Origin: Fragilariopsis cylindrus CCMP1102
Taxonomy: Eukaryota; Bacillariophyta; Bacillariophyceae; Bacillariales; Bacillariaceae
DNA length: 64,000 bases
Assembly: GCA_900095095.1 (NCBI GenBank)
Contig: FMBT01000290.1
Span: 1,054,001 to 1,118,000 of the forward strand
Direction of reading: 5' to 3'
A program made the position numbers and the translations under genes. Shown here one piece after another: positions 1-64,000 of this stretch. Each line of letters starts with the position of its first letter. The first letter of the stretch is position 1. The notes under the pieces are model-generated. The model had not been told where the DNA came from. It saw nothing but the letters and a program-made list of their open reading frames with translations, and did not search any database.

Positions 1-495
1 TTTAATGATATGTGGATGATCCACATGTAATAAGATATCCACCTCTCTTCGTAATTGGGTTGGATCCGGTAATTTTGATTTTTGAATTGTTTTTAATGCA
101 AAATAGAAGGTATTATTGGTATAATTTGTTTGTATTTTTGTATTGGTATTTTTTTTAATCGAACATTTACGTACCGTACCAAAACTACCTTTCCCTAAAA
201 TTTCATTCTCTAATATAGTATATTTTTCATGTATATCCGATGGAAAATCACCATGAAATATTGAATTCATAATATTATAATCTTCTGCACCTATCATTTT
301 TTCTTCACTTATTATTATTACTTCTTTTTCGTCTTCAATGACAGCTTCCTTTACTACTGCTATTTCTTCTGCTTCAAGAACAACAACAACTTCCTTTATT
401 ATTGTTTTTTCATCAGCGACAACAACAACTGCGGCAGCGACGGCAGCTGCTACGGCAGCATCATCCGTATTATTATCAGTGGATAATTCCGTCAT
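1..495 (-). CDS. Protein kinase, N-terminal part (runs off window start)
   Basis: The minus strand reads open from an ATG at 495 to base 1, giving 165 codons without a stop. The first ~75 residues are a low-complexity Ala/Val/Glu-rich leader. The kinase N-lobe follows: a glycine-rich loop (LGKGSFGTV, about residue 100), the ATP-binding lysine in an ALK motif (K135), and a helix-C segment RREVDIL ahead of HPHIIK. These are hallmarks of Ser/Thr kinases of the CAMK/CDPK type, but the catalytic loop and any regulatory domain lie outside the window, so the subfamily is inferred weakly. The gene is transcribed away from the cytochrome b561 gene, with about 1.1 kb between the two start codons. Confidence 0.85.
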   Translation of the reverse strand, partial: MTELSTDNNTDDAAVAAAVAAAVVVVADEKTIIKEVVVVLEAEEIAVVKEAVIEDEKEVIIISEEKMIGAEDYNIMNSIFHGDFPSDIHEKYTILENEILGKGSFGTVRKCSIKKNTNTKIQTNYTNNTFYFALKTIQKSKLPDPTQLRREVDILLHVDHPHIIK

Positions 496-1580
496 ACTAT
501 CTCCCTCTTCTCTCTCTCTCTCCTTCTCTCTTGTCAAAACCAGCTTTTGTGTTTTTGATGTGCTTATTAGATCTTTGTCGCAAGTAAATAGCAAGCGAAG
601 ATTTTTGTTTCGTCAAAATTCAATAATACCGTAATGATTACATTAAGAACAAGGGATCCTACTATGCACAAAATCTGAGTAAGTGTCGTCATAGCCTGAT
701 ATGTGCGTGACCGTTCTTAGCTTGTTCTAAACGGCTGGAATTTGTTTTTCATATGCTACAAAATATTTTCCGACTCAAGATGTAAAAGGACTGAGGGGGG
801 GTTGAGGAATACTGGTAAAGTAAAACTTTTTTGTTTTACAAGATTTGAAGGTTCTTTGATGTGCTGGTTCGCTTCAGGTCTTTTGTTGTGTTCCATGATT
901 GAGGATTTTCTTTCCATTTTGACACCACCATCAGCGTGCCATCACGCATCATAGGAATTACCATTGTACATGATCATACTTGTTACAAAAACTTCCTAAA
1001 AGCACATCACCATAAGATTATAATATTCATGGTGACGACACAACCCACTTTATTATTGCAACAAATCAATAAACCCGCCACCACCCGCATTCCACACAAC
1101 ATAATACAGTACTATATACATACATACATAAATCAAAGTAAGTTATACTCGTCTACATATCACCTCAACAGGAAAAAATGAAATCGTAATCATAAATGTA
1201 GACTCTACATGGAAGGCAATGTGTATTTCAGCTCGATCGATCACATATTTACAGTACTATCATCACATATGCAGCGCAGCGCAAAACGTAGCGCAAGCAT
1301 CAATTAACTTACTGTTCTACATTTTTTGTTCCTTCTGCTTTCTTATTCATAATCTTATACGGCGTTCTTCTGCTTTGCTTTGATTTTTACCTTTTCAACG
1401 ATTCAATTCAATGTTTCGATTCGATTCAATTTAATTCAATCCAATCCAATCCAGTCCAATCCAATCCAATTTTCCCCATCCGAAGTCAATCACCATCTTC
1501 TTCCCAAACGATTATAGATTCATTTCGATTCCATAGCATCATTGCCATTATTCTCATTGTTGTTGGATTGAATATAAAAA
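496..1580. other. Intergenic region between divergent genes
   Basis: About 1.1 kb between divergent kinase and cytochrome b561 genes, so it should hold both promoters. Around 1400-1470 there is a degenerate TTCAAT/CCAAT-like run, (CAATC)n, probably in the b561 5' leader. The short open frames here are low-complexity and lack family features. No RNA gene was recognised. Confidence 0.5.
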
Positions 1581-2366
1581 ATGTCAACTCTGCCATCTTT
1601 ACTACAACGTCGAAGTAGTATTGTATTATTATGGTATACAACAATAATAGTTTCTTTATTGGTAGTATTATGTATTAGTAGTATTATGATCAAAGATGTT
1701 GGTACAACTATTCCATTTACATGGCATCCAATATTAATGACAATCTCATTTTTATTTTGTATGACACAAGGTATACATTCCTATCTAGTAGGATTTGGCA
1801 GTAATGGTAATATGGGAAACAACGGTATTGAAAATGATAATGATAATCATGATAATGATAGAAGCAATCATAATAAAAATAGATCACGTATGTATCATGG
1901 TATATTAATGTTAGTTGCACTTATAACAGCGTTTGGGGGTTATATTGCCATCTATATCGCACATTTGAATGGGAAAGGTCATACCGCAGTGGGTGATACC
2001 TTTATAAAACTATTCCATACCTGGTTTGGATATCTAATTTTAGTTGGAATCTTATTCCAATCTCTAGTCGGTCTATCTAAATATATATTATTATATAAAC
2101 AAGGTAGATCATTTGCAAAATTTCATGGCTTACTGGGTCCATTATTATGGTTATTTGGTTGTTTTAATATCTTTCTAGGTGTATGGTTCTGGTCATCATC
2201 CAGTAATAATTTATTTTTACAAATTATTCTATCGTTATCAATTATTAGTATTGTAGTTATCACAATATTGTTTTTTAATATACGTTCTTCAAGTTCAAGT
2301 AATAATAATAATGGTAATGAGTCCGTAGTACTAGTTTCTGCTCAGACTTCTTCTGAAATCATTTAA
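1581..2366 (+). CDS. Cytochrome b561 family transmembrane oxidoreductase
   Basis: A 261-residue single-exon protein starting at ATG 1581. It has about six hydrophobic segments and the four spaced histidines of the cytochrome b561 core: H49 (WHP), H106 (MYHG), H146 (FHTW) and H182 (KFHG). In the family, these ligate two haems on opposite sides of a membrane and allow electron transfer from cytosolic ascorbate to ferric iron or monodehydroascorbate across endomembranes or the plasma membrane. A roughly 30-residue Asn/Asp/Gly-rich loop separates the helices carrying the first two histidines and is probably a diatom-specific insertion. The C-terminus is a Ser/Asn-rich tail. No DOMON or reductase domain is attached. 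The substrate is not predictable from sequence. Confidence 0.88.
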   Translation: MSTLPSLLQRRSSIVLLWYTTIIVSLLVVLCISSIMIKDVGTTIPFTWHPILMTISFLFCMTQGIHSYLVGFGSNGNMGNNGIENDNDNHDNDRSNHNKNRSRMYHGILMLVALITAFGGYIAIYIAHLNGKGHTAVGDTFIKLFHTWFGYLILVGILFQSLVGLSKYILLYKQGRSFAKFHGLLGPLLWLFGCFNIFLGVWFWSSSSNNLFLQIILSLSIISIVVITILFFNIRSSSSSNNNNGNESVVLVSAQTSSEII

Positions 2367-2624
2367 TTTAATAATAAGATAGGAAATATAGTACAGTATA
2401 ATTTTCGACACAAAGAGAGAAATGAACTAGAAACATAACATAAAAAGGAATACATACATATTAGGAATAGTGGGAATATTAATGATAGGCCCTACGCTAC
2501 AATATATAAGTAAGAGTTAAAAGTTAACAGGATTATCCTTTTCCACTTCTTCTTTTTCAGATCAGATTATCTTCCTATTTTTATCTGCATTGCATACCTC
2601 ATTTGTCGTTGACATTGGACAGTA

Positions 2625-2708
2625 GGTTTCCATCATGGATGGAACGGCAAGTGGTTTTCATCATGGATTGAACGGCAAGCGGTTTTCATCATGGAAGGAA
2701 CGGCAAGT
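2625..2708. repeat. Three tandem 28-bp repeats
   Basis: Three head-to-tail copies (2625, 2653, 2681) of a 28-bp unit beginning GGTTTTCATCATGGA and ending ACGGCAAG, differing at a few positions. Each contains a CATCATGGA core, so each carries an ATG, but 28 is not a multiple of three and the frames rotate. They sit just upstream of the surface-protein fragment. Confidence 0.85.
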
Positions 2709-2820
2709 GGTGAACCTTCTCTTCCACCACCATTTTTGGCCACAATTATTGGAGGCACAGAAAAGTATGTACAGTTTAAATCATATTATTTCGAAGGGGA
2801 AAAATGGATTTTCTCCTTAA

Positions 2821-3114
2821 AGCTTTGAATGGATCGAAGGAACTGTGGATATCACAACAATCTGTGGTACGATTGTTCCAATAATTGACATAGTTACTCC
2901 TTTCCCTAGCACGGCGCCATCCATCTCGGTGGCGCCGTCCCTCTCGACCGCTCCTAGCTTGATGCCCTCGGCGGTGCCCTCAGATAGTCCAGCGGATATT
3001 GCTTCGGATTCCCCTAGCTTTGCGCCCTCAACCACTCCAATTGGCATCCTTAGTCTCAATCCGAGCATGTACCCCGTGAAATTCCTGGACCATCTTCCGT
3101 TCATACGTGGATAA
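2821..3114 (+). pseudogene. Fragment of a Ser/Pro-rich diatom surface-type protein
   Basis: An open stretch without its own ATG; the base before it could be a splice acceptor (CCTTAAAG at about 2813-2820). It encodes a short beta-like segment (WIEGTVDITT) and then a mucin-like series of PS, APS, TAPS and SDSP units. Ser/Pro repeats of this kind are common in secreted or frustule-associated diatom proteins. The frame runs into the inverted-repeat element at 3088 and stops inside it at 3114. Either this is a truncated relic or a terminal exon cut by the insertion. Base composition is more GC-rich than the surroundings. Confidence 0.45.
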
Positions 3115-3255
3115 AAATTTGTACGAAAAATTTAAAAATCGCATTCCCTAACCGCGCGATTTATTTCTAATTTTTTAGCGACTTGTATTAAGGGTGCTGC
3201 GATTTTTTTAAGTTTCTCGTACAAGTTTCTATCCACGTATGAACGGAAGATGGTC
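3088..3255. mobile_element. MITE-like hairpin element (168 bp)
   Basis: Two imperfect inverted arms of about 55 bp face each other: the left begins GACCATCTTCCGTTCATACG and the right ends CGTATGAACGGAAGATGGTC. A central segment of about 55 bp separates them. CTG occurs immediately outside both ends (3085-3087 and 3256-3258), compatible with a 3-bp target duplication. There is no coding capacity, so it would need a transposase in trans. A simple fold-back repeat is the alternative. Confidence 0.7.
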
Positions 3256-3741
3256 CTGTCCAAACAAACAAACGATTGACAGAGAGAGACACAAAGAGAA
3301 AGTATTAATTTGTTTTGTTATCATGTTTATTTTCATTTACTATTTTTTCTATTCTTTGTTCGTATATTATTATTATGATTGATATTGTAAAGTAATATTT
3401 CCCAATCCCGCCCGTCCCATGGCATGGCATGGCATGGCATTGAGTTATGTAGAAAGTCAATGAATGAATGAATGTGTTATTGTGGGTTTGTGTGTATGTG
3501 TGTGCATTTTTGTTGTTGTTGTTTCATCTTTTTTATTCGTTTTATTTTTTTATTTCTATTGTTACACAACCGTTACGTCCATCTCCTATACCATCTAATG
3601 AAAGGAAGGAAGGGAGGAAAGAAGGAAGAGATGGTTGCTTGCTTTCCTGACGGACGACGACGACGATGTTGGAGTACAGCACAGTACAGTACACTCGAGT
3701 GACTGGTGTATCCATGTACTATACTGTTTCTTTTTCTTTTC
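3256..3741. other. Intergenic with simple repeats
   Basis: Downstream region of the aspartic protease gene. It contains (CATGG)n at about 3418-3440, (AATG)n at about 3461-3475, and pyrimidine- and purine-rich tracts. The open frames here are simple-sequence shadows. Confidence 0.5.
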
Positions 3742-6700
3742 TTAATTCATTCGTTGTAAAATGTGCGAATCTAAAACAAAATCAACTTCATCTGGTTGAT
3801 CTTGACCACCATTATGATCATGACCATGACCATTATTATCATTATCGTCACTACTACTATAACTTCGGCCTAATCCACCACTAAAGCTTCCAATAAGACT
3901 TCTAGGACTAGTACGTGTTGTTGACGACGTTCCTCCTCCTCCTCTACTTCGTTGTCCTCCTCCTTCTTCATCATGGAAACGTCCAACACCACTGCTACCA
4001 CTACTACCTCCACTGCCACTGCTACCACTATATTTAATTTCATCTAAGGCATCTTGAAAATGTTGTGAGCTGTTGGATGGTGGTGGTGGTTTCGATGGTT
4101 GATTATTATGATCCCGATAATTTAAATTACGGGATTGATTCACAATGGAACGTTCCGCATTTTGAAATGTTTTTTGAAATAATAATTGTTGTTTTTGAAT
4201 ACTTTTTTTATTTTGATATTTTTTACGTCGTTTCATCCAAACAAATAGAAAAATCATAAAAAATAATGTAATCACAATGAATATACCAATAATACCACCA
4301 ATACTAGTAGTAGATGCTGTTTTTGATGATGATAAACTACCCCCTTGTGCTTGTCCTGGTACGGCTGGTACTGGTTCACGATTGGGTGGTTCAAAATGGG
4401 ATGGTACATGTGATGGTGATGAACCATTATCAGCAGCAGCAGAATCATTAGTATTAGAACCACCATCGCCATGTGAACCATCAAATAATGATGTTGCATC
4501 GTTATTGTTATCGTTGTGATTATCGTTGTGCTGCTGGTTACTATCATCGTCTTCATTATTTGCTTCAATCTCATGAATATCATTAAATTGTTCTTCTGCT
4601 TGTTGTTCAATTGTGTTCATATCTTCTTCATTTAATGCATTATTAACATCATTTGTCCATTCCTCTATTTCTTCCTGTGTTATTTTTGTTGGTGTTCCAC
4701 CAGGTGGTATCATAACTGCATCATCTCCTTCAGATTCAGATGATGGTGGTGGAGGAAATTCAAACGTATCATCATCTAATATATCTCCCTCTAATGAAGG
4801 AAAGTTTTCAGCATCAGTGTCTTGACCATCGTCCGCTTCGATTATATCTTCAAGATCATCCTCATCCTTCCAACCACCGTCGATTGATTCAATTATATCA
4901 TCTTCTAATACTACAGGAGATTGTTGTTGTTCTTGAATTTCTTGATCTTGTTGTTCATTTTGAATTATTTCATCATTATTTTTTTCTTGTTCATAGATTG
5001 TATTCCAAAAATTGGTAACATCGAATGATAAATCAGTATCACAACGATCATGGACTACATTTTCAGCTGCTACTGCTAAACCTAATTTTTGATTTTCAAA
5101 ATCATAGACACTATAATATTTATTTAAAAATGCATCCCCTAATACCCATCCCTTCATTCCTTTGGATGGAACAATTCGTAATATACATGCTCCATCACTA
5201 TTACTTTCAATATCACCATCACCATTAATAGTATCAATATGCATAATAAAATCTTCTTTTTCTAATACATACGGTATACCATTAATAATAAATTCAATAC
5301 TAAAAAATGGATCATTGCAATTATTTAGGATTGCACCATCAAATCCATCTGGATTATCACAATCAATTTCAATTGGTTTATTATTTGAATTATCAAGTTG
5401 AAAACATTTAGCATTATTTAATTTCACTAAATGTGCCACCGATTCTTGTGGACCAATGATATAACTGGATCCACTATCTAATACAGCAATTAAATCATCG
5501 TCATTATTACTTGAAGAGCTAGAAGTAGGGTCGTCACCACTACCACTACCACCAGATGATGTCATTAATGATGTACCACCAACTTTAACATCATTCATTT
5601 GTACTGCCCAATAATTATCATATATTTCATTTCCACTTTCACTATTACCACCACTTGCTCGACCACCATTCCCATTACTAGTATTCCCTAATAAATTATG
5701 CCATTTTAAACAACCTAAATAATGATCTTGATTGACACCCCCCAGGATTAGTTCGGACGATGAATTTGGTTGTTGTGGTGGATTTCTTGGTGAAAAACTA
5801 ATCGTATCTGTATCTGTTTCATCTTGATTTGGATTCATAAATTTTTGTTTAAAATTAGTATAATCATCAACATCAGAACGTAAATACATACCAAATATAT
5901 TGTGTTTTAATACTTTATTTGAATTACTTGATGTATGTAATAAATTACCTAATACGGATGGAAAACCATGACTGGTTTCCATGTTATTCGCTAAACCTAA
6001 TATACCTTCTTCTTCTTCACATGTTGTAAAATCATCAATATGTGTTATTTGTGCAAATACTTGACGATCAATACGTATATCATCATTTCCTAATCGTAAT
6101 GTATCTTTGGCATGTTCCCCTTTAATCTACAGTATTTTGATTATTGATATTGATTAGTTATTGAAAAAAAGGAAAAAAAAGAAGTGGTTAAAACAGACAG
6201 CGGGGTTAGTTCTGTTTTGATTTTGTTTTGTGAATATAGCGTTATCAACAAAAGAAACGAAAGAGGAAGATGTAGAATTCAACTCGACTCGGACTCGGAC
6301 AAAACACCGAACGATTTCTCTTCTACGAACGAACGAACGAATCCAGACAAAAAAGCAAACAGCACAACACAACCATTACAGTACCGTGCAGTACAAGTAG
6401 TTCACGTTCACACGTTCATTTCTACTTACACCTTCCCCATCTTCATAATCCAATTGAAATGTATTTTTGGTGGGATCCGATGTGGCAACCTCATAGGTAT
6501 TACTTAATAAAGGATTATATAAATTCCAGGTGGGATGTTTTGTGTTGCAAGATGTATCACATAATGTCGATGGGATCCATAAATCCGAACCCGCTGTATC
6601 AAAATCTACTTTAAATGTTTGTAAATGTGGTGGTGATCCTAATGTTATCAATCCACTATATAATACTAAATGACAATTGGATAAATCAATACTGGTGATT

Positions 6701-7203
6701 AAACCTCCATCTGATTCTGATTGGAGATGACGAGTATGACGTGCACGAGTTTGGTCTGTACTAGTATGAGAAGCGTAGTGTGCGTGTGCTTGTCTCCATG
6801 ATGCAGGATGATGATAGTGTTGATGCTGATGATGATCGTGTTGATGATCTTGAAAATGTGATTGTGATTGTTGTGCTTCCTCATTATCCCCTCCCAGTTC
6901 CAGTCCCGTTAATGTTGATTTCGATTTCGACGATCGCAATTGTAATGATCTTCGTGTACTAGTAGCCTCTTCTTCTTTTTCGTGTTGTTCTTGATAAATA
7001 ATACTATTCAGAGTCAAACGACGATTACGATGATGTACAAGTTGTCCTAATAAGGCATTATGATGACGTTCTTTTGATACATGTACAGGAATTGTTATGA
7101 CATTGCCATTATGCCCTCCTTGCCCTTGATGTTGTTGTTGTTGTGGATTTCTTCTTCTGCTGCTACTAGAAGAAGAAGAAGAAGATAGTGTTGAAATCGT
7201 CAT
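3742..7203 (-). CDS. Membrane-anchored pepsin-type aspartic protease
   Basis: Two exons: 7203-6430 (258 codons) and 6126-3742, joined across a 303-bp intron with GTAAGT donor and CTGTAG acceptor. The predicted protein is 1052 residues. The N-terminal ~165 residues are low-complexity (Ser, His, Gln). The catalytic lobes follow: first aspartate D202 in FDTAGSDLWIPS and second D475 in LDSGSSYIIG. The splice restores the flap region before an AKDTLRLG strand, as in pepsins. After the protease comes a long Asp/Glu/Asn-rich linker, one transmembrane helix (about residues 863-888), basic KRRKK and a Ser/Gly-rich tail, giving a type I topology. No clear N-terminal signal peptide is visible, so the start or an upstream exon may be missing. 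The first motif is DTA rather than the usual DTG. The substrate is unknown. Confidence 0.85.
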
Positions 7204-7591
7204 ATTGATGTTATTGATATTAGTATTGATATTGATTATTGATATTGATTATTGATATTGTTTTGCTTCGTTTCGTTTTATTCTGATTGCCCCTCCCTTC
7301 GATTCTTCTATTTGCTTTAATGTACTGATCTTCGGTGAGATTGTTACCTCTCCTTCCTCTGATTGATAATAAGAATGAATTCAAAATTGCACACGCGTCG
7401 GATACACTAGAAGAAAAAAACGACGGCCGAAAAATCTAAATACGGTATTAATGCAATAGAGTGGTAATGCAAAAAAGCACGATAGAAGGTGCAATAGGAT
7501 CACAAAAGTTTAGTGCACAAAAAAGGTATGTGAAGTAAAGCTGTTCGCGCTTGAAAACGAGTTGGACCGGCCAACTTTTTTTAACAAATAA
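7204..7591. other. Intergenic, promoter side of the protease gene
   Basis: AT-rich DNA with repeated ATTGATATTGATTATTGATATTG just upstream of the protease start. No gene signal was seen. Confidence 0.4.
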
Positions 7592-7940
7592 ATGACATGC
7601 GATTTATTTGGATCACTCATCATGTTATTTTACTTACCCGTTTTTTTATGTGTGTCGTCTCAGCCTTCGCTTTCACAAAAATTTGAATTTTTCAAAATGT
7701 GTGAGCAAGGTGAGATAAAAATTGCGCGCTTGAAAAGTCCTCATAATAATAATAGTATCAAAACTTTAATTTTACATACCGTAGCTATGGCCGATGCTTA
7801 CGCTTTTTTAGCGCCAGAAAAATCACTAACTCTACAGCTACTAAATCCGTACAATTATACTCTGATACAATATAACGAGTAACGCTAGCCGCCCGAAGGA
7901 GGCCTTCTCTAAAATAATGGTTTAAATTGTACCTACCCAG

Positions 7941-9324
7941 GACTACGAGTGTGAAGAGGAAGGAAGTACTGTAAAGGAGGAATTCTTGAATATTTGTCGT
8001 GTCTGTTCGAAGGAAGATTCAAAAGAGAGGGCTTTCGAAAAATGTGGAATTTGTAAACATGATATTCGTATTGTGGCAAAGAGCATCAAAGAATTCATTG
8101 GTTTGAGCAGAATCATAAAGGGGAATGTAGACAACTCAAGATTTTGAAGAAGTATAGCAAGCCACGTTATGTGAGAGAAATTCGGGAGGCAATTCTTGGT
8201 GGTGAAGATCCCAAGACTATTGTTAGATTACAAACAATTCGTACTCAACTCGGGTTGACGCGACCCAAGGAAGATTATGAAGAATTATTAACACTCATTG
8301 TTGATAAGAATGACACAAGTAAAGGTCCAAGACAGTACGAATATCTTACTGCTAGAACAGATGGAACGGTATTTATCGGATCCACTCCTGATTCGACGGG
8401 ACCATCATCTTCGGATAGTACACGTACCGCATCCGTAGCGCGTCAGAAGACCGAAAATTCTTCTTTGTCGGAGGTAAAGGACGCCAAAATTTTTAGATCC
8501 AGTTACTCAGCGGCACCAGCGTCTGCGTCATTTGAAGCACCGAATACAGATCTACATAAAAATCGTTGGCGTCAGAGAATGGACCTCCTAGTACGTAATC
8601 CAAATTCTTAAAAATGGTCGTTTGGGTCGACACCATTTACTGATCTCATAATATCCTCCTCCGGTACTACTACAACCGCGTTCGATTTCTCACCGGCATC
8701 AGCACCTATGTCATTTGGAGAACCGACTACAGGTCCATGCATTGGTAAATCAACAACGCCTAGTAAAATGTCTTGGTCGACATCATTTGCTGCCGCTGCT
8801 TGTCTCAAACTACCCTCTTCCGACACGACTACATATGACAATACTGCGCAATTTGGTAGTTCGGCGGCACAAACCTCTACTGGTTCTACAGGTAGATTTG
8901 GTGATTGTGAAGGTGGTACTTTTGCACAGCTGGGTCGTGGATCTGGTCTTGTCTTTATTCCTACTAGTAAACAAATTCCTACTAGTACTACAAGTGGATT
9001 TGGTTTGTTTGATAGTGGTGGTACTTTCGCACAACCGGGTGGTGGATCAGGTGGATTTGTTGGTGGTGGGTTTGGTAATGGTAATGGTAATGGTAGTACT
9101 CTCGCACAACCGAGTGGTGGATCTATGTCATTTGGCTACAGGTCCATGTGTTGATAATTCAGCAACGCTTTATGTTTGGGTTGACACAAAGTTCGGCGGC
9201 ACAAACCCTTACTAGTATTACAGGAGGTAGAATTGTTGGTGGTGGATTTGGTAATAGTAATGGTGTTAATTTTGCACAACTGGGTGGTGGATCTAGTATG
9301 TTTGAGTCGACGCACGATAGCTAG
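7941..9324 (+). pseudogene. Decayed MYND zinc-finger gene with FG-repeat tail
   Basis: Reading from 7941, possibly after a splice acceptor CTACCCAG, the frame encodes a Glu-rich start and the first MYND pair CRVC, then CGIC. At about 8070-8071 the frame breaks: one base further on, it resumes with CGKEHQRIHW, HKGEC and a basic segment, which is the rest of a MYND finger (the usual last Cys of YCxxxC is His here). The second frame runs to TAA at 8609, then continues open in the same frame as an FG/Gly/Ser-rich tail (SFG, GFG, GGFGNG, AQPGGGS units) to 9154. Two more frame changes are needed for homologous repeat units up to TAG at 9322-9324. MYND fingers mediate protein contacts. An open stretch at 7592-7882 could be a remnant first exon, but no GT-AG join in the right phase was found. 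Confidence 0.65.
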
Positions 9325-9513
9325 CTACTAACTACTAAACATGTGACATATCAGAACTACTTTCCCACACGGTAGTGTTGTTACAGTATATACATTGTTT
9401 ATTCTAATTTTTTAAGTTATTTTTAATAAAACCGGATTCATGGTCATGTGTATATAGTCTACTCAACTCACTCCGTAGTGCTTCTAAAGTTATTGTTCTA
9501 TTTATTTATTCAT

Positions 9514-10605
9514 TTATTCTAATGTGGCTGCTGTATCAATCACGAATCGATATTTGACATCTGCTTTAATGGTCCGATCCCACGCAGCATCAACAGCTTC
9601 TGGTGTGGCAGGAACTAATTCAATATCACTCACAATATCATGTTCAGCACAAAAGTCAATCATTTCTTGTGTTTCACGAATACCACCAATCATACTACCG
9701 ACAATGGATAAGCGACGGGGCAGTATGTCAAAAGAACTCACACCCAAGACATCTGGGACACCACCGACCATAATCATCGTTCCAGATGTTTTTAATAATC
9801 CTAAATATTGTTTTGCATTGTGTGCCACAGCAATGGAATTATAAATAAAATCCATTGATTTCGCAGCATCGGTCAATTGTTGTTCATCGGTGGTCAAGAC
9901 AACCTTGGTTGCACCGAGTTTCATCGCACTTTCTATTTTGTACTCTGATCGTGTCAATACCACCACAGTACATCCCATAGCCTTGGCAATCTTCACAGCC
10001 ATATGTCCTAATCCACCTAATCCAGCCACACCCACTGTCATTCCAGCTTTTAAACCAAAATGACGAAAGGGACTGTAGCACGTAATACCGGCACATAATA
10101 AGGGTGCGGTGGCTGGTACAAACATCTTTTCAGGAATTGCGATGGTATAATTCTCATCCACGACAATATCCGAACTGTATCCACCTTGTGAAACGCCACC
10201 CGGATGTAATGTTTCGGATCGTTTACTTGCGTAGGTACCATGATTCCCACCAACACCCGAACAGTAATTCTCTTCACCACTCACACATTCTTCACAGGTT
10301 CGACATGAATCGGTGAAGCAACCAACACCAGCACGATCACCGATTTTGAATTTCGATACGTCAGGACCAACACCGACCACAGTACCTAAGATTTCATGAC
10401 CCACACACAATGGATACGCCACAGGTCCCCATTCACTTTTTCCGGTATGGATATCACTATGACAAATACCACTGTAGCTGATCGAAATATGTACATCCGA
10501 TGGACCAATCGCACGACGTTGGATGGTATGACGCATCATAGCACCGGTTGCATCCTTACAGGCCAGGCATTTCGTTGGAATAGTAGTAGTTGTGGTAGTC
10601 GACAT
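9514..10605 (-). CDS. Zinc-dependent alcohol dehydrogenase, CAD/YahK type
   Basis: A 363-residue single-exon protein of full family length. Catalytic zinc ligands are C48 (GICHSD), H70-E71 (GHE) and a later Cys in LLCAG. The structural zinc cluster is C101, C104, C107 and C115. The Rossmann motif GLGGLGHMAVK binds NADP(H); this pattern fits the cinnamyl-alcohol-dehydrogenase branch of the medium-chain dehydrogenases, which reduce aldehydes to alcohols. No targeting peptide is evident, so it is probably cytosolic. It is convergent with the MYND relic. Substrate specificity cannot be read from sequence; diatoms do not make lignin, so a general aldehyde reductase is most likely. Confidence 0.93.
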   Translation of the reverse strand: MSTTTTTTIPTKCLACKDATGAMMRHTIQRRAIGPSDVHISISYSGICHSDIHTGKSEWGPVAYPLCVGHEILGTVVGVGPDVSKFKIGDRAGVGCFTDSCRTCEECVSGEENYCSGVGGNHGTYASKRSETLHPGGVSQGGYSSDIVVDENYTIAIPEKMFVPATAPLLCAGITCYSPFRHFGLKAGMTVGVAGLGGLGHMAVKIAKAMGCTVVVLTRSEYKIESAMKLGATKVVLTTDEQQLTDAAKSMDFIYNSIAVAHNAKQYLGLLKTSGTMIMVGGVPDVLGVSSFDILPRRLSIVGSMIGGIRETQEMIDFCAEHDIVSDIELVPATPEAVDAAWDRTIKADVKYRFVIDTAATLE

Positions 10606-10719
10606 GATGATGGAGAGTTTTATATATTATGGCTGATTATTTGTGTAGATATTTTATCTTCGTTGTTTATCTTTTAAATTATTGCTTTTTGGTTTGGTTT
10701 GCTTTTAATTTTGTGAGAA

Positions 10720-10950
10720 AGATGATGATGTGTCGAATGAAGAGCGAAGACGAGAATTCTTGTGTTGAATAAAATGTGATCATTGAAACATTCGCCTCTC
10801 GGCGAGGATAAAAAAAACTCTCATGACGATGTGTCTCGCCGACGATGTGTCGAATGAAAGAGAGCTTAGTAGGACGATAATTGTTGTGTTGAAAAAGTGT
10901 GATTGAAACATTCATTCGCTTTCTCGGCGAGGATAAAAAAACGCGTCGAT
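10720..10950. repeat. Imperfect direct duplication (~110 bp x2)
   Basis: Two degenerate copies upstream of the dehydrogenase gene share GATGTGTCGAATGAA, GTGTTGAA, GTGATTGAAACATTC and CTCGGCGAGGATAAAAAAA. The first is about 10723-10830, the second about 10838-10945. The CTCGGCGAGG core is a small palindrome. It may be a promoter duplication or a non-coding relic. Confidence 0.6.
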
Positions 10951-11559
10951 GATGAGTCACAGCACAATACTGTACGGGCTGTTTTCATTCATTCCAATTC
11001 ATTCGCTCGTACTACAGTATACTGTGAGTAATTTTAGAGGAGATGTAATGGGAGGGAAAAAGTAGTCAAGTCATCGGTGAAATAGGGAAGAACACAATAG
11101 AACTCATTTTGCGTACCGGTTTACACCCGTGTGTGTTTTAAGAGTATTGAATAAATCTCCGCGTGGAACTAGTCATTAATATAAAAACTAAATCATGCTA
11201 AAATTTTACTAGTATTTGTTAGTGTAGTATATGATAACAACTTTAGCATCAAGTATATACACCTAAAAGGTCATATTTTTGGAAAATTAAACTATGAAGT
11301 TTACAATTGACCTATTGGAAGGAGAAATTTTCTATTCCTTAGTCTTGTAAGCCTATTGGTATCTCATAATGTAGGCTCACACACGGCACACATCAAATAA
11401 CCCCCAAAAATGGCCCATTTGCAGAGTTTTGTGGACATACAGTACACTAAATGAGGTGAATCATCCCAGAATATGTGGGTGGGGTGCACCATATATACCA
11501 AAGAGAGCTTACTCTAGGTGCTTTGTGTTGATGATCCAGCTTAGGTGCGCACTAAAGTG
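10951..11559. other. Intergenic, no gene seen
   Basis: AT-rich DNA without recognisable coding or RNA features. Confidence 0.4.
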
Positions 11560-13135
11560 GAAAATCCTGTTTTGGGGCCTAAATGGCCCATTTTGTGGTT
11601 AATGCAACCCTATACCTTCATAACCTCCATAGAAACCTAAGCATTGTGAGGATGTTGTAGCTATTGTTATGATGGATGCTAGTACACCTGTCCCATCTGA
11701 TGTTGTCCTCTGCATCCCTTTCAAATAAGATATTTTGCTGTTCATTTTGATCGAAAATCATGTTGTTTGTGTGCCTTCCACAACAGCGAAATGAATATCA
11801 CTCCTCAACCACAGGAACAGGAAAATTTTTGGAGGCAAACACAATGTTCTAATGCTCTATGTGAATGCAAGTGCACCCAATCCATCTGGTGTTGTCCTCT
11901 GAAACCTTTTTACATGAGATATTTTGTATTCATTTCTGATCAAAAACCATGTTGTTGTTTTTGCACCTGCCTTCCATACCAGCGAAATGAATATCCCTCC
12001 TCAACCACAGGTACAGAAAAGTTGTAGGAGGCAAACGCAATGTTCTATTACACTATGTGGATGCTAGTGCACCCGGCCCATCTGGTGTTGTCCTCTGTAT
12101 CCCCTTCATATGAGATATTTTGCTATTCATTCCTAATCAAAATCTTGAACAACAGCAAAATGATTTTGAACAACAGCAAAATGATTTTCAAAACATACCC
12201 ATATCTGCCGGTAGGTGTCTGCTGCATTGAAACACCAACCAACCATCTCCATACTACTTTTGTTAAGATAAATCAATACAGCTTGTATTTGTTACTGTCA
12301 TTTCTATATATTAGGATAAGAAATAAACACACCATCCCATACTACACAACAGTAAGATTATAGGCCAATACACAGCTCTTTGTTATCTTTATTTACACAT
12401 ACCACCAGGTAAATTAGAACACAGGATTGATTCACTATCCTCACTAGGATATATTACTTGTGAATGGAAAGCATCATCATCCCAACCCACCATTATTTTG
12501 GATGTAATTGCAGTTTTTACCCCTGTTTTCAAAAATATCTCATAAAAAAATATCTTGGTCCAATTTATGTCTATTCTATTGTTCCCTGCCCCACCACAAC
12601 ACCAATATGGCAAATGTTCCTAGTACTGTTGATGTATTTGATCATATGCATGTATGGAAGGTATCTGGATGTTCAAACCATGGCCCAATTGCTTTTGATG
12701 TTGTGCTAGCCTATTTATAACTGCTACTTTTTGGCATAGAGATAAAGCAATGTGTGTGTTCTGGAGGCAAGCATATATGGTATTCAACAGGTCCTATTAA
12801 GAAGGACCTTTACCCTTGGTCTATCCCCTATGGGTATGGGATGGAAGAATGGATTGGAGATTTTGGTGTAGAAATATGACACCAATTAAAATTCCTCTAG
12901 GCAAGGGATAATCAGCCACCTGGGATGGTCCACATGGATGTTGGGAAGGTCCATAGAAGTTTTTCTGGGCATTATATCTGCCGCAATATCCTATATCTAG
13001 GTAGTTTGGATTATTTCTAATTTCTGGCTTGATATCACTATGTGGATGTTTGTGCACCTGATTCATCTGGTGTTGTCCTCTGTAACCCTTTCAAATTTCA
13101 AATGAGATGTTTTGTTGTTCATATATGTATTTCCA
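11560..13135 (+). repeat. Dispersed non-coding repeat, copy A
   Basis: Several blocks are shared with 62.0-63.5 kb in the same orientation: GGCCTAAATGGCCC (about 11575), TCTATTCTATTGTTCCC followed by ACCAATATGGCAAAT (12570-12615), GTATCTGG(A/G)TGTTCAAACCATGG (about 12660), GTTCTGGAGGCAAG (about 12760) and TATCCCCTATGGGTAT (about 12820). Block order differs from copy B because the ~190-bp subrepeats lie between blocks here and at the end there. No long open frame or transposase motif was seen, so it may be a non-autonomous element. Confidence 0.6.
11660..12115 (+). repeat. ~190-bp tandem subrepeats in copy A
   Basis: The marker GTTGTCCTCTG recurs at 11702, 11891 and 12087 (spacing 189 and 196) with a fourth copy at 13072. 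Each unit also carries a CACAACAGCGAAATGAATAT block, a CCTCAACCACAGG block and a GGAGGCAAACACAATGTTCTA block. The open frames across it are repeat-derived. Confidence 0.75.
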
Positions 13136-14715
13136 CCAATACGACTAGCGCAACCAAAAGTGACTAGCTCTATACGGAGATCTATTCAATGCTTTCGACA
13201 GGTCAACTGTTGCAAAAATTCAAAAGAATGATGACTGTTTGAGGGGTGTTGTAACGCACCAAAGTGATACTAGTGTTCTCTCACAAAATTAAACTACAGT
13301 AAGTATCAAACAAAACAAAATCACAATCAGAAATAAATGAAAAATAGAAGGGAAAACAATATACAATATACACAAACATCAAAAACAAAACAATGACAAT
13401 TGCAAGCACAAACACAACTGACATCACTAATAGAACTGTCATTTTTGTATGCGTGAGTTAGTCCGGGCACAGCTAGAATTTATTTGTCGTACAAATGCCT
13501 ACTACAGTATTATTGTTGTTCTCCTCTTGCAACCATTTTTCCTTCTCTTCCTTTTTTACTTCTTCTTCTGTCATGCTAACGTGTCTTCATTTCCGTAACT
13601 TTCGTCATTCAAATACACAGGTAGCTTTCACTGGAGATTTTTTGGAAGTTGTACATGGGTTCCACCACATTGATGGAGGTATGTAATGTACATGGATTCA
13701 AATATGAGTTTCCTCATTGCATACCTCCTGTTGTTTGGTTGGTTCGCATAGTAATTCTGCGCAAAAACAAAGGAAGATAATATCATATTAGGTGTAATTG
13801 TCATTTGTTGTTCAATAGTTATACCAAGCCTACTGCACAAAAACAAAAGATATATAGTAGTAGGTGTAGTAAGGATGGACTCTACTAGGATAAGGTAGTA
13901 GGTAGGTAGTTCCTGACCACCTTGCATGATAATCGGCTACTATCACACAACAAAAGAGTTTGTGCAAGCAACATGGTTGTTGTTGCTGTTGTTGTGCTGC
14001 TTAGTATATATCTTATACAATCATAAACCAAATAAACTACAATCATAATACCACCACTATGCACACAAGAATGGAATATACTACAATAAGGTAGTCCCTA
14101 TCCACCTACATAATTTCAATTCTATTCTATCCACTTACTTTTAGACAAGATTATTGTTATGTGATGTGAAGGCAGTGCAGGCAGGCAGACAGGCAGGGAG
14201 ACTTGCTTTTTCTAACAAAAATGGCAAAAAAAGCAAAACAAAATGGACAAATCCCTAGAATAGTTACTGGTAAATGAACTCTTCCACTACCACTACTACC
14301 ACTGCACCACTACTGGTGCTGTACGGATGAATGGATGGATGGATGGATGGATGGATGGGTGGGTTGATGGATGGTTGAGCCAACAGTTTGAGAAGCCAGG
14401 TAGGTGGCTTTTCATGGGACTAATGAATAAAAATGTACTTCATCCAACAAACATATCTGATAAAAATTACTGATTGGGTGTATTTACACATTGTTATAGT
14501 TAATAATAGCAACAAAGAGATAATAATTGGTGTAGTACCTAATAATAATATTTCTAGCAACACTCAATATTGTTGTCAGTCATGAGCTCCGCTCCGGCGG
14601 TCCTGCTGAAGTTTTCCACCAATTAATGCCGATACAAGATACAAGAACGAAGAGAGAGGCGCGCCAAAAAAGTTGGCACGTGTCGTTTGATGTCTGATTT
14701 AAAAAAATGAAAAAA
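13136..14715. other. Gene-poor DNA with a (GGAT)n microsatellite
   Basis: No gene was identified. A (GGAT)n tract lies at about 14329-14376. Two short blocks at about 13755-13930 share CACAAAAACAAA and repeated TAGTAGGTAGG words. The rest is unremarkable AT-rich sequence. Confidence 0.45.
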
Positions 14716-14890
14716 CACAACATTCCGATATTCCGAATGGGAAACAACAAACAACACAACAATCATCGCTCATCTCAGAAAAAACACAACATTCCGACAT
14801 TCCGACAGGAACAACACAAACAATCATCGCTCATTTCACATTCCGACATTCCGACTGGAACAACACACCAACAATCATCGCTCATCTCAT
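14716..14890 (+). repeat. Three imperfect repeats with paired ATTCCGA words
   Basis: Copies begin at about 14721, 14791 and 14840. Each holds two ATTCCGA words, a GGAACAACACAA-like stretch and CAATCATCGCTCAT. They lie about 340-500 bp upstream of the transporter start codon and may be repeated promoter elements. Confidence 0.6.
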
Positions 14891-15224
14891 TGTTCTCAAC
14901 TCAACTCACAGAAGTTCCCAGCAATCGTCTCTTGCTTCTACTGCTACTACTACTAATGTACTAGGATCGTATACTAAACCAAACATCGTCAAATAACAAA
15001 CAGCACGGAAGAAACGCATCATTCTATTAATATTCAAATCAACTCAACTCAACTCAAGTCTCCTCTTTTTGCACAAAGAAAAGAAGAGAAGCCAGTCCCG
15101 TCGATCAGCACCGTATTGTGTACAGTATAAATCGCATCCACCAATAAACAGCAGATAGAGTGTCGAAAGTTTAGAATAAACCTAAACGGCTAAACGGCAA
15201 GCAAACATCTTCTATTTTCTTTAA

Positions 15225-17757
15225 ATGCCACCAAGAGCAGACTCATACGGTACGATGGCATATACAAGTCCTTCCATAAATAACGCTGATGCTGCTGATG
15301 CTGATGCTAACGCTGATGACGATAATCATGTATCGAATGCAACGACAGGGAATACTACTACCTCATCATCATCAGCAGCAGCAGCAGCAGCATTATCGAA
15401 AGATGAATTTCATCATAATCCATACACATTACAAAGAACAAATTCAAAATATAGATATTATGTACAAATTGATGATGCAATAGAACGAATTGGTATTGGT
15501 AGATTTCAATATTCGATATTATTTGCAGCAGGATTATGTTTTATGGCAGATTCGATGGAAGTATTACTATTAAGTTTTTTAAGTGTCGTATTAAAACATG
15601 AATGGTATTTAACAGAACATCAAATGGATTCAATTTTTGCGGTGGTATTTGCTGGTGCACTATTTGGTACATTACTATTAGGCCCAGCAGGGGATATCTA
15701 TGGTAGAAAACCAATATTTATATTAACAGCCTTAATAATAGCAATTTCTGGTGTTATTACAGCATTCTGTACAAATTATATACAATTAGTTATTGCACGA
15801 TTCTTTGTTGGTTTTGGTGTTGGTGGTTTAACGGTAAGACTAGGATAGTTGTTGTTTGTTACACAGTACACACATTACCAATAATAATGTTTTGTTTTGT
15901 CTTGTTACGTCATCATCGTTGCGTGTCGGTCGTCGTCGATCGTCAAACGCTTGTGTCGGTCCTCGTCGTTGTCGTCAAACGCTCGAACGGACGGATGTTG
16001 TGTTGTATTATGTTGTGTTCCGGGAGGCGGAACATTCCGACTTGATGAGATTGGATCGGTTGTGCTTGTAAAGACACGCAGGTACGGCAGGTATATAACC
16101 CTCCTTGAAATCACCGACTGGACTTGAGTCACTCACTCATCCTTCTTTCCCGCCTTCCCTTTTCTTTTCTTCTTCTCCCTCCTTCATATATTGTAACGTG
16201 AACTAGGTACCATTTGATACATTAGGTGAATTTTTACCAACAAAAGCACGTGGTAAAAATTTATTATATATAGAATTCTTTTGGACGTTTGGTACATTAA
16301 GTGTTCCATTATTAGCATATCTAACATTGGATACAACGAAAGGCGGTGGAGATGGAGATGGAGAGGATGGTGGAAGTCATTGGCAATTATTTGTTATATT
16401 ATGTAGTGTACCATGTTTTATTAGTACTGCATTAGGTGTTATTTTGGTACCAGAATCACCTAGATGGCTTTTAGAATCCACATCCCATTTAGAAGATGAT
16501 GAAACAGGATCCAATAAAGCAATCGATATTCTACGATATGCAGCATTAAAGAATGGTATTAGTCAAAAGGTAATTGATGAAGAATTATTTCCACTGGGAA
16601 CTAGATTAATTACATCATGGAAAGATGTATCATCAATACAATTAAATCAATCATTGACACAACATTCACATTCGCATTCGCGTTCACACGACGAAAGTAT
16701 GATCGCACATACTTCAGACAACAAGAGTAACGAAGGTGGAGGCGGTGGATTTAAAGAACTGTTCAATTCACCATCACGTACACGATTAACATTACTTTTA
16801 TGGTCAACATGGTTTGGATTAGGATTTTTATATTATGGTGTTATACTTGCTGTATCAATTGTTTTTACTAATGAGGAAGAAATGGAAGACGAAGCAAACG
16901 GTGGAAATGGCAATGGCAATGGATCATATGATTTTGACTATGTTGCAATATTCATATCAGCATCATCTGAAATTTTTGGTTTAATTATTGTTCTATATAC
17001 AATAGATAAATTTGGTAGAATATCATCACAAACTATAAGCTATAGAATTGGTGGTATTGCTACATTCTTAATGGGTATTCTATATGTTATATTCTACAAT
17101 ATAAGTGCGAGTAATGATAATAATGAAGATGATACAACATACTTACATAGGTACATATTAATTGGACTAGCTTTTATTGCAAGAATGGCAATGATGGGTG
17201 CATCATGTACAACGTGGGTATCAACAAGTGAAATATTACCAACTGATATACGTAGTACAGGACATGGTTCTGCAAATGCAATGGCACGATTAGGTGGATT
17301 TATTTCACCATTTATAATAACACAAGGCAACTCACTTTGGTTGATTGGTATAATTGTATTAATTGTTTCATTAGTTACAGCAGAATTTGCAAGTCGATTA
17401 CCAGAAACTACTGGTAAATCTATGGGTGATATTAGTTCCCCTCCTTCCAGTAATAACAATGATAAAAAAACTGGACTAATGATGGACGACGATAACGACA
17501 ACGACAACGATGACAATAATAGTGAAATTATTTCAGTTGCTTCATCGACACTATCCACAGCAAAACGGAAGGGTTTAAACCGTATTGAAGCTATGGAGGT
17601 TACAACACCATCAATTGATAAAGAAGACGAAACGAATGTAGTATCACAATCGATACTGCCACCATCAGCAGTTACATCAACGAGACGTAATGGTAATAAT
17701 TCATCCACTGCAACAATAGCAACAGAATCCGCTACATCGTATCATGAACTATTATAG
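15225..17757 (+). CDS. Major facilitator superfamily transporter (sugar/SV2-like)
   Basis: Two exons: 15225-15833 (203 codons, donor GTAAGA) and 16207-17757 (acceptor ACTAG), separated by a 373-bp intron. The product is 719 residues. After an Ala/Asp/Ser-rich N-terminus, exon 1 encodes the first transmembrane helices with the MFS loop-2/3 signature GDIYGRKPIF. Exon 2 restores the family motif PFDTLGEFLPTKARGK directly after the join. Further features are PESPRWLLES (sugar-porter PESPR motif) and a second half with DKFGR and STSEILPTDIRSTGHG. A His/Ser-rich central loop and a long Asp/Asn/Ser C-terminal tail extend it beyond the usual ~500 residues. The family moves sugars or other organic solutes using ion gradients; the substrate is unknown. 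Confidence 0.9.
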
Positions 17758-18641
17758 TAAGACAGGTGCGGTGCGGTGCGTGCGGTGCAGTGCGTTAGCG
17801 TTGACGCAACAAGTTAAGGAAGGAAGGAAAGAGGGAAGGAGGGACCAGCGGTAAATTGCTATTTTATATACAACTACCTACTAGCTAGCTAAACTTTATC
17901 AGAGAAAAGCTTTTCATTTCATCAATATAGTACGTATTTACTCTAGCTAGCTACTAGCTACAGTAGTTAGCCCTACCGCGTACAATAACTCGTTTTTTGT
18001 TTTCATCGACCAGCTACAGTTCTTCACATCATTATTGTTATCACATTCTAGCATTCGCATCCATAACTATTTCTCTTGTCCGTGAACAAAATTCAGTCCC
18101 TCCTATTGATATTTTCCATTTAACATTCTCAACTTTAGAATGATTGTACAGGAAGTTTTGCGTAGTTCTGGCAGACGGCTTACGCCTATTTTGTTCTTTT
18201 TCAAGAATTTTTACTTGAAAAAGGCCATAACATTGCGGCAGCAATGTAAATGAATCTCGGAATGAAAAAGTGATACTGTAGTAAATAAAATTTAACGTTA
18301 GTTAATTACGACGAATTCGTGGCCGTAAAATGAATTTAGATATTGGATCAATAAAAACCGAACTCTAGAAGAAATGCCCATTACTGCATGTACACGACCA
18401 CGATACAATTTTAGAATTGTTGCATACAATTTCAATCCATTACGCCCGTTTGTTTCAAAACAACAACAAAGCACTCACTCACTCACTCACTCACTCACTC
18501 ACGCTCACATCACAAATAAATGAATAAAGAAAGGAGTTGCTAGTTTTTTGCTCTACTAGTAGTCTCCGGCAAAAAAGAAGAACAAAGTAAAATTGTAGTA
18601 CAATTCAAGTATAGTATTACCGCATCATAGCTGTCTTCACA
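17758..18641. other. Intergenic with simple repeats
   Basis: Contains a GTGCGGTGCG run just after the transporter stop, CTAGCTAGCT words at about 17880-17960 and (ACTC)n at about 18474-18502. No gene was recognised. Confidence 0.45.
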
Positions 18642-19898
18642 ATGAGCGCGCCTTTCAAAAAGAGAAGAATAGATGATGGCGATGATGGCGGGAGGACCAA
18701 ATCGAAATCGAAATCGAATTATAACAAGCATAATAATAAGCATAGCAACACCAATGATTCAGTAAAAATAACAGCAACTGTTCGCGATCATAACAAAAAC
18801 GACGCTGCTGCTTCCACTCGTTCTGCTTGTTTTCCTAGTAACGAGAAAATTTTACCACAACCACATAAACATTATGGCGATGATGATAAAGGCAGAATTA
18901 TTAGCAACAATAATGACATTCCAAATTCTAGTGTTGCTACTACGGCATCGGCGAAAAATTATGCTGTCGACTACAATCATAATCATCCGTACATGTCGCT
19001 TTATTCTATGTCAATGCCGACGAATGATGATGATGAAATCGTAGGCAAGACTAAAACTTCCATTCAAGAAGAAAAACTTGCTATCGACTACAACCACACC
19101 AATAATAATGAGGATGGTATGAAGAAGAAAAAGAAGAGACGCAGTAACGGCTCAGTTTACCTGGAAGTGTTCAGAAGGCAAGTGGTAGGGCCAGAGACAA
19201 AAGTTGGTAACGGTAAATGCAGCATCAACATCAACACCTACAATGATACCGATAAAGAAGAGGTATATAATAACGAGAAGAAGGACAACCTACAAGCAGA
19301 AACGATGATCGACGACTTCTACTACGATTACAATACCAATGATATTGTTTTAATGAAGAGAAAAAAAAACTACTGCCATAGTGATGAAGGCTGTAAGAGT
19401 GGTACCGTCTGTGATGATGAAGAAGAAGAAGAACATATAATAGAATCTGCATTAGCAGCAACAACAAGCATCAGCAACAGCCCTGCTATACCACTACACC
19501 AAGAAACAAACGATAATGATGAGGATGGCATGAAGAAGAAGAAGAGCAGCACTAACGGCTTTCATAAAAATTCACAAGTTAGTAACGGTAACATCAGCAG
19601 CATCGACACCGGCAATGATAACGATAAAGAAGAAGTACATAATAACAAGAAGAAGGACCACCTACAAGCAGAAATGATGATTGATGATTTTTACTACGAT
19701 AACGAAACCAATGATATTGTTTTAGTAAAGAGAAATAAAACCTACTGCCGTAGTGATGAAGGCTGTAAGTGTGATGTCATCTGTAATGATGAAGAAGAAG
19801 AACAAATAATAGAATCTGCATTAGTAGCAACAACAACAAGCATCAGCAGCAGCCCTGCTATACTGCATACTGCACCAAGAAACAAACATGATAAGTAA
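18642..19898 (+). CDS. Low-complexity protein with HPYxSLYxM motif and internal duplication
   Basis: A 418-residue single-exon protein of unknown function. It opens with a basic segment (FKKRRID, then KSKSKS), compatible with nuclear localisation. The motif HPYMSLYSM starts at H115 (18984-19010) and is shared with two other proteins here. From about residue 155 the protein consists of two tandem copies of a ~125-residue unit: EDGMKKKK, a spacer, NDxDKEEVxNNxKKDxLQAE, MIDDFYYD, TNDIVL, a CxSDEGCK cysteine segment, and an acidic run followed by IIESALxATTSIS. The conserved aromatic/cysteine blocks between variable spacers suggest selection at protein level rather than simple-sequence drift. It could be a chromatin or regulatory protein; that is inference only. 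Confidence 0.75.
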   Translation: MSAPFKKRRIDDGDDGGRTKSKSKSNYNKHNNKHSNTNDSVKITATVRDHNKNDAAASTRSACFPSNEKILPQPHKHYGDDDKGRIISNNNDIPNSSVATTASAKNYAVDYNHNHPYMSLYSMSMPTNDDDEIVGKTKTSIQEEKLAIDYNHTNNNEDGMKKKKKRRSNGSVYLEVFRRQVVGPETKVGNGKCSININTYNDTDKEEVYNNEKKDNLQAETMIDDFYYDYNTNDIVLMKRKKNYCHSDEGCKSGTVCDDEEEEEHIIESALAATTSISNSPAIPLHQETNDNDEDGMKKKKSSTNGFHKNSQVSNGNISSIDTGNDNDKEEVHNNKKKDHLQAEMMIDDFYYDNETNDIVLVKRNKTYCRSDEGCKCDVICNDEEEEQIIESALVATTTSISSSPAILHTAPRNKHDK

Positions 19899-20131
19899 TG
19901 TCAATAATTATAGTATTGATAACTCCAAAAAGAAGCTGGACCAATACCAAGACAAACTGATATGATGATGTATAAGAATGATAACTAAAAAATACTATCC
20001 TCCTGAATTGAGTTCGCACTGTATTTTTCCTTCTATTATACTGTACAACAAATAAAGAATGTAAAGTTAAACTTTTATCTCATTATTTTTTGAATTTTTA
20101 GATAAAATTAATGATTGGATAATAATTAATA
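19899..20131. other. 3' flank, no gene seen
   Basis: AT-rich 3' region of the preceding gene. Confidence 0.4.
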
Positions 20132-20500
20132 GCAATGACAACGAATAAAGACAACACGTCATATTTTTTTTGATTCTCAATTTTAATTAATCAACCCTTG
20201 CCTTTTTTCATCTCACTTTCAATTATTAATCAACTCTTCCGACTAAAAACTTTTCGTAAAATTACGGACAACGACAAATACCCCACTGTAGTAATAAATA
20301 ACTAAAAAGTTTTATTGCAATGACAACGAATAAAGACAACACGGTATATTTTTTCGATTCTCAATTTTAATTAATCAACCCTTGCCATTCATCTCAATTT
20401 CAATTATTAATCAACTCTTCCGACTAAAATCTTTTGTAAAATTACGGACAACGACAAATACCCCACTGTAGTAATAAATAAATAAAAAGTGGGAATAGTA
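20132..20500. repeat. 185-bp tandem duplication
   Basis: GCAATGACAACGAATAAAG starts both copies (20132 and 20317). Both run through TTAATTAATCAACCCTTGCC, CAACTCTTCCGACTAAAA and a final ATACCCCACTGTAGTAATAA. Only a few substitutions and small indels separate them, so the duplication is fairly recent. No coding capacity. Confidence 0.85.
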
Positions 20501-20810
20501 CAGTACATTAACTTACAGTACGTCAAAGTAATATTTATGAAAAAAGTTAATACAGTACTGTTACTGACGCATAATTAATTTAATTCTCTATTGAAAAAAA
20601 AACCTATTAATGTACACTGAGTGTATGTTGTACGTTAGACCTCTCAAGTACAGTAAGAAGATGAAGAAAGGTAAGGTGGACTATTAAATTCCTATGTCAA
20701 AAATCGATAGTTCGCTATATTGGTCTTGTCTGTCTAATAAAGCCCCGCACTTGGCGGCGAAGGTTATTTCGCCGGGGACCGAATATACTTTTAACAACAT
20801 TGCTAAAGAA

Positions 20811-21095
20811 CACAGTTAAACTTGAAAACTATCATTTTTATTATACAGTAGAAGAAGAATGCTCTTCAAATATATATACATAGTGATTCTTGTTGTAGTC
20901 GCGGTGTGGAGACCTCTTGCTTGCGTTTTAAAACAAACAACAAAGAACGGAAACTGATGCATAAAACATTATTACTGTACTAAACAACACAGCACATCAC
21001 GTTAAACTTGAAGCTATCATTATTTTTAATAGATAAGACGAATGATGCTTTCAAATATATATTGAGACCTCTCCTTGCTATGCGTGAAGAAAAAA
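20811..21095. repeat. Diverged ~190-bp direct duplication
   Basis: Two copies offset by about 190 bp share GTTAAACTTGAA, CTATCATT, TTCAAATATATAT and GAGACCTCT..CTTGC words (from about 20815 and 21003). It lies after a 7-bp perfect hairpin CGGCGAA/TTCGCCG at 20755-20774. Function unknown. Confidence 0.55.
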
Positions 21096-21870
21096 CAAGA
21101 ACAGCCAAAACAAACAAGCAGTGTAAAAATGTAAAATACCCTTCCATCGTACAAAATAAAAGTCAGAGCAGAATAAATAGAACGAAAGAAGGAAACGACC
21201 ACCTCTATACAATCATTTCGACGTAACTAATTCTATTACTATTATTATCACGACAATCAAAAGTTTGTTCGACCACAATATAACAAACAAAACAAAAATT
21301 GCAAATCCCTAGTACTGTAGAATTTGAATTGCATCCATTTTTATTCCGAACGAAATCAACCTGCGCTGCTCTGCAAAGTAAGTCAAAGTATCAATATTCG
21401 CGTGGGAAAATGATTCATTCGATTCGATTGATTCTTTCTACTTTTCTTTCCTTTCGTATTGCCTTTTATTGTCATAGATATTATATAGAGGGAAGCAAGT
21501 ATTCGATTCAAGTCAGTTCAATTCAATTCACTTCATTCGTTTTCGCTTTCGCTTTCGCTTTCATCGTACATGCCATTTTCGTTTCTATTCTGGAATCATT
21601 TTTGCTACCTTCTTTTCTTTCTCGTCTTTGTCATTTCATTCGATTCGTTTCGATTCGTTTCGCTTTCATCCTGAATGCCTCTTTTGATTCATTCATTCGT
21701 ACTGGTATCAGTTTCATTTCTGAAAAACTGATTCGATTTATTCTCCCCGACTTTCTGCTTCTGACACTAACTGTTCTCGTGATTCTTTATCTTTTATCTC
21801 AATCTCTTATTTCTCTCTCCCTCTCTTTCAAAATCAAAGCAATTTTTACTACTATTACTATACTACTATT
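21096..21870. other. Upstream region of the polyQ gene
   Basis: Pyrimidine-rich leader with many ATTCGATT, TTTCGCTTTCG and CTCTCTCTCC words, typical of a long 5' untranslated region here. An open frame crosses it (21299-22099) but is composed of these runs and ends inside the real gene, so it is not called. Confidence 0.5.
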
Positions 21871-24800
21871 ATGTCATCAAATCATTATCAACAACAACAT
21901 CAGCAGCAGCAGCTGCGACATCAACAGCAACAACAGCAGCGATATCAACAGCAACATCAACAGCAACATCAACAGCAACACCAACTGCAACAACAGCTGC
22001 AACAACAGCAACAGCAACAAAAACATCAAGGCAATAATAACAGCACCACCACGATTTCTCGTAATTGTCCCCGACCACGTTCTAGTACAAGTTTTATGAA
22101 TCCTTCCCTTAATGGTAGTAGTAGTAGTAATAGTAGAGGATCAACAACTGCTATTAGTACGACAAAAGAATTACAATTATTGAATAAAAGAAGAATGGAA
22201 TTAGAATTACATCTTCAATATACACGCCAGAAACAAAAATTGGAACATCAATTAGAAACGAAACGAAAACAATTTTTGTTACACCAACAACATCAACAAC
22301 ATCAATTGATTGAACAACAAAAACGAAAACAACAGCAGCAACAATCAATAATGCAGCACTATAAGCATTCTCATTCTCATTCTCTTCAACAGCAACAGCA
22401 ACATCAATTGATTGAACAACAGAAACGAAAACAACAGCAACAACAATTAATAATGCAGCAGCACTATAAGCATTCTCATTCTCATTCGTTTCAACAGCAA
22501 CAATCTCAACAGCAACATCAGCAGCAACTATCTCAACAGCAACTCTCTCAACAGCAACAACAACGTTACAATGAAATGAAATTATATCCAAATTCAAATA
22601 CAAAATCATATCCAGGAATACATATACCATCTGTTGTTGCTGCTTTGGCTTCTGCAAAATCATTAGGAGCAAAAGCAATAGCTATGAAGAAGATAGCACC
22701 AACATATACTATTGATGAACAACGTTTGATTAATTCTTCTTCTATTTCTTCTCTAAAAACAGTGATACCAGCAGCAGCGGCATCAGCAGTAGGAACATCA
22801 GCAGGGACATCAAGAATAGAAGTAGCAATAGCAGAAGTAGCGATAGCAGCAAAATTAAAATTGAATTCAAATTACCAACCTATTAACGGCCCACAATCAC
22901 AACCTATTGACGTCATTACTGACGTTGATGCTCAAGGTACTACTGCGAAGAATAATAATGATGATGATACTAGTAATAATTATTATATTGATTATAGCTA
23001 CAATAATAAACCAGTACCGGCACATATGTTAAATATAATTGATACACCTAAACCAAATGATATATTATTTGGGAAAGGTGTTGTTATTATGAGACATTCA
23101 GGGAATAAATTATTTCGTGATTTAATTAAATTACGTGTATCGGATCATGAACGATTATTTCAAGAAAAAGTTATTTCATTAGATGATGAAGCAAAAAAAA
23201 AAAAAAAAAGTCAAATTAGTAGTTCTCGTGATGGTTGTCAGAGAGAAACAGAATCAGAGACAAGTACAGAGACAAGTACAGAGACAAGTACAAATACAAA
23301 TACAGATACAAACTCATCATCGAATACCGGAAGAGGTTATTCAATAAGTCCAGCAACTGGTTTAACAAAAAGAACAAAACGTACCAGTATTGCAACAGGA
23401 ATAGTTTCGGAATTAAAACAAAAATATAAATGTCGGTTTTTAAAACAATATGAGAATGATAATGATGACGATAAATGGATCGAAGTTTCGGATAATGTGG
23501 CACGTTCCAAAGTATGTATTCGTATCCGTGATATACGAAAAAAGAAACCATTATCAATCAAAAATATTATTAAACGAAAAAGAGAAGAAAATGAAATAAT
23601 TACTATTTTAAAAAAACCTAAGTCAATTAACGAATTAAATGTATCAACAACATCGTCACGACCTGTTGAAAAGACAGTAGTATCACAAACTAATTCCTCT
23701 ACCGCTACTGCAACTGCTACTACAGCTGGATCAAGTACTGGTACTGCAGCTGTATCAAGTACTGCTGCTGCTCCTATTGGTTGTAATTATGACAATGCTA
23801 ACAGGAACAACAATAATAATGTCAATGACACCTTCAACGACAACAATAATACAAGTAGTTATAATGCGCTATCATCGGTGGTGCTGCCAACCAATATCAC
23901 CGCAACCACCACCACAGTAAAAGATCCTGCTGCGGTAGTAGCAGCAGCGTATCCTATTACACCTCTACTTAATGATAATTGGGCTGTACCATCACCTAAA
24001 CTTGATTCTGTTTTATCAATCCTACTTTCTACTGCTGAAAACAAGAAAAATACTAATATGAATCCGAATCCTAATATGAATCCTAATATGAAAATGAATA
24101 TGAATATGAATATGGATATCAACGACAGCAAACGACAAAGACGTCTAGACAATGCTGATACTGGTAATATCATATCCCAATATCAAACACCGCAACCACC
24201 ACACGTAGATTGTCATGACAGTAATAAAGTAGGTAACAATGATATGAACGACAACAACGTCGATAACTTGTGCGACCATCACAGGTTTAATAAAGACAAT
24301 GGTACTAATATAAATTCAATTGCTGAATTCAATAAGAAGTACAGTTGTACTACTAATAATGATAGCAATAATGGAGTTACTGCTGCTACTGTAGGACCTC
24401 TCATCAGAAATACTGATGGTGGTTCTTGTGCGATTGCAATGACGATGATGAATACTACCGTGTGTCCGTCATCATTATACAAAATAACAACATCATCTTT
24501 GTTGAATAGTAATAACGCTAATAACGTTTCGTCGAAGGACTCTTTGACGACAACAACTATTAGAGGTAAATTTGCTGCTGGTCCATTTTTAAATGCTACC
24601 AATCTAGAAAAAGTTGGCGAAGCTGACGTCAAAAAAGAAGAAAAAAAACCAGAAGTTGTTCATCCGACAATTGCTCTATCATCATCTCATCATAAAGATA
24701 ATAACAGTAATCAACAACAACAACAACAAAGATTTGATATTGTTGTTGCAAACAATGCTATTCGTGGTGGAAATTACAATAGTGAAGATGATGGTAATGA

Positions 24801-25074
24801 CGAAGATCGTGGTTCCTCCAACGAGTCGTCCAACTCCGAGTCCAACTTTAACTCAGATGATGATTACACGGACAGTAACAACAACAGCAACAACAACGTC
24901 AATAGTAACAGTAACAGTAACATGCAAGAAGAAGGTATTCATTATGACTATCATCATCCGTATGCATCTCTTTATGCTATGGCAACAACAAGTGGTGATG
25001 CATATTTACCTACAACGGAACCTTCTACGGGTACTAGTAATAGTAATAATAGAGAACTACAAGACTATCACTAG
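21871..25074 (+). CDS. PolyQ protein with DUF6824-type domain
   Basis: A 1067-residue single-exon protein. Residues 1-240 are Gln/His-rich with a coiled-coil-like section (LELHLQYTRQKQKLEHQLE). A DUF6824-type domain begins at about residue 391 with PKPNDILFGKG and HSGNKLFRDLI. An insert of ~60 Lys/Ser/Thr residues interrupts it, then it resumes with IVSELKQKYKCRFLK and WIEVSDNVARSKVCIRIRD (to about 555). This diatom-rich family has an N-x-D-x-L-x-G-x-G start and a W-x-E-V-x-D end and is often assumed to be regulatory, without proof. The rest is Asn/Thr/Ser-rich, with a C-terminal acidic region and HPYASLYAM at H1029. A nuclear role is plausible. Single-frame continuity across the polyQ argues that it is a real gene. 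Confidence 0.82.
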   Translation: MSSNHYQQQHQQQQLRHQQQQQQRYQQQHQQQHQQQHQLQQQLQQQQQQQKHQGNNNSTTTISRNCPRPRSSTSFMNPSLNGSSSSNSRGSTTAISTTKELQLLNKRRMELELHLQYTRQKQKLEHQLETKRKQFLLHQQHQQHQLIEQQKRKQQQQQSIMQHYKHSHSHSLQQQQQHQLIEQQKRKQQQQQLIMQQHYKHSHSHSFQQQQSQQQHQQQLSQQQLSQQQQQRYNEMKLYPNSNTKSYPGIHIPSVVAALASAKSLGAKAIAMKKIAPTYTIDEQRLINSSSISSLKTVIPAAAASAVGTSAGTSRIEVAIAEVAIAAKLKLNSNYQPINGPQSQPIDVITDVDAQGTTAKNNNDDDTSNNYYIDYSYNNKPVPAHMLNIIDTPKPNDILFGKGVVIMRHSGNKLFRDLIKLRVSDHERLFQEKVISLDDEAKKKKKSQISSSRDGCQRETESETSTETSTETSTNTNTDTNSSSNTGRGYSISPATGLTKRTKRTSIATGIVSELKQKYKCRFLKQYENDNDDDKWIEVSDNVARSKVCIRIRDIRKKKPLSIKNIIKRKREENEIITILKKPKSINELNVSTTSSRPVEKTVVSQTNSSTATATATTAGSSTGTAAVSSTAAAPIGCNYDNANRNNNNNVNDTFNDNNNTSSYNALSSVVLPTNITATTTTVKDPAAVVAAAYPITPLLNDNWAVPSPKLDSVLSILLSTAENKKNTNMNPNPNMNPNMKMNMNMNMDINDSKRQRRLDNADTGNIISQYQTPQPPHVDCHDSNKVGNNDMNDNNVDNLCDHHRFNKDNGTNINSIAEFNKKYSCTTNNDSNNGVTAATVGPLIRNTDGGSCAIAMTMMNTTVCPSSLYKITTSSLLNSNNANNVSSKDSLTTTTIRGKFAAGPFLNATNLEKVGEADVKKEEKKPEVVHPTIALSSSHHKDNNSNQQQQQQRFDIVVANNAIRGGNYNSEDDGNDEDRGSSNESSNSESNFNSDDDYTDSNNNSNNNVNSNSNSNMQEEGIHYDYHHPYASLYAMATTSGDAYLPTTEPSTGTSNSNNRELQDYH

Positions 25075-26005
25075 TAGTAGTAGAAGAAACAGATGCATAC
25101 AATACAAAACAAACCATCAGAAAAAAGTAGAGAATAATAGGACTGCGACTACTGTGACCGTATAGCTAACTAGATGTGGACTCTGACACGATTGTTGTCG
25201 TGATATATTCTGCGCGAAAAAAAAGAGATCAAAATCTCGTCTCATAATGGTGGGTGTATTTGATCAATAATAAAAGTATCTTCTAGTCTTCAGATCCACC
25301 TAAATCATTTTAGTAATATCTATCTATTACTACTTAAAAGAGCTTTGGTCTTTTGGTTTTTTTTTTAAATTGATTTTTGATGTCGAAACGCTTACGTTCG
25401 TGTACTGGGTTGATTTTCACCTACTTTTTTGAAATAAGCGCAGTCTATCTGGAATGACGCATATCTTTTGATTAAAAAATAAAAGGAGGATGTGGTAAAA
25501 TAAATAATAGATCAACATTTTATATTGACTAATAATATATTGTATTACTGCTGTACTGGATTTTTTTTAAATCACGTGCAAATCAGAATCTCCAATATTA
25601 CATAACTACAAGTCCATGCATTTTTTTTACAGAATTGAATGAACAAGAAGCGCTAATGAAAGACGATAAAGATAGACACATTCACTGATAATACGTGATG
25701 GTTCGGACGTGACCTCCAATTTCCTTAAAGGTGATAGATTCGATTGCTGGATTCATTTATTCGTTACGTAAAGTTCGGAGGTGAACTCCCACACATACAC
25801 AAAGACGCAGTACTACGGATATTTTTGAGAATTGAAGAACGAATCAAAAGTCATAATTTTCTTCATAATAGAAAGTAGATAGGCACCAGGATAAACCGAC
25901 GAGAAGGATCAATATAAGAAGAAGAATAATATCTAATATTAAAAACGAAAACAGAACTGCAATCAATACATATATATATATATATATATATATAAATATA
26001 TCATA
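25075..26005. other. Intergenic, no gene seen
   Basis: AT-rich. The last 150 bp before 26006 are similar to the sequence upstream of the paralogue at 33274 (TTTTCTTCATAATAG, ATTAAAAACGA, ACTGCAATCAATA), so the duplication included promoter and leader. A (TA)n run lies at about 25971-25995. Confidence 0.55.
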
Positions 26006-26617
26006 ATGTCATTTGATCTAAAACCAGAGATACCAATCAGTATCTTGACAAAAAGTGTGGATGACATTGTTTGGACTGTAAGTCGTTCACCTGTACCACC
26101 TTTACTTGCTGGACGCGACATAAGTGAATCGATGTGGGCAAGAACATTTGATATGGTACGAGGACATTATGAGGAACAATTGTCATCCAATAGATCATTA
26201 ATAAAGCCATGGTTTTTTATCCCCTGTTTTGTTCCATGCACAATGGCGAAGATGATACAAATGAACAAAGAACGCCAAAATGGATGGCTTGAGATATTAC
26301 AAAGCCAGAAGGAAATATATCAACGTTTTGGTGTACAAGTTACATTAGCAAGAACTATGAGTTCCAGTAGTGGTAGCAATTCGTCTGGAGGTCAAATGTA
26401 TACAGTTGGACTTCAATTTACCGTTGCTGGTATAGCAGAATCGTCCTACTACTCTCCGTGTAATAATAAGTACGAAGAAAAAAATAATGTTAATATTAGT
26501 ACCAGCACTCAATCATCATCGATTGAAGAACGCCTTGGTAAACTTCGTTCAATTAAACACGTGCTCACAGATCAAGAATACGAAGAAAAAAGGAAAGAAA
26601 TACTTTCACAAATTTAG
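26006..26617 (+). CDS. SHOCT-domain protein with hydrophobic hairpin
   Basis: A 203-residue protein. It begins MSFDLKPEIPI, has a conserved middle (DDIVWTVSRSPVPPLL, ESMWARTFDMV), a short hydrophobic segment rich in Phe/Pro/Cys (about residues 70-86), an LEILQSQKEIYQRFGV stretch and a Ser-rich spacer. It ends in a SHOCT motif (about residues 172-203: IEERLGKLRSIKHVLTDQEY then EKRKEIL). SHOCT domains are short C-terminal helices thought to drive oligomerisation. The intact paralogue of the copy at 33274. Its stop codon is only ~100 bp from that of the convergent oxygenase gene. Function unknown. Confidence 0.8.
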   Translation: MSFDLKPEIPISILTKSVDDIVWTVSRSPVPPLLAGRDISESMWARTFDMVRGHYEEQLSSNRSLIKPWFFIPCFVPCTMAKMIQMNKERQNGWLEILQSQKEIYQRFGVQVTLARTMSSSSGSNSSGGQMYTVGLQFTVAGIAESSYYSPCNNKYEEKNNVNISTSTQSSSIEERLGKLRSIKHVLTDQEYEEKRKEILSQI

Positions 26618-26719
26618 AGATGTGCCGGGTATGAATAATAGCTTTTTTTCTTTCCTTCTTTTACTTTCTAATTGGTATAGCATGTTTCAGATTAAATCTC
26701 TATCTATATTATAGTTAGC

Positions 26720-28846
26720 TTATTCTATTCTACCTCTACAAAATTTCCATAGTCGATATGCATCATTATCATTATCATTTATATGTACTGATACTATTGA
26801 TTCTAATATGATTGTTGCATCCTTATATCTATCTTCATTTGCTAAGAATAAACCATAATTTAATGATAACGAATACAAATCATTATTTATTTTTACACCC
26901 GAATCTTTCGAACGTTCTAATATGTTTATACCATGTTTGTATGCAATTTCACGTTGTTGATTACGTCGTGTAGTATTGTCAATATCATTATTATCAAAGT
27001 CAATGTCAATGACGTCATTCATTTTACCTAATAGGATACCTATATTATTATATATACGTGAATCACATGGTGTTACTAATTTGGATATTTGATAACAATT
27101 GAATGCTACCTCATATATAACTTTTATTTGTTGTAGCACATTTGTGTCATTGTCATCATTGCTATTATTGTCATCATTATTGTCTTGACGACCATGATAC
27201 AAATAATCAGCATATTCCATAAGTACTGTACCAAGATATTGTATAGCTTCTCCATCATATGATAATGATTGATGCGTTGTTGATTGAATTAATGATGAAT
27301 ATTCAACCGCTAATTTTAAATGTAATATACGACATATTAATACATCATATGGAGAATTGTTTTCTTGTTGTTCACAAAATGAACGACAAGTTTTAAGTCT
27401 TGCTGATGCTATTTCAGATGGTGGTGTAATATGTATTTCTAACGAATCAGTATCAGTATTAGTATCAGTATCAAAAGTCGACTGTTGTACTAATGGGCTA
27501 GTATACAACTCATCAATCATAGTATTAGATTTAGATTTAGATTGTGTTTCTGTTTCTACTGTTTCTGCTGTTGCTGCTGATATAAAAAGAACTAATATGT
27601 CACGTACACCATGAATTGTTCCTGCACCAGCATGACGTTCGGATGCGGAATGTGCTAGACAATATCCAATACCATTTGGTTTCATTGGTTCTATCATTGA
27701 TTCTATTGATTGTTTTGTTGACGTTGGCGTTGACGCAGATAATTGATCTTCAAAGAATGTACCACCACCATTAAATTCATTATTCGAATTTAACATAATA
27801 TTAATAGAAACTAATCCTAAATCACGATGAAATGGTTGTCCTGCACCACCAATAGAAGCACCTGATGATGCATCAGCTTGCGCAGCAGCTGTTGCGTTAT
27901 AACGAATAACTAATGCATCATAAACAAATAATTTTATATCTGTATCATTATTATTAGTATGAGTATTTTTAATAAAGAATGCATCACGTATCATAGGATA
28001 CATTTTTGTTTGTAATGCAATATTTAATGCTAGTATAGCTTTTTTACCAGCAGTACTACTAGTATCAAAATCAAATACATGCGCTTCTGAATTTTCTTTA
28101 TATTGATATGTAAATTTGGACGATGATGAAGTTGAAGATGATAAATCTTCATCATTATTATTGTTGTTGCTTTCTTGTTCTTCTTTGTCCCATATCTCTT
28201 CTGCTGCTTTTCGTATAGCTTGTACAGAATCAATATCAAGTATTGGTCCTGTTGATTTTATTGCAAGAATACTAGTAGGTGGACGACGAGGACTACTATT
28301 ATTATGATGAAAAATTTGTTGTTGTTGTTGTTGTTGTTCAATTGGATGAGGAATAGTTTCATAAGAACAAGAAAGAACCGATGAGGATGATGAGGATGAT
28401 GATGATGAGGATGATGATGAAAACGATTCTTCGTTATTTTCTATTTCTAAACCTGATAATTTTGCTGTATTGTAATCATCTAAATGTTGATTCTGTATTC
28501 GTTCAAGTATTATACTATTTGTTTTGGTTGATAAAGACGACGACGATGGTTTATTATTCAACAATAAGATATTACTATCAATATATTCTAATATTTCAGC
28601 TACTCTTTCTTCTATTGTTATTACTGTGTCTGTTGATTCAGTTGTTGATGGTGACGTAATTATAGCCGCCGCCGCCGCCACCGAAGCTGCTGCTCCTATT
28701 GGTTTATTACTAGCATTATTTTTGATTGTATTGATTGTAGACGACGACGAAAAGGCCGTTATACTAACAATATAAGTAGTAGTAGACATTATTGTCATCA
28801 TCATCATGGTCATCATCATTATTATTATCCGCAAGAAAGACGACAT
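26720..28846 (-). CDS. 2-oxoglutarate/Fe(II) dioxygenase-like protein, probably plastid-targeted
   Basis: A 708-residue single-exon protein. The N-terminus is a hydrophobic signal peptide ending in ITA-F, matching the diatom plastid A-F cleavage pattern, then a Ser/Ala-rich transit-like region. The core has the HxD iron motif (H340, D342 in FHRDLG), a GGGTFFED turn, a distal histidine (H405 in RHAGAG) and R415 ten residues later for 2-oxoglutarate, as in prolyl 4-hydroxylase-type oxygenases. The C-terminal ~250 residues look alpha-helical and repeat-like (LGTVLMEYADYLYHG, NIGILLGK, LNYGLFLANEDRYKDA), resembling TPR repeats. Asp/Asn runs interrupt the protein. A protein or small-molecule hydroxylase is likely; the substrate is unknown. 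Confidence 0.75.
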   Translation of the reverse strand: MSSFLRIIIMMMTMMMMTIMSTTTYIVSITAFSSSSTINTIKNNASNKPIGAAASVAAAAAIITSPSTTESTDTVITIEERVAEILEYIDSNILLLNNKPSSSSLSTKTNSIILERIQNQHLDDYNTAKLSGLEIENNEESFSSSSSSSSSSSSSSVLSCSYETIPHPIEQQQQQQQIFHHNNSSPRRPPTSILAIKSTGPILDIDSVQAIRKAAEEIWDKEEQESNNNNNDEDLSSSTSSSSKFTYQYKENSEAHVFDFDTSSTAGKKAILALNIALQTKMYPMIRDAFFIKNTHTNNNDTDIKLFVYDALVIRYNATAAAQADASSGASIGGAGQPFHRDLGLVSINIMLNSNNEFNGGGTFFEDQLSASTPTSTKQSIESMIEPMKPNGIGYCLAHSASERHAGAGTIHGVRDILVLFISAATAETVETETQSKSKSNTMIDELYTSPLVQQSTFDTDTNTDTDSLEIHITPPSEIASARLKTCRSFCEQQENNSPYDVLICRILHLKLAVEYSSLIQSTTHQSLSYDGEAIQYLGTVLMEYADYLYHGRQDNNDDNNSNDDNDTNVLQQIKVIYEVAFNCYQISKLVTPCDSRIYNNIGILLGKMNDVIDIDFDNNDIDNTTRRNQQREIAYKHGINILERSKDSGVKINNDLYSLSLNYGLFLANEDRYKDATIILESIVSVHINDNDNDAYRLWKFCRGRIE

Positions 28847-29818
28847 TATTACTAGTAAACGGCATTATTATCAGTTTTTATTATTATTTTCGTAGTTTTT
28901 ACCTTTGTTATATTCTGCATTTTATGTACAATGTATTACAAAAAAATAAATAAGATGTTACTTCTTTTATTCTTGTCGATATCGATGGCGCTACTTACCG
29001 CCGTACTGATGCTTGTTTGTTTCAAGTGTGACTGAAGTTGACAAGTGGAGGTACGTCCTCCGTTCCAATTTACTCTTGGATACGTGCACCTAAGAAATCC
29101 ACTCAATGAAGTACTGTACACTTACAAGGATTATTATTTACCCACAACACGCGTAGTAAGATAACTTTTTCATTACGGTAGTAATATACTTGAAGTAGTA
29201 GTTGATGATTTTGGAGTACAGTAAAATACGAAAAACAAAGTAGATATGGATCACTTAAATTAAAAACACTTGGTGGTGGTGACAATTCGTTAGTCCTTTT
29301 TTATAGCAATCTTTTTAGAACAGTTAGTTCTATACAGAGAAGGGAAGAAAGCGTGACAGACAGTAGTATGCTAGTTACGTACGTTTACATATGGGAGTTT
29401 TCTTTTCTTTTCTTTTTATGTAAATTTAACTTCTTTATTATTATCTTTTAAACTATAATATGTATTATTATTAACTGTACCCGTCCGCATTTATGATTCT
29501 TTCAAAATATGTGCGGTAAAATGTACGCACAAATAAGCGTCCTAATGTATTGCTTTGTATCGCATCGCATCATATCTTACCGCGTCGTATCGTACCGTAT
29601 CGAACTGTCAACTGGTATCTATTTTCTGGTCTCATCACGTATAGGTCAGCACATAGAATGCACGTGAACACTTGCTCCACTTCACTTCACTTAAATTAAC
29701 TTTTTATTACTATTATTTTTTCTTTTTCTCCTTTTTAAAAATTTCCATGTCACTCTTACTTATTTTCACCTTTGTAATTTTATTTTCACCTTTATTTATC
29801 TATGAACGAACTATTACT
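28847..29818. other. Intergenic, no gene seen
   Basis: Region upstream of the oxygenase gene and downstream of the synthetase gene. A degenerate CGTATCG/CGCATCG run lies at about 29567-29605. Open frames here lack family features. Confidence 0.4.
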
Positions 29819-32398
29819 TTATTTTGGTAATACATTACCATAACATTCATAAACAGAATCACGTTTTACTTTATAGGATTGTGTTAGTTGACCATTACAC
29901 ATTGCAAATGGTTCTAATGTTATATATATAGTATTCACATTTTCATAAGATCGGAAACCTTCTTTTGTAGATGTTTTCACTAAATCTACTAATGTCTTTT
30001 GCAATGTTTTATTATTTCGTAATTTTTCGGATACACTTTGTAATAATTTTGATGATACTTCACAATCTTCAATTGTACATCTTGGATCATTCATTAATTC
30101 ATTTGCAGTTTGTAATTGTTTCGATTCATCTTTTGATAAATAGTTTAAATTATACAATTCGGTGGGACTTAATACAGTAATAGCAATCAGTTTTCGTTCA
30201 TCGGTCGTTAACATCACTTGTTCAACTAAATTCTTAGTACCACCTAATATAGCATCCTCAATGGGTGTGGGTTCAATATTCTCACCATTACTTAATACAA
30301 TAGTATCTTTGACACGTCCTGTTAAGATTAAATCACCAGTACAGGGATTAATTCGTCCTAAGTCACCGGTATCAAACCAACCATATTCATCAATGGCTTC
30401 CTTGGTGGCCTTTATATTTTTATAATATCCTTTCATAATTTGTGGTCCACGACCAATCACAACACCAATTTCACCATCTTGTAATGCTGGTCGATCTTGA
30501 AATTTATCTGATTTTGATTCTGGATCGACGACACGAACTTCTGTATCTAAACATGGTTTACCACAACATCCACCTGTAACTAGGTTGTTATCTAATCTAC
30601 GGAATGCTAATAATGGTGCACATTCTGTTAATCCATAACCAACAATCAGATTCAAACCAGCATTTTCATAAAAACTTTCGAGATTTCCAGGTAATGCCGA
30701 CCCACCACTAATAATACACTTAAGGTTACCACCAAAACCATTTTGTATTTTCGACCATACCAATTTATCACCTATTAAATTGAGTGGTAATAAACTTTTC
30801 ACAATTACTTTTGATGTTAATTTACGTAAACCAGATGGTTCATTGGATGGACCAACAATTAAACCATTACTAATTTTTGTATGTGTGGAACGTATATTCG
30901 ATGTTTTGGTAAATAAACTACTTAAAAGTTTCACAGGTTTACTACCTGAATTAAATTTATCTTGTATTCCCAAGGCAATTTTTTCTAAGACACGTGGTAC
31001 TAATACTAACCATTCGGGTTGATATTTCACCATATCCGCTTTAAAATATCGTATGGAACTATAAACCACTTTACAACCTCTAGATAACATCCATAATTCA
31101 AACGATCGTTCGGTGATATGCCAGACTGGTAACAGAGATACCATGGTTTCATTTGGTAATGGATCAATGGAATCATAGGCTTTGGTGGGACCTAATCGAT
31201 GGGATGTTTGATGTAATAAATTACCATGTGTTAACATCACACCTTTTGGACTACCAGTCGTACCGGATGTATACACAATTGTCGCTAGATCATTTTTTGT
31301 TACCGTAGGAAAATCAATGAAATTATTATCCATTGCTTCTTCGGCATTGTCGACTTCTTTTTCTAAGACATCATCCCAAAATGATATCGTAATTTCACCA
31401 TCCACTGAAGCAATAATATCATTTAAATCATTTTGCGTTTTTTTTTCATGATGCATTAATATAACATGTTTCACTGGTCCATAGGATTCATTGGATAAAC
31501 CTAAACATGAATCGCTACTATCAACTGAAGCTGGAGGATTATTTAACAATTTTTGTAATAATTTGGGTCCTTGTAATACTACAATATTCGCTGAATCCGA
31601 ATGTTCATAGATATATCGTAATTCTTCTAATGGTGCATCGGCACCACGTACCGCCGAGACACCACCACTACGTTGGATCGAATGATCAATTTGTAACCAC
31701 TTGACTGAATTTTCAGCTAAGATAGCAATATGTTGTCCTTTTGTTAAACCTAATCGACTGAATGCTAATGAACCTTGTGTGACAATTTTATTCATATCTT
31801 GATATGTTAATGTAATTTGTTGATCACATAAATGGTCATCAATTAATGCAATTGCATTGGGTGTGACTTTGGATAATTCTATCCATAATTGTGGACAATT
31901 TTGAATTGTGGAATCTCGGATGGTTCGTAATTTATTGACCAATGGATCAGTAGTCGAATAATCTAAATCAAAATCTAATGATGATAATTTATTTGGATCT
32001 TCTAATAGATTACCATTACGATCTTTTGGTCTATGACGTTGTGGATAAATTGGATGTATTGTTTCTTTATCCTCATGACCGAATAAAATTTCTTCATCAT
32101 CTAATGTCATTAAATTTTGATTATTATCTTCTTTTTCTTCTTCTTTTGATTTCTTTATTGCCTCTGCTAATGCTGGTGCTTTTTGAAATTGTAATCCAGT
32201 CGTTGTTCTTGTTGTTGTCGTGGTGGGACGATTGTTGAAATTGACAACGACAGCATTATTGAAAGCATCGACGGTGGTTGTCGTCGTTATCATTGTAGTA
32301 GATGCAATACAAGCAAATAATAGGACTGTTGCTAATGTTGCCATCACGAATGATAGATGACTACGACTACGACTACGGCATGTGGTTGTCATCATCAT
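29819..32398 (-). CDS. Long-chain acyl-ACP/acyl-CoA synthetase (AAE15-like), plastid presequence
   Basis: An 859-residue single-exon AMP-forming enzyme starting at the first of three ATGs (32398); the codon before is TTG. It activates free fatty acids with ATP. Visible motifs: YTSGTTGSPKG (about residues 376-386), GYGLTE, GWFDTGDLG and GRVKDTIVLSNGENIEPTPI. The last motif form is characteristic of plant AAE15/16 and cyanobacterial acyl-ACP synthetases, which recycle fatty acids within plastids, rather than of cytosolic LACS. The N-terminus is a hydrophobic signal peptide ending VDA-F, the diatom plastid cleavage pattern, so plastid targeting fits. Acceptor choice (ACP or CoA) is inferred from motif similarity. 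Confidence 0.88.
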   Translation of the reverse strand: MMMTTTCRSRSRSHLSFVMATLATVLLFACIASTTMITTTTTVDAFNNAVVVNFNNRPTTTTTRTTTGLQFQKAPALAEAIKKSKEEEKEDNNQNLMTLDDEEILFGHEDKETIHPIYPQRHRPKDRNGNLLEDPNKLSSLDFDLDYSTTDPLVNKLRTIRDSTIQNCPQLWIELSKVTPNAIALIDDHLCDQQITLTYQDMNKIVTQGSLAFSRLGLTKGQHIAILAENSVKWLQIDHSIQRSGGVSAVRGADAPLEELRYIYEHSDSANIVVLQGPKLLQKLLNNPPASVDSSDSCLGLSNESYGPVKHVILMHHEKKTQNDLNDIIASVDGEITISFWDDVLEKEVDNAEEAMDNNFIDFPTVTKNDLATIVYTSGTTGSPKGVMLTHGNLLHQTSHRLGPTKAYDSIDPLPNETMVSLLPVWHITERSFELWMLSRGCKVVYSSIRYFKADMVKYQPEWLVLVPRVLEKIALGIQDKFNSGSKPVKLLSSLFTKTSNIRSTHTKISNGLIVGPSNEPSGLRKLTSKVIVKSLLPLNLIGDKLVWSKIQNGFGGNLKCIISGGSALPGNLESFYENAGLNLIVGYGLTECAPLLAFRRLDNNLVTGGCCGKPCLDTEVRVVDPESKSDKFQDRPALQDGEIGVVIGRGPQIMKGYYKNIKATKEAIDEYGWFDTGDLGRINPCTGDLILTGRVKDTIVLSNGENIEPTPIEDAILGGTKNLVEQVMLTTDERKLIAITVLSPTELYNLNYLSKDESKQLQTANELMNDPRCTIEDCEVSSKLLQSVSEKLRNNKTLQKTLVDLVKTSTKEGFRSYENVNTIYITLEPFAMCNGQLTQSYKVKRDSVYECYGNVLPK

Positions 32399-33273
32399 CA
32401 ATTGTTGTTGTTTTCCTCTCTCTCTCTCTCTCTCTCTCTTTCCCTAGGCTATAATAACTAAGTGAGGGTAACTAGTAACCAGCTAGATAGTTATATGATA
32501 TTATATTGGCTTGCAGACGAAATAGAGGCTTTGTTTGCGGATGGATGGATGGATGGATGGATGTATGGATGGATACTGTACAAAGGATTGATTGATTGCT
32601 TCGATTCGATTGATTGAATTCTATTCATTCAATTCGTAGTAACTGAACCTTGATTAATTGCCGTTGAAAAAAACTTCACATCACATACACACATCAACTC
32701 AGCCATCGACGACGACGTTTTTCTTGTATCTTTCTGTACTTTCTCAACTAACAACGTACGCGTTACCGTACAATTGCTCTTTAATATATCTTACTTCTAG
32801 CATGCGCATTTTTATACGGGAATGGTGCTTGAATAATGAATCACGAATACAATCTTCCTGCATTTATTAAAGTTCAATGTGTTCTCTGCCGCTCTACTGT
32901 ATGATGTACAATACATGCAGTAAGATTTGTTTGTTCTACTCTACGACTCGGAACTCATTTATATTGAAACGGGACTGAAACCCCCATTTGGGCTTAAAAA
33001 ATGAGATACCGGATATCATGCACACATATCCTACACACATGCATGCACAAATAATTCACACACGGTCCATTTTTGAGATATGAAGAACGAATGAATCAAT
33101 CATCATCGAAATCGAATCAAAAGTTGTAATTTTCTTCATAATAGTAGAGTAGATGGCACAAGGATAAAGCAACCGAGAAGCAAAAGATCTATAATAAGAA
33201 TAAGAATATCTCCTGATATTAAAAACGAGAACAGAAACTGCAATCAATAATATATAATATATATATCATAATA
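32399..33273. other. Intergenic between divergent genes
   Basis: (CT)n just upstream of the synthetase (32416-32440), a (GGAT)n tract at about 32540-32573, and from about 33080 the leader shared with the SHOCT paralogue at 26006. No gene was recognised. Confidence 0.5.
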
Positions 33274-33864
33274 ATGTCATTTGATTTAAAACCAGAGATA
33301 CCAATCAGTATGTTGAGAACAAAATGTGGTGATGACATCGAAAACAGAATGTCATTTGATTTAAAACCAGAGATACCAATCAGACACATGACAACAAAAT
33401 GTATATGTGGTGATGACATTGTTTGGACTGTAAATCGTTCACCTGTACCACCTTTACTTGCTGAACGTAATATAAGTGAATCGATGTGGGCAAGAACATT
33501 TGATATGGTACATGGACATTATGATAAACAATTGAAAACAGCTAATTATTTTAATTTTTGTTTTCCGGCGAAATTATGGCTTGTCTTTCCTTTCGTGTTG
33601 CCATGTTTTATTCCATGCCTATTGGCAAAGATCATGCAGTTGGATCGCCGAAATGCATCTCGATGGCTTGAGATATTAGAAAGCCAAAAAGAAATATATC
33701 AACGTTTTGGTATAGAAGTTACTACTACAAATAGTTCCGGTGCTAGCATGGGTTCCGCGTGTGTTGGACTTCAATTTACAGTTGCTGATGGTCCGCCGCC
33801 TATTGAATTTACTAAAAAGGCAGTAGAGGCAGACGACGAGGTGGTTCCTATTAGTATAGTATAA
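33274..33864 (+). CDS. Truncated SHOCT-protein paralogue with duplicated N-terminus
   Basis: A 196-residue open frame, clearly paralogous to the gene at 26006. The first 75 bp are a tandem duplication: MSFDLKPEIPI occurs at residue 1 and again at residue 26. The conserved blocks follow (DDIVWTVNRSPVPPLL, SESMWARTFDMV, a longer hydrophobic segment, LEILESQKEIYQRFG, VGLQFTVA). The frame ends with TAA at 33862-33864, where the intact paralogue has GAA, so the C-terminal SHOCT domain is lost from this frame. It may still make a truncated protein; a decaying duplicate is more likely. Confidence 0.7.
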   Translation: MSFDLKPEIPISMLRTKCGDDIENRMSFDLKPEIPIRHMTTKCICGDDIVWTVNRSPVPPLLAERNISESMWARTFDMVHGHYDKQLKTANYFNFCFPAKLWLVFPFVLPCFIPCLLAKIMQLDRRNASRWLEILESQKEIYQRFGIEVTTTNSSGASMGSACVGLQFTVADGPPPIEFTKKAVEADDEVVPISIV

Positions 33865-34162
33865 TCGTCCTACTACTATTCTCCGTCGTGTAATAATACT
33901 AAGTACGACGAAGAGAATGAATAATAATGTTACTAATATTAATAGTACTAATACCAGCAGCACTATTACTCAATCATCATCATCTACTATTGAAGAACAC
34001 CTTAATAAGCTTCGTCCAATTATGAAACGCATACTCACAGATCAAGAATACAAAAAGAAAAAAGGAAACAAATCCTTCCACAAATTCAGCAGGATCCTAC
34101 ATACAAAATACTTTCTATTTTTTTTGTACATACTTCCTCCAGTCAACGCACAGCACAATTAG
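33865..34162 (+). pseudogene. Out-of-frame SHOCT remnant of the truncated paralogue
   Basis: Sequence after the premature stop still matches the paralogue: the SSYYSP block in the original frame, then after a frame change near 33915 a Thr/Ser spacer and IEEHLNKLRPIMKRILTDQE, the SHOCT helix. The end then diverges into unrelated sequence. The stop and the frameshift together indicate loss of the C-terminal domain. Confidence 0.7.
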
Positions 34163-34283
34163 AAACGAGGAATTTGCGCGTTCAATTTCAAGCGACAAAG
34201 CACGGAGATTGAGTGAATTTAAGTGAATGGTAATCCTGTACTGCTGGCGTATCTTAATTCATCTTATTCTAGTACTATGTCTT

Positions 34284-36506
34284 CTATTTCCCTTTTCCTT
34301 TCTTCTTGTTCTTCTTCTTTTTATCCTTCCATGGGTTTGTACATTCATAAAATGAAGGTATTAGTAATTTCTTACTATTATTGTCATTGTCATTCTTACT
34401 ATTTTCACTGTCACTACTTTCAGTAGAAGTAAATTCCAGATATCGACGAAAATCAATTATTTCTTTGATTAATGCTGTCGAGGTTCGAACTAAATTATGT
34501 TTTCGATGAAACATATGAAAGGCAATCATCCCCGATCTGGCATGAATCGCTAAACTTAAATCTTCCCAATATCCACGTCCCGCTCGTGGTCCATGTTCCG
34601 CACTAAAACTAATACCAGTTTTACCAGTACCAGTTGTAGTGGTTATTTGTCTTTCATCAATCTCCGTGATGTTGTTGTTGTTACTATTGTTGTTGTTATT
34701 GTTGTATTTGTGCATCGATGATGTGGATGAACTTGTACACCGTGTATTGTCGTGAATTTCTTTATGTACTAATTTTACAGTTATTGGTGCATCCGACATT
34801 ACATATATATGACATGGCGGTAGTATTGGTAGTAATGGCAGTGGTATTGATGCAGTAGTAGTAGTAGTAGTCACGTTAGTCTCATTTACTGCTGCAATTA
34901 TTTGCTGTTGTTTCGGAAATAATTTTTCTAAACATAAATGCTCGGGCCAGATATAATCATTTGCAAAATGTCCAGCATGACGTGAATGTAGAAACACTGT
35001 TTCAATATTTGTTCGATTATTATTTGATTGTGGTACTACTGTATTTGATTTTGTATTATTTGTATCTGTATCTGAATGTTGTTGTTTTGCTGTTGCTAAT
35101 AATGCATGGGATGGATCTAAGGAGGAATCAATTGTAAACATGGATTCAAATAACATACCATATATAAAATAGATATTACTCAGTTTATTATTCTTATTAC
35201 TGTCACTAGCACTACTACTACTATTAACATTACCAGCATGACCATAAGAGGAACGTAAATCAGATAACCGTTGTAAATTTTCGGATTGTATTAAATGTTT
35301 TGTTGGTTTATATCTATGTCTATTATTTAATAGTATTGGTTCAAGTTCAATTGTGAATATACTACCAGGATTTAAATTCACTTGTTTTCCTGTTCTGATA
35401 ATAAAATTTCTACTGGTATTTGTATTGTCATTATCTTCTTCTCCGTTATATGGATCTGGATCATAGGGTACTGTGATAGTATCATAAGTTTTTTGTCCAT
35501 CATAAATTTCTGCTTTCATTATATCAGAATCTGATATAAGTAAACGACTTTTCCATTTATCATACGATGGTATCCAATTGGATTTATGTAATAATCCAAG
35601 ACAATCTAAATCATGGGATCCTTTTACAATAGAGGGATTATATTCTTTATCACAATTATTCTTTGTCGTCTTACCTTCATTATCATTCTTACTATATTCT
35701 TGACATACATCGTTACTATGATATCTCCATAGGAATGTTCGATTGGTTAATACTGACCATAACAAACCATTCATAAAACGATGTAATCGATTACCGGATT
35801 CAATTGGACAAGAATACGTGGCCACTAAATATTGACGTTGGTCATGTAATGTTGGACAATAGTTATCAATGTCATAACTAGTGTTGTTTTGTGGTTCACG
35901 TTCACGACTTTGTTCACTTTGACTACTTTGACATTCCAACCATTCTTTTTCTAATTGTTGATTTGAATGTTGTGAGATATAGTCAATTAAGACATTCATT
36001 GGTTTTGGAAGTCGTTGATTCTGATTGTTATTGTTATTGTTGTTGTTATTATCTGAATGAACATTGTTGCCATTTTTGATCGAATTATTTTCAATTGAAT
36101 TATTCCATGCTCTATAAAAATAATTCCTTTCATACAAATCATCCACATTCATTGTCATTGATAATGATGATGAGAAATAGGAATGGATATTAAACTCATT
36201 ATCATTATCGTCATTATTCTCTACTAATACTAACGATTTCGTTTTCGTTTTCGTCGTTGATGATTGACTGGAGATTTCCTGCATATTGCCATGAACTGCC
36301 GTTGCCATCGTCATCGTCATCGTCATCATCTCTGTCGTAATAATATTTGAAATCAATTTTGTTTCCGATATGAATTCTTTTATTATTATTATACAAATTA
36401 TAATTATGATAAGAATAGTACGATAAGAATAAGAATGCAATTTCGTATTACTGTTTGTACTGTTCGTATTCGTACTGTTCGTTTTTCGACTATTATTACG
36501 GCTCAT
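34284..36506 (-). CDS. Type II membrane protein, possible glycosyltransferase
   Basis: A 740-residue protein. One strongly hydrophobic Ile-rich helix near residues 28-48 after a short basic/Asn-rich N-terminus gives a type II (Golgi-like) topology, followed by a Thr/Asn-rich stem. Luminal blocks: LVATYSCPIESGNRLHRFMN then LLWSVLTNRTFLW, a later FLHSRHAGHFANDYIWPEHL, IYVMSDAP, and EHGPRAGRGYWEDLSLAIHA near the C-terminus. The G-N-R-L-x-x-x-x-N-x-L-x-x-x-x-L-T-N-R start and HSRHAG block recall fucosyltransferase-type folds, but no catalytic motif is definitive. The end is a Lys-rich KKKNKKKGKGK tail. The enzyme class is inference; the topology is well supported. Confidence 0.7.
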   Translation of the reverse strand: MSRNNSRKTNSTNTNSTNSNTKLHSYSYRTILIIIIICIIIIKEFISETKLISNIITTEMMTMTMTMATAVHGNMQEISSQSSTTKTKTKSLVLVENNDDNDNEFNIHSYFSSSLSMTMNVDDLYERNYFYRAWNNSIENNSIKNGNNVHSDNNNNNNNNNQNQRLPKPMNVLIDYISQHSNQQLEKEWLECQSSQSEQSREREPQNNTSYDIDNYCPTLHDQRQYLVATYSCPIESGNRLHRFMNGLLWSVLTNRTFLWRYHSNDVCQEYSKNDNEGKTTKNNCDKEYNPSIVKGSHDLDCLGLLHKSNWIPSYDKWKSRLLISDSDIMKAEIYDGQKTYDTITVPYDPDPYNGEEDNDNTNTSRNFIIRTGKQVNLNPGSIFTIELEPILLNNRHRYKPTKHLIQSENLQRLSDLRSSYGHAGNVNSSSSASDSNKNNKLSNIYFIYGMLFESMFTIDSSLDPSHALLATAKQQHSDTDTNNTKSNTVVPQSNNNRTNIETVFLHSRHAGHFANDYIWPEHLCLEKLFPKQQQIIAAVNETNVTTTTTTASIPLPLLPILPPCHIYVMSDAPITVKLVHKEIHDNTRCTSSSTSSMHKYNNNNNNSNNNNITEIDERQITTTTGTGKTGISFSAEHGPRAGRGYWEDLSLAIHARSGMIAFHMFHRKHNLVRTSTALIKEIIDFRRYLEFTSTESSDSENSKNDNDNNSKKLLIPSFYECTNPWKDKKKKNKKKGKGK

Positions 36507-37170
36507 GATTGTATATGCAGTAGAATACTGTTGTATCTCGCCTTTATTTTTTGCTACTGGTCAAGATTAAAAGATTGCTTAGCTGCTACCGGTAAGAACT
36601 ACTTTTATTGTACCGGTATTGCGTTGATGGTTGAATGGTTGATGTGACTTTTGCAAGAGACTTGACCTGATTTGTGTGCTTTCATGATGATTGATCCATA
36701 ATAAATAACTAAATGAGACATCATATTCGAATATTGGCACGCATGGTCACATTGTAAAAACGTTAAAGGCTCGCATTCAGCCATATTATGCGTGACTGAG
36801 GTTGAATTTCTACTTTGTAAATAAATAGTAGTTTTTGCACAGTAATTCTTGAGTCTTGTTTGGGAGACTATTTTTCTTTTTGAATCCATCCTCTTCTTTC
36901 TCGATCGTAAGTTTTCTTTTGCCGGAGAACGCATATGGCAATGATGGCAATGACGACGATGGATGCATGATGAGGAATAGATAATAAATAAGTTTACAAT
37001 TTTAAGTTACTTACAGCATTCGTACTCATATTCGTTTTTCATAACTTGTACACAACGTATATCATCTAAGCATATTATTGAAAAGGAACATTGAAACAAC
37101 AACACCAGCATCAAAACCATGCAACTAACCAACCCAAGAAACAGCACTGCCGTCCTCATTGTCATCGTTG
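36507..37170. other. Intergenic between divergent genes
   Basis: No gene was recognised. A second ATG at 37123 opens a frame different from the WW gene and stops after about 50 codons. Confidence 0.4.
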
Positions 37171-37740
37171 ATGCCGTTGTCATTGCGATCGTCAGTCACT
37201 GCCATCGTCGTTGGCTTCGTCGTTGCCGCAATAATGCCTCCACTCTTCCTCGTCAAAGACAGTATTTCCAGAACTGATGATATGGCGTCTCCTTACGACG
37301 TCGCCGTTATTGTTGCCGTATCCATTGTCATCGTCGATACTGTCATTGCTGTTGTTATTGCCGTAACGCCTCCAGTCTCCCTCGTCAAAGACAGTGTATC
37401 CACTCGTCTTTTCCATTTTCGGTTACTCGTTGTCGAATTTTTCGGCAACGGTAATGACGATAGCAATGACGCTGCAGTTACAGCTACAGCCGACGAAGAA
37501 GATGTCGTACCTCCACTCATTGAAAGATGGACTGAGCATCTTGATCCGAATTCGGGTCAGTTTTACTACTCTAATGCAGTTGACGGTACAACCTCGTGGG
37601 ATAGACAAGATGTCGTACCTCCTCTCCCCGAAGGATGGACTGAGCATCTTGATCCGGATTCGGGTCAGTTTTACTACTTTAACGCAGCTGACGATACATC
37701 CTCGTGGGATGGACCATCTCTTCCTGAAGATGTAGAGTAG
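37171..37740 (+). CDS. Tandem WW-domain membrane protein
   Basis: The first ATG in this frame is 37171, giving 189 residues. Two hydrophobic segments, each ending in LVKDS, come from a duplication (nucleotide words at about 37231 and 37369). Two WW domains follow at about residues 113-145 and 149-181, each with first Trp (RWTEHLD, GWTEHLD), the FYY aromatic block and second Trp (SWD). They arise from a 108-bp tandem duplication starting at 37500 and 37608. WW domains bind proline-rich ligands. The second ends WDGP, close to consensus; the first lacks the final Pro. The frame closes with TAG at 37738, but the next 62 codons stay open (separate entry). Confidence 0.72.
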   Translation: MPLSLRSSVTAIVVGFVVAAIMPPLFLVKDSISRTDDMASPYDVAVIVAVSIVIVDTVIAVVIAVTPPVSLVKDSVSTRLFHFRLLVVEFFGNGNDDSNDAAVTATADEEDVVPPLIERWTEHLDPNSGQFYYSNAVDGTTSWDRQDVVPPLPEGWTEHLDPDSGQFYYFNAADDTSSWDGPSLPEDVE

Positions 37741-37929
37741 GGTAGTGTAGTCGAAGGTGAGAACAAGGAAGAAGATCCTCGACTGTCGTCGATCTCAGCT
37801 GAAAATTCTCCAAAATATGATGACGAGGGCAACGACGATGGCAATAAAGATGGCAACGACGACGGCATTGACGACGATGACGACGACGACGACGGTGACT
37901 ACTTTCATGACGATGACGAGGATCAGTAA
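37741..37929 (+). other. In-frame acidic extension after the WW-gene amber codon
   Basis: After TAG 37738-37740, the same frame stays open for 62 codons to TAA 37927. It encodes VVEGENKEEDPRLSSISAEN followed by an Asp/Gly-rich tail ending HDDDEDQ. Such an acidic tail is a normal protein end in this genome, suggesting a recent nonsense change, stop-codon readthrough or a sequencing error. Confidence 0.55.
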
Positions 37930-38353
37930 CTGAACAAGATAAAAATAGGTGATGACTATCTTGCATTTCTTGCCATCTGTCTCTCGTACATACAAACAGA
38001 CTACAATGAATTACTGTATAAATACAGTGATACCGTATAATAGCATACCGTCCCACCGTATACTACAACTGCGGTATTGTACTATGCAATTAGAAAAAGA
38101 TATAGATTGTTTTAAATTAATATTAAAAAAAATCATATATATTCAAGGTCTCTGTTAGTAGGCTATTTAAATTCTGTTTCTTTTCTATTCGAGACCTTAG
38201 TCAAAATCGAATAAATTTTATTCTCTCGGCGTATTATACTGTAGTGTCGGCATGACCATAGTTATACTAGAATAAGTTGTTGTAAACCGAACATATGACA
38301 GTATCAGCATGCTTCACGTGGTACAGTACTCCGTATTAATTGCATACAATACC
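37930..38353. other. Intergenic, no gene seen
   Basis: Short AT-rich spacer between convergent genes. Confidence 0.4.
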
Positions 38354-38387
38354 GGGGGGGGGGGGGGGAATGGCGGGGGGGGGGGGG
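38354..38387 (+). repeat. Paired G homopolymers (15 and 13 G)
   Basis: G15 (38354-38368), a short AATGGC spacer, then G13 (38375-38387), about 20 bp beyond the 3' end of the next minus-strand gene. On the transcript side this is a C-run; on the plus strand it could form a quadruplex. Its length is also a typical assembly weak point. Confidence 0.9.
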
Positions 38388-38406
38388 AATGAGTTATAGG
38401 TATGAT

Positions 38407-41133
38407 TCATTCGATTCCGTTTAACAATTCCGTTGGATCGACACCAAGTTGTGCCGCGTGATTTTTTAACACTAACAAGGAACGGGCAAGATCAAGATCA
38501 ATAGCAAGAGCAAGATCAACATCAGCATATCTTGATTCAATTTTCGTTTCCTTCCTAGCGAATGTTCTTTCTTTGCTAAAACCACTCTCGTTGTGCTCTG
38601 AGAACGAAGGCGATACTATGTGCGATATGCACGGACTATAGGCGATATCGTCGTATTCATATTTATCAACATCGCCGTAGTTATTGTCCTCCTCCAAAGT
38701 AGAATCATCAGAAGAACTTGAACTTAAACTTGAACTTGAATTTGATATGTCACTGTCACTGCCAACCATTCGTAAATCTCTTACATCTATTACTTTCTTT
38801 GTACCGAAACCAAAAACGCTTCCAAATTCGGACATTATACCAATGTTGGGCATAGTACCGATGATCGTGTCACTGTACTTGGGACCATAGATTACATCTC
38901 CGTTGTCGTCATCGTATTTTTGGTGCAAATCTTCGTGGTACTGTTCCAATTCTTTTCTGTCGATATAATCTGTAGAGTCGTCGTCGGTAACATATGATAC
39001 ACTTTGTGGAATACCCTTTGATTTGCTCTTAGACCAAGGATACATAATTTTGCTTAGAAATCCCTTATTCTTGTAGCTATCTTCGCTACGCAATACCGAA
39101 TCATCGCTATCACTACCACTTCTACTGTCGCTAACATCGGATTCGGATTCTGAGCTGCACAAACTAACACTATAGGAGCTATCTTCATCATTGTTTGAGC
39201 ATTTATTGGTAGTACTAACAGGAACAAAACACGTTGCAAGGGCCGCTGCAGTAGCTGCGTCTTCAAGGGCGTCCATAGCAGCAACAGCAGCAGCATTCTT
39301 CTCTTGTTCTTTCTTGTTGGCAGTACTAACAGGAACAACACTCGTTGCAAGGGCCGCTGCAGTAGCTGCGTCTTGAAGGGCGTCCATATCAGCAGCACCA
39401 GCAGCACCAGCAGCATTCTTCTCTTGTTCTTTCTTGTTGGCAGTACTCACAGGAACAACACTCGTTGCAAGGGCCGCTGCAGAAGCTGCGTTTTCAAGGG
39501 CGTTTATATAAGTAGCAGCAGCAGTATTCTTCTTTTGTTCTTTCTTGCTGTGCAACTTCTTTTTTTTAGATCCATTCTTCTTCTCGTTTTTCTTTTCTAA
39601 CTTTTTTTTTCGTTCCTTCCTCCTGTTTATCTTATCGATTGTCGGCACCTGCTGTTTATTCTTGTTATTCCCACGGAAACTCATCAATCTTCTTATACTA
39701 GGTGGTGGTGGTGGTGGTGGTGGTGGTGGTGCATCCCTTTCAACAATACCTTCTGCAGCAACAGCTTCATCGTCGTTTGTTGTAATCAATTGTCTCATTT
39801 CAGTTTCTCCAAGCTCCTTTACCTCGACATATTTTTTGTCATTGATAGGTATGGATGTTGTTGTTGGTACATCGTCGCACTCACTATTGTTGTTGGTAAA
39901 ACATCCGAGAGAACTTCCGATTTCTGAGATGGTATTCAAATGCTTTAACCGTGATGTTGCTGTAGATGAACATGTCATCGTTGGTGACGAACCGGTTGGA
40001 ATAATATGAATACCCATACTATCTTCTACCGAGGCTTGACATCCTTCTGTTACTACCTCGTCAACTGCATTGCTGTCGAAATCACCACATAACTGTGACG
40101 TAAAGATTGTTTCTAAGATCGTTGGTTCGTTGTTGTTGCACTTGGATACCGAAATCATTGTCTTGTTTTTCTTTGCGGTTACATCGGTTACTGCGGTTAC
40201 TGCTGCTGCTGCTGCTGCTGGTGGTGGTGGTACTGCTACTTCTGTAACTACCTCGTCAAATGCAATGCTGTCAAAATTACCACATAACTGTGACGTATAG
40301 ATTGTTTCTAAGATCGCTGGTTCGTTTTTTTTGCACTTGGATACCGATATCATTGTCTTGTTGTTCTTTGCGGTTACTGCGGTTACTGCTGCTGCTGCTG
40401 ATTTTTCGTCCGCTGTTTGCTCTTGGTTGCTTGGCGACGAAGACGACGGTGATGAACGTGTTCTTTTCTTTACTCTCTGTTTATATAAAGTCTTACTAAT
40501 AAGAATGCGAGTAAATGGTTGATCATTCTCGTTCTTCATTGCGACCAATTCAACGCGTTCGGCATAGTGTTTCTCCTCCGACTTCTTTGTCGACTTCTTT
40601 TTCTTTTTGCCATTAGTAGTAGCAGTAGTGGTTAGAGGTAAGGATTTCTTCTTTATCATCATCAATCTATGAAGCGGAGACAACGAAAAAACCCGATGTG
40701 ACTTAGTGCCGTTTTTACCTTCCTTCGTCGTAATTCCTTCTTTGATTTTTGTCTTGTTATGCTCTATCGATGCTACCTGCTGTTTGTGGTTGTTATTCCC
40801 ACGGAAACTCGTCATTCTTCTTATACTAGGTGTTGTTGGTGGTGGTGCATCCCTTCTAACATTGCCTTCTGCAGCAACATCACATTCTTCTCGAACATCA
40901 ACACAACCAACGCCACCGCCAGCATAAAAAGAAACGGAAGACTTTTGGGCTTGGCTATTGTTGCTGTCGTGACTTTTATTATAAGTATCTTTTGTGGAAA
41001 AAGATGTTAATGTTGCTATATTCGATCCGGCTACGGATTTCGATCTCATAGTTCTATTTGAATTAATACGCTCCTTCTTGGTTGCACCAAGCGTCGACTT
41101 GCGTGTCTTAACTTTTCCTGTCGGTCTCGCCAT
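38407..41133 (-). CDS. Large basic repeat protein, function unknown
   Basis: A 908-residue single-exon protein. The N-terminus is basic (KVKTRKST). Three sets of internal repeats are visible: (1) two copies of RDAPPP..PSIRRxxSFRGNN, a basic RRxxSF site after a Pro-run; (2) two copies of NKTMISVSKC..EPxILETIxTSQLCGxFDS..DEVVTE; (3) three ~40-residue Ala-rich copies of NALxxAAxAAALATSxVPVSTANKK-type sequence. After Lys-rich runs comes a more complex C-terminal third: a Ser/Asp region, FLSKIMYPW, and a final helix VDLALAIDLDLARSLLVLKN followed by HAAQLGVDP. No known domain was recognised. Basic and acidic blocks and an RxxS site suggest a regulated nuclear or cytoskeletal protein, as inference. 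Confidence 0.72.
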   Translation of the reverse strand: MARPTGKVKTRKSTLGATKKERINSNRTMRSKSVAGSNIATLTSFSTKDTYNKSHDSNNSQAQKSSVSFYAGGGVGCVDVREECDVAAEGNVRRDAPPPTTPSIRRMTSFRGNNNHKQQVASIEHNKTKIKEGITTKEGKNGTKSHRVFSLSPLHRLMMIKKKSLPLTTTATTNGKKKKKSTKKSEEKHYAERVELVAMKNENDQPFTRILISKTLYKQRVKKRTRSSPSSSSPSNQEQTADEKSAAAAVTAVTAKNNKTMISVSKCKKNEPAILETIYTSQLCGNFDSIAFDEVVTEVAVPPPPAAAAAAVTAVTDVTAKKNKTMISVSKCNNNEPTILETIFTSQLCGDFDSNAVDEVVTEGCQASVEDSMGIHIIPTGSSPTMTCSSTATSRLKHLNTISEIGSSLGCFTNNNSECDDVPTTTSIPINDKKYVEVKELGETEMRQLITTNDDEAVAAEGIVERDAPPPPPPPPPPSIRRLMSFRGNNKNKQQVPTIDKINRRKERKKKLEKKNEKKNGSKKKKLHSKKEQKKNTAAATYINALENAASAAALATSVVPVSTANKKEQEKNAAGAAGAADMDALQDAATAAALATSVVPVSTANKKEQEKNAAAVAAMDALEDAATAAALATCFVPVSTTNKCSNNDEDSSYSVSLCSSESESDVSDSRSGSDSDDSVLRSEDSYKNKGFLSKIMYPWSKSKSKGIPQSVSYVTDDDSTDYIDRKELEQYHEDLHQKYDDDNGDVIYGPKYSDTIIGTMPNIGIMSEFGSVFGFGTKKVIDVRDLRMVGSDSDISNSSSSLSSSSSDDSTLEEDNNYGDVDKYEYDDIAYSPCISHIVSPSFSEHNESGFSKERTFARKETKIESRYADVDLALAIDLDLARSLLVLKNHAAQLGVDPTELLNGIE

Positions 41134-43378
41134 GATGGGGATAAGGAGGATGGTACTATTTCTATCGTTTTGGACATGAACTTTTGTACAACAAACTAAA
41201 GAGACAAAGAACGTTACTCAAGAGCTAGTAGACCTTACTTTGTTGACTGAATAAATAGTATTATTAATCGATGATCCTGTAATAATGCGGCGAACAAAAA
41301 AGAATGTGGCGAACAAAAAAGGATAGATTATGTAATAGTAAATACCGGTATCTGTGTATTAACATCGGCAAAGCGTTGATTTTCTTTCAACGGAAGACTA
41401 ACGCGCATGTAATTTTGATTAAAAACCGCGAGAATTTTCTTTTCGTGCACTTATTTTGTGAGTGTATCAGTTTCAACGTAACGAAGAAGAAGAATCTTCA
41501 TCTCGTCGTCCTATTTGAATTAATCGATAAAACAATTAAATGAGGTATATCTCTAACTAAGCTGGGTTGAAGTTTTGTAACAGGAAGGAAACGTATCAGA
41601 AGACTTAATCACGGACAGAAGCAATATTCCGGCGACTTGAATGTTTTTATCAGAGAACCCACCAAGCACAGTCAATATGAGTGTTTTACAACCTGGATCT
41701 GCTCCTTATCTCTTGGATGGAATGTATCAGTCTGTGCTGGGTGAAATGAGTTACCCTAGTAGCGTTCTCTTAATTCTATTATTTTCTTATTCACAGTGTC
41801 ATCATGCTGATTTATATGACTGGTCCACTTGTGTCTTTTTATTGTGTAGCCACAAAGACTGGGTCTTGTAATTTGCTAGCACATGGGGATGGTCAACACA
41901 ACATATGCTATTTTATTGTTGTTGGTGTGCATCATTTGAGAGAAGTGATTCACTGTCATCCCATCAACATATCTTCTTCTTCTTCCTTGAACGAGCTACT
42001 ATATCAGCATAATATACAACATTTTATCTGTGCAGCACAGTCATGGACTACATGCATTCTTTGTCCGAAGAATACTGGCTAGCTGGCTGGCTGAGAATTT
42101 AGTACAATGGCAGTACCCCTAGATTTTCCTATTATAAAGACACCTATATTTAATGGAGCTATGGAAAAATAGCTCAATTGTACTATATTATATCTCTAAT
42201 TAGCTGGTACTAGCTGGCACTAAGGAGGATGGTATGATAATAATGATATGGATATTTTATTTAACTTCTCCAGGCAAGTAATTGATTGGTCTATTTAAGT
42301 CTAGTTCTCTTTATTGCTAAAAGGATTGCAAGGTTGTCTAATATTGGACATCCCTGTGTTCTTCATCTCTTCCCATTTGTTCTCACTTTTCTATGATTGT
42401 CTAATATTCAACATCCATAAAACTTCTTCTCTTTTCTTTCAATTTTCTAGGGGGATGGTATAATAGATAGATGTGTCTCATTTATTGCATGTAGTACAGT
42501 TGGAGGTATGACTAACAGACACAGGACTCACCACAGACACATTTGAGTCACTACTTACATTAGCCAACAGCATAATTCTGCAGCGTAGCATGCTTTGAGT
42601 CTAACCAAAGGGTGTAATTTCTACAGGAAAAGGATGACAATATAATATGTAACAGAAAATAACACACACCTCCAACTGTTAGATATATATATATATAATT
42701 AATCAACCAGATCTCTTTTACTTTTAGAGAATGTTGAAATTATAGTATTATTAGTATGAATAGAAATCTAAATTTATACTATAAACTTGTTGTTTTGTTT
42801 GTTTTGGCTGGGTGGGTGCACATGATGGTGATGCAGTAGGATGTTCTGTGTTGCTGTAGAAATTTATGTCCAACAGAAGCCAAAGGAATGATAATAGTAC
42901 TGGTAGTATTGTCTATCTGTCTTATTGGGTATGCTATGATAGTTACTGTACTGGGATAGAAAGGGTGCAGAGAGCAGCAGGTCTAAGTAACATAGCAGCA
43001 CAGATTGATTCAACTGGGTAATATCACCTTATCCCCAAACCCCCTAATCATTGAAACCTTACGGGGAGTCGAGTCATAAATAAGTAGTATCAATGTACAG
43101 TGTATTGATCTTGTTACTATAATGTCTGAGGTCATTTGAAGGGCTATTATATTTTCATTCTTGCCAGTTACAGTGCTATTATATTTTCAATCTTGCTGCC
43201 CTTCGCTTCCGCCTTCGTTCACAACAAAAATCTCGAATTCTTTTCCGAAAGATATAAAGTTCAGTAATTATACATAGTACTTGTATAATGGATAGAGATT
43301 AGATCGAATCGAACCCATACTTCAATATAATAACAAACCAACAGACCCAACAACCGAACGAACAAACAAACAAACAAG
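41134..43378. other. Gene-poor region (2.2 kb)
   Basis: No credible gene. Open frames at 41641-42082 are short and unrecognised; a degenerate element is possible. CTGGCTAGCTGGC words at about 42078 and a (TA)n run at about 42685 are the only obvious repeats. Confidence 0.4.
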
Positions 43379-44359
43379 ATGTTGACCATGTTCTTTATCC
43401 AACGTTTGCAATTTATGGTAGCAGTAGCAGCTATCAGTATCTGCTTGTCTTCTTTGTCATCATCATCATCATCATCAGCACAATCGCCATCATCTCCGTC
43501 GTCGTTTTTTGTTTCTTCGTTACAGGAACAACAGATAAAGACATGTGACGATTTATCTATTGGATCCTATTTTTTTATTAATATAAATGCATGGCCAACT
43601 GTCATTGATGTTGGATATGGAACAAAAGCAAATAATACACATCATGGTGAAATTATATTATTTGGTTTTGAAGATATACCAGGTGGAATAGATTTATTTC
43701 TAACTGATAAACCATGGTCAACATTGACAAATAAATTTATTAATGAAGATGTAGTAGGAGAAGGAATATTAAAATTAACAACACCATTACCAGTAGGTAT
43801 TCCTGCTGGAATACCGTTCGGTATAGGAAATGGTTTAGATAATGATTGGAATTGGATTGATTATAAAGTAAATGGTATGAATAATATGAATACGACAAAT
43901 ACAACAAATACTACTAGTACTACTAATAATAGTTACTATTTTGATTTAGGATACGATGGTGATCAAATATTCTTATATTGTATTGATTCAAATGGGAATG
44001 ATCGTCCACTAACTGGTATTTCTTATAATGGTCCATTCATTAGTACTACTACTAGTAACTTCATTGAATTTGGAACCAATACAAGTTCTGCACCAGATTA
44101 TTTATTAAATAATACAATTAATAATAATAATACTGGTACATTAGTAATGCCTAGTAGTACAACTTATTTGAACTGGCAATATATTGGTCCAATGACAGGG
44201 TTAAATTTTCATGAATTACGAGCAGCAATTCAAGATACAACTAATAATTGGATTGGAACAAATCCTGATGGAACAACATCATCATCAGTATCAACAACAA
44301 CAACAATGTCAGTTTTGATAATGACAATGATGACGGTAATGATGACGATCATGATATAA
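43379..44359 (+). CDS. Secreted, probably GPI-anchored surface protein
   Basis: A 326-residue protein with a strong signal peptide (about residues 1-30, then Ser-rich). The ectodomain runs from about residue 55: GEIILFGFEDIPGGIDLFLT, then EGILKLTTPLPVGIPAGIPF, YYFDLGYDGDQIFLYCID and LTGISYNGPF. This order (extended strand, FTDKxW-like turn, xGDQIFxY) resembles a beta-rich extracellular domain found in bacterial secreted proteins and some algae, but I cannot name it with certainty. Asn/Thr runs interrupt it. The C-terminus is a Ser/Thr spacer and a hydrophobic end, as in GPI signals. It converges on the AP2 gene. Confidence 0.7.
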   Translation: MLTMFFIQRLQFMVAVAAISICLSSLSSSSSSSAQSPSSPSSFFVSSLQEQQIKTCDDLSIGSYFFININAWPTVIDVGYGTKANNTHHGEIILFGFEDIPGGIDLFLTDKPWSTLTNKFINEDVVGEGILKLTTPLPVGIPAGIPFGIGNGLDNDWNWIDYKVNGMNNMNTTNTTNTTSTTNNSYYFDLGYDGDQIFLYCIDSNGNDRPLTGISYNGPFISTTTSNFIEFGTNTSSAPDYLLNNTINNNNTGTLVMPSSTTYLNWQYIGPMTGLNFHELRAAIQDTTNNWIGTNPDGTTSSSVSTTTTMSVLIMTMMTVMMTIMI

Positions 44360-44461
44360 GAGCCATACATGTATTTCAACTGAAAGTTATATATTAATCG
44401 GTGTCGTAAGAGATGTTCGTATGCATTATATTCATTTATAGTATCTGTACTTTATATTCAT

Positions 44462-44548
44462 TCATTTTCTAATTAGACCCGCTTCTACCAAGCGTCGGAT
44501 GATATCCTCTTTATTTCCACCCTGTAATAGATTACGTCGACGCGTCAT
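44462..44548 (-). other. Alternative-frame basic/SAP-like tail overlapping the AP2 stop
   Basis: In the frame one base on from the AP2 frame, ATG 44548 to TGA 44462 encodes 28 residues: a basic MTRRRN start and LLQGGNKEDIIRRLVEAGLI. The second part resembles the second helix of a SAP DNA-binding motif (GxKxELIxRL). A single-base shift before the AP2 stop would append it, so it may be the original C-terminus. Confidence 0.4.
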
Positions 44549-46352
44549 CCTTTTCTTCCCCTTTATTGCTATTATTATCGTTACTATCAATTTCCATTAA
44601 CGCGTCGTGATAATCTTCTACATCACTCGCATCCCCATCATCATCCGCATTGGCACCCGGATCATTGTCGACCCACGAAGAAGGATGACTGTTGTTACCA
44701 GATGGATCAGTAATCAAGGTGGCCATCGTCGCTATTGATTCGCCATACAAAGTTTGTGTTTGTGTTTGTGTTTTTGTCTGTGTTTGTGGTGGTAGGATCA
44801 TCCCGTATAAAGATAGATGTGATGCCGTTGTCGGATCAACACCATTTTTGATCATGTCCAATATTCGACGTTCATATGGTGATTGTCCAACAACCTCACG
44901 TGCAATTTCTCTACATATAAGTGTTCTTTTACTAGATTGCCCATCAGGACCATCAGTGTCAATGCCATCCTCTAGTAATGTTGTACTACTAATTGATGCA
45001 CGATGTTTATCACAGTCACAATCTTTATCATAATCACAATCTTTATCATCATCAATAGTACTTTTTCGTTTCTTATGATTCACGACGGCATTTCCACCAC
45101 TACTTAAATTACTAGATGAACCGGATGTTGTTGTTGTTGTTGGTGATGATCCATTTTCTTTATAATTCGTTTTTGCTATGTTGTGATTATTATTACTATT
45201 ATTATTTAGTATCATCGTCAATGTTGGGTTGAATGATCGCATTTCCCTTGACCTGTTGTTGTTGTTGTTGTTGTTGTTGTTAGAAGACGACGACGATGAC
45301 GGCAACAATTGTTGTTGTAGAGCTTCGACTTTCCTTTTCGCTACTTTAAACGCCAAAGCGGCATCACGTTCATCTTTGAATGTACCGATATTTCTCTTCT
45401 TGCCTTTAAATCTCAACATTGCCTCAAAAGTTCCTGACGGTGTTTTGCGGTATCCCTTTGGTTGTCTTCGGCCTAGAACACCTTCGTTGTTGTCATCATC
45501 ATCAGCATAATCATCGCTATTGTCATCAATACAATTATCGACGGTGTTTTCATTTTCAATGATAGCTTTAACTTCGGAACGGATCAATTTCCATTCCTTA
45601 TCACTACGTTGTAATATTGGTGGAACTTGGACCCTCCTCTTCGCTATTTCATACGCCAAAGCGGCATCACGTGCATATTTGAATGTACCGATATTTCTAC
45701 TCTTGCCTTTAAATTTTATCTGCGCCTCATAATTTCCTGAACGATTTTTGATGTATCCCTTCGGTTGTGTTTTTCGGCCTTGGACGTTATCATCATTGTC
45801 ATCATCATCATCATCATCATCATCGCCATCGTCGTCATCATTACTGTCATCATTATAATTATTATTACCACTGTTTCTCTTGTTCCTGTTCTTACTGGCT
45901 CTGCTGACAGAAGCCCTAATTTCTGAGCGGATCGATATCCATTCCTTATCGATTTTTACATTTTCGTTTCTGTTAATACTATTACTACTATTACTAGCAG
46001 CCTTAATTTTTTGCTGCTGCTGCTGCTGCTGCTGCTGAGGCGCCGATGGTAGATTGTTGTTACCAGACGGATTAGTAATCGGGGTAATGGCCATCGTCGT
46101 TACTGTAGTAATGACGGGAGTTGTTATTTCGCTATACAAAGTTTGTGTCTGTGGTTGTGGTTGTGTTGGTAGGATCATCCCGTATAAAGATAGATATGGG
46201 TGTTCTTCTTCTTCTTCTTCCCCATTATTATTGCTATTGCTATTGTTATTGCTATTGTTATTGTTATTGTTGTCATCGTTATTGTTATTGTTACTATTAT
46301 TAGTGAAGGATCTCCTCACCGCTTGGAACAGATTCTTAGCAGCAGACATCAT
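44532..46352 (-). CDS. Double AP2-domain transcription factor
   Basis: The open frame extends to 46514, but the upstream part lies in the LTR and has no homology; the first ATG outside it (46352, MMSAAKNLF) is chosen, giving 606 residues. Two AP2 domains occupy about residues 187-237 and 291-338. Each has the KGYxKNxSGxxEAxIxFKGKxRNIGTF and DAALAxxxAKRxV pattern of AP2/ERF DNA-binding folds. HPYLSLYGM lies at H51, and a second copy (SHLSLYGM) lies near the C-terminus (44799-44824). Asn, Asp and Gln runs fill the rest. Stramenopile AP2 proteins are putative transcription regulators. The copia 5' LTR begins 137 bp upstream of the start codon and could alter expression. A 28-codon alternative-frame tail overlaps the stop. 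Confidence 0.87.
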   Translation of the reverse strand: MMSAAKNLFQAVRRSFTNNSNNNNNDDNNNNNNSNNNSNSNNNGEEEEEEHPYLSLYGMILPTQPQPQTQTLYSEITTPVITTVTTMAITPITNPSGNNNLPSAPQQQQQQQQQKIKAASNSSNSINRNENVKIDKEWISIRSEIRASVSRASKNRNKRNSGNNNYNDDSNDDDDGDDDDDDDDDNDDNVQGRKTQPKGYIKNRSGNYEAQIKFKGKSRNIGTFKYARDAALAYEIAKRRVQVPPILQRSDKEWKLIRSEVKAIIENENTVDNCIDDNSDDYADDDDNNEGVLGRRQPKGYRKTPSGTFEAMLRFKGKKRNIGTFKDERDAALAFKVAKRKVEALQQQLLPSSSSSSNNNNNNNNNRSREMRSFNPTLTMILNNNSNNNHNIAKTNYKENGSSPTTTTTSGSSSNLSSGGNAVVNHKKRKSTIDDDKDCDYDKDCDCDKHRASISSTTLLEDGIDTDGPDGQSSKRTLICREIAREVVGQSPYERRILDMIKNGVDPTTASHLSLYGMILPPQTQTKTQTQTQTLYGESIATMATLITDPSGNNSHPSSWVDNDPGANADDDGDASDVEDYHDALMEIDSNDNNSNKGEEKDDAST

Positions 46353-46489
46353 GATGACGAAGGATGTGTATTGTGTATTTTTATAACTGTTGTGGACAGA
46401 AATGATTGATACTTGTAGAGTAGAGTAGATTGAGTGTTGTTTTACTTTTAAAAAGATATTATAACAATGAATAATGGATTGATTGATTC

Positions 46490-46890
46490 TGTTGGGGATC
46501 CACCTTGCGCACACATGTTATGACGTCACATGACGTCATGGATCCGTTACTCAAGCGAGCGTGAGCGAGCGTAAGCGAGGTGTGGCGAAGCAATATGAAC
46601 ATATAGTATATATACCTATCTGTATATCTATATAATGAATAAGTGATACTGATATGGAGTTGGCGAGTTAGTGAAGCGAGTGAGCTCACTATTTGAATAT
46701 CGGTATGTAAGATTGACAATAGGATTGAGTAGTAGTAGTAGATAAGTGAAGTGAGTGTGTGTGGAGACTTGGAGGATAAGGACCACACAGTCTCACTCTT
46801 TTTAATTTGTTTAGGTTAGCAATACATATTCATAAACCTTTCAGTACACTCAGTTAGTTTATTACTACACGTTTAGTTTGAAGAACAACA
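46490..46890 (+). repeat. 5' LTR of the copia element
   Basis: 401 bp, TGTTGGGG...AACAACA. Contains twin TGACGTCA sites and a GCGAGCGTGAGCGAGCG run. A short antisense open frame in it recurs in the 3' LTR and is not a gene. Confidence 0.96.
46521..46538. promoter_or_regulatory. Twin CRE sites in the 5' LTR
   Basis: Two perfect palindromic TGACGTCA sites separated by CA (46521-46528 and 46531-46538). This is the consensus for bZIP/CREB/aureochrome-type factors. They lie 169 bp upstream of the AP2 start codon. Function is inferred from the motif. Confidence 0.7.
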
Positions 46891-47198
46891 CAAATTAAAA
46901 AGAGGCAAAGAGAGATAGATAAGTGGTCGGTCCATATACACACAGTTGATAACAGAGAGAGTCTTCGCCGGAAGAACGGAGTTCAACAAGGAAGGGTTAT
47001 CGAGGAGGTAACCGACGATATGGCAAATCAAAAGGAAATAATAATAAAGAACCGATCGTTAACAAGACGCAGTTTAAAGGAGCAATCACTGATTTAGAAG
47101 AGTATTATTTTGATACAGGTCCTACACAAGCACATGATTTCAAGAAAACGCACAAGAAGATAGCAACGTACACAGGTACAAAGTATTCAGCAGAAGTC

Positions 47199-48800
47199 AT
47201 GAAGTCGTTGGATGACCTAGTACTCCATGATTGGACAAAAGATATGCCAAAGAAACCAAAGAAAGCAGATTTCGATACGGTGATTGAAGCAACTGTAGAT
47301 ACAGCTGCAAGCATTGTGAAAGCAACATCAATACCAGGCGAAAACATGGATAGATATGTCCATAAGATGAAGACACATTGTAAAAGAGAAGATAAGTACG
47401 AAGTAGATATGACACTCTGTTATACAGTAGTACATGGTCAGTGTACGGATGATATGTTACATGAGCTCAAGTGCCAAGCAACGTACGAAAAGATTAGGAA
47501 TGATTTCGATCCAATCGGTTTGTTGAAGATGTTACAAAGAATATCATACAATTACCAAGCACAAGACTTTCCGTTGATGGCAATTGCAAAGGCACAAGAG
47601 GCGATATTTAATGAGAAACAATCACAATCAGAAAGTAATATTGATTACTTACAGACATTCAAAAATAAGGCGATTGTATTGGAAGCAGTCGGTGGAAGTA
47701 TAGTGAATGAAGGAGTGAGACGTTACATGGCACAGGCATTGTTTGATAAGGAGTATAAAGATTGTGATCTCGCTGAGAAGGCCGAAAGTAATAAGAAGGG
47801 TAGAGAAGCAATGTTAGCAACAGTATTCATGATGAAAGCTGATAAGGGGAGATATTCTAAGTTGCTAACAGATCTACACGATGATCATCTGAAAGGATAT
47901 ACGCCCTACCCTCTCAACTTAGCTGATGCACAGAAGTTGTTATTGAATTATTCAAGCAACAACAATAAATCAAAGAATAAGAAGAATGATGATAATGATT
48001 CATCGGATTTAGCGTTCGCACAGGATGGAAGCTCAAATGATTATAAGTTTACAGGAAAGTGTTTTATCTGTTACAAAGAAGGACACAGAGCGTATCAATG
48101 TCCAGAGAAGCAAAACAAGAATAATAATAACAATAATAAGACAGAAGAAAATAAAACTGAAGTAGCTGCAGCAACAACTGATAAAGTAGTAACAGCAGAC
48201 CTCAATCACACCGAAGGTGTAACGTATACGGTATATGCGGATGACTTTGAATTGTCATTTTGTACACGAGGTGATAAGATGAATGCAGGAGTGTTCGATG
48301 AGAACCAAGCATGTAATCAGGTATTAAGTCAGATGCTAAGCAGTGAAATCAGCCCATGGTGGGTATTATTAGATAATTGTTCAACAGTGAACATCTTCTC
48401 AAACAGAAGACTATTGACAAATATTAGACAGATCGACATGTATGTTGATGTAAAGTGTAATGCAGGAAGCAGAACCACAAACTGGGTTGGTGACTTTCCA
48501 GGACTACCGGAACCAGTTTGGTTGGATGAGGATGGCAGATGTAATATACTGTCAATGAAACGAGTAAAGAAATACTATAAGATAGTATATGATAGTGATG
48601 ACGGACGTGGATTCATTGTTACACATCGAGAGAAGGGTACAAGTAGAGCATTCTTTGAATCAAAGAAAGGATTACACTATAGTGATTTTGAAACACATAG
48701 AAAGAGTGCACATATATTTGCAACAACTACAGTTGCGAAACAAAAGCAACAGTTTACGAAGAGAGACGTAAGACGAGCAGAAGTAGCTAGGAGATTATAG
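47199..48800 (+). CDS. Retrotransposon Gag-protease
   Basis: 533 residues from the first in-frame ATG, but the frame is open from 46953 and the extra upstream codons read like Gag (basic, Gly/Arg-rich, then GAITDLEEYYFDTG). The ATG at 47020 is in a different frame that ends at 47097. A CCHC zinc knuckle (C-x2-C-x4-H-x4-C, 48060-48101) and an aspartic protease motif LLDNCSTVNIF (D392) are clear. Gag packages element RNA and the protease matures the products. It ends with TAG 48798, in frame with the downstream pol frame. Confidence 0.9.
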   Translation: MKSLDDLVLHDWTKDMPKKPKKADFDTVIEATVDTAASIVKATSIPGENMDRYVHKMKTHCKREDKYEVDMTLCYTVVHGQCTDDMLHELKCQATYEKIRNDFDPIGLLKMLQRISYNYQAQDFPLMAIAKAQEAIFNEKQSQSESNIDYLQTFKNKAIVLEAVGGSIVNEGVRRYMAQALFDKEYKDCDLAEKAESNKKGREAMLATVFMMKADKGRYSKLLTDLHDDHLKGYTPYPLNLADAQKLLLNYSSNNNKSKNKKNDDNDSSDLAFAQDGSSNDYKFTGKCFICYKEGHRAYQCPEKQNKNNNNNNKTEENKTEVAAATTDKVVTADLNHTEGVTYTVYADDFELSFCTRGDKMNAGVFDENQACNQVLSQMLSSEISPWWVLLDNCSTVNIFSNRRLLTNIRQIDMYVDVKCNAGSRTTNWVGDFPGLPEPVWLDEDGRCNILSMKRVKKYYKIVYDSDDGRGFIVTHREKGTSRAFFESKKGLHYSDFETHRKSAHIFATTTVAKQKQQFTKRDVRRAEVARRL

Positions 48801-48815
48801 AATAGTACAGGTCCT

Positions 48816-51800
48816 ATGTCATTAGTTGATTATGTCTCAGCAGTGAGTACAGGGCAAATTCGTAATTGTCCAGTCACCCCAACGGATATTAAAGTTGCAG
48901 AAATAATATATGGTCCTAACGTTATGTGCCTAAAAGGAAAGACAACAAGAAAAACAACAAAGCAAGTTCGGATGGAGCCGATTAAGTTACCTATTACGAT
49001 TTCAGAAAAGTATAGGGATGTAACACTTGCAGTCGACATCATGTTTGTAAGAGGGTATAGATTCCTTATATCAGTATCTGAACATATTGTATTTGGAACA
49101 GTAGGTTATTTACCAGATGCTAAGATAGTAACGTTAGAAAAGTCGTTTGAACGGGTGTGTAATCTATATAAAACAAGAGGTTTTCGAGTAACAATTGCAA
49201 TGATGGATGGTCAATTTGAACCATTACAGGGACGGATGCCCAAAGGAGTTCAGCTGCAAGTGATTTCAGCTGACGTTCATGTTGGTTTGATTGAGAGGTA
49301 TATTAGAACAACAAAAGAGAGAACAAGATGTACAATATGTGTACTACCATACAAGTATTATCCGTTCGTAATGGTGCAAGAGATAGTTGCAGGGGCAGTT
49401 TTCTGGTTGAATGTATTTCCACCAGCAAGTGGTGTATCGAAAACGTTTGGTCCAAGAGCAATAATATTAGGATCACAGATAGATTATAAAAGACATTGTC
49501 AAATGGAATGCGGACAATATGTTGAGACGCATGAGCCTACAAACAACAGTATGAATGAGAGAACTTGCCCAGCAATATTCCTTCGACCGAATGGTAATGA
49601 TCAAGGAGGTGCATACTTCATGAGCTTAAGAACAGGACAAAGGTTAAATAGACAAGAATGGACCGTACTACCGATGCCCGATACAGTAGTATCGACAGTA
49701 CACAGCCTAGCTAAGACAACGATTATTGGACTTCCATTTCGGAACAGAAGAAGAGAATTGATTGAGAGCACTGATGCTGATGATGATCATGTCAGTGCAG
49801 GAGTGATTGGAATAGATGACAACGATACAGTCGACAGTGATACTGACGAAGACTCCGATGATGATGATGATGATGATAGTAGCATGCAAAGCTTACAAGA
49901 GCGCACATACGGATATGATAGCGACAGTAGTGATGATGAGAGTGATGATGAAGAAGAAGAGGAAGATGAAGAAGATAATGAGATTGAAGATGATGCACAA
50001 AGTGCAGGAGTGTCGGACGATGATAGCGCAGGAGTGGAAGTTGAAACAGTTAATGAGGAAGAGGAAACAGAAGTACCTCGTACTAAGCAAACACAAGGTG
50101 TACCAACTAACAATACTAGAACTCGCAGCACAAGAACCGTCCGTCAACGACATCTAAAGCGTGATTTTGTGTACAATCAAAGTGATTTTGTATACACGAA
50201 CTACAGCTCATCATTAACTCACAGTCAAAGCCATATCACAAGAACACTTGAACATGTACATGCAATGCACTCTCTTGTCAACTATGGGGAGGTAATGTCA
50301 CCAGGTATTAAGAACGTGGTAATGGGATTAGCAATGGCGCAACAGTACCATGTGAATAAAGGATTAAAAGTATTTGGTGATAAAGGAAGAGAAGCTGTAA
50401 TGAAAGAGATGAAACAGCTTGACGATTTAGAAGTGATTCAGCCACGGAATTGGAGTGAGCTGACAGCAGAGCAGAGGAGAACTGCACTACCATACTTGAT
50501 GTTCTTGACGGAGAAAAGAGATGAATCAATTAAAGCACGAGGTTGTGCTGATGGCAGTAAGCAAGAGATGGATAAAGAAAATATATCATCACCGGTAATA
50601 TCTACAGATGCGTTATTTATAACACTTGTCATTGATGCAATGGAAGGAAGAGACGTTGCGACAGTAGATATTCCAGGAGCATTCTTACAAACAGATGCGA
50701 AACCAGGGACGTATATGAAAATAACTGGTCCGATGGTTGATATATTGTGTCAGATAAACCCAAAATTATATGAGAAGTATGTTACTAATGAGAAAGGAAA
50801 ACGTGTATTATACACAGAAGCATCAAAAGCAATCTACGGAATGGTTGATAGTGCATTCTTATTTTGGTTATATCTGTCAAGTCATTTAGCAGAACAGGGT
50901 TTTGTAATGAACCCGTACGACGTGTGCTGCATGAATAAAGAAATTAATGGAAAACAATGTACAATAGTATGGCATGTTGATGATCTGAAGATATCACATA
51001 TGGACTATGATGTTGTTACATCAGTGATAGAAGTAATAGAGAAAGAATTTGGTAAGCATAAGCCACTTACGGTACAACGAGGGTTGTTGCATGATTATCT
51101 GGGAATGACAATTGATTTATCAATGAAGCCACGAGTGATGATTACAATGATTGATATGATTGAAAAGATGTTGGAGGACATCCCGGATGATATGGATGGA
51201 GAGAAGAAATCTCCGGCGCAAGTACATCTGTTCAAAGTAAATGAGGATGGGGTACGATTGGAAGAAGACAAGAGAGTTATTGTACATCGAAATACAGCAA
51301 AGTTACTGTTCATATCACAGAGGGCTAGACCGGACGTGCAAACAGCTACATCTTTCCTTTGTACAAGAGTTAAAGAAGCGGATACAGATGACTACAGGAA
51401 GTTGACGAGAGTGATGCAGTATTTGAGAGCTACAAAGTATTTACCATTGATATTGGGAGCAGATGACTCTGGAAACATATATTGGTATAAAGATGGAGCA
51501 CACGCAGTACATAGAGATATGAGAGGTCATACCGGACTGATGATGACGTTCGGGCAAGGAGCTGTTTATGCAAGATCATTGAAGCAAAAGTTGAATACTA
51601 GAAGTTCTACTGAAACAGAGCTGGTATCGTTTGATGATGGTATGCCACAGAACCTGTGGGCATTATATTTCACAAAGCATCAAGGAAGATTTTTAAAAGA
51701 TAATATTGCATATCAAGACAATACAAGCACTATGCGTATGGAGGAAAATGGAAAAATGTCGACAGGGAAGATGACTAAGCATATTAACATTCGATATTTC

Positions 51801-52040
51801 TTTTGTACTGATAGGATTAAGAAAGGAGAACTCTCAGTACAATATTGTCCAACGCTTGATATGATTGCAGATTATTTTACTAAACCATTACAGGGATCGT
51901 TATTCCGTAAATTGAGAGATTTAGTTATGGGAATCATACCTGCAAACTTTGCAAGTTACAAGAGAAGATATGAGGAGATTTCAATCTGGAGAAAGCAGAA
52001 GAAGGCTGAGAAAGCAAAGAGAGATAAGGAGATGACGTAA
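48816..52040 (+). CDS. Retrotransposon integrase-reverse transcriptase-RNase H
   Basis: 1074 residues, in the same frame as gag-protease after a single TAG (48798) and five sense codons. Integrase: DDE residues D74, D131, E160 (spacing 56 and 28). An acidic linker (about residues 325-420) separates it from RT, whose catalytic HVDD is at D722-D723. RNase H has YKDGAHAVH (D893), SSTETELV, and the late ADYFTKPL block of copia elements. The 3' end has a basic KKAEKAKRDK tail. All domains look full-length and no internal stop was seen. Confidence 0.95.
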   Translation: MSLVDYVSAVSTGQIRNCPVTPTDIKVAEIIYGPNVMCLKGKTTRKTTKQVRMEPIKLPITISEKYRDVTLAVDIMFVRGYRFLISVSEHIVFGTVGYLPDAKIVTLEKSFERVCNLYKTRGFRVTIAMMDGQFEPLQGRMPKGVQLQVISADVHVGLIERYIRTTKERTRCTICVLPYKYYPFVMVQEIVAGAVFWLNVFPPASGVSKTFGPRAIILGSQIDYKRHCQMECGQYVETHEPTNNSMNERTCPAIFLRPNGNDQGGAYFMSLRTGQRLNRQEWTVLPMPDTVVSTVHSLAKTTIIGLPFRNRRRELIESTDADDDHVSAGVIGIDDNDTVDSDTDEDSDDDDDDDSSMQSLQERTYGYDSDSSDDESDDEEEEEDEEDNEIEDDAQSAGVSDDDSAGVEVETVNEEEETEVPRTKQTQGVPTNNTRTRSTRTVRQRHLKRDFVYNQSDFVYTNYSSSLTHSQSHITRTLEHVHAMHSLVNYGEVMSPGIKNVVMGLAMAQQYHVNKGLKVFGDKGREAVMKEMKQLDDLEVIQPRNWSELTAEQRRTALPYLMFLTEKRDESIKARGCADGSKQEMDKENISSPVISTDALFITLVIDAMEGRDVATVDIPGAFLQTDAKPGTYMKITGPMVDILCQINPKLYEKYVTNEKGKRVLYTEASKAIYGMVDSAFLFWLYLSSHLAEQGFVMNPYDVCCMNKEINGKQCTIVWHVDDLKISHMDYDVVTSVIEVIEKEFGKHKPLTVQRGLLHDYLGMTIDLSMKPRVMITMIDMIEKMLEDIPDDMDGEKKSPAQVHLFKVNEDGVRLEEDKRVIVHRNTAKLLFISQRARPDVQTATSFLCTRVKEADTDDYRKLTRVMQYLRATKYLPLILGADDSGNIYWYKDGAHAVHRDMRGHTGLMMTFGQGAVYARSLKQKLNTRSSTETELVSFDDGMPQNLWALYFTKHQGRFLKDNIAYQDNTSTMRMEENGKMSTGKMTKHINIRYFFCTDRIKKGELSVQYCPTLDMIADYFTKPLQGSLFRKLRDLVMGIIPANFASYKRRYEEISIWRKQKKAEKAKRDKEMT

Positions 52041-52092
52041 AAGAGTATCGTTAACAGTGAATCAAGGTTATTAACTGTTGACGACAGGAGTG

Positions 52093-52493
52093 TGTTGGGG
52101 ATCCACCTTGCGCACACATGTTATGACGTCACATGACGTCATGGATCCGTTACTCAAGCGAGCGTGAGCGAGCGTAAGCGAGGTGTGGCGAAGCAATATG
52201 AACATATAGTATATATACCTATCTGTATATCTATATAATGAATAAGTGATACTGATATGGAGTTGGCGAGTTAGTGAAGCGAGTGAGCTCACTATTTGAA
52301 TATCGGTATGTAAGATTGACAATAGGATTGAGTAGTAGTAGTAGATAAGTGAAGTGAGTGTGTGTGGAGACTTGGAGGATAAGGACCACACAGTCTCACT
52401 CTTTTTAATTTGTTTAGGTTAGCAATACATATTCATAAACCTTTCAGTACACTCAGTTAGTTTATTACTACACGTTTAGTTTGAAGAACAACA
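52093..52493 (+). repeat. 3' LTR of the copia element
   Basis: 401 bp, same ends as the 5' LTR and no difference seen by eye; twin TGACGTCA sites at 52124-52141. The GATTC target duplication follows. Confidence 0.96.
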
Positions 52494-52498
52494 GATTC

Positions 52499-53417
52499 AT
52501 TCATGTGGCCGTAATAATAGTAAAACAAAAACAAAACAAAAAAGTAATCCAAAAAAATCAAAGCAAGCAAGCAAAGCAAAGCAACGACGATCGCTAAGCA
52601 TGCACCACGGATTGAATCCATATATTTTATTTACTTCGTAATTGTACCTGTTGAACGGCATTTGTGTTTCACGATCACCAGGACCGATAAGGCGACTGAC
52701 TCGACTCGACTCACTCACTCGATTATTTGTACTTAAGGTGAAAGCGCATAGTTTTATCTTTGATTCAAATCGTGCATCTACTAAAATAATGGAAAGACAA
52801 AAATTTCTCTGCTCTCGACAACTTTACGATGATGATCTTGTAAAACACCCATCTTTTCAACCTTAACCCTAACACTTCGAAAGTCGAATCGAAAAACAGT
52901 ATAATAAAGTACAGCCTACAACAGCTTTCATAACACTACTGCTACTGCTACTGCTACTAGAGAATGGGGTATTATAATTATTGTTATTACTCATTTTTAT
53001 TTGTTCTACAAAACGACATTCATCGTACGTACGTATGGGTAGAGTAGGAGACAGTATGTCTATTACTATGATATCTTCTGTCGGCTACAGTATTCCATTT
53101 TAATTACTGTACGCATGGTTTTTCTTCTTAATTCGTTTCTTGATTTTTGTTTCCATTCTATAATATACATAACAGTAGTATACGTATCATCGTCATCATC
53201 ATCATCATCATCATCATTATCACCATCACCATCGTTGTCGTCAATCGTCATCTCTTTGCATTATTATGTATACCATATATATATATTATTTCCGCTGTCA
53301 ATCATCGCCTCTGCATTCTTTTTCTTCTTATTCTGTCCAAGACACTCGTCATTGATTCATTCGTTCATTGACTTAATTTAATTTCATTACTGCACGTAGT
53401 ACTAGTAGTTTTTTTAT
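52499..53417. other. Intergenic, no gene seen
   Basis: Contains a (CAA)-rich then (CAAAG)n stretch at about 52560-52590, a (CTACTG)n run at about 52940-52960 and (CATCAT)n at about 53190-53220. Short frames here are simple-sequence shadows. Confidence 0.45.
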
Positions 53418-54095
53418 TTATTCTTCTTTAAAATCAAATTTAATATTAGTCTTCCCAATTTTAATAGTAGCAGTAGATTTGTCTGGTGGTTTATTATATA
53501 CGTTCTTTCCTTGATGAGTTGATGATACACCAGGAACCGCAATATTTTCATTAGTCTCATGCTCGCTACTAAGATTCTTGGAACCCCAATAATACCAATG
53601 ATGATTACATCCTACCCAATAACATTCTAAATCAGCAGTGGGCATTGTCACTGTTGCAAATAATGCAGCACCCATTAAGGAAGTAATATCAATCGAATAT
53701 CCTGGTAATGTTGCTAACTCCGATGCTACTACCGCTTTTGCGGATGCAAAAAATGATTCCAAGATATTCGCTTTATTATTTGGTTTTTGGGGATGATTTT
53801 CTGGTAATTGATCACCTCTCATTACTATTCGAAGTTGTTGTTTGGCATCAAAGGACGATGCCGGTGGGCAGGTATTGACACCATAGATATAGAGTATGGG
53901 TATCATTGCTAAATAGACGGATATGGATGCTGCTACTGCTTTTAATAATAGAACGGCACCAGCTATTGCGGATAATGCTACTATACTATCTTTCATTAAT
54001 TTTTCGTGTTCTAATTCTTTTGTAGTAGTTGTTGTTTGAGCGGAAGAAGAAGAGGAAGCTGTCCCGCCACTTCCTCCTGTTGGACGCGTCGGCAT
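53418..54095 (-). CDS. Small membrane protein of unknown function
   Basis: A 225-residue protein. After a Thr/Ser-rich N-terminus (25 residues) there is a helical membrane stretch at about residues 38-72 (IVALSAIAGAVLLLKAVAAS and YLAMIPILYIYGVNTCPPA). A conserved-looking segment (AKQQLRIVMRGDQLPENHPQ) and a second weak hydrophobic region (SLMGAALFATVTM) follow. The C-terminal half holds a short Cys/Trp/His block (LECYWVGCNHHWYYWG) and ends charged (NIKFDFKEE). It has the look of a conserved gene: complex composition in an otherwise simple-sequence region. I do not recognise a family. Confidence 0.68.
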   Translation of the reverse strand: MPTRPTGGSGGTASSSSSAQTTTTTKELEHEKLMKDSIVALSAIAGAVLLLKAVAASISVYLAMIPILYIYGVNTCPPASSFDAKQQLRIVMRGDQLPENHPQKPNNKANILESFFASAKAVVASELATLPGYSIDITSLMGAALFATVTMPTADLECYWVGCNHHWYYWGSKNLSSEHETNENIAVPGVSSTHQGKNVYNKPPDKSTATIKIGKTNIKFDFKEE

Positions 54096-54784
54096 AATGG
54101 ATGATTTTGTTGTTGTTGTTTTGTTCGTTGTTGAAGAGAGTACAGTATAGAGTGCTTGCTTTGGTCGTTGTCGGTTGTCGGTTTTGGGGTCTTGATTGAT
54201 GACGTCTTTGAAAAATTTAATGTATGGGAGGTTAGCAGAGCGAGGATCTGAAAGAAGAGCGAAGATCTATTATTATTTTATTATTACAATCACGCGTTGT
54301 TTTCTCATTCGTGTTTGGAAAGGAGACATCATCGGATCTTCTTCTTCTTTTTGTTTCTTCTTACTCGACTCATTCGACTAAACTGAAATTGTCAATTCTG
54401 GCATCTTTTTTCAAACGTGGATTCAATTCTAAAAAAAATCTTATGTGATTGATGATAAACATTATGCTGCGCCAGTAAATGTAACTTACTTACTACTTGA
54501 ACAGCCTTATGATCGATGATCAACACACAAAATCAGGGTGAAGGAGAAAGAGTAGGACATCATATTTGTAAATGCCATATAACGTCAAGTCAAGTCAAAT
54601 CAAGTCGAAAATACAGAGCTAGACCAAGCATCATAGACCAAGACAAAAGCTAGACAAGCTTATTACCTGTTTTTTTTTTGGTGATCTTGAAGTAGAATCG
54701 AATCAATCTGAATCAATCTGATCTTTATTCTTTTCTCAGATCTCTGTCGGTTGTTCTGTTGTTGCTTGCAATCAAACCACAACG

Positions 54785-54820
<36 letters not shown>

Positions 54821-54856
54821 GCTGCTGCTAAACAAGCAAGCAAGCAACCCATCATT
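54096..54856. other. Intergenic between divergent genes
   Basis: A (CAA)n run precedes the glycosyltransferase start (about 54779-54820). No other feature was seen. Confidence 0.45.
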
Positions 54857-57800
54857 ATGCCAGGTCGATATTCCATTGCGCCGATGTTGGCGATTGGGAA
54901 GAAGAAGAAGAATTTATCTTTGATGACAACTGTATTACTATGTTTTGGTTCAATATTATTTGCATTTTATTTAGGTATATATGTTGGCTGGAATATGGAA
55001 CAAAACTCTTCGTCGTCATCATCGTCATCGTCATTAGTGTTGGGAGGAGGAGGAGCCACAGTAGGCATAAGTGGCTGCTGTGATTGTAGTAGTAATAGTA
55101 GAGTTAAGAATAAAGCTAATACTACTCCAATAACCAATGTGAATGAAATTGAAATTGATTGGGAAGCAATTGCAAAGAAGCAACAACAGTATATTGAGAA
55201 ACTCATGATGGCACAACGGAAGAAGGAAGAAGAAGAACGACGTCCACAACAAATGAAACAACAAGTACAAGTACCACGTGCTTTAGATAGACTTGATATA
55301 TTACAACAAACTCAAAACCATCAAACTCAGCATCAACAACCACCGTTACAGCAGCCACAGCAGCCACAGCAAGAGCAGGAGCGTCCAATGGTACGACAAC
55401 GTAATAATCAAAATCAAAATAATCAAAGAACAAGATATTTTCTACCTCGTGGTGAATATGTCAATAGAACCGATTTTCATAATACCTTTAGTAAACAATT
55501 AGGGATACCACTGGATAAAAATGATATGGATAATGATCGTGTCTTACTATTGTATTCGGAAAGCAAAGCATATCCAAAATCAAATACAAATTCAAATACA
55601 AATTCAAATTCAGAAAAGTCAAACATCGATGATGAGAATGGTAATAGGATGATACCATTAAATGATGCCATTGAAAATTGTGATTTTATGCATGTTGTAT
55701 TGACCAATCCAGATCGGCATAAGCAATGTATAGCTATAATGGGTCAATATGAATCCTATCATGTGCATCGATTTATGCGAATGCCAATGCCATCGTCATC
55801 CTCATCCTCATCCTCGGCCTCTACTAGTACTAGTACTACAGGTAATACAGGTACTACAGCAGATTTTAATAGTAAACCACAACCAATTAATTCTTCTTAT
55901 CCATTACGATATGTACCACGCGGTATGCAACAAAATGGTCGTATTACACATAAGGTACCATCTAATAAATATCAAACCATGTATTGGAATGATTTAATGA
56001 ACTATAAATCATCATTAGTATTATCATCAAAGGAAGATGGCAGCACAGATAATAATTTGTCAGTAATGGAGGAATTAGATCCAATATTACGTACAGTTGC
56101 TGCTACTGATGGTAGTAATGAAAGTAATAAGAATAATAATAATAATACTGTTATTATTCTAGTATGTAATTTTGGTCAATCAGAATTACTCATGAATTGT
56201 ACGTATACATACTGTGCATTCATATCTATATCTTCATATGTCTTCCTGTACCTGCATTTCTTCATGATCATCATTGTCTCGCTTATAATGCGTCACTCAC
56301 TCTTCTATCTCTCTTTCATTCGTTTTCTTTTCTTTATTATATACAAAATAAAATATAAATATAGTTATTTGTAATGCAAATTCAAAAGGATTATCAAATC
56401 TATTAAATAACATTATCTTATTTGCCACGGATTTAGAAACACATGAGTTAGCCACCAGTATGGGTCTACACAGTTATTATTCCGAACGTATTTTTAGTAA
56501 CATGCCAAAAGAAGCCGCCAAAGAATATGCGGATGATACCTTCCGATTAATGATGTTTGCGAAAGTATATTGTGTCCATATTGTGAGTCAATTAGGATAT
56601 GATTTTTTATTTCAAGATGTGGATGTGATTTGGTATAAAAATCCATTAGATGTAAGTTTAGTTATATATATACCAGTATATATCCAACGCTGTTTCTGTT
56701 TCTGTTCTGTACTGTTGTTGTATTTTACGTTTGCATCTATCATAAATCATCTCTCATCCGTCAACCCCTTCCCCCCCCCCCCCCCCCCCTTTTTATTGTA
56801 TTTTATTCATTCATTCATTCATACATTCACTCACATACATACATAACACATACATACATTATAATCGTATAAAGTGGTTCCATAATGAAACAAATCCAGA
56901 TTATCATTTTGATATGTTCTTTCAAGATGATGGTTCACGTGCACTTTTTTATGCACCGTATGCTGCAAACAGTAAGTTTAGTAGTAATTTATTTATGATA
57001 TCATTACTGTTCATTGTCATTCTAAATCGAAAACGTCGAGAGTCAGTCAAGTCATTCAGTGTGTATTTTTACTACTGGGTTATTATTCATTTCTAATTCC
57101 TTCTTTCGTTGCTATCTGCCGTGTTTTTACCTTCTTCTTCCTTCCTTCCTCTATTCTACTTCTTTTTTTACCAGCTGGGTTTTATTATGTTCGTAACAAT
57201 GAACGTACAAAGTACTTTTTTCATTCTTTACTGATGTCAGGAGATTTAATTATGGCAACGTATTCACATCAGATTGCATTAAATACATTATTAAGTGAAC
57301 ATGTTAGTATATATGGACTATCTGTTAAGATATGTGATCGTAATGATATAGAATTCCCTGGTGGGTATTGGTATCATGAACGGCATGATTTAATGAAACA
57401 ATATATAGTATCATCATCGTCATCATCGTCATCATCGTCATTGTCGTCATCGTCATCATCATCGATACAAAAAGATATATCTTCTGTATCGTTACAAGAA
57501 CCGCATCCATACGTCTTTCACTTCAGGTAAGTATATCCACAGTCGAAAAAGAAGATGATTTCGTTTGTATGAGCAACCCTCTCCTCCCCTAGCCGGTACG
57601 TATCTCACGCGTGCATCGTATATACATCTACAATTTTTTTCTTCTCCTCTCCATAATTATAAATAAAACTCAATACATGCAAGTTGGACGGATAACAAAG
57701 ATAATAAGGTACGTTTCATGGAACAAATGGGTGAATGGTACTTGGAAGAAACTTGTAAGAGTGTATCCCGGAACAATATTATAAATAATACAGCTGCTGC

Positions 57801-57981
57801 TGCTGCTGCTGATCATGGTATTATGAACAGCAATAATAGTACAGGTAATTCCGCAAGTACCATTCGTCAGCATTGCTGTGCTGTAACACCACTCATGAAA
57901 TGCCATTATAGAGACAAGCCAAGTAGAATACCATGTCATGATTCAATCCCAATAGATGAAGATGGAAAATCATTTTGGTGA
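54857..57981 (+). CDS. Nucleotide-diphospho-sugar transferase (DVD motif), five exons
   Basis: Exons 54857-56198, 56365-56651, 56875-56971, 57175-57526 and 57684-57981, all GT-AG, with phases that keep one frame through to TGA (791 residues). The type II anchor is at about residues 20-42 and a Gln/Asn-rich stem follows. Joins restore family blocks: NFGQSELLMN to a CNANSKGLSNLLNN segment, ILFATDLETHELA, then the metal-binding FLFQDVDVIWYKNP (about residue 531), the DMFFQDDGS segment and NTGFYYVRNN. This is the nucleotide-diphospho-sugar transferase (GT77-like) fold of Golgi enzymes that add sugars to glycoproteins or cell-wall glycans. A C19 tract lies in intron 2. Confidence 0.86.
56771..56789 (+). 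repeat. C19 homopolymer in intron 2
   Basis: Nineteen consecutive C between TT and TTTTT, inside the second intron of the glycosyltransferase gene. Also an assembly-risk site. Confidence 0.9.
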
Positions 57982-58846
57982 AGATAAGTAAACAATTAAA
58001 TACTACTGTATCTAGAATTGGTACCAGTACTATATCTTAGATGAGTGTCTGATTTGGAGAAATTCTAAGATACTCTGCGTGTCTAGCTGAAAATAATCAA
58101 TTTGTCCAAGAGCTTGCCTAAAGATATGACCAAAGTTAGATATTTACATGAATTTTAATTTTGTTTTGCTGTGTCTACGTGTACTCTCTAGGCTTCGAAG
58201 AAAAAAGATTTGACTTGTTGAAGTAATTCTTGATTTGAGGAAATATCTCTAGCAATTTCGGCTACAGTGATGGATCAGTTTAATTTTGAATCTGTTCTTT
58301 TCCAATGACAGCAATTAGAATTTTGTATCACTACGACGTATTTCAATTACAGTGCATGCATCAGAAATGTTGAGATTCTGACTCTTCTGATTTTTCCTTC
58401 TCGAAAAGAAAATGCAAAACAAGAAATGATGAAGGATTCATGTCGATATGAGGAGGGAGCTTGTGTTTGCTCAAACTAACGAATCCACTATAACTCCGCA
58501 GGCGACGATACGTTGGCTCTACAATATTTCTTTGTGGTTTAAAGTAGGCAAGAACAATTATTGTTTATTCTTCTCTCTCTCTCTATCTATCTATCTCTCT
58601 CTCTCTCTCTTGTCTCGCTATAGGTTTTCTGTATGTCTGCATACCGGTCCCTGCGAGGACGAGGACGGATAGACGATTGATAGCATTCTATCTTTTGTTC
58701 TCTTGCCGAGGCCTGAATTTGTTTGTTTTGTGAAGTTGTTTTTGTTTGTCGCTTTATTGCTTTGCTGTTTCCATGTTTCACATACCGTAAAGTACTCGAA
58801 ATATGATATGATTGTTTCGCTCAAAATCGAGCCCAGTTTTGTATGC
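57982..58846. other. Intergenic, no gene seen
   Basis: AT-rich 3' region of the glycosyltransferase gene with a CT/ATCT microsatellite at about 58570-58610. Confidence 0.4.
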
Positions 58847-58948
58847 AGGGGCTGTAAGAAAATATTTGAGGTCTGACTTGGTCAGCCCTATAATCAGCGA
58901 TAAATGCGCGAGAGGCAAGACTGAGACTGACCTACAGCCCCTCTTTTT
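58847..58948 (+). ncRNA. Candidate structured RNA with Pol III-like terminator
   Basis: A 10-bp perfect closing stem, AGGGGCTGTA (58847-58856) with TACAGCCCCT (58933-58942), encloses at least one internal hairpin, CTGAC-TTG-GTCAG (flanking G/C pairs extend it), and a small GCG-ATAAA-TGCGC hairpin. The 3' arm runs straight into a T5 tract (58944-58948), as at RNA polymerase III terminators. The segment is more GC-rich than its AT-rich flanks. It does not match tRNA, 5S, U6 or SRP consensus as I know them. It could also be a fold-back repeat. Confidence 0.35.
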
Positions 58949-59066
58949 CAAACGTGTTTTCTATTCTTACTCTTTTTTCAAAATTGTTCTTGTTTTAGGT
59001 TTTAGGCATGACCCTGTATTTATCGTGATTTCTAATCATAGTAGTCGATTTAGTCTTGAGTAAAAA

Positions 59067-59121
59067 AGCGCGATGCGAAAGGCGACACAACTCCGAGGAA
59101 GGCCGACAAAAATATCGCGCT
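59067..59121. other. Second hairpin (8-bp perfect arms)
   Basis: AGCGCGAT (59067-59074) and ATCGCGCT (59114-59121) pair perfectly around a GC-richer ~39-nt loop. It lies about 120 bp beyond the candidate RNA. Confidence 0.35.
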
Positions 59122-59801
59122 CTAATCGTATCAAAAAATAGTATTTTTAAATACTGTATTGTATCTGATACTGTCATACAACGGACAAAGATCATTATCA
59201 TGTATTTAGAAAAAAGATTCTGTCCTAGTGTCTCATTTTGAACGGAGTATCAGCAATGCTAAATACCAGTGGAAAAACCTACATTACTTACACTGTACAT
59301 TTCGCGTGCAAGCCGAGCATACTCTTTGCTCTTTCAAATTTTCTTTTCTTTTTATCGTCACAACTTCGTCCTTACGCGACAAAGCCTTCCGAACATGCCG
59401 GTAAATTCTCATATCTTACGTAGTACTATCATCATACACCGTGCTTCCGATTTCATTCTTGCTTCCAAATACTTCATTTACTTCATTACTTCATTTAATT
59501 TATTCTATATCTATATATATATCTTCAAACAAGCAAGTAAGTCGAATCGAAGTACAACGGGCCTTGACAAAGCGTTGCATGACATGCCATGTAGTGTCAT
59601 TATTAGAAATGTTGGATTTGTTGGCACCCAGTAGAAGAAAACCCGTTCGCTTCGTGTCGTCCAGTTCCGAAAAAGGATTCGTTTTTTTTTTCCTGCTTCT
59701 TCATCTTCTGACGCTGTTCTGATTCAAATTTTTTCTTTCTCTCGTCCTCCTACCGTATTCGTCCTCTTTCCTTTTTCTTCACTCAAAAAGAGTATCACAA
59801 A
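59122..59801. other. Intergenic, upstream of the Asp-rich gene
   Basis: Pyrimidine-rich toward 59801. No gene was recognised. Confidence 0.4.
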
Positions 59802-60019
59802 ATGATGAAAGTACAAAGAGTATCAATTTTCACGATCGCAGTTTTTCTGTTATTGGCACTTGTTGCATTATCATCTAATAATCAACAAGGAAGCACATTC
59901 TTCGTTAGTGCACAAGAAGATAGGCGTATGCAGGAGGACAAAGAAGATAAAGATGATGGTGATGACGACGATGACGACGATGATGATGAACCAGCTACCA
60001 TTCCTCCAACGGAAGATGG

Positions 60020-60053
<34 letters not shown>

Positions 60054-60134
60054 GAACTACCGGTAGTTACCATTACTCCAACGGAGGATCCAACGGAGGA
60101 GGACAAAGACGATAAAGATGATGGTGATGACGAC

Positions 60135-60174
<40 letters not shown>

Positions 60175-60593
60175 TAGTTACCATGACTCCACCGGGAGGT
60201 AATATCACAGCAACCATGGAGGATCCGGATATGGGAAATTCTACTATGATGGATTCTTTCGAAGTTATGTGTACTTGTGATAAGAAGGACAATATGATTT
60301 CATGTACTGATCCAGAAGGAGAATCAATGTGTATGTGTGACATGGATGGTGAAGTTGTATGTGAGGATAGCGATGAACCACCAAAAAAGGATGAAGACCC
60401 TGTAATGGAAGATCCTTCTGTGGATGTCCCTGCTATGGAAGCACCTGCTACTGAAGCACCTGTTGCTACACCCGTCATCGTGACTGGACCAACCCCCTCA
60501 AATATCCCAGCTGTATCAGGTAGTGCTAAAACAAACGTAGCTGTTGTTACTGTTGCAATTTCTGCTCTTGCTGGACTTGTTGCATTGAACTAA
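59802..60593 (+). CDS. Secreted Asp-rich, probably GPI-anchored protein
   Basis: A 263-residue protein. A signal peptide (about residues 1-37, ending VSA-Q) is followed by three Asp/Glu blocks alternating with Thr/Pro spacers (TPTEDPTEED, MTPPGGNIT). A small cysteine-rich region follows (VMCTCDKKDN, ISCTDPEGESMCMCD, VVCED), then Pro/Ala repeats (APATEAP) and a C-terminal hydrophobic stretch (VAVVTVAISALAGLVALN) typical of a GPI signal. Acidic secreted proteins can bind Ca2+ and cations. In diatoms a frustule or cell-wall role is possible but unproven. The Asp codon runs make this region prone to expansion. Confidence 0.8.
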
Positions 60594-62029
60594 AATAATT
60601 AATCAAGTGATAACAACAATAACAAGTAAACGACGATCGTGTTCGCCCTTTTGAAGCCATCATCAGTATCGTCCCAAAAAAAAACAATGATGATGATCCT
60701 GCTTCTTGTTTATGTGTATGTATCTTGTGAGTCTTTATGATTTATAAATACTGGGAACAAAATAATAATTTATCATCCTGACCATGCATGATAAATCATA
60801 ATAAAATAAGTAAATTTAGTTCATAAATAGTAATGAAATACTGTGAAAACTATATTACTGCTGTGGTATTACTCGTCTAATGACTTACGTAGCCTAGTGC
60901 ATCTCTTTCTTTCTTTAATGGAATGATAATATGTATGCTGTAGTTGCTTATGTATTCAGAACTTGTATTAAGATCATCATGGTTGATGTTGCTATTGCTA
61001 ATTGCCTAGCAATAACTAAACAAGTTTGCTAAAATAATAATGAATGACAGCCAACTAATAGGAAAGAGTGCTTCATAATGGATTAATTTGAACAGAGCTT
61101 ATTGAAGTATAGTTATGATGAAGAAGCATAGTAGAGGAAAAAGAAGAAGGAAAAGCTACTCTTATCATTGTTTACATCTAGAATTAATTGGCTGCAGTAG
61201 TAGTACAGCTGTAGTATTCATTAGAACTGAATAGATGATGCATCTGTGCATGTGGGTGATAGTATGGTGTACATTGCTGGTAGTGTGTGTACACATATTA
61301 TTTGTAGCTTTTAATTTTTTGTGTTGCGGACTTTCTACTTCCTATTCTGTTTCTGTATATACTATTCACACCCATTGTTTGCTTCAGAGCAAACACTTTA
61401 GTGTGCTCTGCATCTGTTTTGTTTTCCTTCAGCAATGAGAAAGTATGAGTGCTCGCCAACTTTTATGTGTCTTTATGTGTACCAAATTGCTGCCAAATAG
61501 GATATCACTGTCAGATCAACCACTAAAGGAAAAGAAAAGGAAACACTGTCAATTTTGTTTTCTACCTAATGGTTCTGGAATAGATTGATAGTAGTAGTAG
61601 TGTATGGATGATATACTATTCTACTACAGGGCCAAAACTAGAACACACCAAACTATAAACTGTACAGTTTTATACAGTGCCTGTAAAAATCTAGCCTACA
61701 AAATTGAGGAGTGTGGGTTTATTTGATTGCCAGCAAATCATAGTAAATAGGCAGCTGCAAAGGTAGTAGTTGTCCTCCCAGAGTTCACTCTTTCTTTCAA
61801 GAATCTCCCATTTACTGTCCATGCAAGGCCGACTTTTAATGTTTTCTAAGGCAGCACAGGGCACATCATGTCTCTATGCTTTTATGTGGGGTTGTGAGTG
61901 GTGATGGTTTCTGCTAAACTACAATGGTAGCTAGTCCTCATAATATGAGATGTACATATTATCCTGCTTAATATTGTTTGAACAGTATCTCTGACCTTCC
62001 TCCTTGTTGTTGTTTGTGTGGCTGGGCAG
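60594..62029. other. Gene-poor region
   Basis: No credible gene. A (TAG)n run lies at about 61590-61600. Short frames lack domain signals. Confidence 0.4.
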
Positions 62030-63545
62030 AACCATGCTGGTGTGGCTGCTAAGGGATAGAACTTGTTTTGTAGGCCTAAATGACCCTTTTGGGGGTGTAG
62101 CACACCCTGACACCTTCCTAACCTCCCTACAGTCCTAAGCAATCGTTGGACCTTGTACCCAAAGGTATAATGTTGAGCTCCATATAATCTTTCTCAAGGT
62201 TATTAGGAGGTCTGTATTGATGGTGCATCATGGCCTTGATCACATGCGCACTTGGCACTTAGATAAATAAACCAAAACCTTTATGAATTAGGTTGATGTC
62301 TAGCTTTTTTATTTGGGACTCAGCATACCTGGTATGGTCTAAGTAGCATCTATATAATATTTCTGCAACATGTGCAGTTTCGGCCATTTAATGTCTATTC
62401 TATTGTTCCCCACCCCACTACACACCAATATGGCAAATACTCCAAGTAGGAGTATTGTTGGTATATTTTGACCGTATGCATATATGGAAGGTATCTGGGT
62501 GTTCAAACCATGGTCCAATTCCTTTCTTTGGTGTTATGGCAACCTATTTCTGAATGGCATTTTTGGGCATGAAAATATGACATGTTGGCCAAAATGCAAT
62601 GTTTGTGTTCTGGAGGCAAGAATAAGGTAATTATGAGGGATCATGACCCTTGGTTCATCCCCTATGGGTATTAGATGGATGACTGGGTGGTCTTTTGGTG
62701 CACCATGCTGGTTCTAGAACCTAAGGGGAAGTTATTCATCTTATTATTCACCTAAGGAGAAGTTATTCATCTTATTATTCAAAATTGTGTAATATTCCAA
62801 TAACCAAACTTCACTGGAGGATTTGTGTGATAAGAATAAATGATACCAATCAGAATTACTTCAGTCAAGTGATGATGAACCTATAGGGATGGTAGGAGGG
62901 AAACAATTTCAATTTGTCTAGTACTGTTAAACCATTGTGTTTCATACCAACCTACACCTAGTTCCGGATCTCTTGTAGAGTTGTTTTTGTGTCTACCACA
63001 ACAGCAAAACAATTTTCCCCCCCTCAACCACATGAACAGAAAAGTAGTAGGAGACAAGCACAATGATCTAGTACACTATACGGATGCTAGTGCACCTGAC
63101 TCATCTGGTGTTGTCCTCTGCAACCATTTCAAATGAAATATTTTGTGGTTCATCTCTAATCGAAAATCTTGTTTGTTTTGTGCCTTTCACAACAGCAAAA
63201 CAATTTTCCCCCTCAACCACATGCACAGAAAAGTTGTAGGAGGTAAACACAATATTCTAGTACACTATACGGATACTAGTGCACCCAGCCTATCCGGTGT
63301 TGTCCTTTGCAACCCTTTCAAATGAGATAATTTGTGGTTCATCTATGATTGAAAATCTTGTTTGTTTTGTGCCTTCCATAACAACAGCAAAATGCATTTT
63401 ATTCCTCAATCACAGGAATAGAAAATTTGTAGAAGGCAAACACAGTGTTCTAATACACTATGTAGATGTTTGTGCACATAACTCATCTGGTGTTGTCCTC
63501 TGCAACACTTTCTAATGAGATATTTTGTTGTGTGTACACATACAT
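62030..63545 (+). repeat. Dispersed non-coding repeat, copy B
   Basis: Same family and orientation as 11.56-13.14 kb: GGCCTAAATGACCC (about 62073), TATTCTATTGTTCCCCACCC followed by ACACCAATATGGCAAAT (62397-62440), GTATCTGGGTGTTCAAACCA (about 62490), GTTCTGGAGGCAAG (about 62610) and CATCCCCTATGGGTAT (about 62657). A tandem array of ~190-bp units marked by GTTGTCC(T)CTG or variants at 63110, 63299 and 63492 lies at its end, each unit with the CACAACAGCAAAA(C/T) and CCTCAACCACA blocks. Confidence 0.6.
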
Positions 63546-64000
63546 TTTAAATTCCAGAAATGTGTAGTGTGTGTGAGCTGATATTGTGAGATACCAGTAT
63601 GCTTGCAACACTAAGGAATATTACAATTCTCCATCCATTACGACATTTTTATCTTCATAGTTTAATTTTACAAGAAAAAAACTTTGTCTGTGCTAAAGTT
63701 GTTATTATATACTACAGTAACAAATAATAGTAAAATTTGGGCATGATTTAGTTCTTTATACTGAGAATTCATTTTGGGCTTTTTTTTTGTCCCCCAATAC
63801 ATTTTTGTTTCCCAAATATATTTTAGTTTCGGGGCCTCCTCCCTCTATGCTAATTTGGGGGATTATTAATTATACAGTAAGCGTTTACACTTTTAGGGAT
63901 AAAAAAATAGTAAATTAAAAACACTATTTCTCACGAAACCCCCCAAATAGACAATACAGACAACACACAGACCACCCATCTTAGTCATCGAACGCGTCGT
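63546..64000. other. Intergenic, window end
   Basis: T-rich and A-rich tracts; no gene was recognised. Confidence 0.4.

Follow-up and report, generated by a model that had tools for sequence, protein, structure and literature searches.

The pattern H-[P/D]-Y-x-S-L-Y is probably a short linear docking motif of lineage-specific HA, AP2-like, HSF and DUF6824 regulators in the diatom Fragilariopsis cylindrus. The original prediction, made on the window (the whole 64,000-nucleotide stretch of contig FMBT01000290.1 analysed here), had proposed a docking function for the longer form HPYxSLYxM. Observed here were the sequence itself, its recurrence above controls, the domains of its carriers, near-core conservation in four HA paralogues and copying at the DNA level. 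The second to fourth of these favoured the proposal; the core was revised, carriers proved few within large families, and the copies were found not to be all independent.

Recurrence of the motif and its core

The three predicted HPYxSLYxM copies were present in the window, all in long open frames and, as had been claimed, outside the domains of their carriers (Table 1). A search of all six frames returned these three copies of HPYxSLY only. The truncated fourth copy that had been described was also found, but it is part of an 88%-identical duplication within the same gene and is therefore not independent.

Table 1. Positions of the motif copies, their genes and associated features in the window
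Feature	Position	Strand	Basis
418-aa protein, basic N-terminus, acidic segment internally duplicated	18642..19898	+	ORF and translation
Motif copy 1, HPYMSLYSM	18984..19010	+	Long open frame
PolyQ/N-rich DUF6824 protein, 1067 aa	21871..25074	+	ORF, translation, PF20710 E 1.3e-11
Strongest DUF6824 segment, residues 500-554	23368..23532	+	Pfam search
102-bp stretch around copy 2 (-42 to +60 from motif start)	24913..25014	+	80% identity to C78 DNA adjoining HA domains
Motif copy 2, HPYASLYAM, 30 residues ahead of stop	24955..24981	+	Long open frame
AP2-like protein, two AP2-like domains	44532..46352	-	Likely ATG at 46352
Duplicated DNA bearing truncated fourth copy (LSLYGMILP)	44764..44821	-	88% identity to 46141-46198, repeat families D6-D8
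Truncated fourth copy, SHL then SLYGM	44799-44813 (SLYGM)	-	Translation
AP2-like domain, second copy	45303..45491	-	Alignment A2, model pLDDT 81.8, Foldseek best match TEM1 AP2
AP2-like domain, first copy	45606..45794	-	Alignment; repeat D2
Motif copy 3, HPYLSLYGM, preceded by six-Glu run	46176..46202	-	Long open frame

Recurrence was counted across the window's 67.9 Mb genome against control patterns such as the reversed motif. The strict form HPYxxLYxM occurred at seven places versus none for the reversed pattern, and six of the seven lay in or adjoining frames with HA, AP2-like, HSF or DUF6824 domains. HPYx[S]LY was found at 32 places (16 and 8 for two controls), of which 19, representing about 15 genes, were judged real on reading. 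HDYx[S]LY gave 17 places versus 4 in the control; 12 read as the motif, in about eight genes, with the context read for hardly any. A further pattern was counted 22 times versus 4. Among the 32 places matching HPYx[S]LY, 13 looked like noise, near the control counts, as would be expected of chance strings arising in low-complexity coding sequence. Such an origin is nevertheless highly implausible for the motif as a whole, since the strict and HDY forms exceeded their controls in this one genome and the same four domain families recurred repeatedly.

On these counts, the core with relaxed ends is H-[P/D]-Y-x-S-L-Y with an optional Met-9. The methionine, formerly assigned to the core, was dropped because it was absent from 12 of the 19 HPY copies accepted as genuine, and Asp may be accepted at position 2 because of the HDYx[S]LY count. 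With any residue at position 2, H-x-Y-x-S-L-Y was little enriched overall (135 places versus 113). Among 100 of these 135 places that were listed, position 2 was Pro in 18, Tyr in 16 and Asp in 8, where base composition predicted 3.2, 5.1 and 2.9; among those with a true Leu and no stop, the counts were 18, 7 and 7. His and Gln were doubled in the same 100 (six each versus 2.9 expected), and variants with Tyr, His or Gln at this position may also occur. Two looser searches were set aside: the His-less PYx[S]LYxM gave 12 places versus 9 in the control, seven of them known copies, with no further enrichment, and one-base variants of the nine-residue pattern gave 11 extra places versus 5, each interrupted by an internal stop or confined to a frame no longer than 69 codons, which makes the pattern a sharp one.

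For comparisons between copies, a set of 18 was used, which leaves out C264, C515 (a near-copy of C160:445) and C512 (a near-copy of C500); alignment A1 (15 copies) additionally omits C160:445 and the two C613 copies. In A1, the residues H, Y, L and Y were invariant, and P and S nearly so, for which the construction of the search is partly responsible. Position 4, which the search left unconstrained, was Met in 7 of 13 distinct 21-mers. The ten residues upstream of the motif carried a net negative charge in 17 of the 18 copies, and the motif appears to sit mostly in acidic stretches that are, judging by composition, disordered.

Carrier proteins and their domains

Domains in or adjoining the motif frames were of the HA, AP2-like, HSF and DUF6824 types. 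The largest carrier group consisted of HA proteins, a family that the original prediction had not named. Of the regulator families in which enrichment was to be tested, AP2-like, HSF and DUF6824 were recovered; neither a bZIP nor a Myb domain was seen among the carriers scanned, some of which were read only in part. In at least 8 of about 23 carrier genes, the domain was unrecognised or the reading too short, and the domain links at C78, C108, C160 and C195 cross stops or frames, introns being assumed. The motif-region peptide of the C108 carrier is QQQEHPYMSLYAPVQM. The C80 carrier matched no Pfam or NCBIfam family above its cut-off, and its single-sequence structure model was uninformative (pLDDT 37.6). 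The 418-aa carrier in the window had zero Pfam domains at E ≤ 0.1.

The genome contains at least 150 DUF6824 and at least 128 HSF domain matches, and carriers are few among them. Around the best 30 matches of each family, with 1.5 kb per side, relaxed patterns were found only in the C500/C512 pair. Most members of the DUF6824 and HSF families thus seem to be without the motif. A 15-row DUF6824 alignment returned zero relatives in genome_contigs or viral_contigs.

The third carrier of the window had been labelled a double-AP2 protein, and this label is based on the predicted fold, which resembles TEM1 AP2, and on weak sequence similarity. The listed ORF of this gene extends to 46514 with a GTG start; the N-terminus read from the likely ATG, MMSAA.NLFQAV, is common to paralogues. 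The domain model comprised strands at residues 14-16, 22-28 and 31-38 and a helix at 41-62, that is, the three-strand sheet and helix of the AP2 fold. In a Foldseek search of this model, TEM1 AP2 ranked first (probability 1.00, E 0.016), with no match at E ≤ 0.001. A phmmer comparison of the protein with TEM1 AP2 gave E 0.03, and a Pfam scan did not match the AP2 family. Residues 525-560 of the AP2-like protein passed the Pfam cut-off for ribosomal protein L36e.

Conservation and copying of the motif

Four HA paralogues of the one genome, selected through the motif itself, were compared over 12 residues from the motif start, where 56 of 72 pairwise positions were identical; the flanking 12 residues gave 5 of 72 (7%) before and 11 of 72 (15%) after. 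Identity at the seven core residues is partly imposed by the search, and the five search-free residues after the core were identical in 14 of 30 comparisons (47%). At codons 8-12, residue-altering changes outnumbered silent ones (16 versus 5), which counts against the docking reading.

Two pairs of otherwise different genes shared DNA around the motif: the DUF6824 gene of the window has 102 bp at 80% identity in common with C78, and the AP2-like gene of C147 has 81 bp at 93% identity in common with the C80 gene. Part of the spread of the motif is thus DNA copying, and not every copy is independent. Motif copies of AP2-like genes are also mutually related at the DNA level. Among the 18 copies, codon differences were synonymous in 175 cases and non-synonymous in 24, and hence not every copy arose by recent DNA copying; the ratio is unusable as evidence of selection because the copies were chosen by their amino acids.

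These data bear on an explanation in which small DNA cassettes are copied among near and distant genes and a functionless motif hitchhikes in fast-evolving disordered regions. Besides the two shared stretches, the intragenic motif copies in AP2-like genes, the three carriers inside 27 kb in the window and three HDY places inside 29 kb in C155 speak for it. We nevertheless consider it unlikely, since the HSF, P0001, C91:243814 and HA genes align over only 21-37 bp around the motif and vary in their synonymous codons, the motif was retained in the HA paralogues despite loss of the flanks, and the HDY variant keeps the remaining core residues (partly through search construction).

Proposed docking and resemblance to known motifs

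For the docking reading we infer a bound helix, a partner and an effect of the motif. Tyr3, Leu6 and Tyr7 (i, i+3, i+4) would form the hydrophobic side of a short helix that folds upon binding; Pro or Asp at position 2, each favourable at a helix start, could cap it; the small Ser5 would permit helix packing; and the acidic flank might add long-range attraction. The helix would occupy a hydrophobic cleft of a single shared co-regulator, so that regulators differing in DNA specificity could recruit the same machinery. Candidate partners are alpha-alpha-hub domains, such as the PAH1 domain of Sin3. More tentatively, a lineage-specific docking code might join the expanded diatom HSF, AP2-like, HA and DUF6824 regulators to one co-regulator, genes having been recruited by a copied 80-100 bp motif cassette entering disordered parts. 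A motif common to these proteins would indicate a shared co-regulator, link DUF6824 and HA proteins with transcriptional control, and offer an apparent example of a docking motif carried on a short DNA segment from one gene to another, unrelated one. PMC4827209 describes the diatom HSF family as strongly expanded, reportedly uniquely among photosynthetic stramenopiles. In the main texts of the open-licence literature, no paper contained the motif strings or DUF6824, and among the papers listed for diatom motifs, for HSF, AP2 and HA proteins, for transactivation and for Sin3, none concerned the motif. The motif alignment matched no PDB sequence at E ≤ 10.

Several known motifs are similarly short and common to unrelated transcription factors, among them the EAR repression motif LxLxL and the co-activator motif LxxLL; neither spanned the core in any of the 18 copies. 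The Atg8-interacting motif is [W/F/Y]xx[L/I/V] preceded by acidic residues. Its bare core was matched by YxSL in all 18 copies, with acidic residues ahead in 17, which would fit a degradation or trafficking signal of this kind; an E3 ligase degron is another form that such a signal could take. This reading is very unlikely: the Atg8 form is very degenerate and leaves His1, Pro/Asp2, Ser5 and Tyr7 unexplained, and the identified carriers are of DNA-binding type.

Activation domains of the generic type are degenerate. A generic acidic transactivation stretch, binding Mediator or CBP-type surfaces loosely and having no dedicated partner, would agree with the upstream acidity, the DNA-binding carriers and the presence of Phi-x-x-Phi-Phi, as Y-x-S-L-Y, in all 18 copies, where disorder was judged by composition. 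This alternative appears rather improbable, as the nine-residue form has no one-base variants in long frames and H, Y, L and Y are fixed, with P and S nearly so, in A1 (partly through search construction). Phi-x-x-Phi-Phi is the generic form of transcription factor:coregulator contacts, such as those of p53 and ACTR with NCBD (PMC7948954), and is much looser than the motif, which adds recurrent His, Pro/Asp and Ser; with 206 occurrences in the 6906 residues of ten window ORFs it is common, so the class match is weak.

According to PMC7948954 and PMC6908617, the RCD1-RST-binding motif, (D/E)X(1,2)(Y/F)X(1,4)(D/E)L, lies in disordered regions of the plant NAC, DREB2, bZIP and BBX transcription factors, serves a single alpha-alpha-hub partner and belongs to an interactome traced to land plants. 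Both motifs combine aromatic, Leu and acidic residues and recur across unrelated regulator families in parts of the protein that are disordered or look so, but an acidic residue precedes Leu there, where the present motif has Ser. None of the 18 copies fitted the form in Table 1 of PMC7948954, and one fitted the regular expression as printed in PMC6908617. The SAP25-type (type II) ligand of Sin3 PAH1 reads S-Phi-X-S-Phi-Phi-X-Phi, S being a short side chain (PMC7948954), and can be overlaid on positions 2-9 of the Met-9 form, [P/D]-Y-x-S-L-Y-x-M, with Ser5 (once Cys) as the short residue. Copies whose ninth residue is Pro, Ser, Glu or Thr fail to match; 8 of the 18 fit, provided that Pro or Asp is counted as short at the first place. 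The same form matched seven times in the ten window ORFs, one of which is itself a carrier.

Frequency of the motif in the genome

The motif HPYxSLYxM was originally proposed, from three genes of the window, as a diatom docking motif common to regulatory proteins; across the genome its core reads H-[P/D]-Y-x-S-L-Y, with an optional Met at position 9 counted from His1. It recurs above controls in the assembly (67.9 Mb, 818 contigs), whose contig C91 contains the window: the strict form HPYxxLYxM occurred at 7 places in the whole genome against 0 for the reversed control, HPYx[S]LY at 32 against 16 (8 with codon order reversed), HDYx[S]LY at 17 against 4, and HxYx[S]LYxM at 22 against 4 (7 HPY, 7 HDY and 8 neither). 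Several contigs appear to form near-identical pairs, such as C155/C648 and C500/C512; from their equal matches and spacings these were taken for two haplotypes and merged in gene counts. Gene models were unspliced frames.

Nineteen of the 32 HPYx[S]LY places, from approximately 15 genes, were judged real on visual inspection of their frames and contexts (C38, C78, C80, four on C91, C108, C147, two on C160, two on C195, C264, C265, C515, C524 and two on C613). The C78 copy has Cys at position 5, the C264 copy was included on a 21-mer identical to that of C108 with surroundings unread, and the gene at C160:445 has a frame broken upstream that is open in its near-copy on C515. The 13 rejected places showed a stop, Phe, Thr or Arg at core residues or frames with nearby stops; those on C299, C439, C488 and C679 were judged without surroundings, and C91:851509, whose frame runs without a stop over at least 59 codons, could be coding. 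Among the HDYx[S]LY places, 12 of 17 read HDY[M/L/I/Q]SLY (one taken from the HxYx[S]LYxM search), four were noise and one (C679) was left out of this classification, giving about eight genes. No published description of the motif was found in the main texts of an open-licence library.

Motif copies and proteins in the window

All three copies were confirmed at the coordinates given for them; the open frames that carry them are 418, 1067 and 660 aa long. Pfam detects no domain in the first carrier, P0001, and DUF6824 in the second. The 660-aa frame of the third is counted from GTG, and comparison with paralogues points to the ATG at 46352 as the likely start. The double-AP2 label of this protein is supported by fold and weak sequence similarity, with the Pfam AP2 family unmatched. 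Four copies of the AP2-like domain were aligned, and a model of the domain reached pLDDT 81.8; its top fold match was the AP2 domain of TEM1 with a probability of 1.00 but an E of 0.016, and the sequence match to TEM1 had an E of 0.03. On this evidence, the two repeats fold as AP2. Residues 525-560 of the protein match ribosomal L36e above the Pfam cut-off (35.2 versus 27 bits), and a thiol-cytolysin match falls below its own cut-off. The fourth, truncated copy of the earlier reading is present, but it lies within a DNA duplication inside the AP2-like gene itself. With the L36e fragment beside the duplicated motif copy, the gene reads as a mosaic of inserted pieces. No HSF, HA or DUF6824 match (E<=0.001) was found in 18 other long window frames, a test that would miss the AP2-like domains of this genome.

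Coordinates of motif copies and associated features
Feature	Location	Strand	Remark
HPYMSLYSM	window 18984-19010	+	first carrier
HPYASLYAM	window 24955-24981	+	second carrier
HPYLSLYGM	window 46176-46202	-	third carrier
HPY cluster	window 18984, 24955, 46176		three copies in 27 kb
P0001	window 18642-19898		acidic segment with MIDDFYYD in two copies; no Pfam family
AP2-like gene	window 44532-46352	-	internal duplication; two AP2-like domains 303 bp apart
L36e fragment	window 44835-44942	-	~14 bases ahead of duplicated, truncated motif copy
RVT_2 reverse transcriptase frame	window 48816-52040	+	close to AP2-like gene
Aspartyl protease	window 3742-7203	-	two frames; split probably due to intron
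AP2-like paralogue (L006)	C613		two identical motif copies, spacing 117 bp
C80 carrier (L102)	C80:385500-386900		AP2-like domain not seen in part read; C-terminal part looks like cysteine protease by eye
HDY cluster	C155:4123, 7710, 32981		three places in 29 kb

Carrier families and domain shuffling

The genome contained 128 HSF domain matches and at least 150 DUF6824 matches (150 of 319 candidates scored); according to PMC4827209, diatoms are the only photosynthetic stramenopiles with an expanded HSF family, which makes a diatom the likely source. The 15 HPY carriers comprised five HA, three plus one AP2-like, one HSF and two DUF6824 genes, and three without an assigned family (P0001, C91:243814 and C80). 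HA domain and motif share one frame in C524 and C38; the domain lies in the motif's reading frame past a stop in C108 and C160, and HA domains lie upstream in other frames in C78, so three of the five HA assignments assume introns. AP2-like domain and motif share a frame in the window and C613, and are separated by an in-frame distance in C147, with ~330 intervening bases unread; the additional C160/C515 gene was assigned by N-terminal similarity alone. The HSF domain of C265 and the DUF6824 domain of the window gene are in the motif's frame; in C195 a DUF6824 match follows the motif at 1.2 kb, in frame but past intervening stops. For the C80 carrier, no family exceeded its cut-off and the structure model was too poor to judge its likeness to a cysteine protease. 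The loci L096, L097, L098 and L099/L103 represent an HA protein subfamily with a common block, S[SN]VLRS[DN][PT]NK.LSGWVKRQ; L096 and L098 share a further conserved block, DHGVY.IVG.DGEFE.VVE.Y.QYH, located after the motif.

A 627-aa ORF on C512 carries the HDY motif in frame with DUF6824, with an HA match 0.8 kb after DUF6824; the motif is out of frame in its near-copy on C500. The HDY motif lies 1.1-1.2 kb upstream of an HA match in C155 and its pair C648 (distance divisible by three), 0.9 kb upstream of one in C340 (not divisible by three), and ~1 kb after an HSF-like match with stops in C464; C44, C81 and two places on C155 were left without assignment. Judged by equal frame lengths, DUF6824 appears to share open frames with HSF in C513, C343, C300/C337 and C155/C648, and with HA in C500. 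The HSF, HA and DUF6824 domains therefore form a shuffling network, and this frame sharing is a hint that DUF6824 may act in transcription or in binding DNA.

Conservation, spread and putative docking

The 12-residue block HPYMSLY[ATS]P[VL][QR][LMF] of four HA paralogues was identical in 56 of 72 pairwise residue comparisons, the seven core residues partly by construction as the genes were found by them, versus 5/72 for the 12 residues before the motif and 11/72 for the 12 after the block. The five residues after the core, free in the search, were identical in 14 of 30, and their codons showed 16 residue-changing and five silent pairwise differences; the seven core codons showed 11 differences, none residue-changing. 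Because 13 distinct 21-mers occurred among the 18 copies read, most of these do not stem from recent DNA copying. Position 4, also free in the search, was Met in 7 of the 13, and the ten residues ahead of the motif had a negative net charge in 17 of 18 copies; disorder of the surroundings was judged by composition only.

DNA flanks were compared over up to 300 bp per locus, and only ~150 bp for several loci. The window DUF6824 gene and the C78 locus shared 102 bp at 80%, both near the frame end; a second pair, the C80 carrier and the AP2-like gene of C147, shared 81 bp at 93%. Since these two cross-family pairs share DNA well past the motif, some copies moved as DNA cassettes. Alignments (E<=1e-3) among the HSF, P0001, C91:243814 and HA genes were limited to 21-37 bp with the motif at their centre, indicating copies old or independent enough that the motif alone remains.

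The core Y-x-S-L-Y has the form Phi-x-x-Phi-Phi, which section 11 of a review (PMC7948954) describes as a generic recurring form of transcription-factor:coregulator motifs. The motif residues suggest that Pro or Asp at position 2 would mark a helix start, and that Tyr3, Leu6 and Tyr7 would line one helix face. Within Table 1 of that review, the SAP25 ligand of Sin3 PAH1 was fitted by 8 of 18 copies (the Met-9 form) if Pro/Asp count as short residues, and the REST, RST, both TAFH and PAH2 type II forms by none of the 18. The RST regex as printed in PMC6908617 was fitted by 1 of 18, and the test for membership in the RCD1-RST-binding motif family was negative. In organisation, the best parallel comes from land plants: in their RCD1 interactome, transcription factors of unrelated families use a common motif to dock to a single hub domain (PMC6908617).
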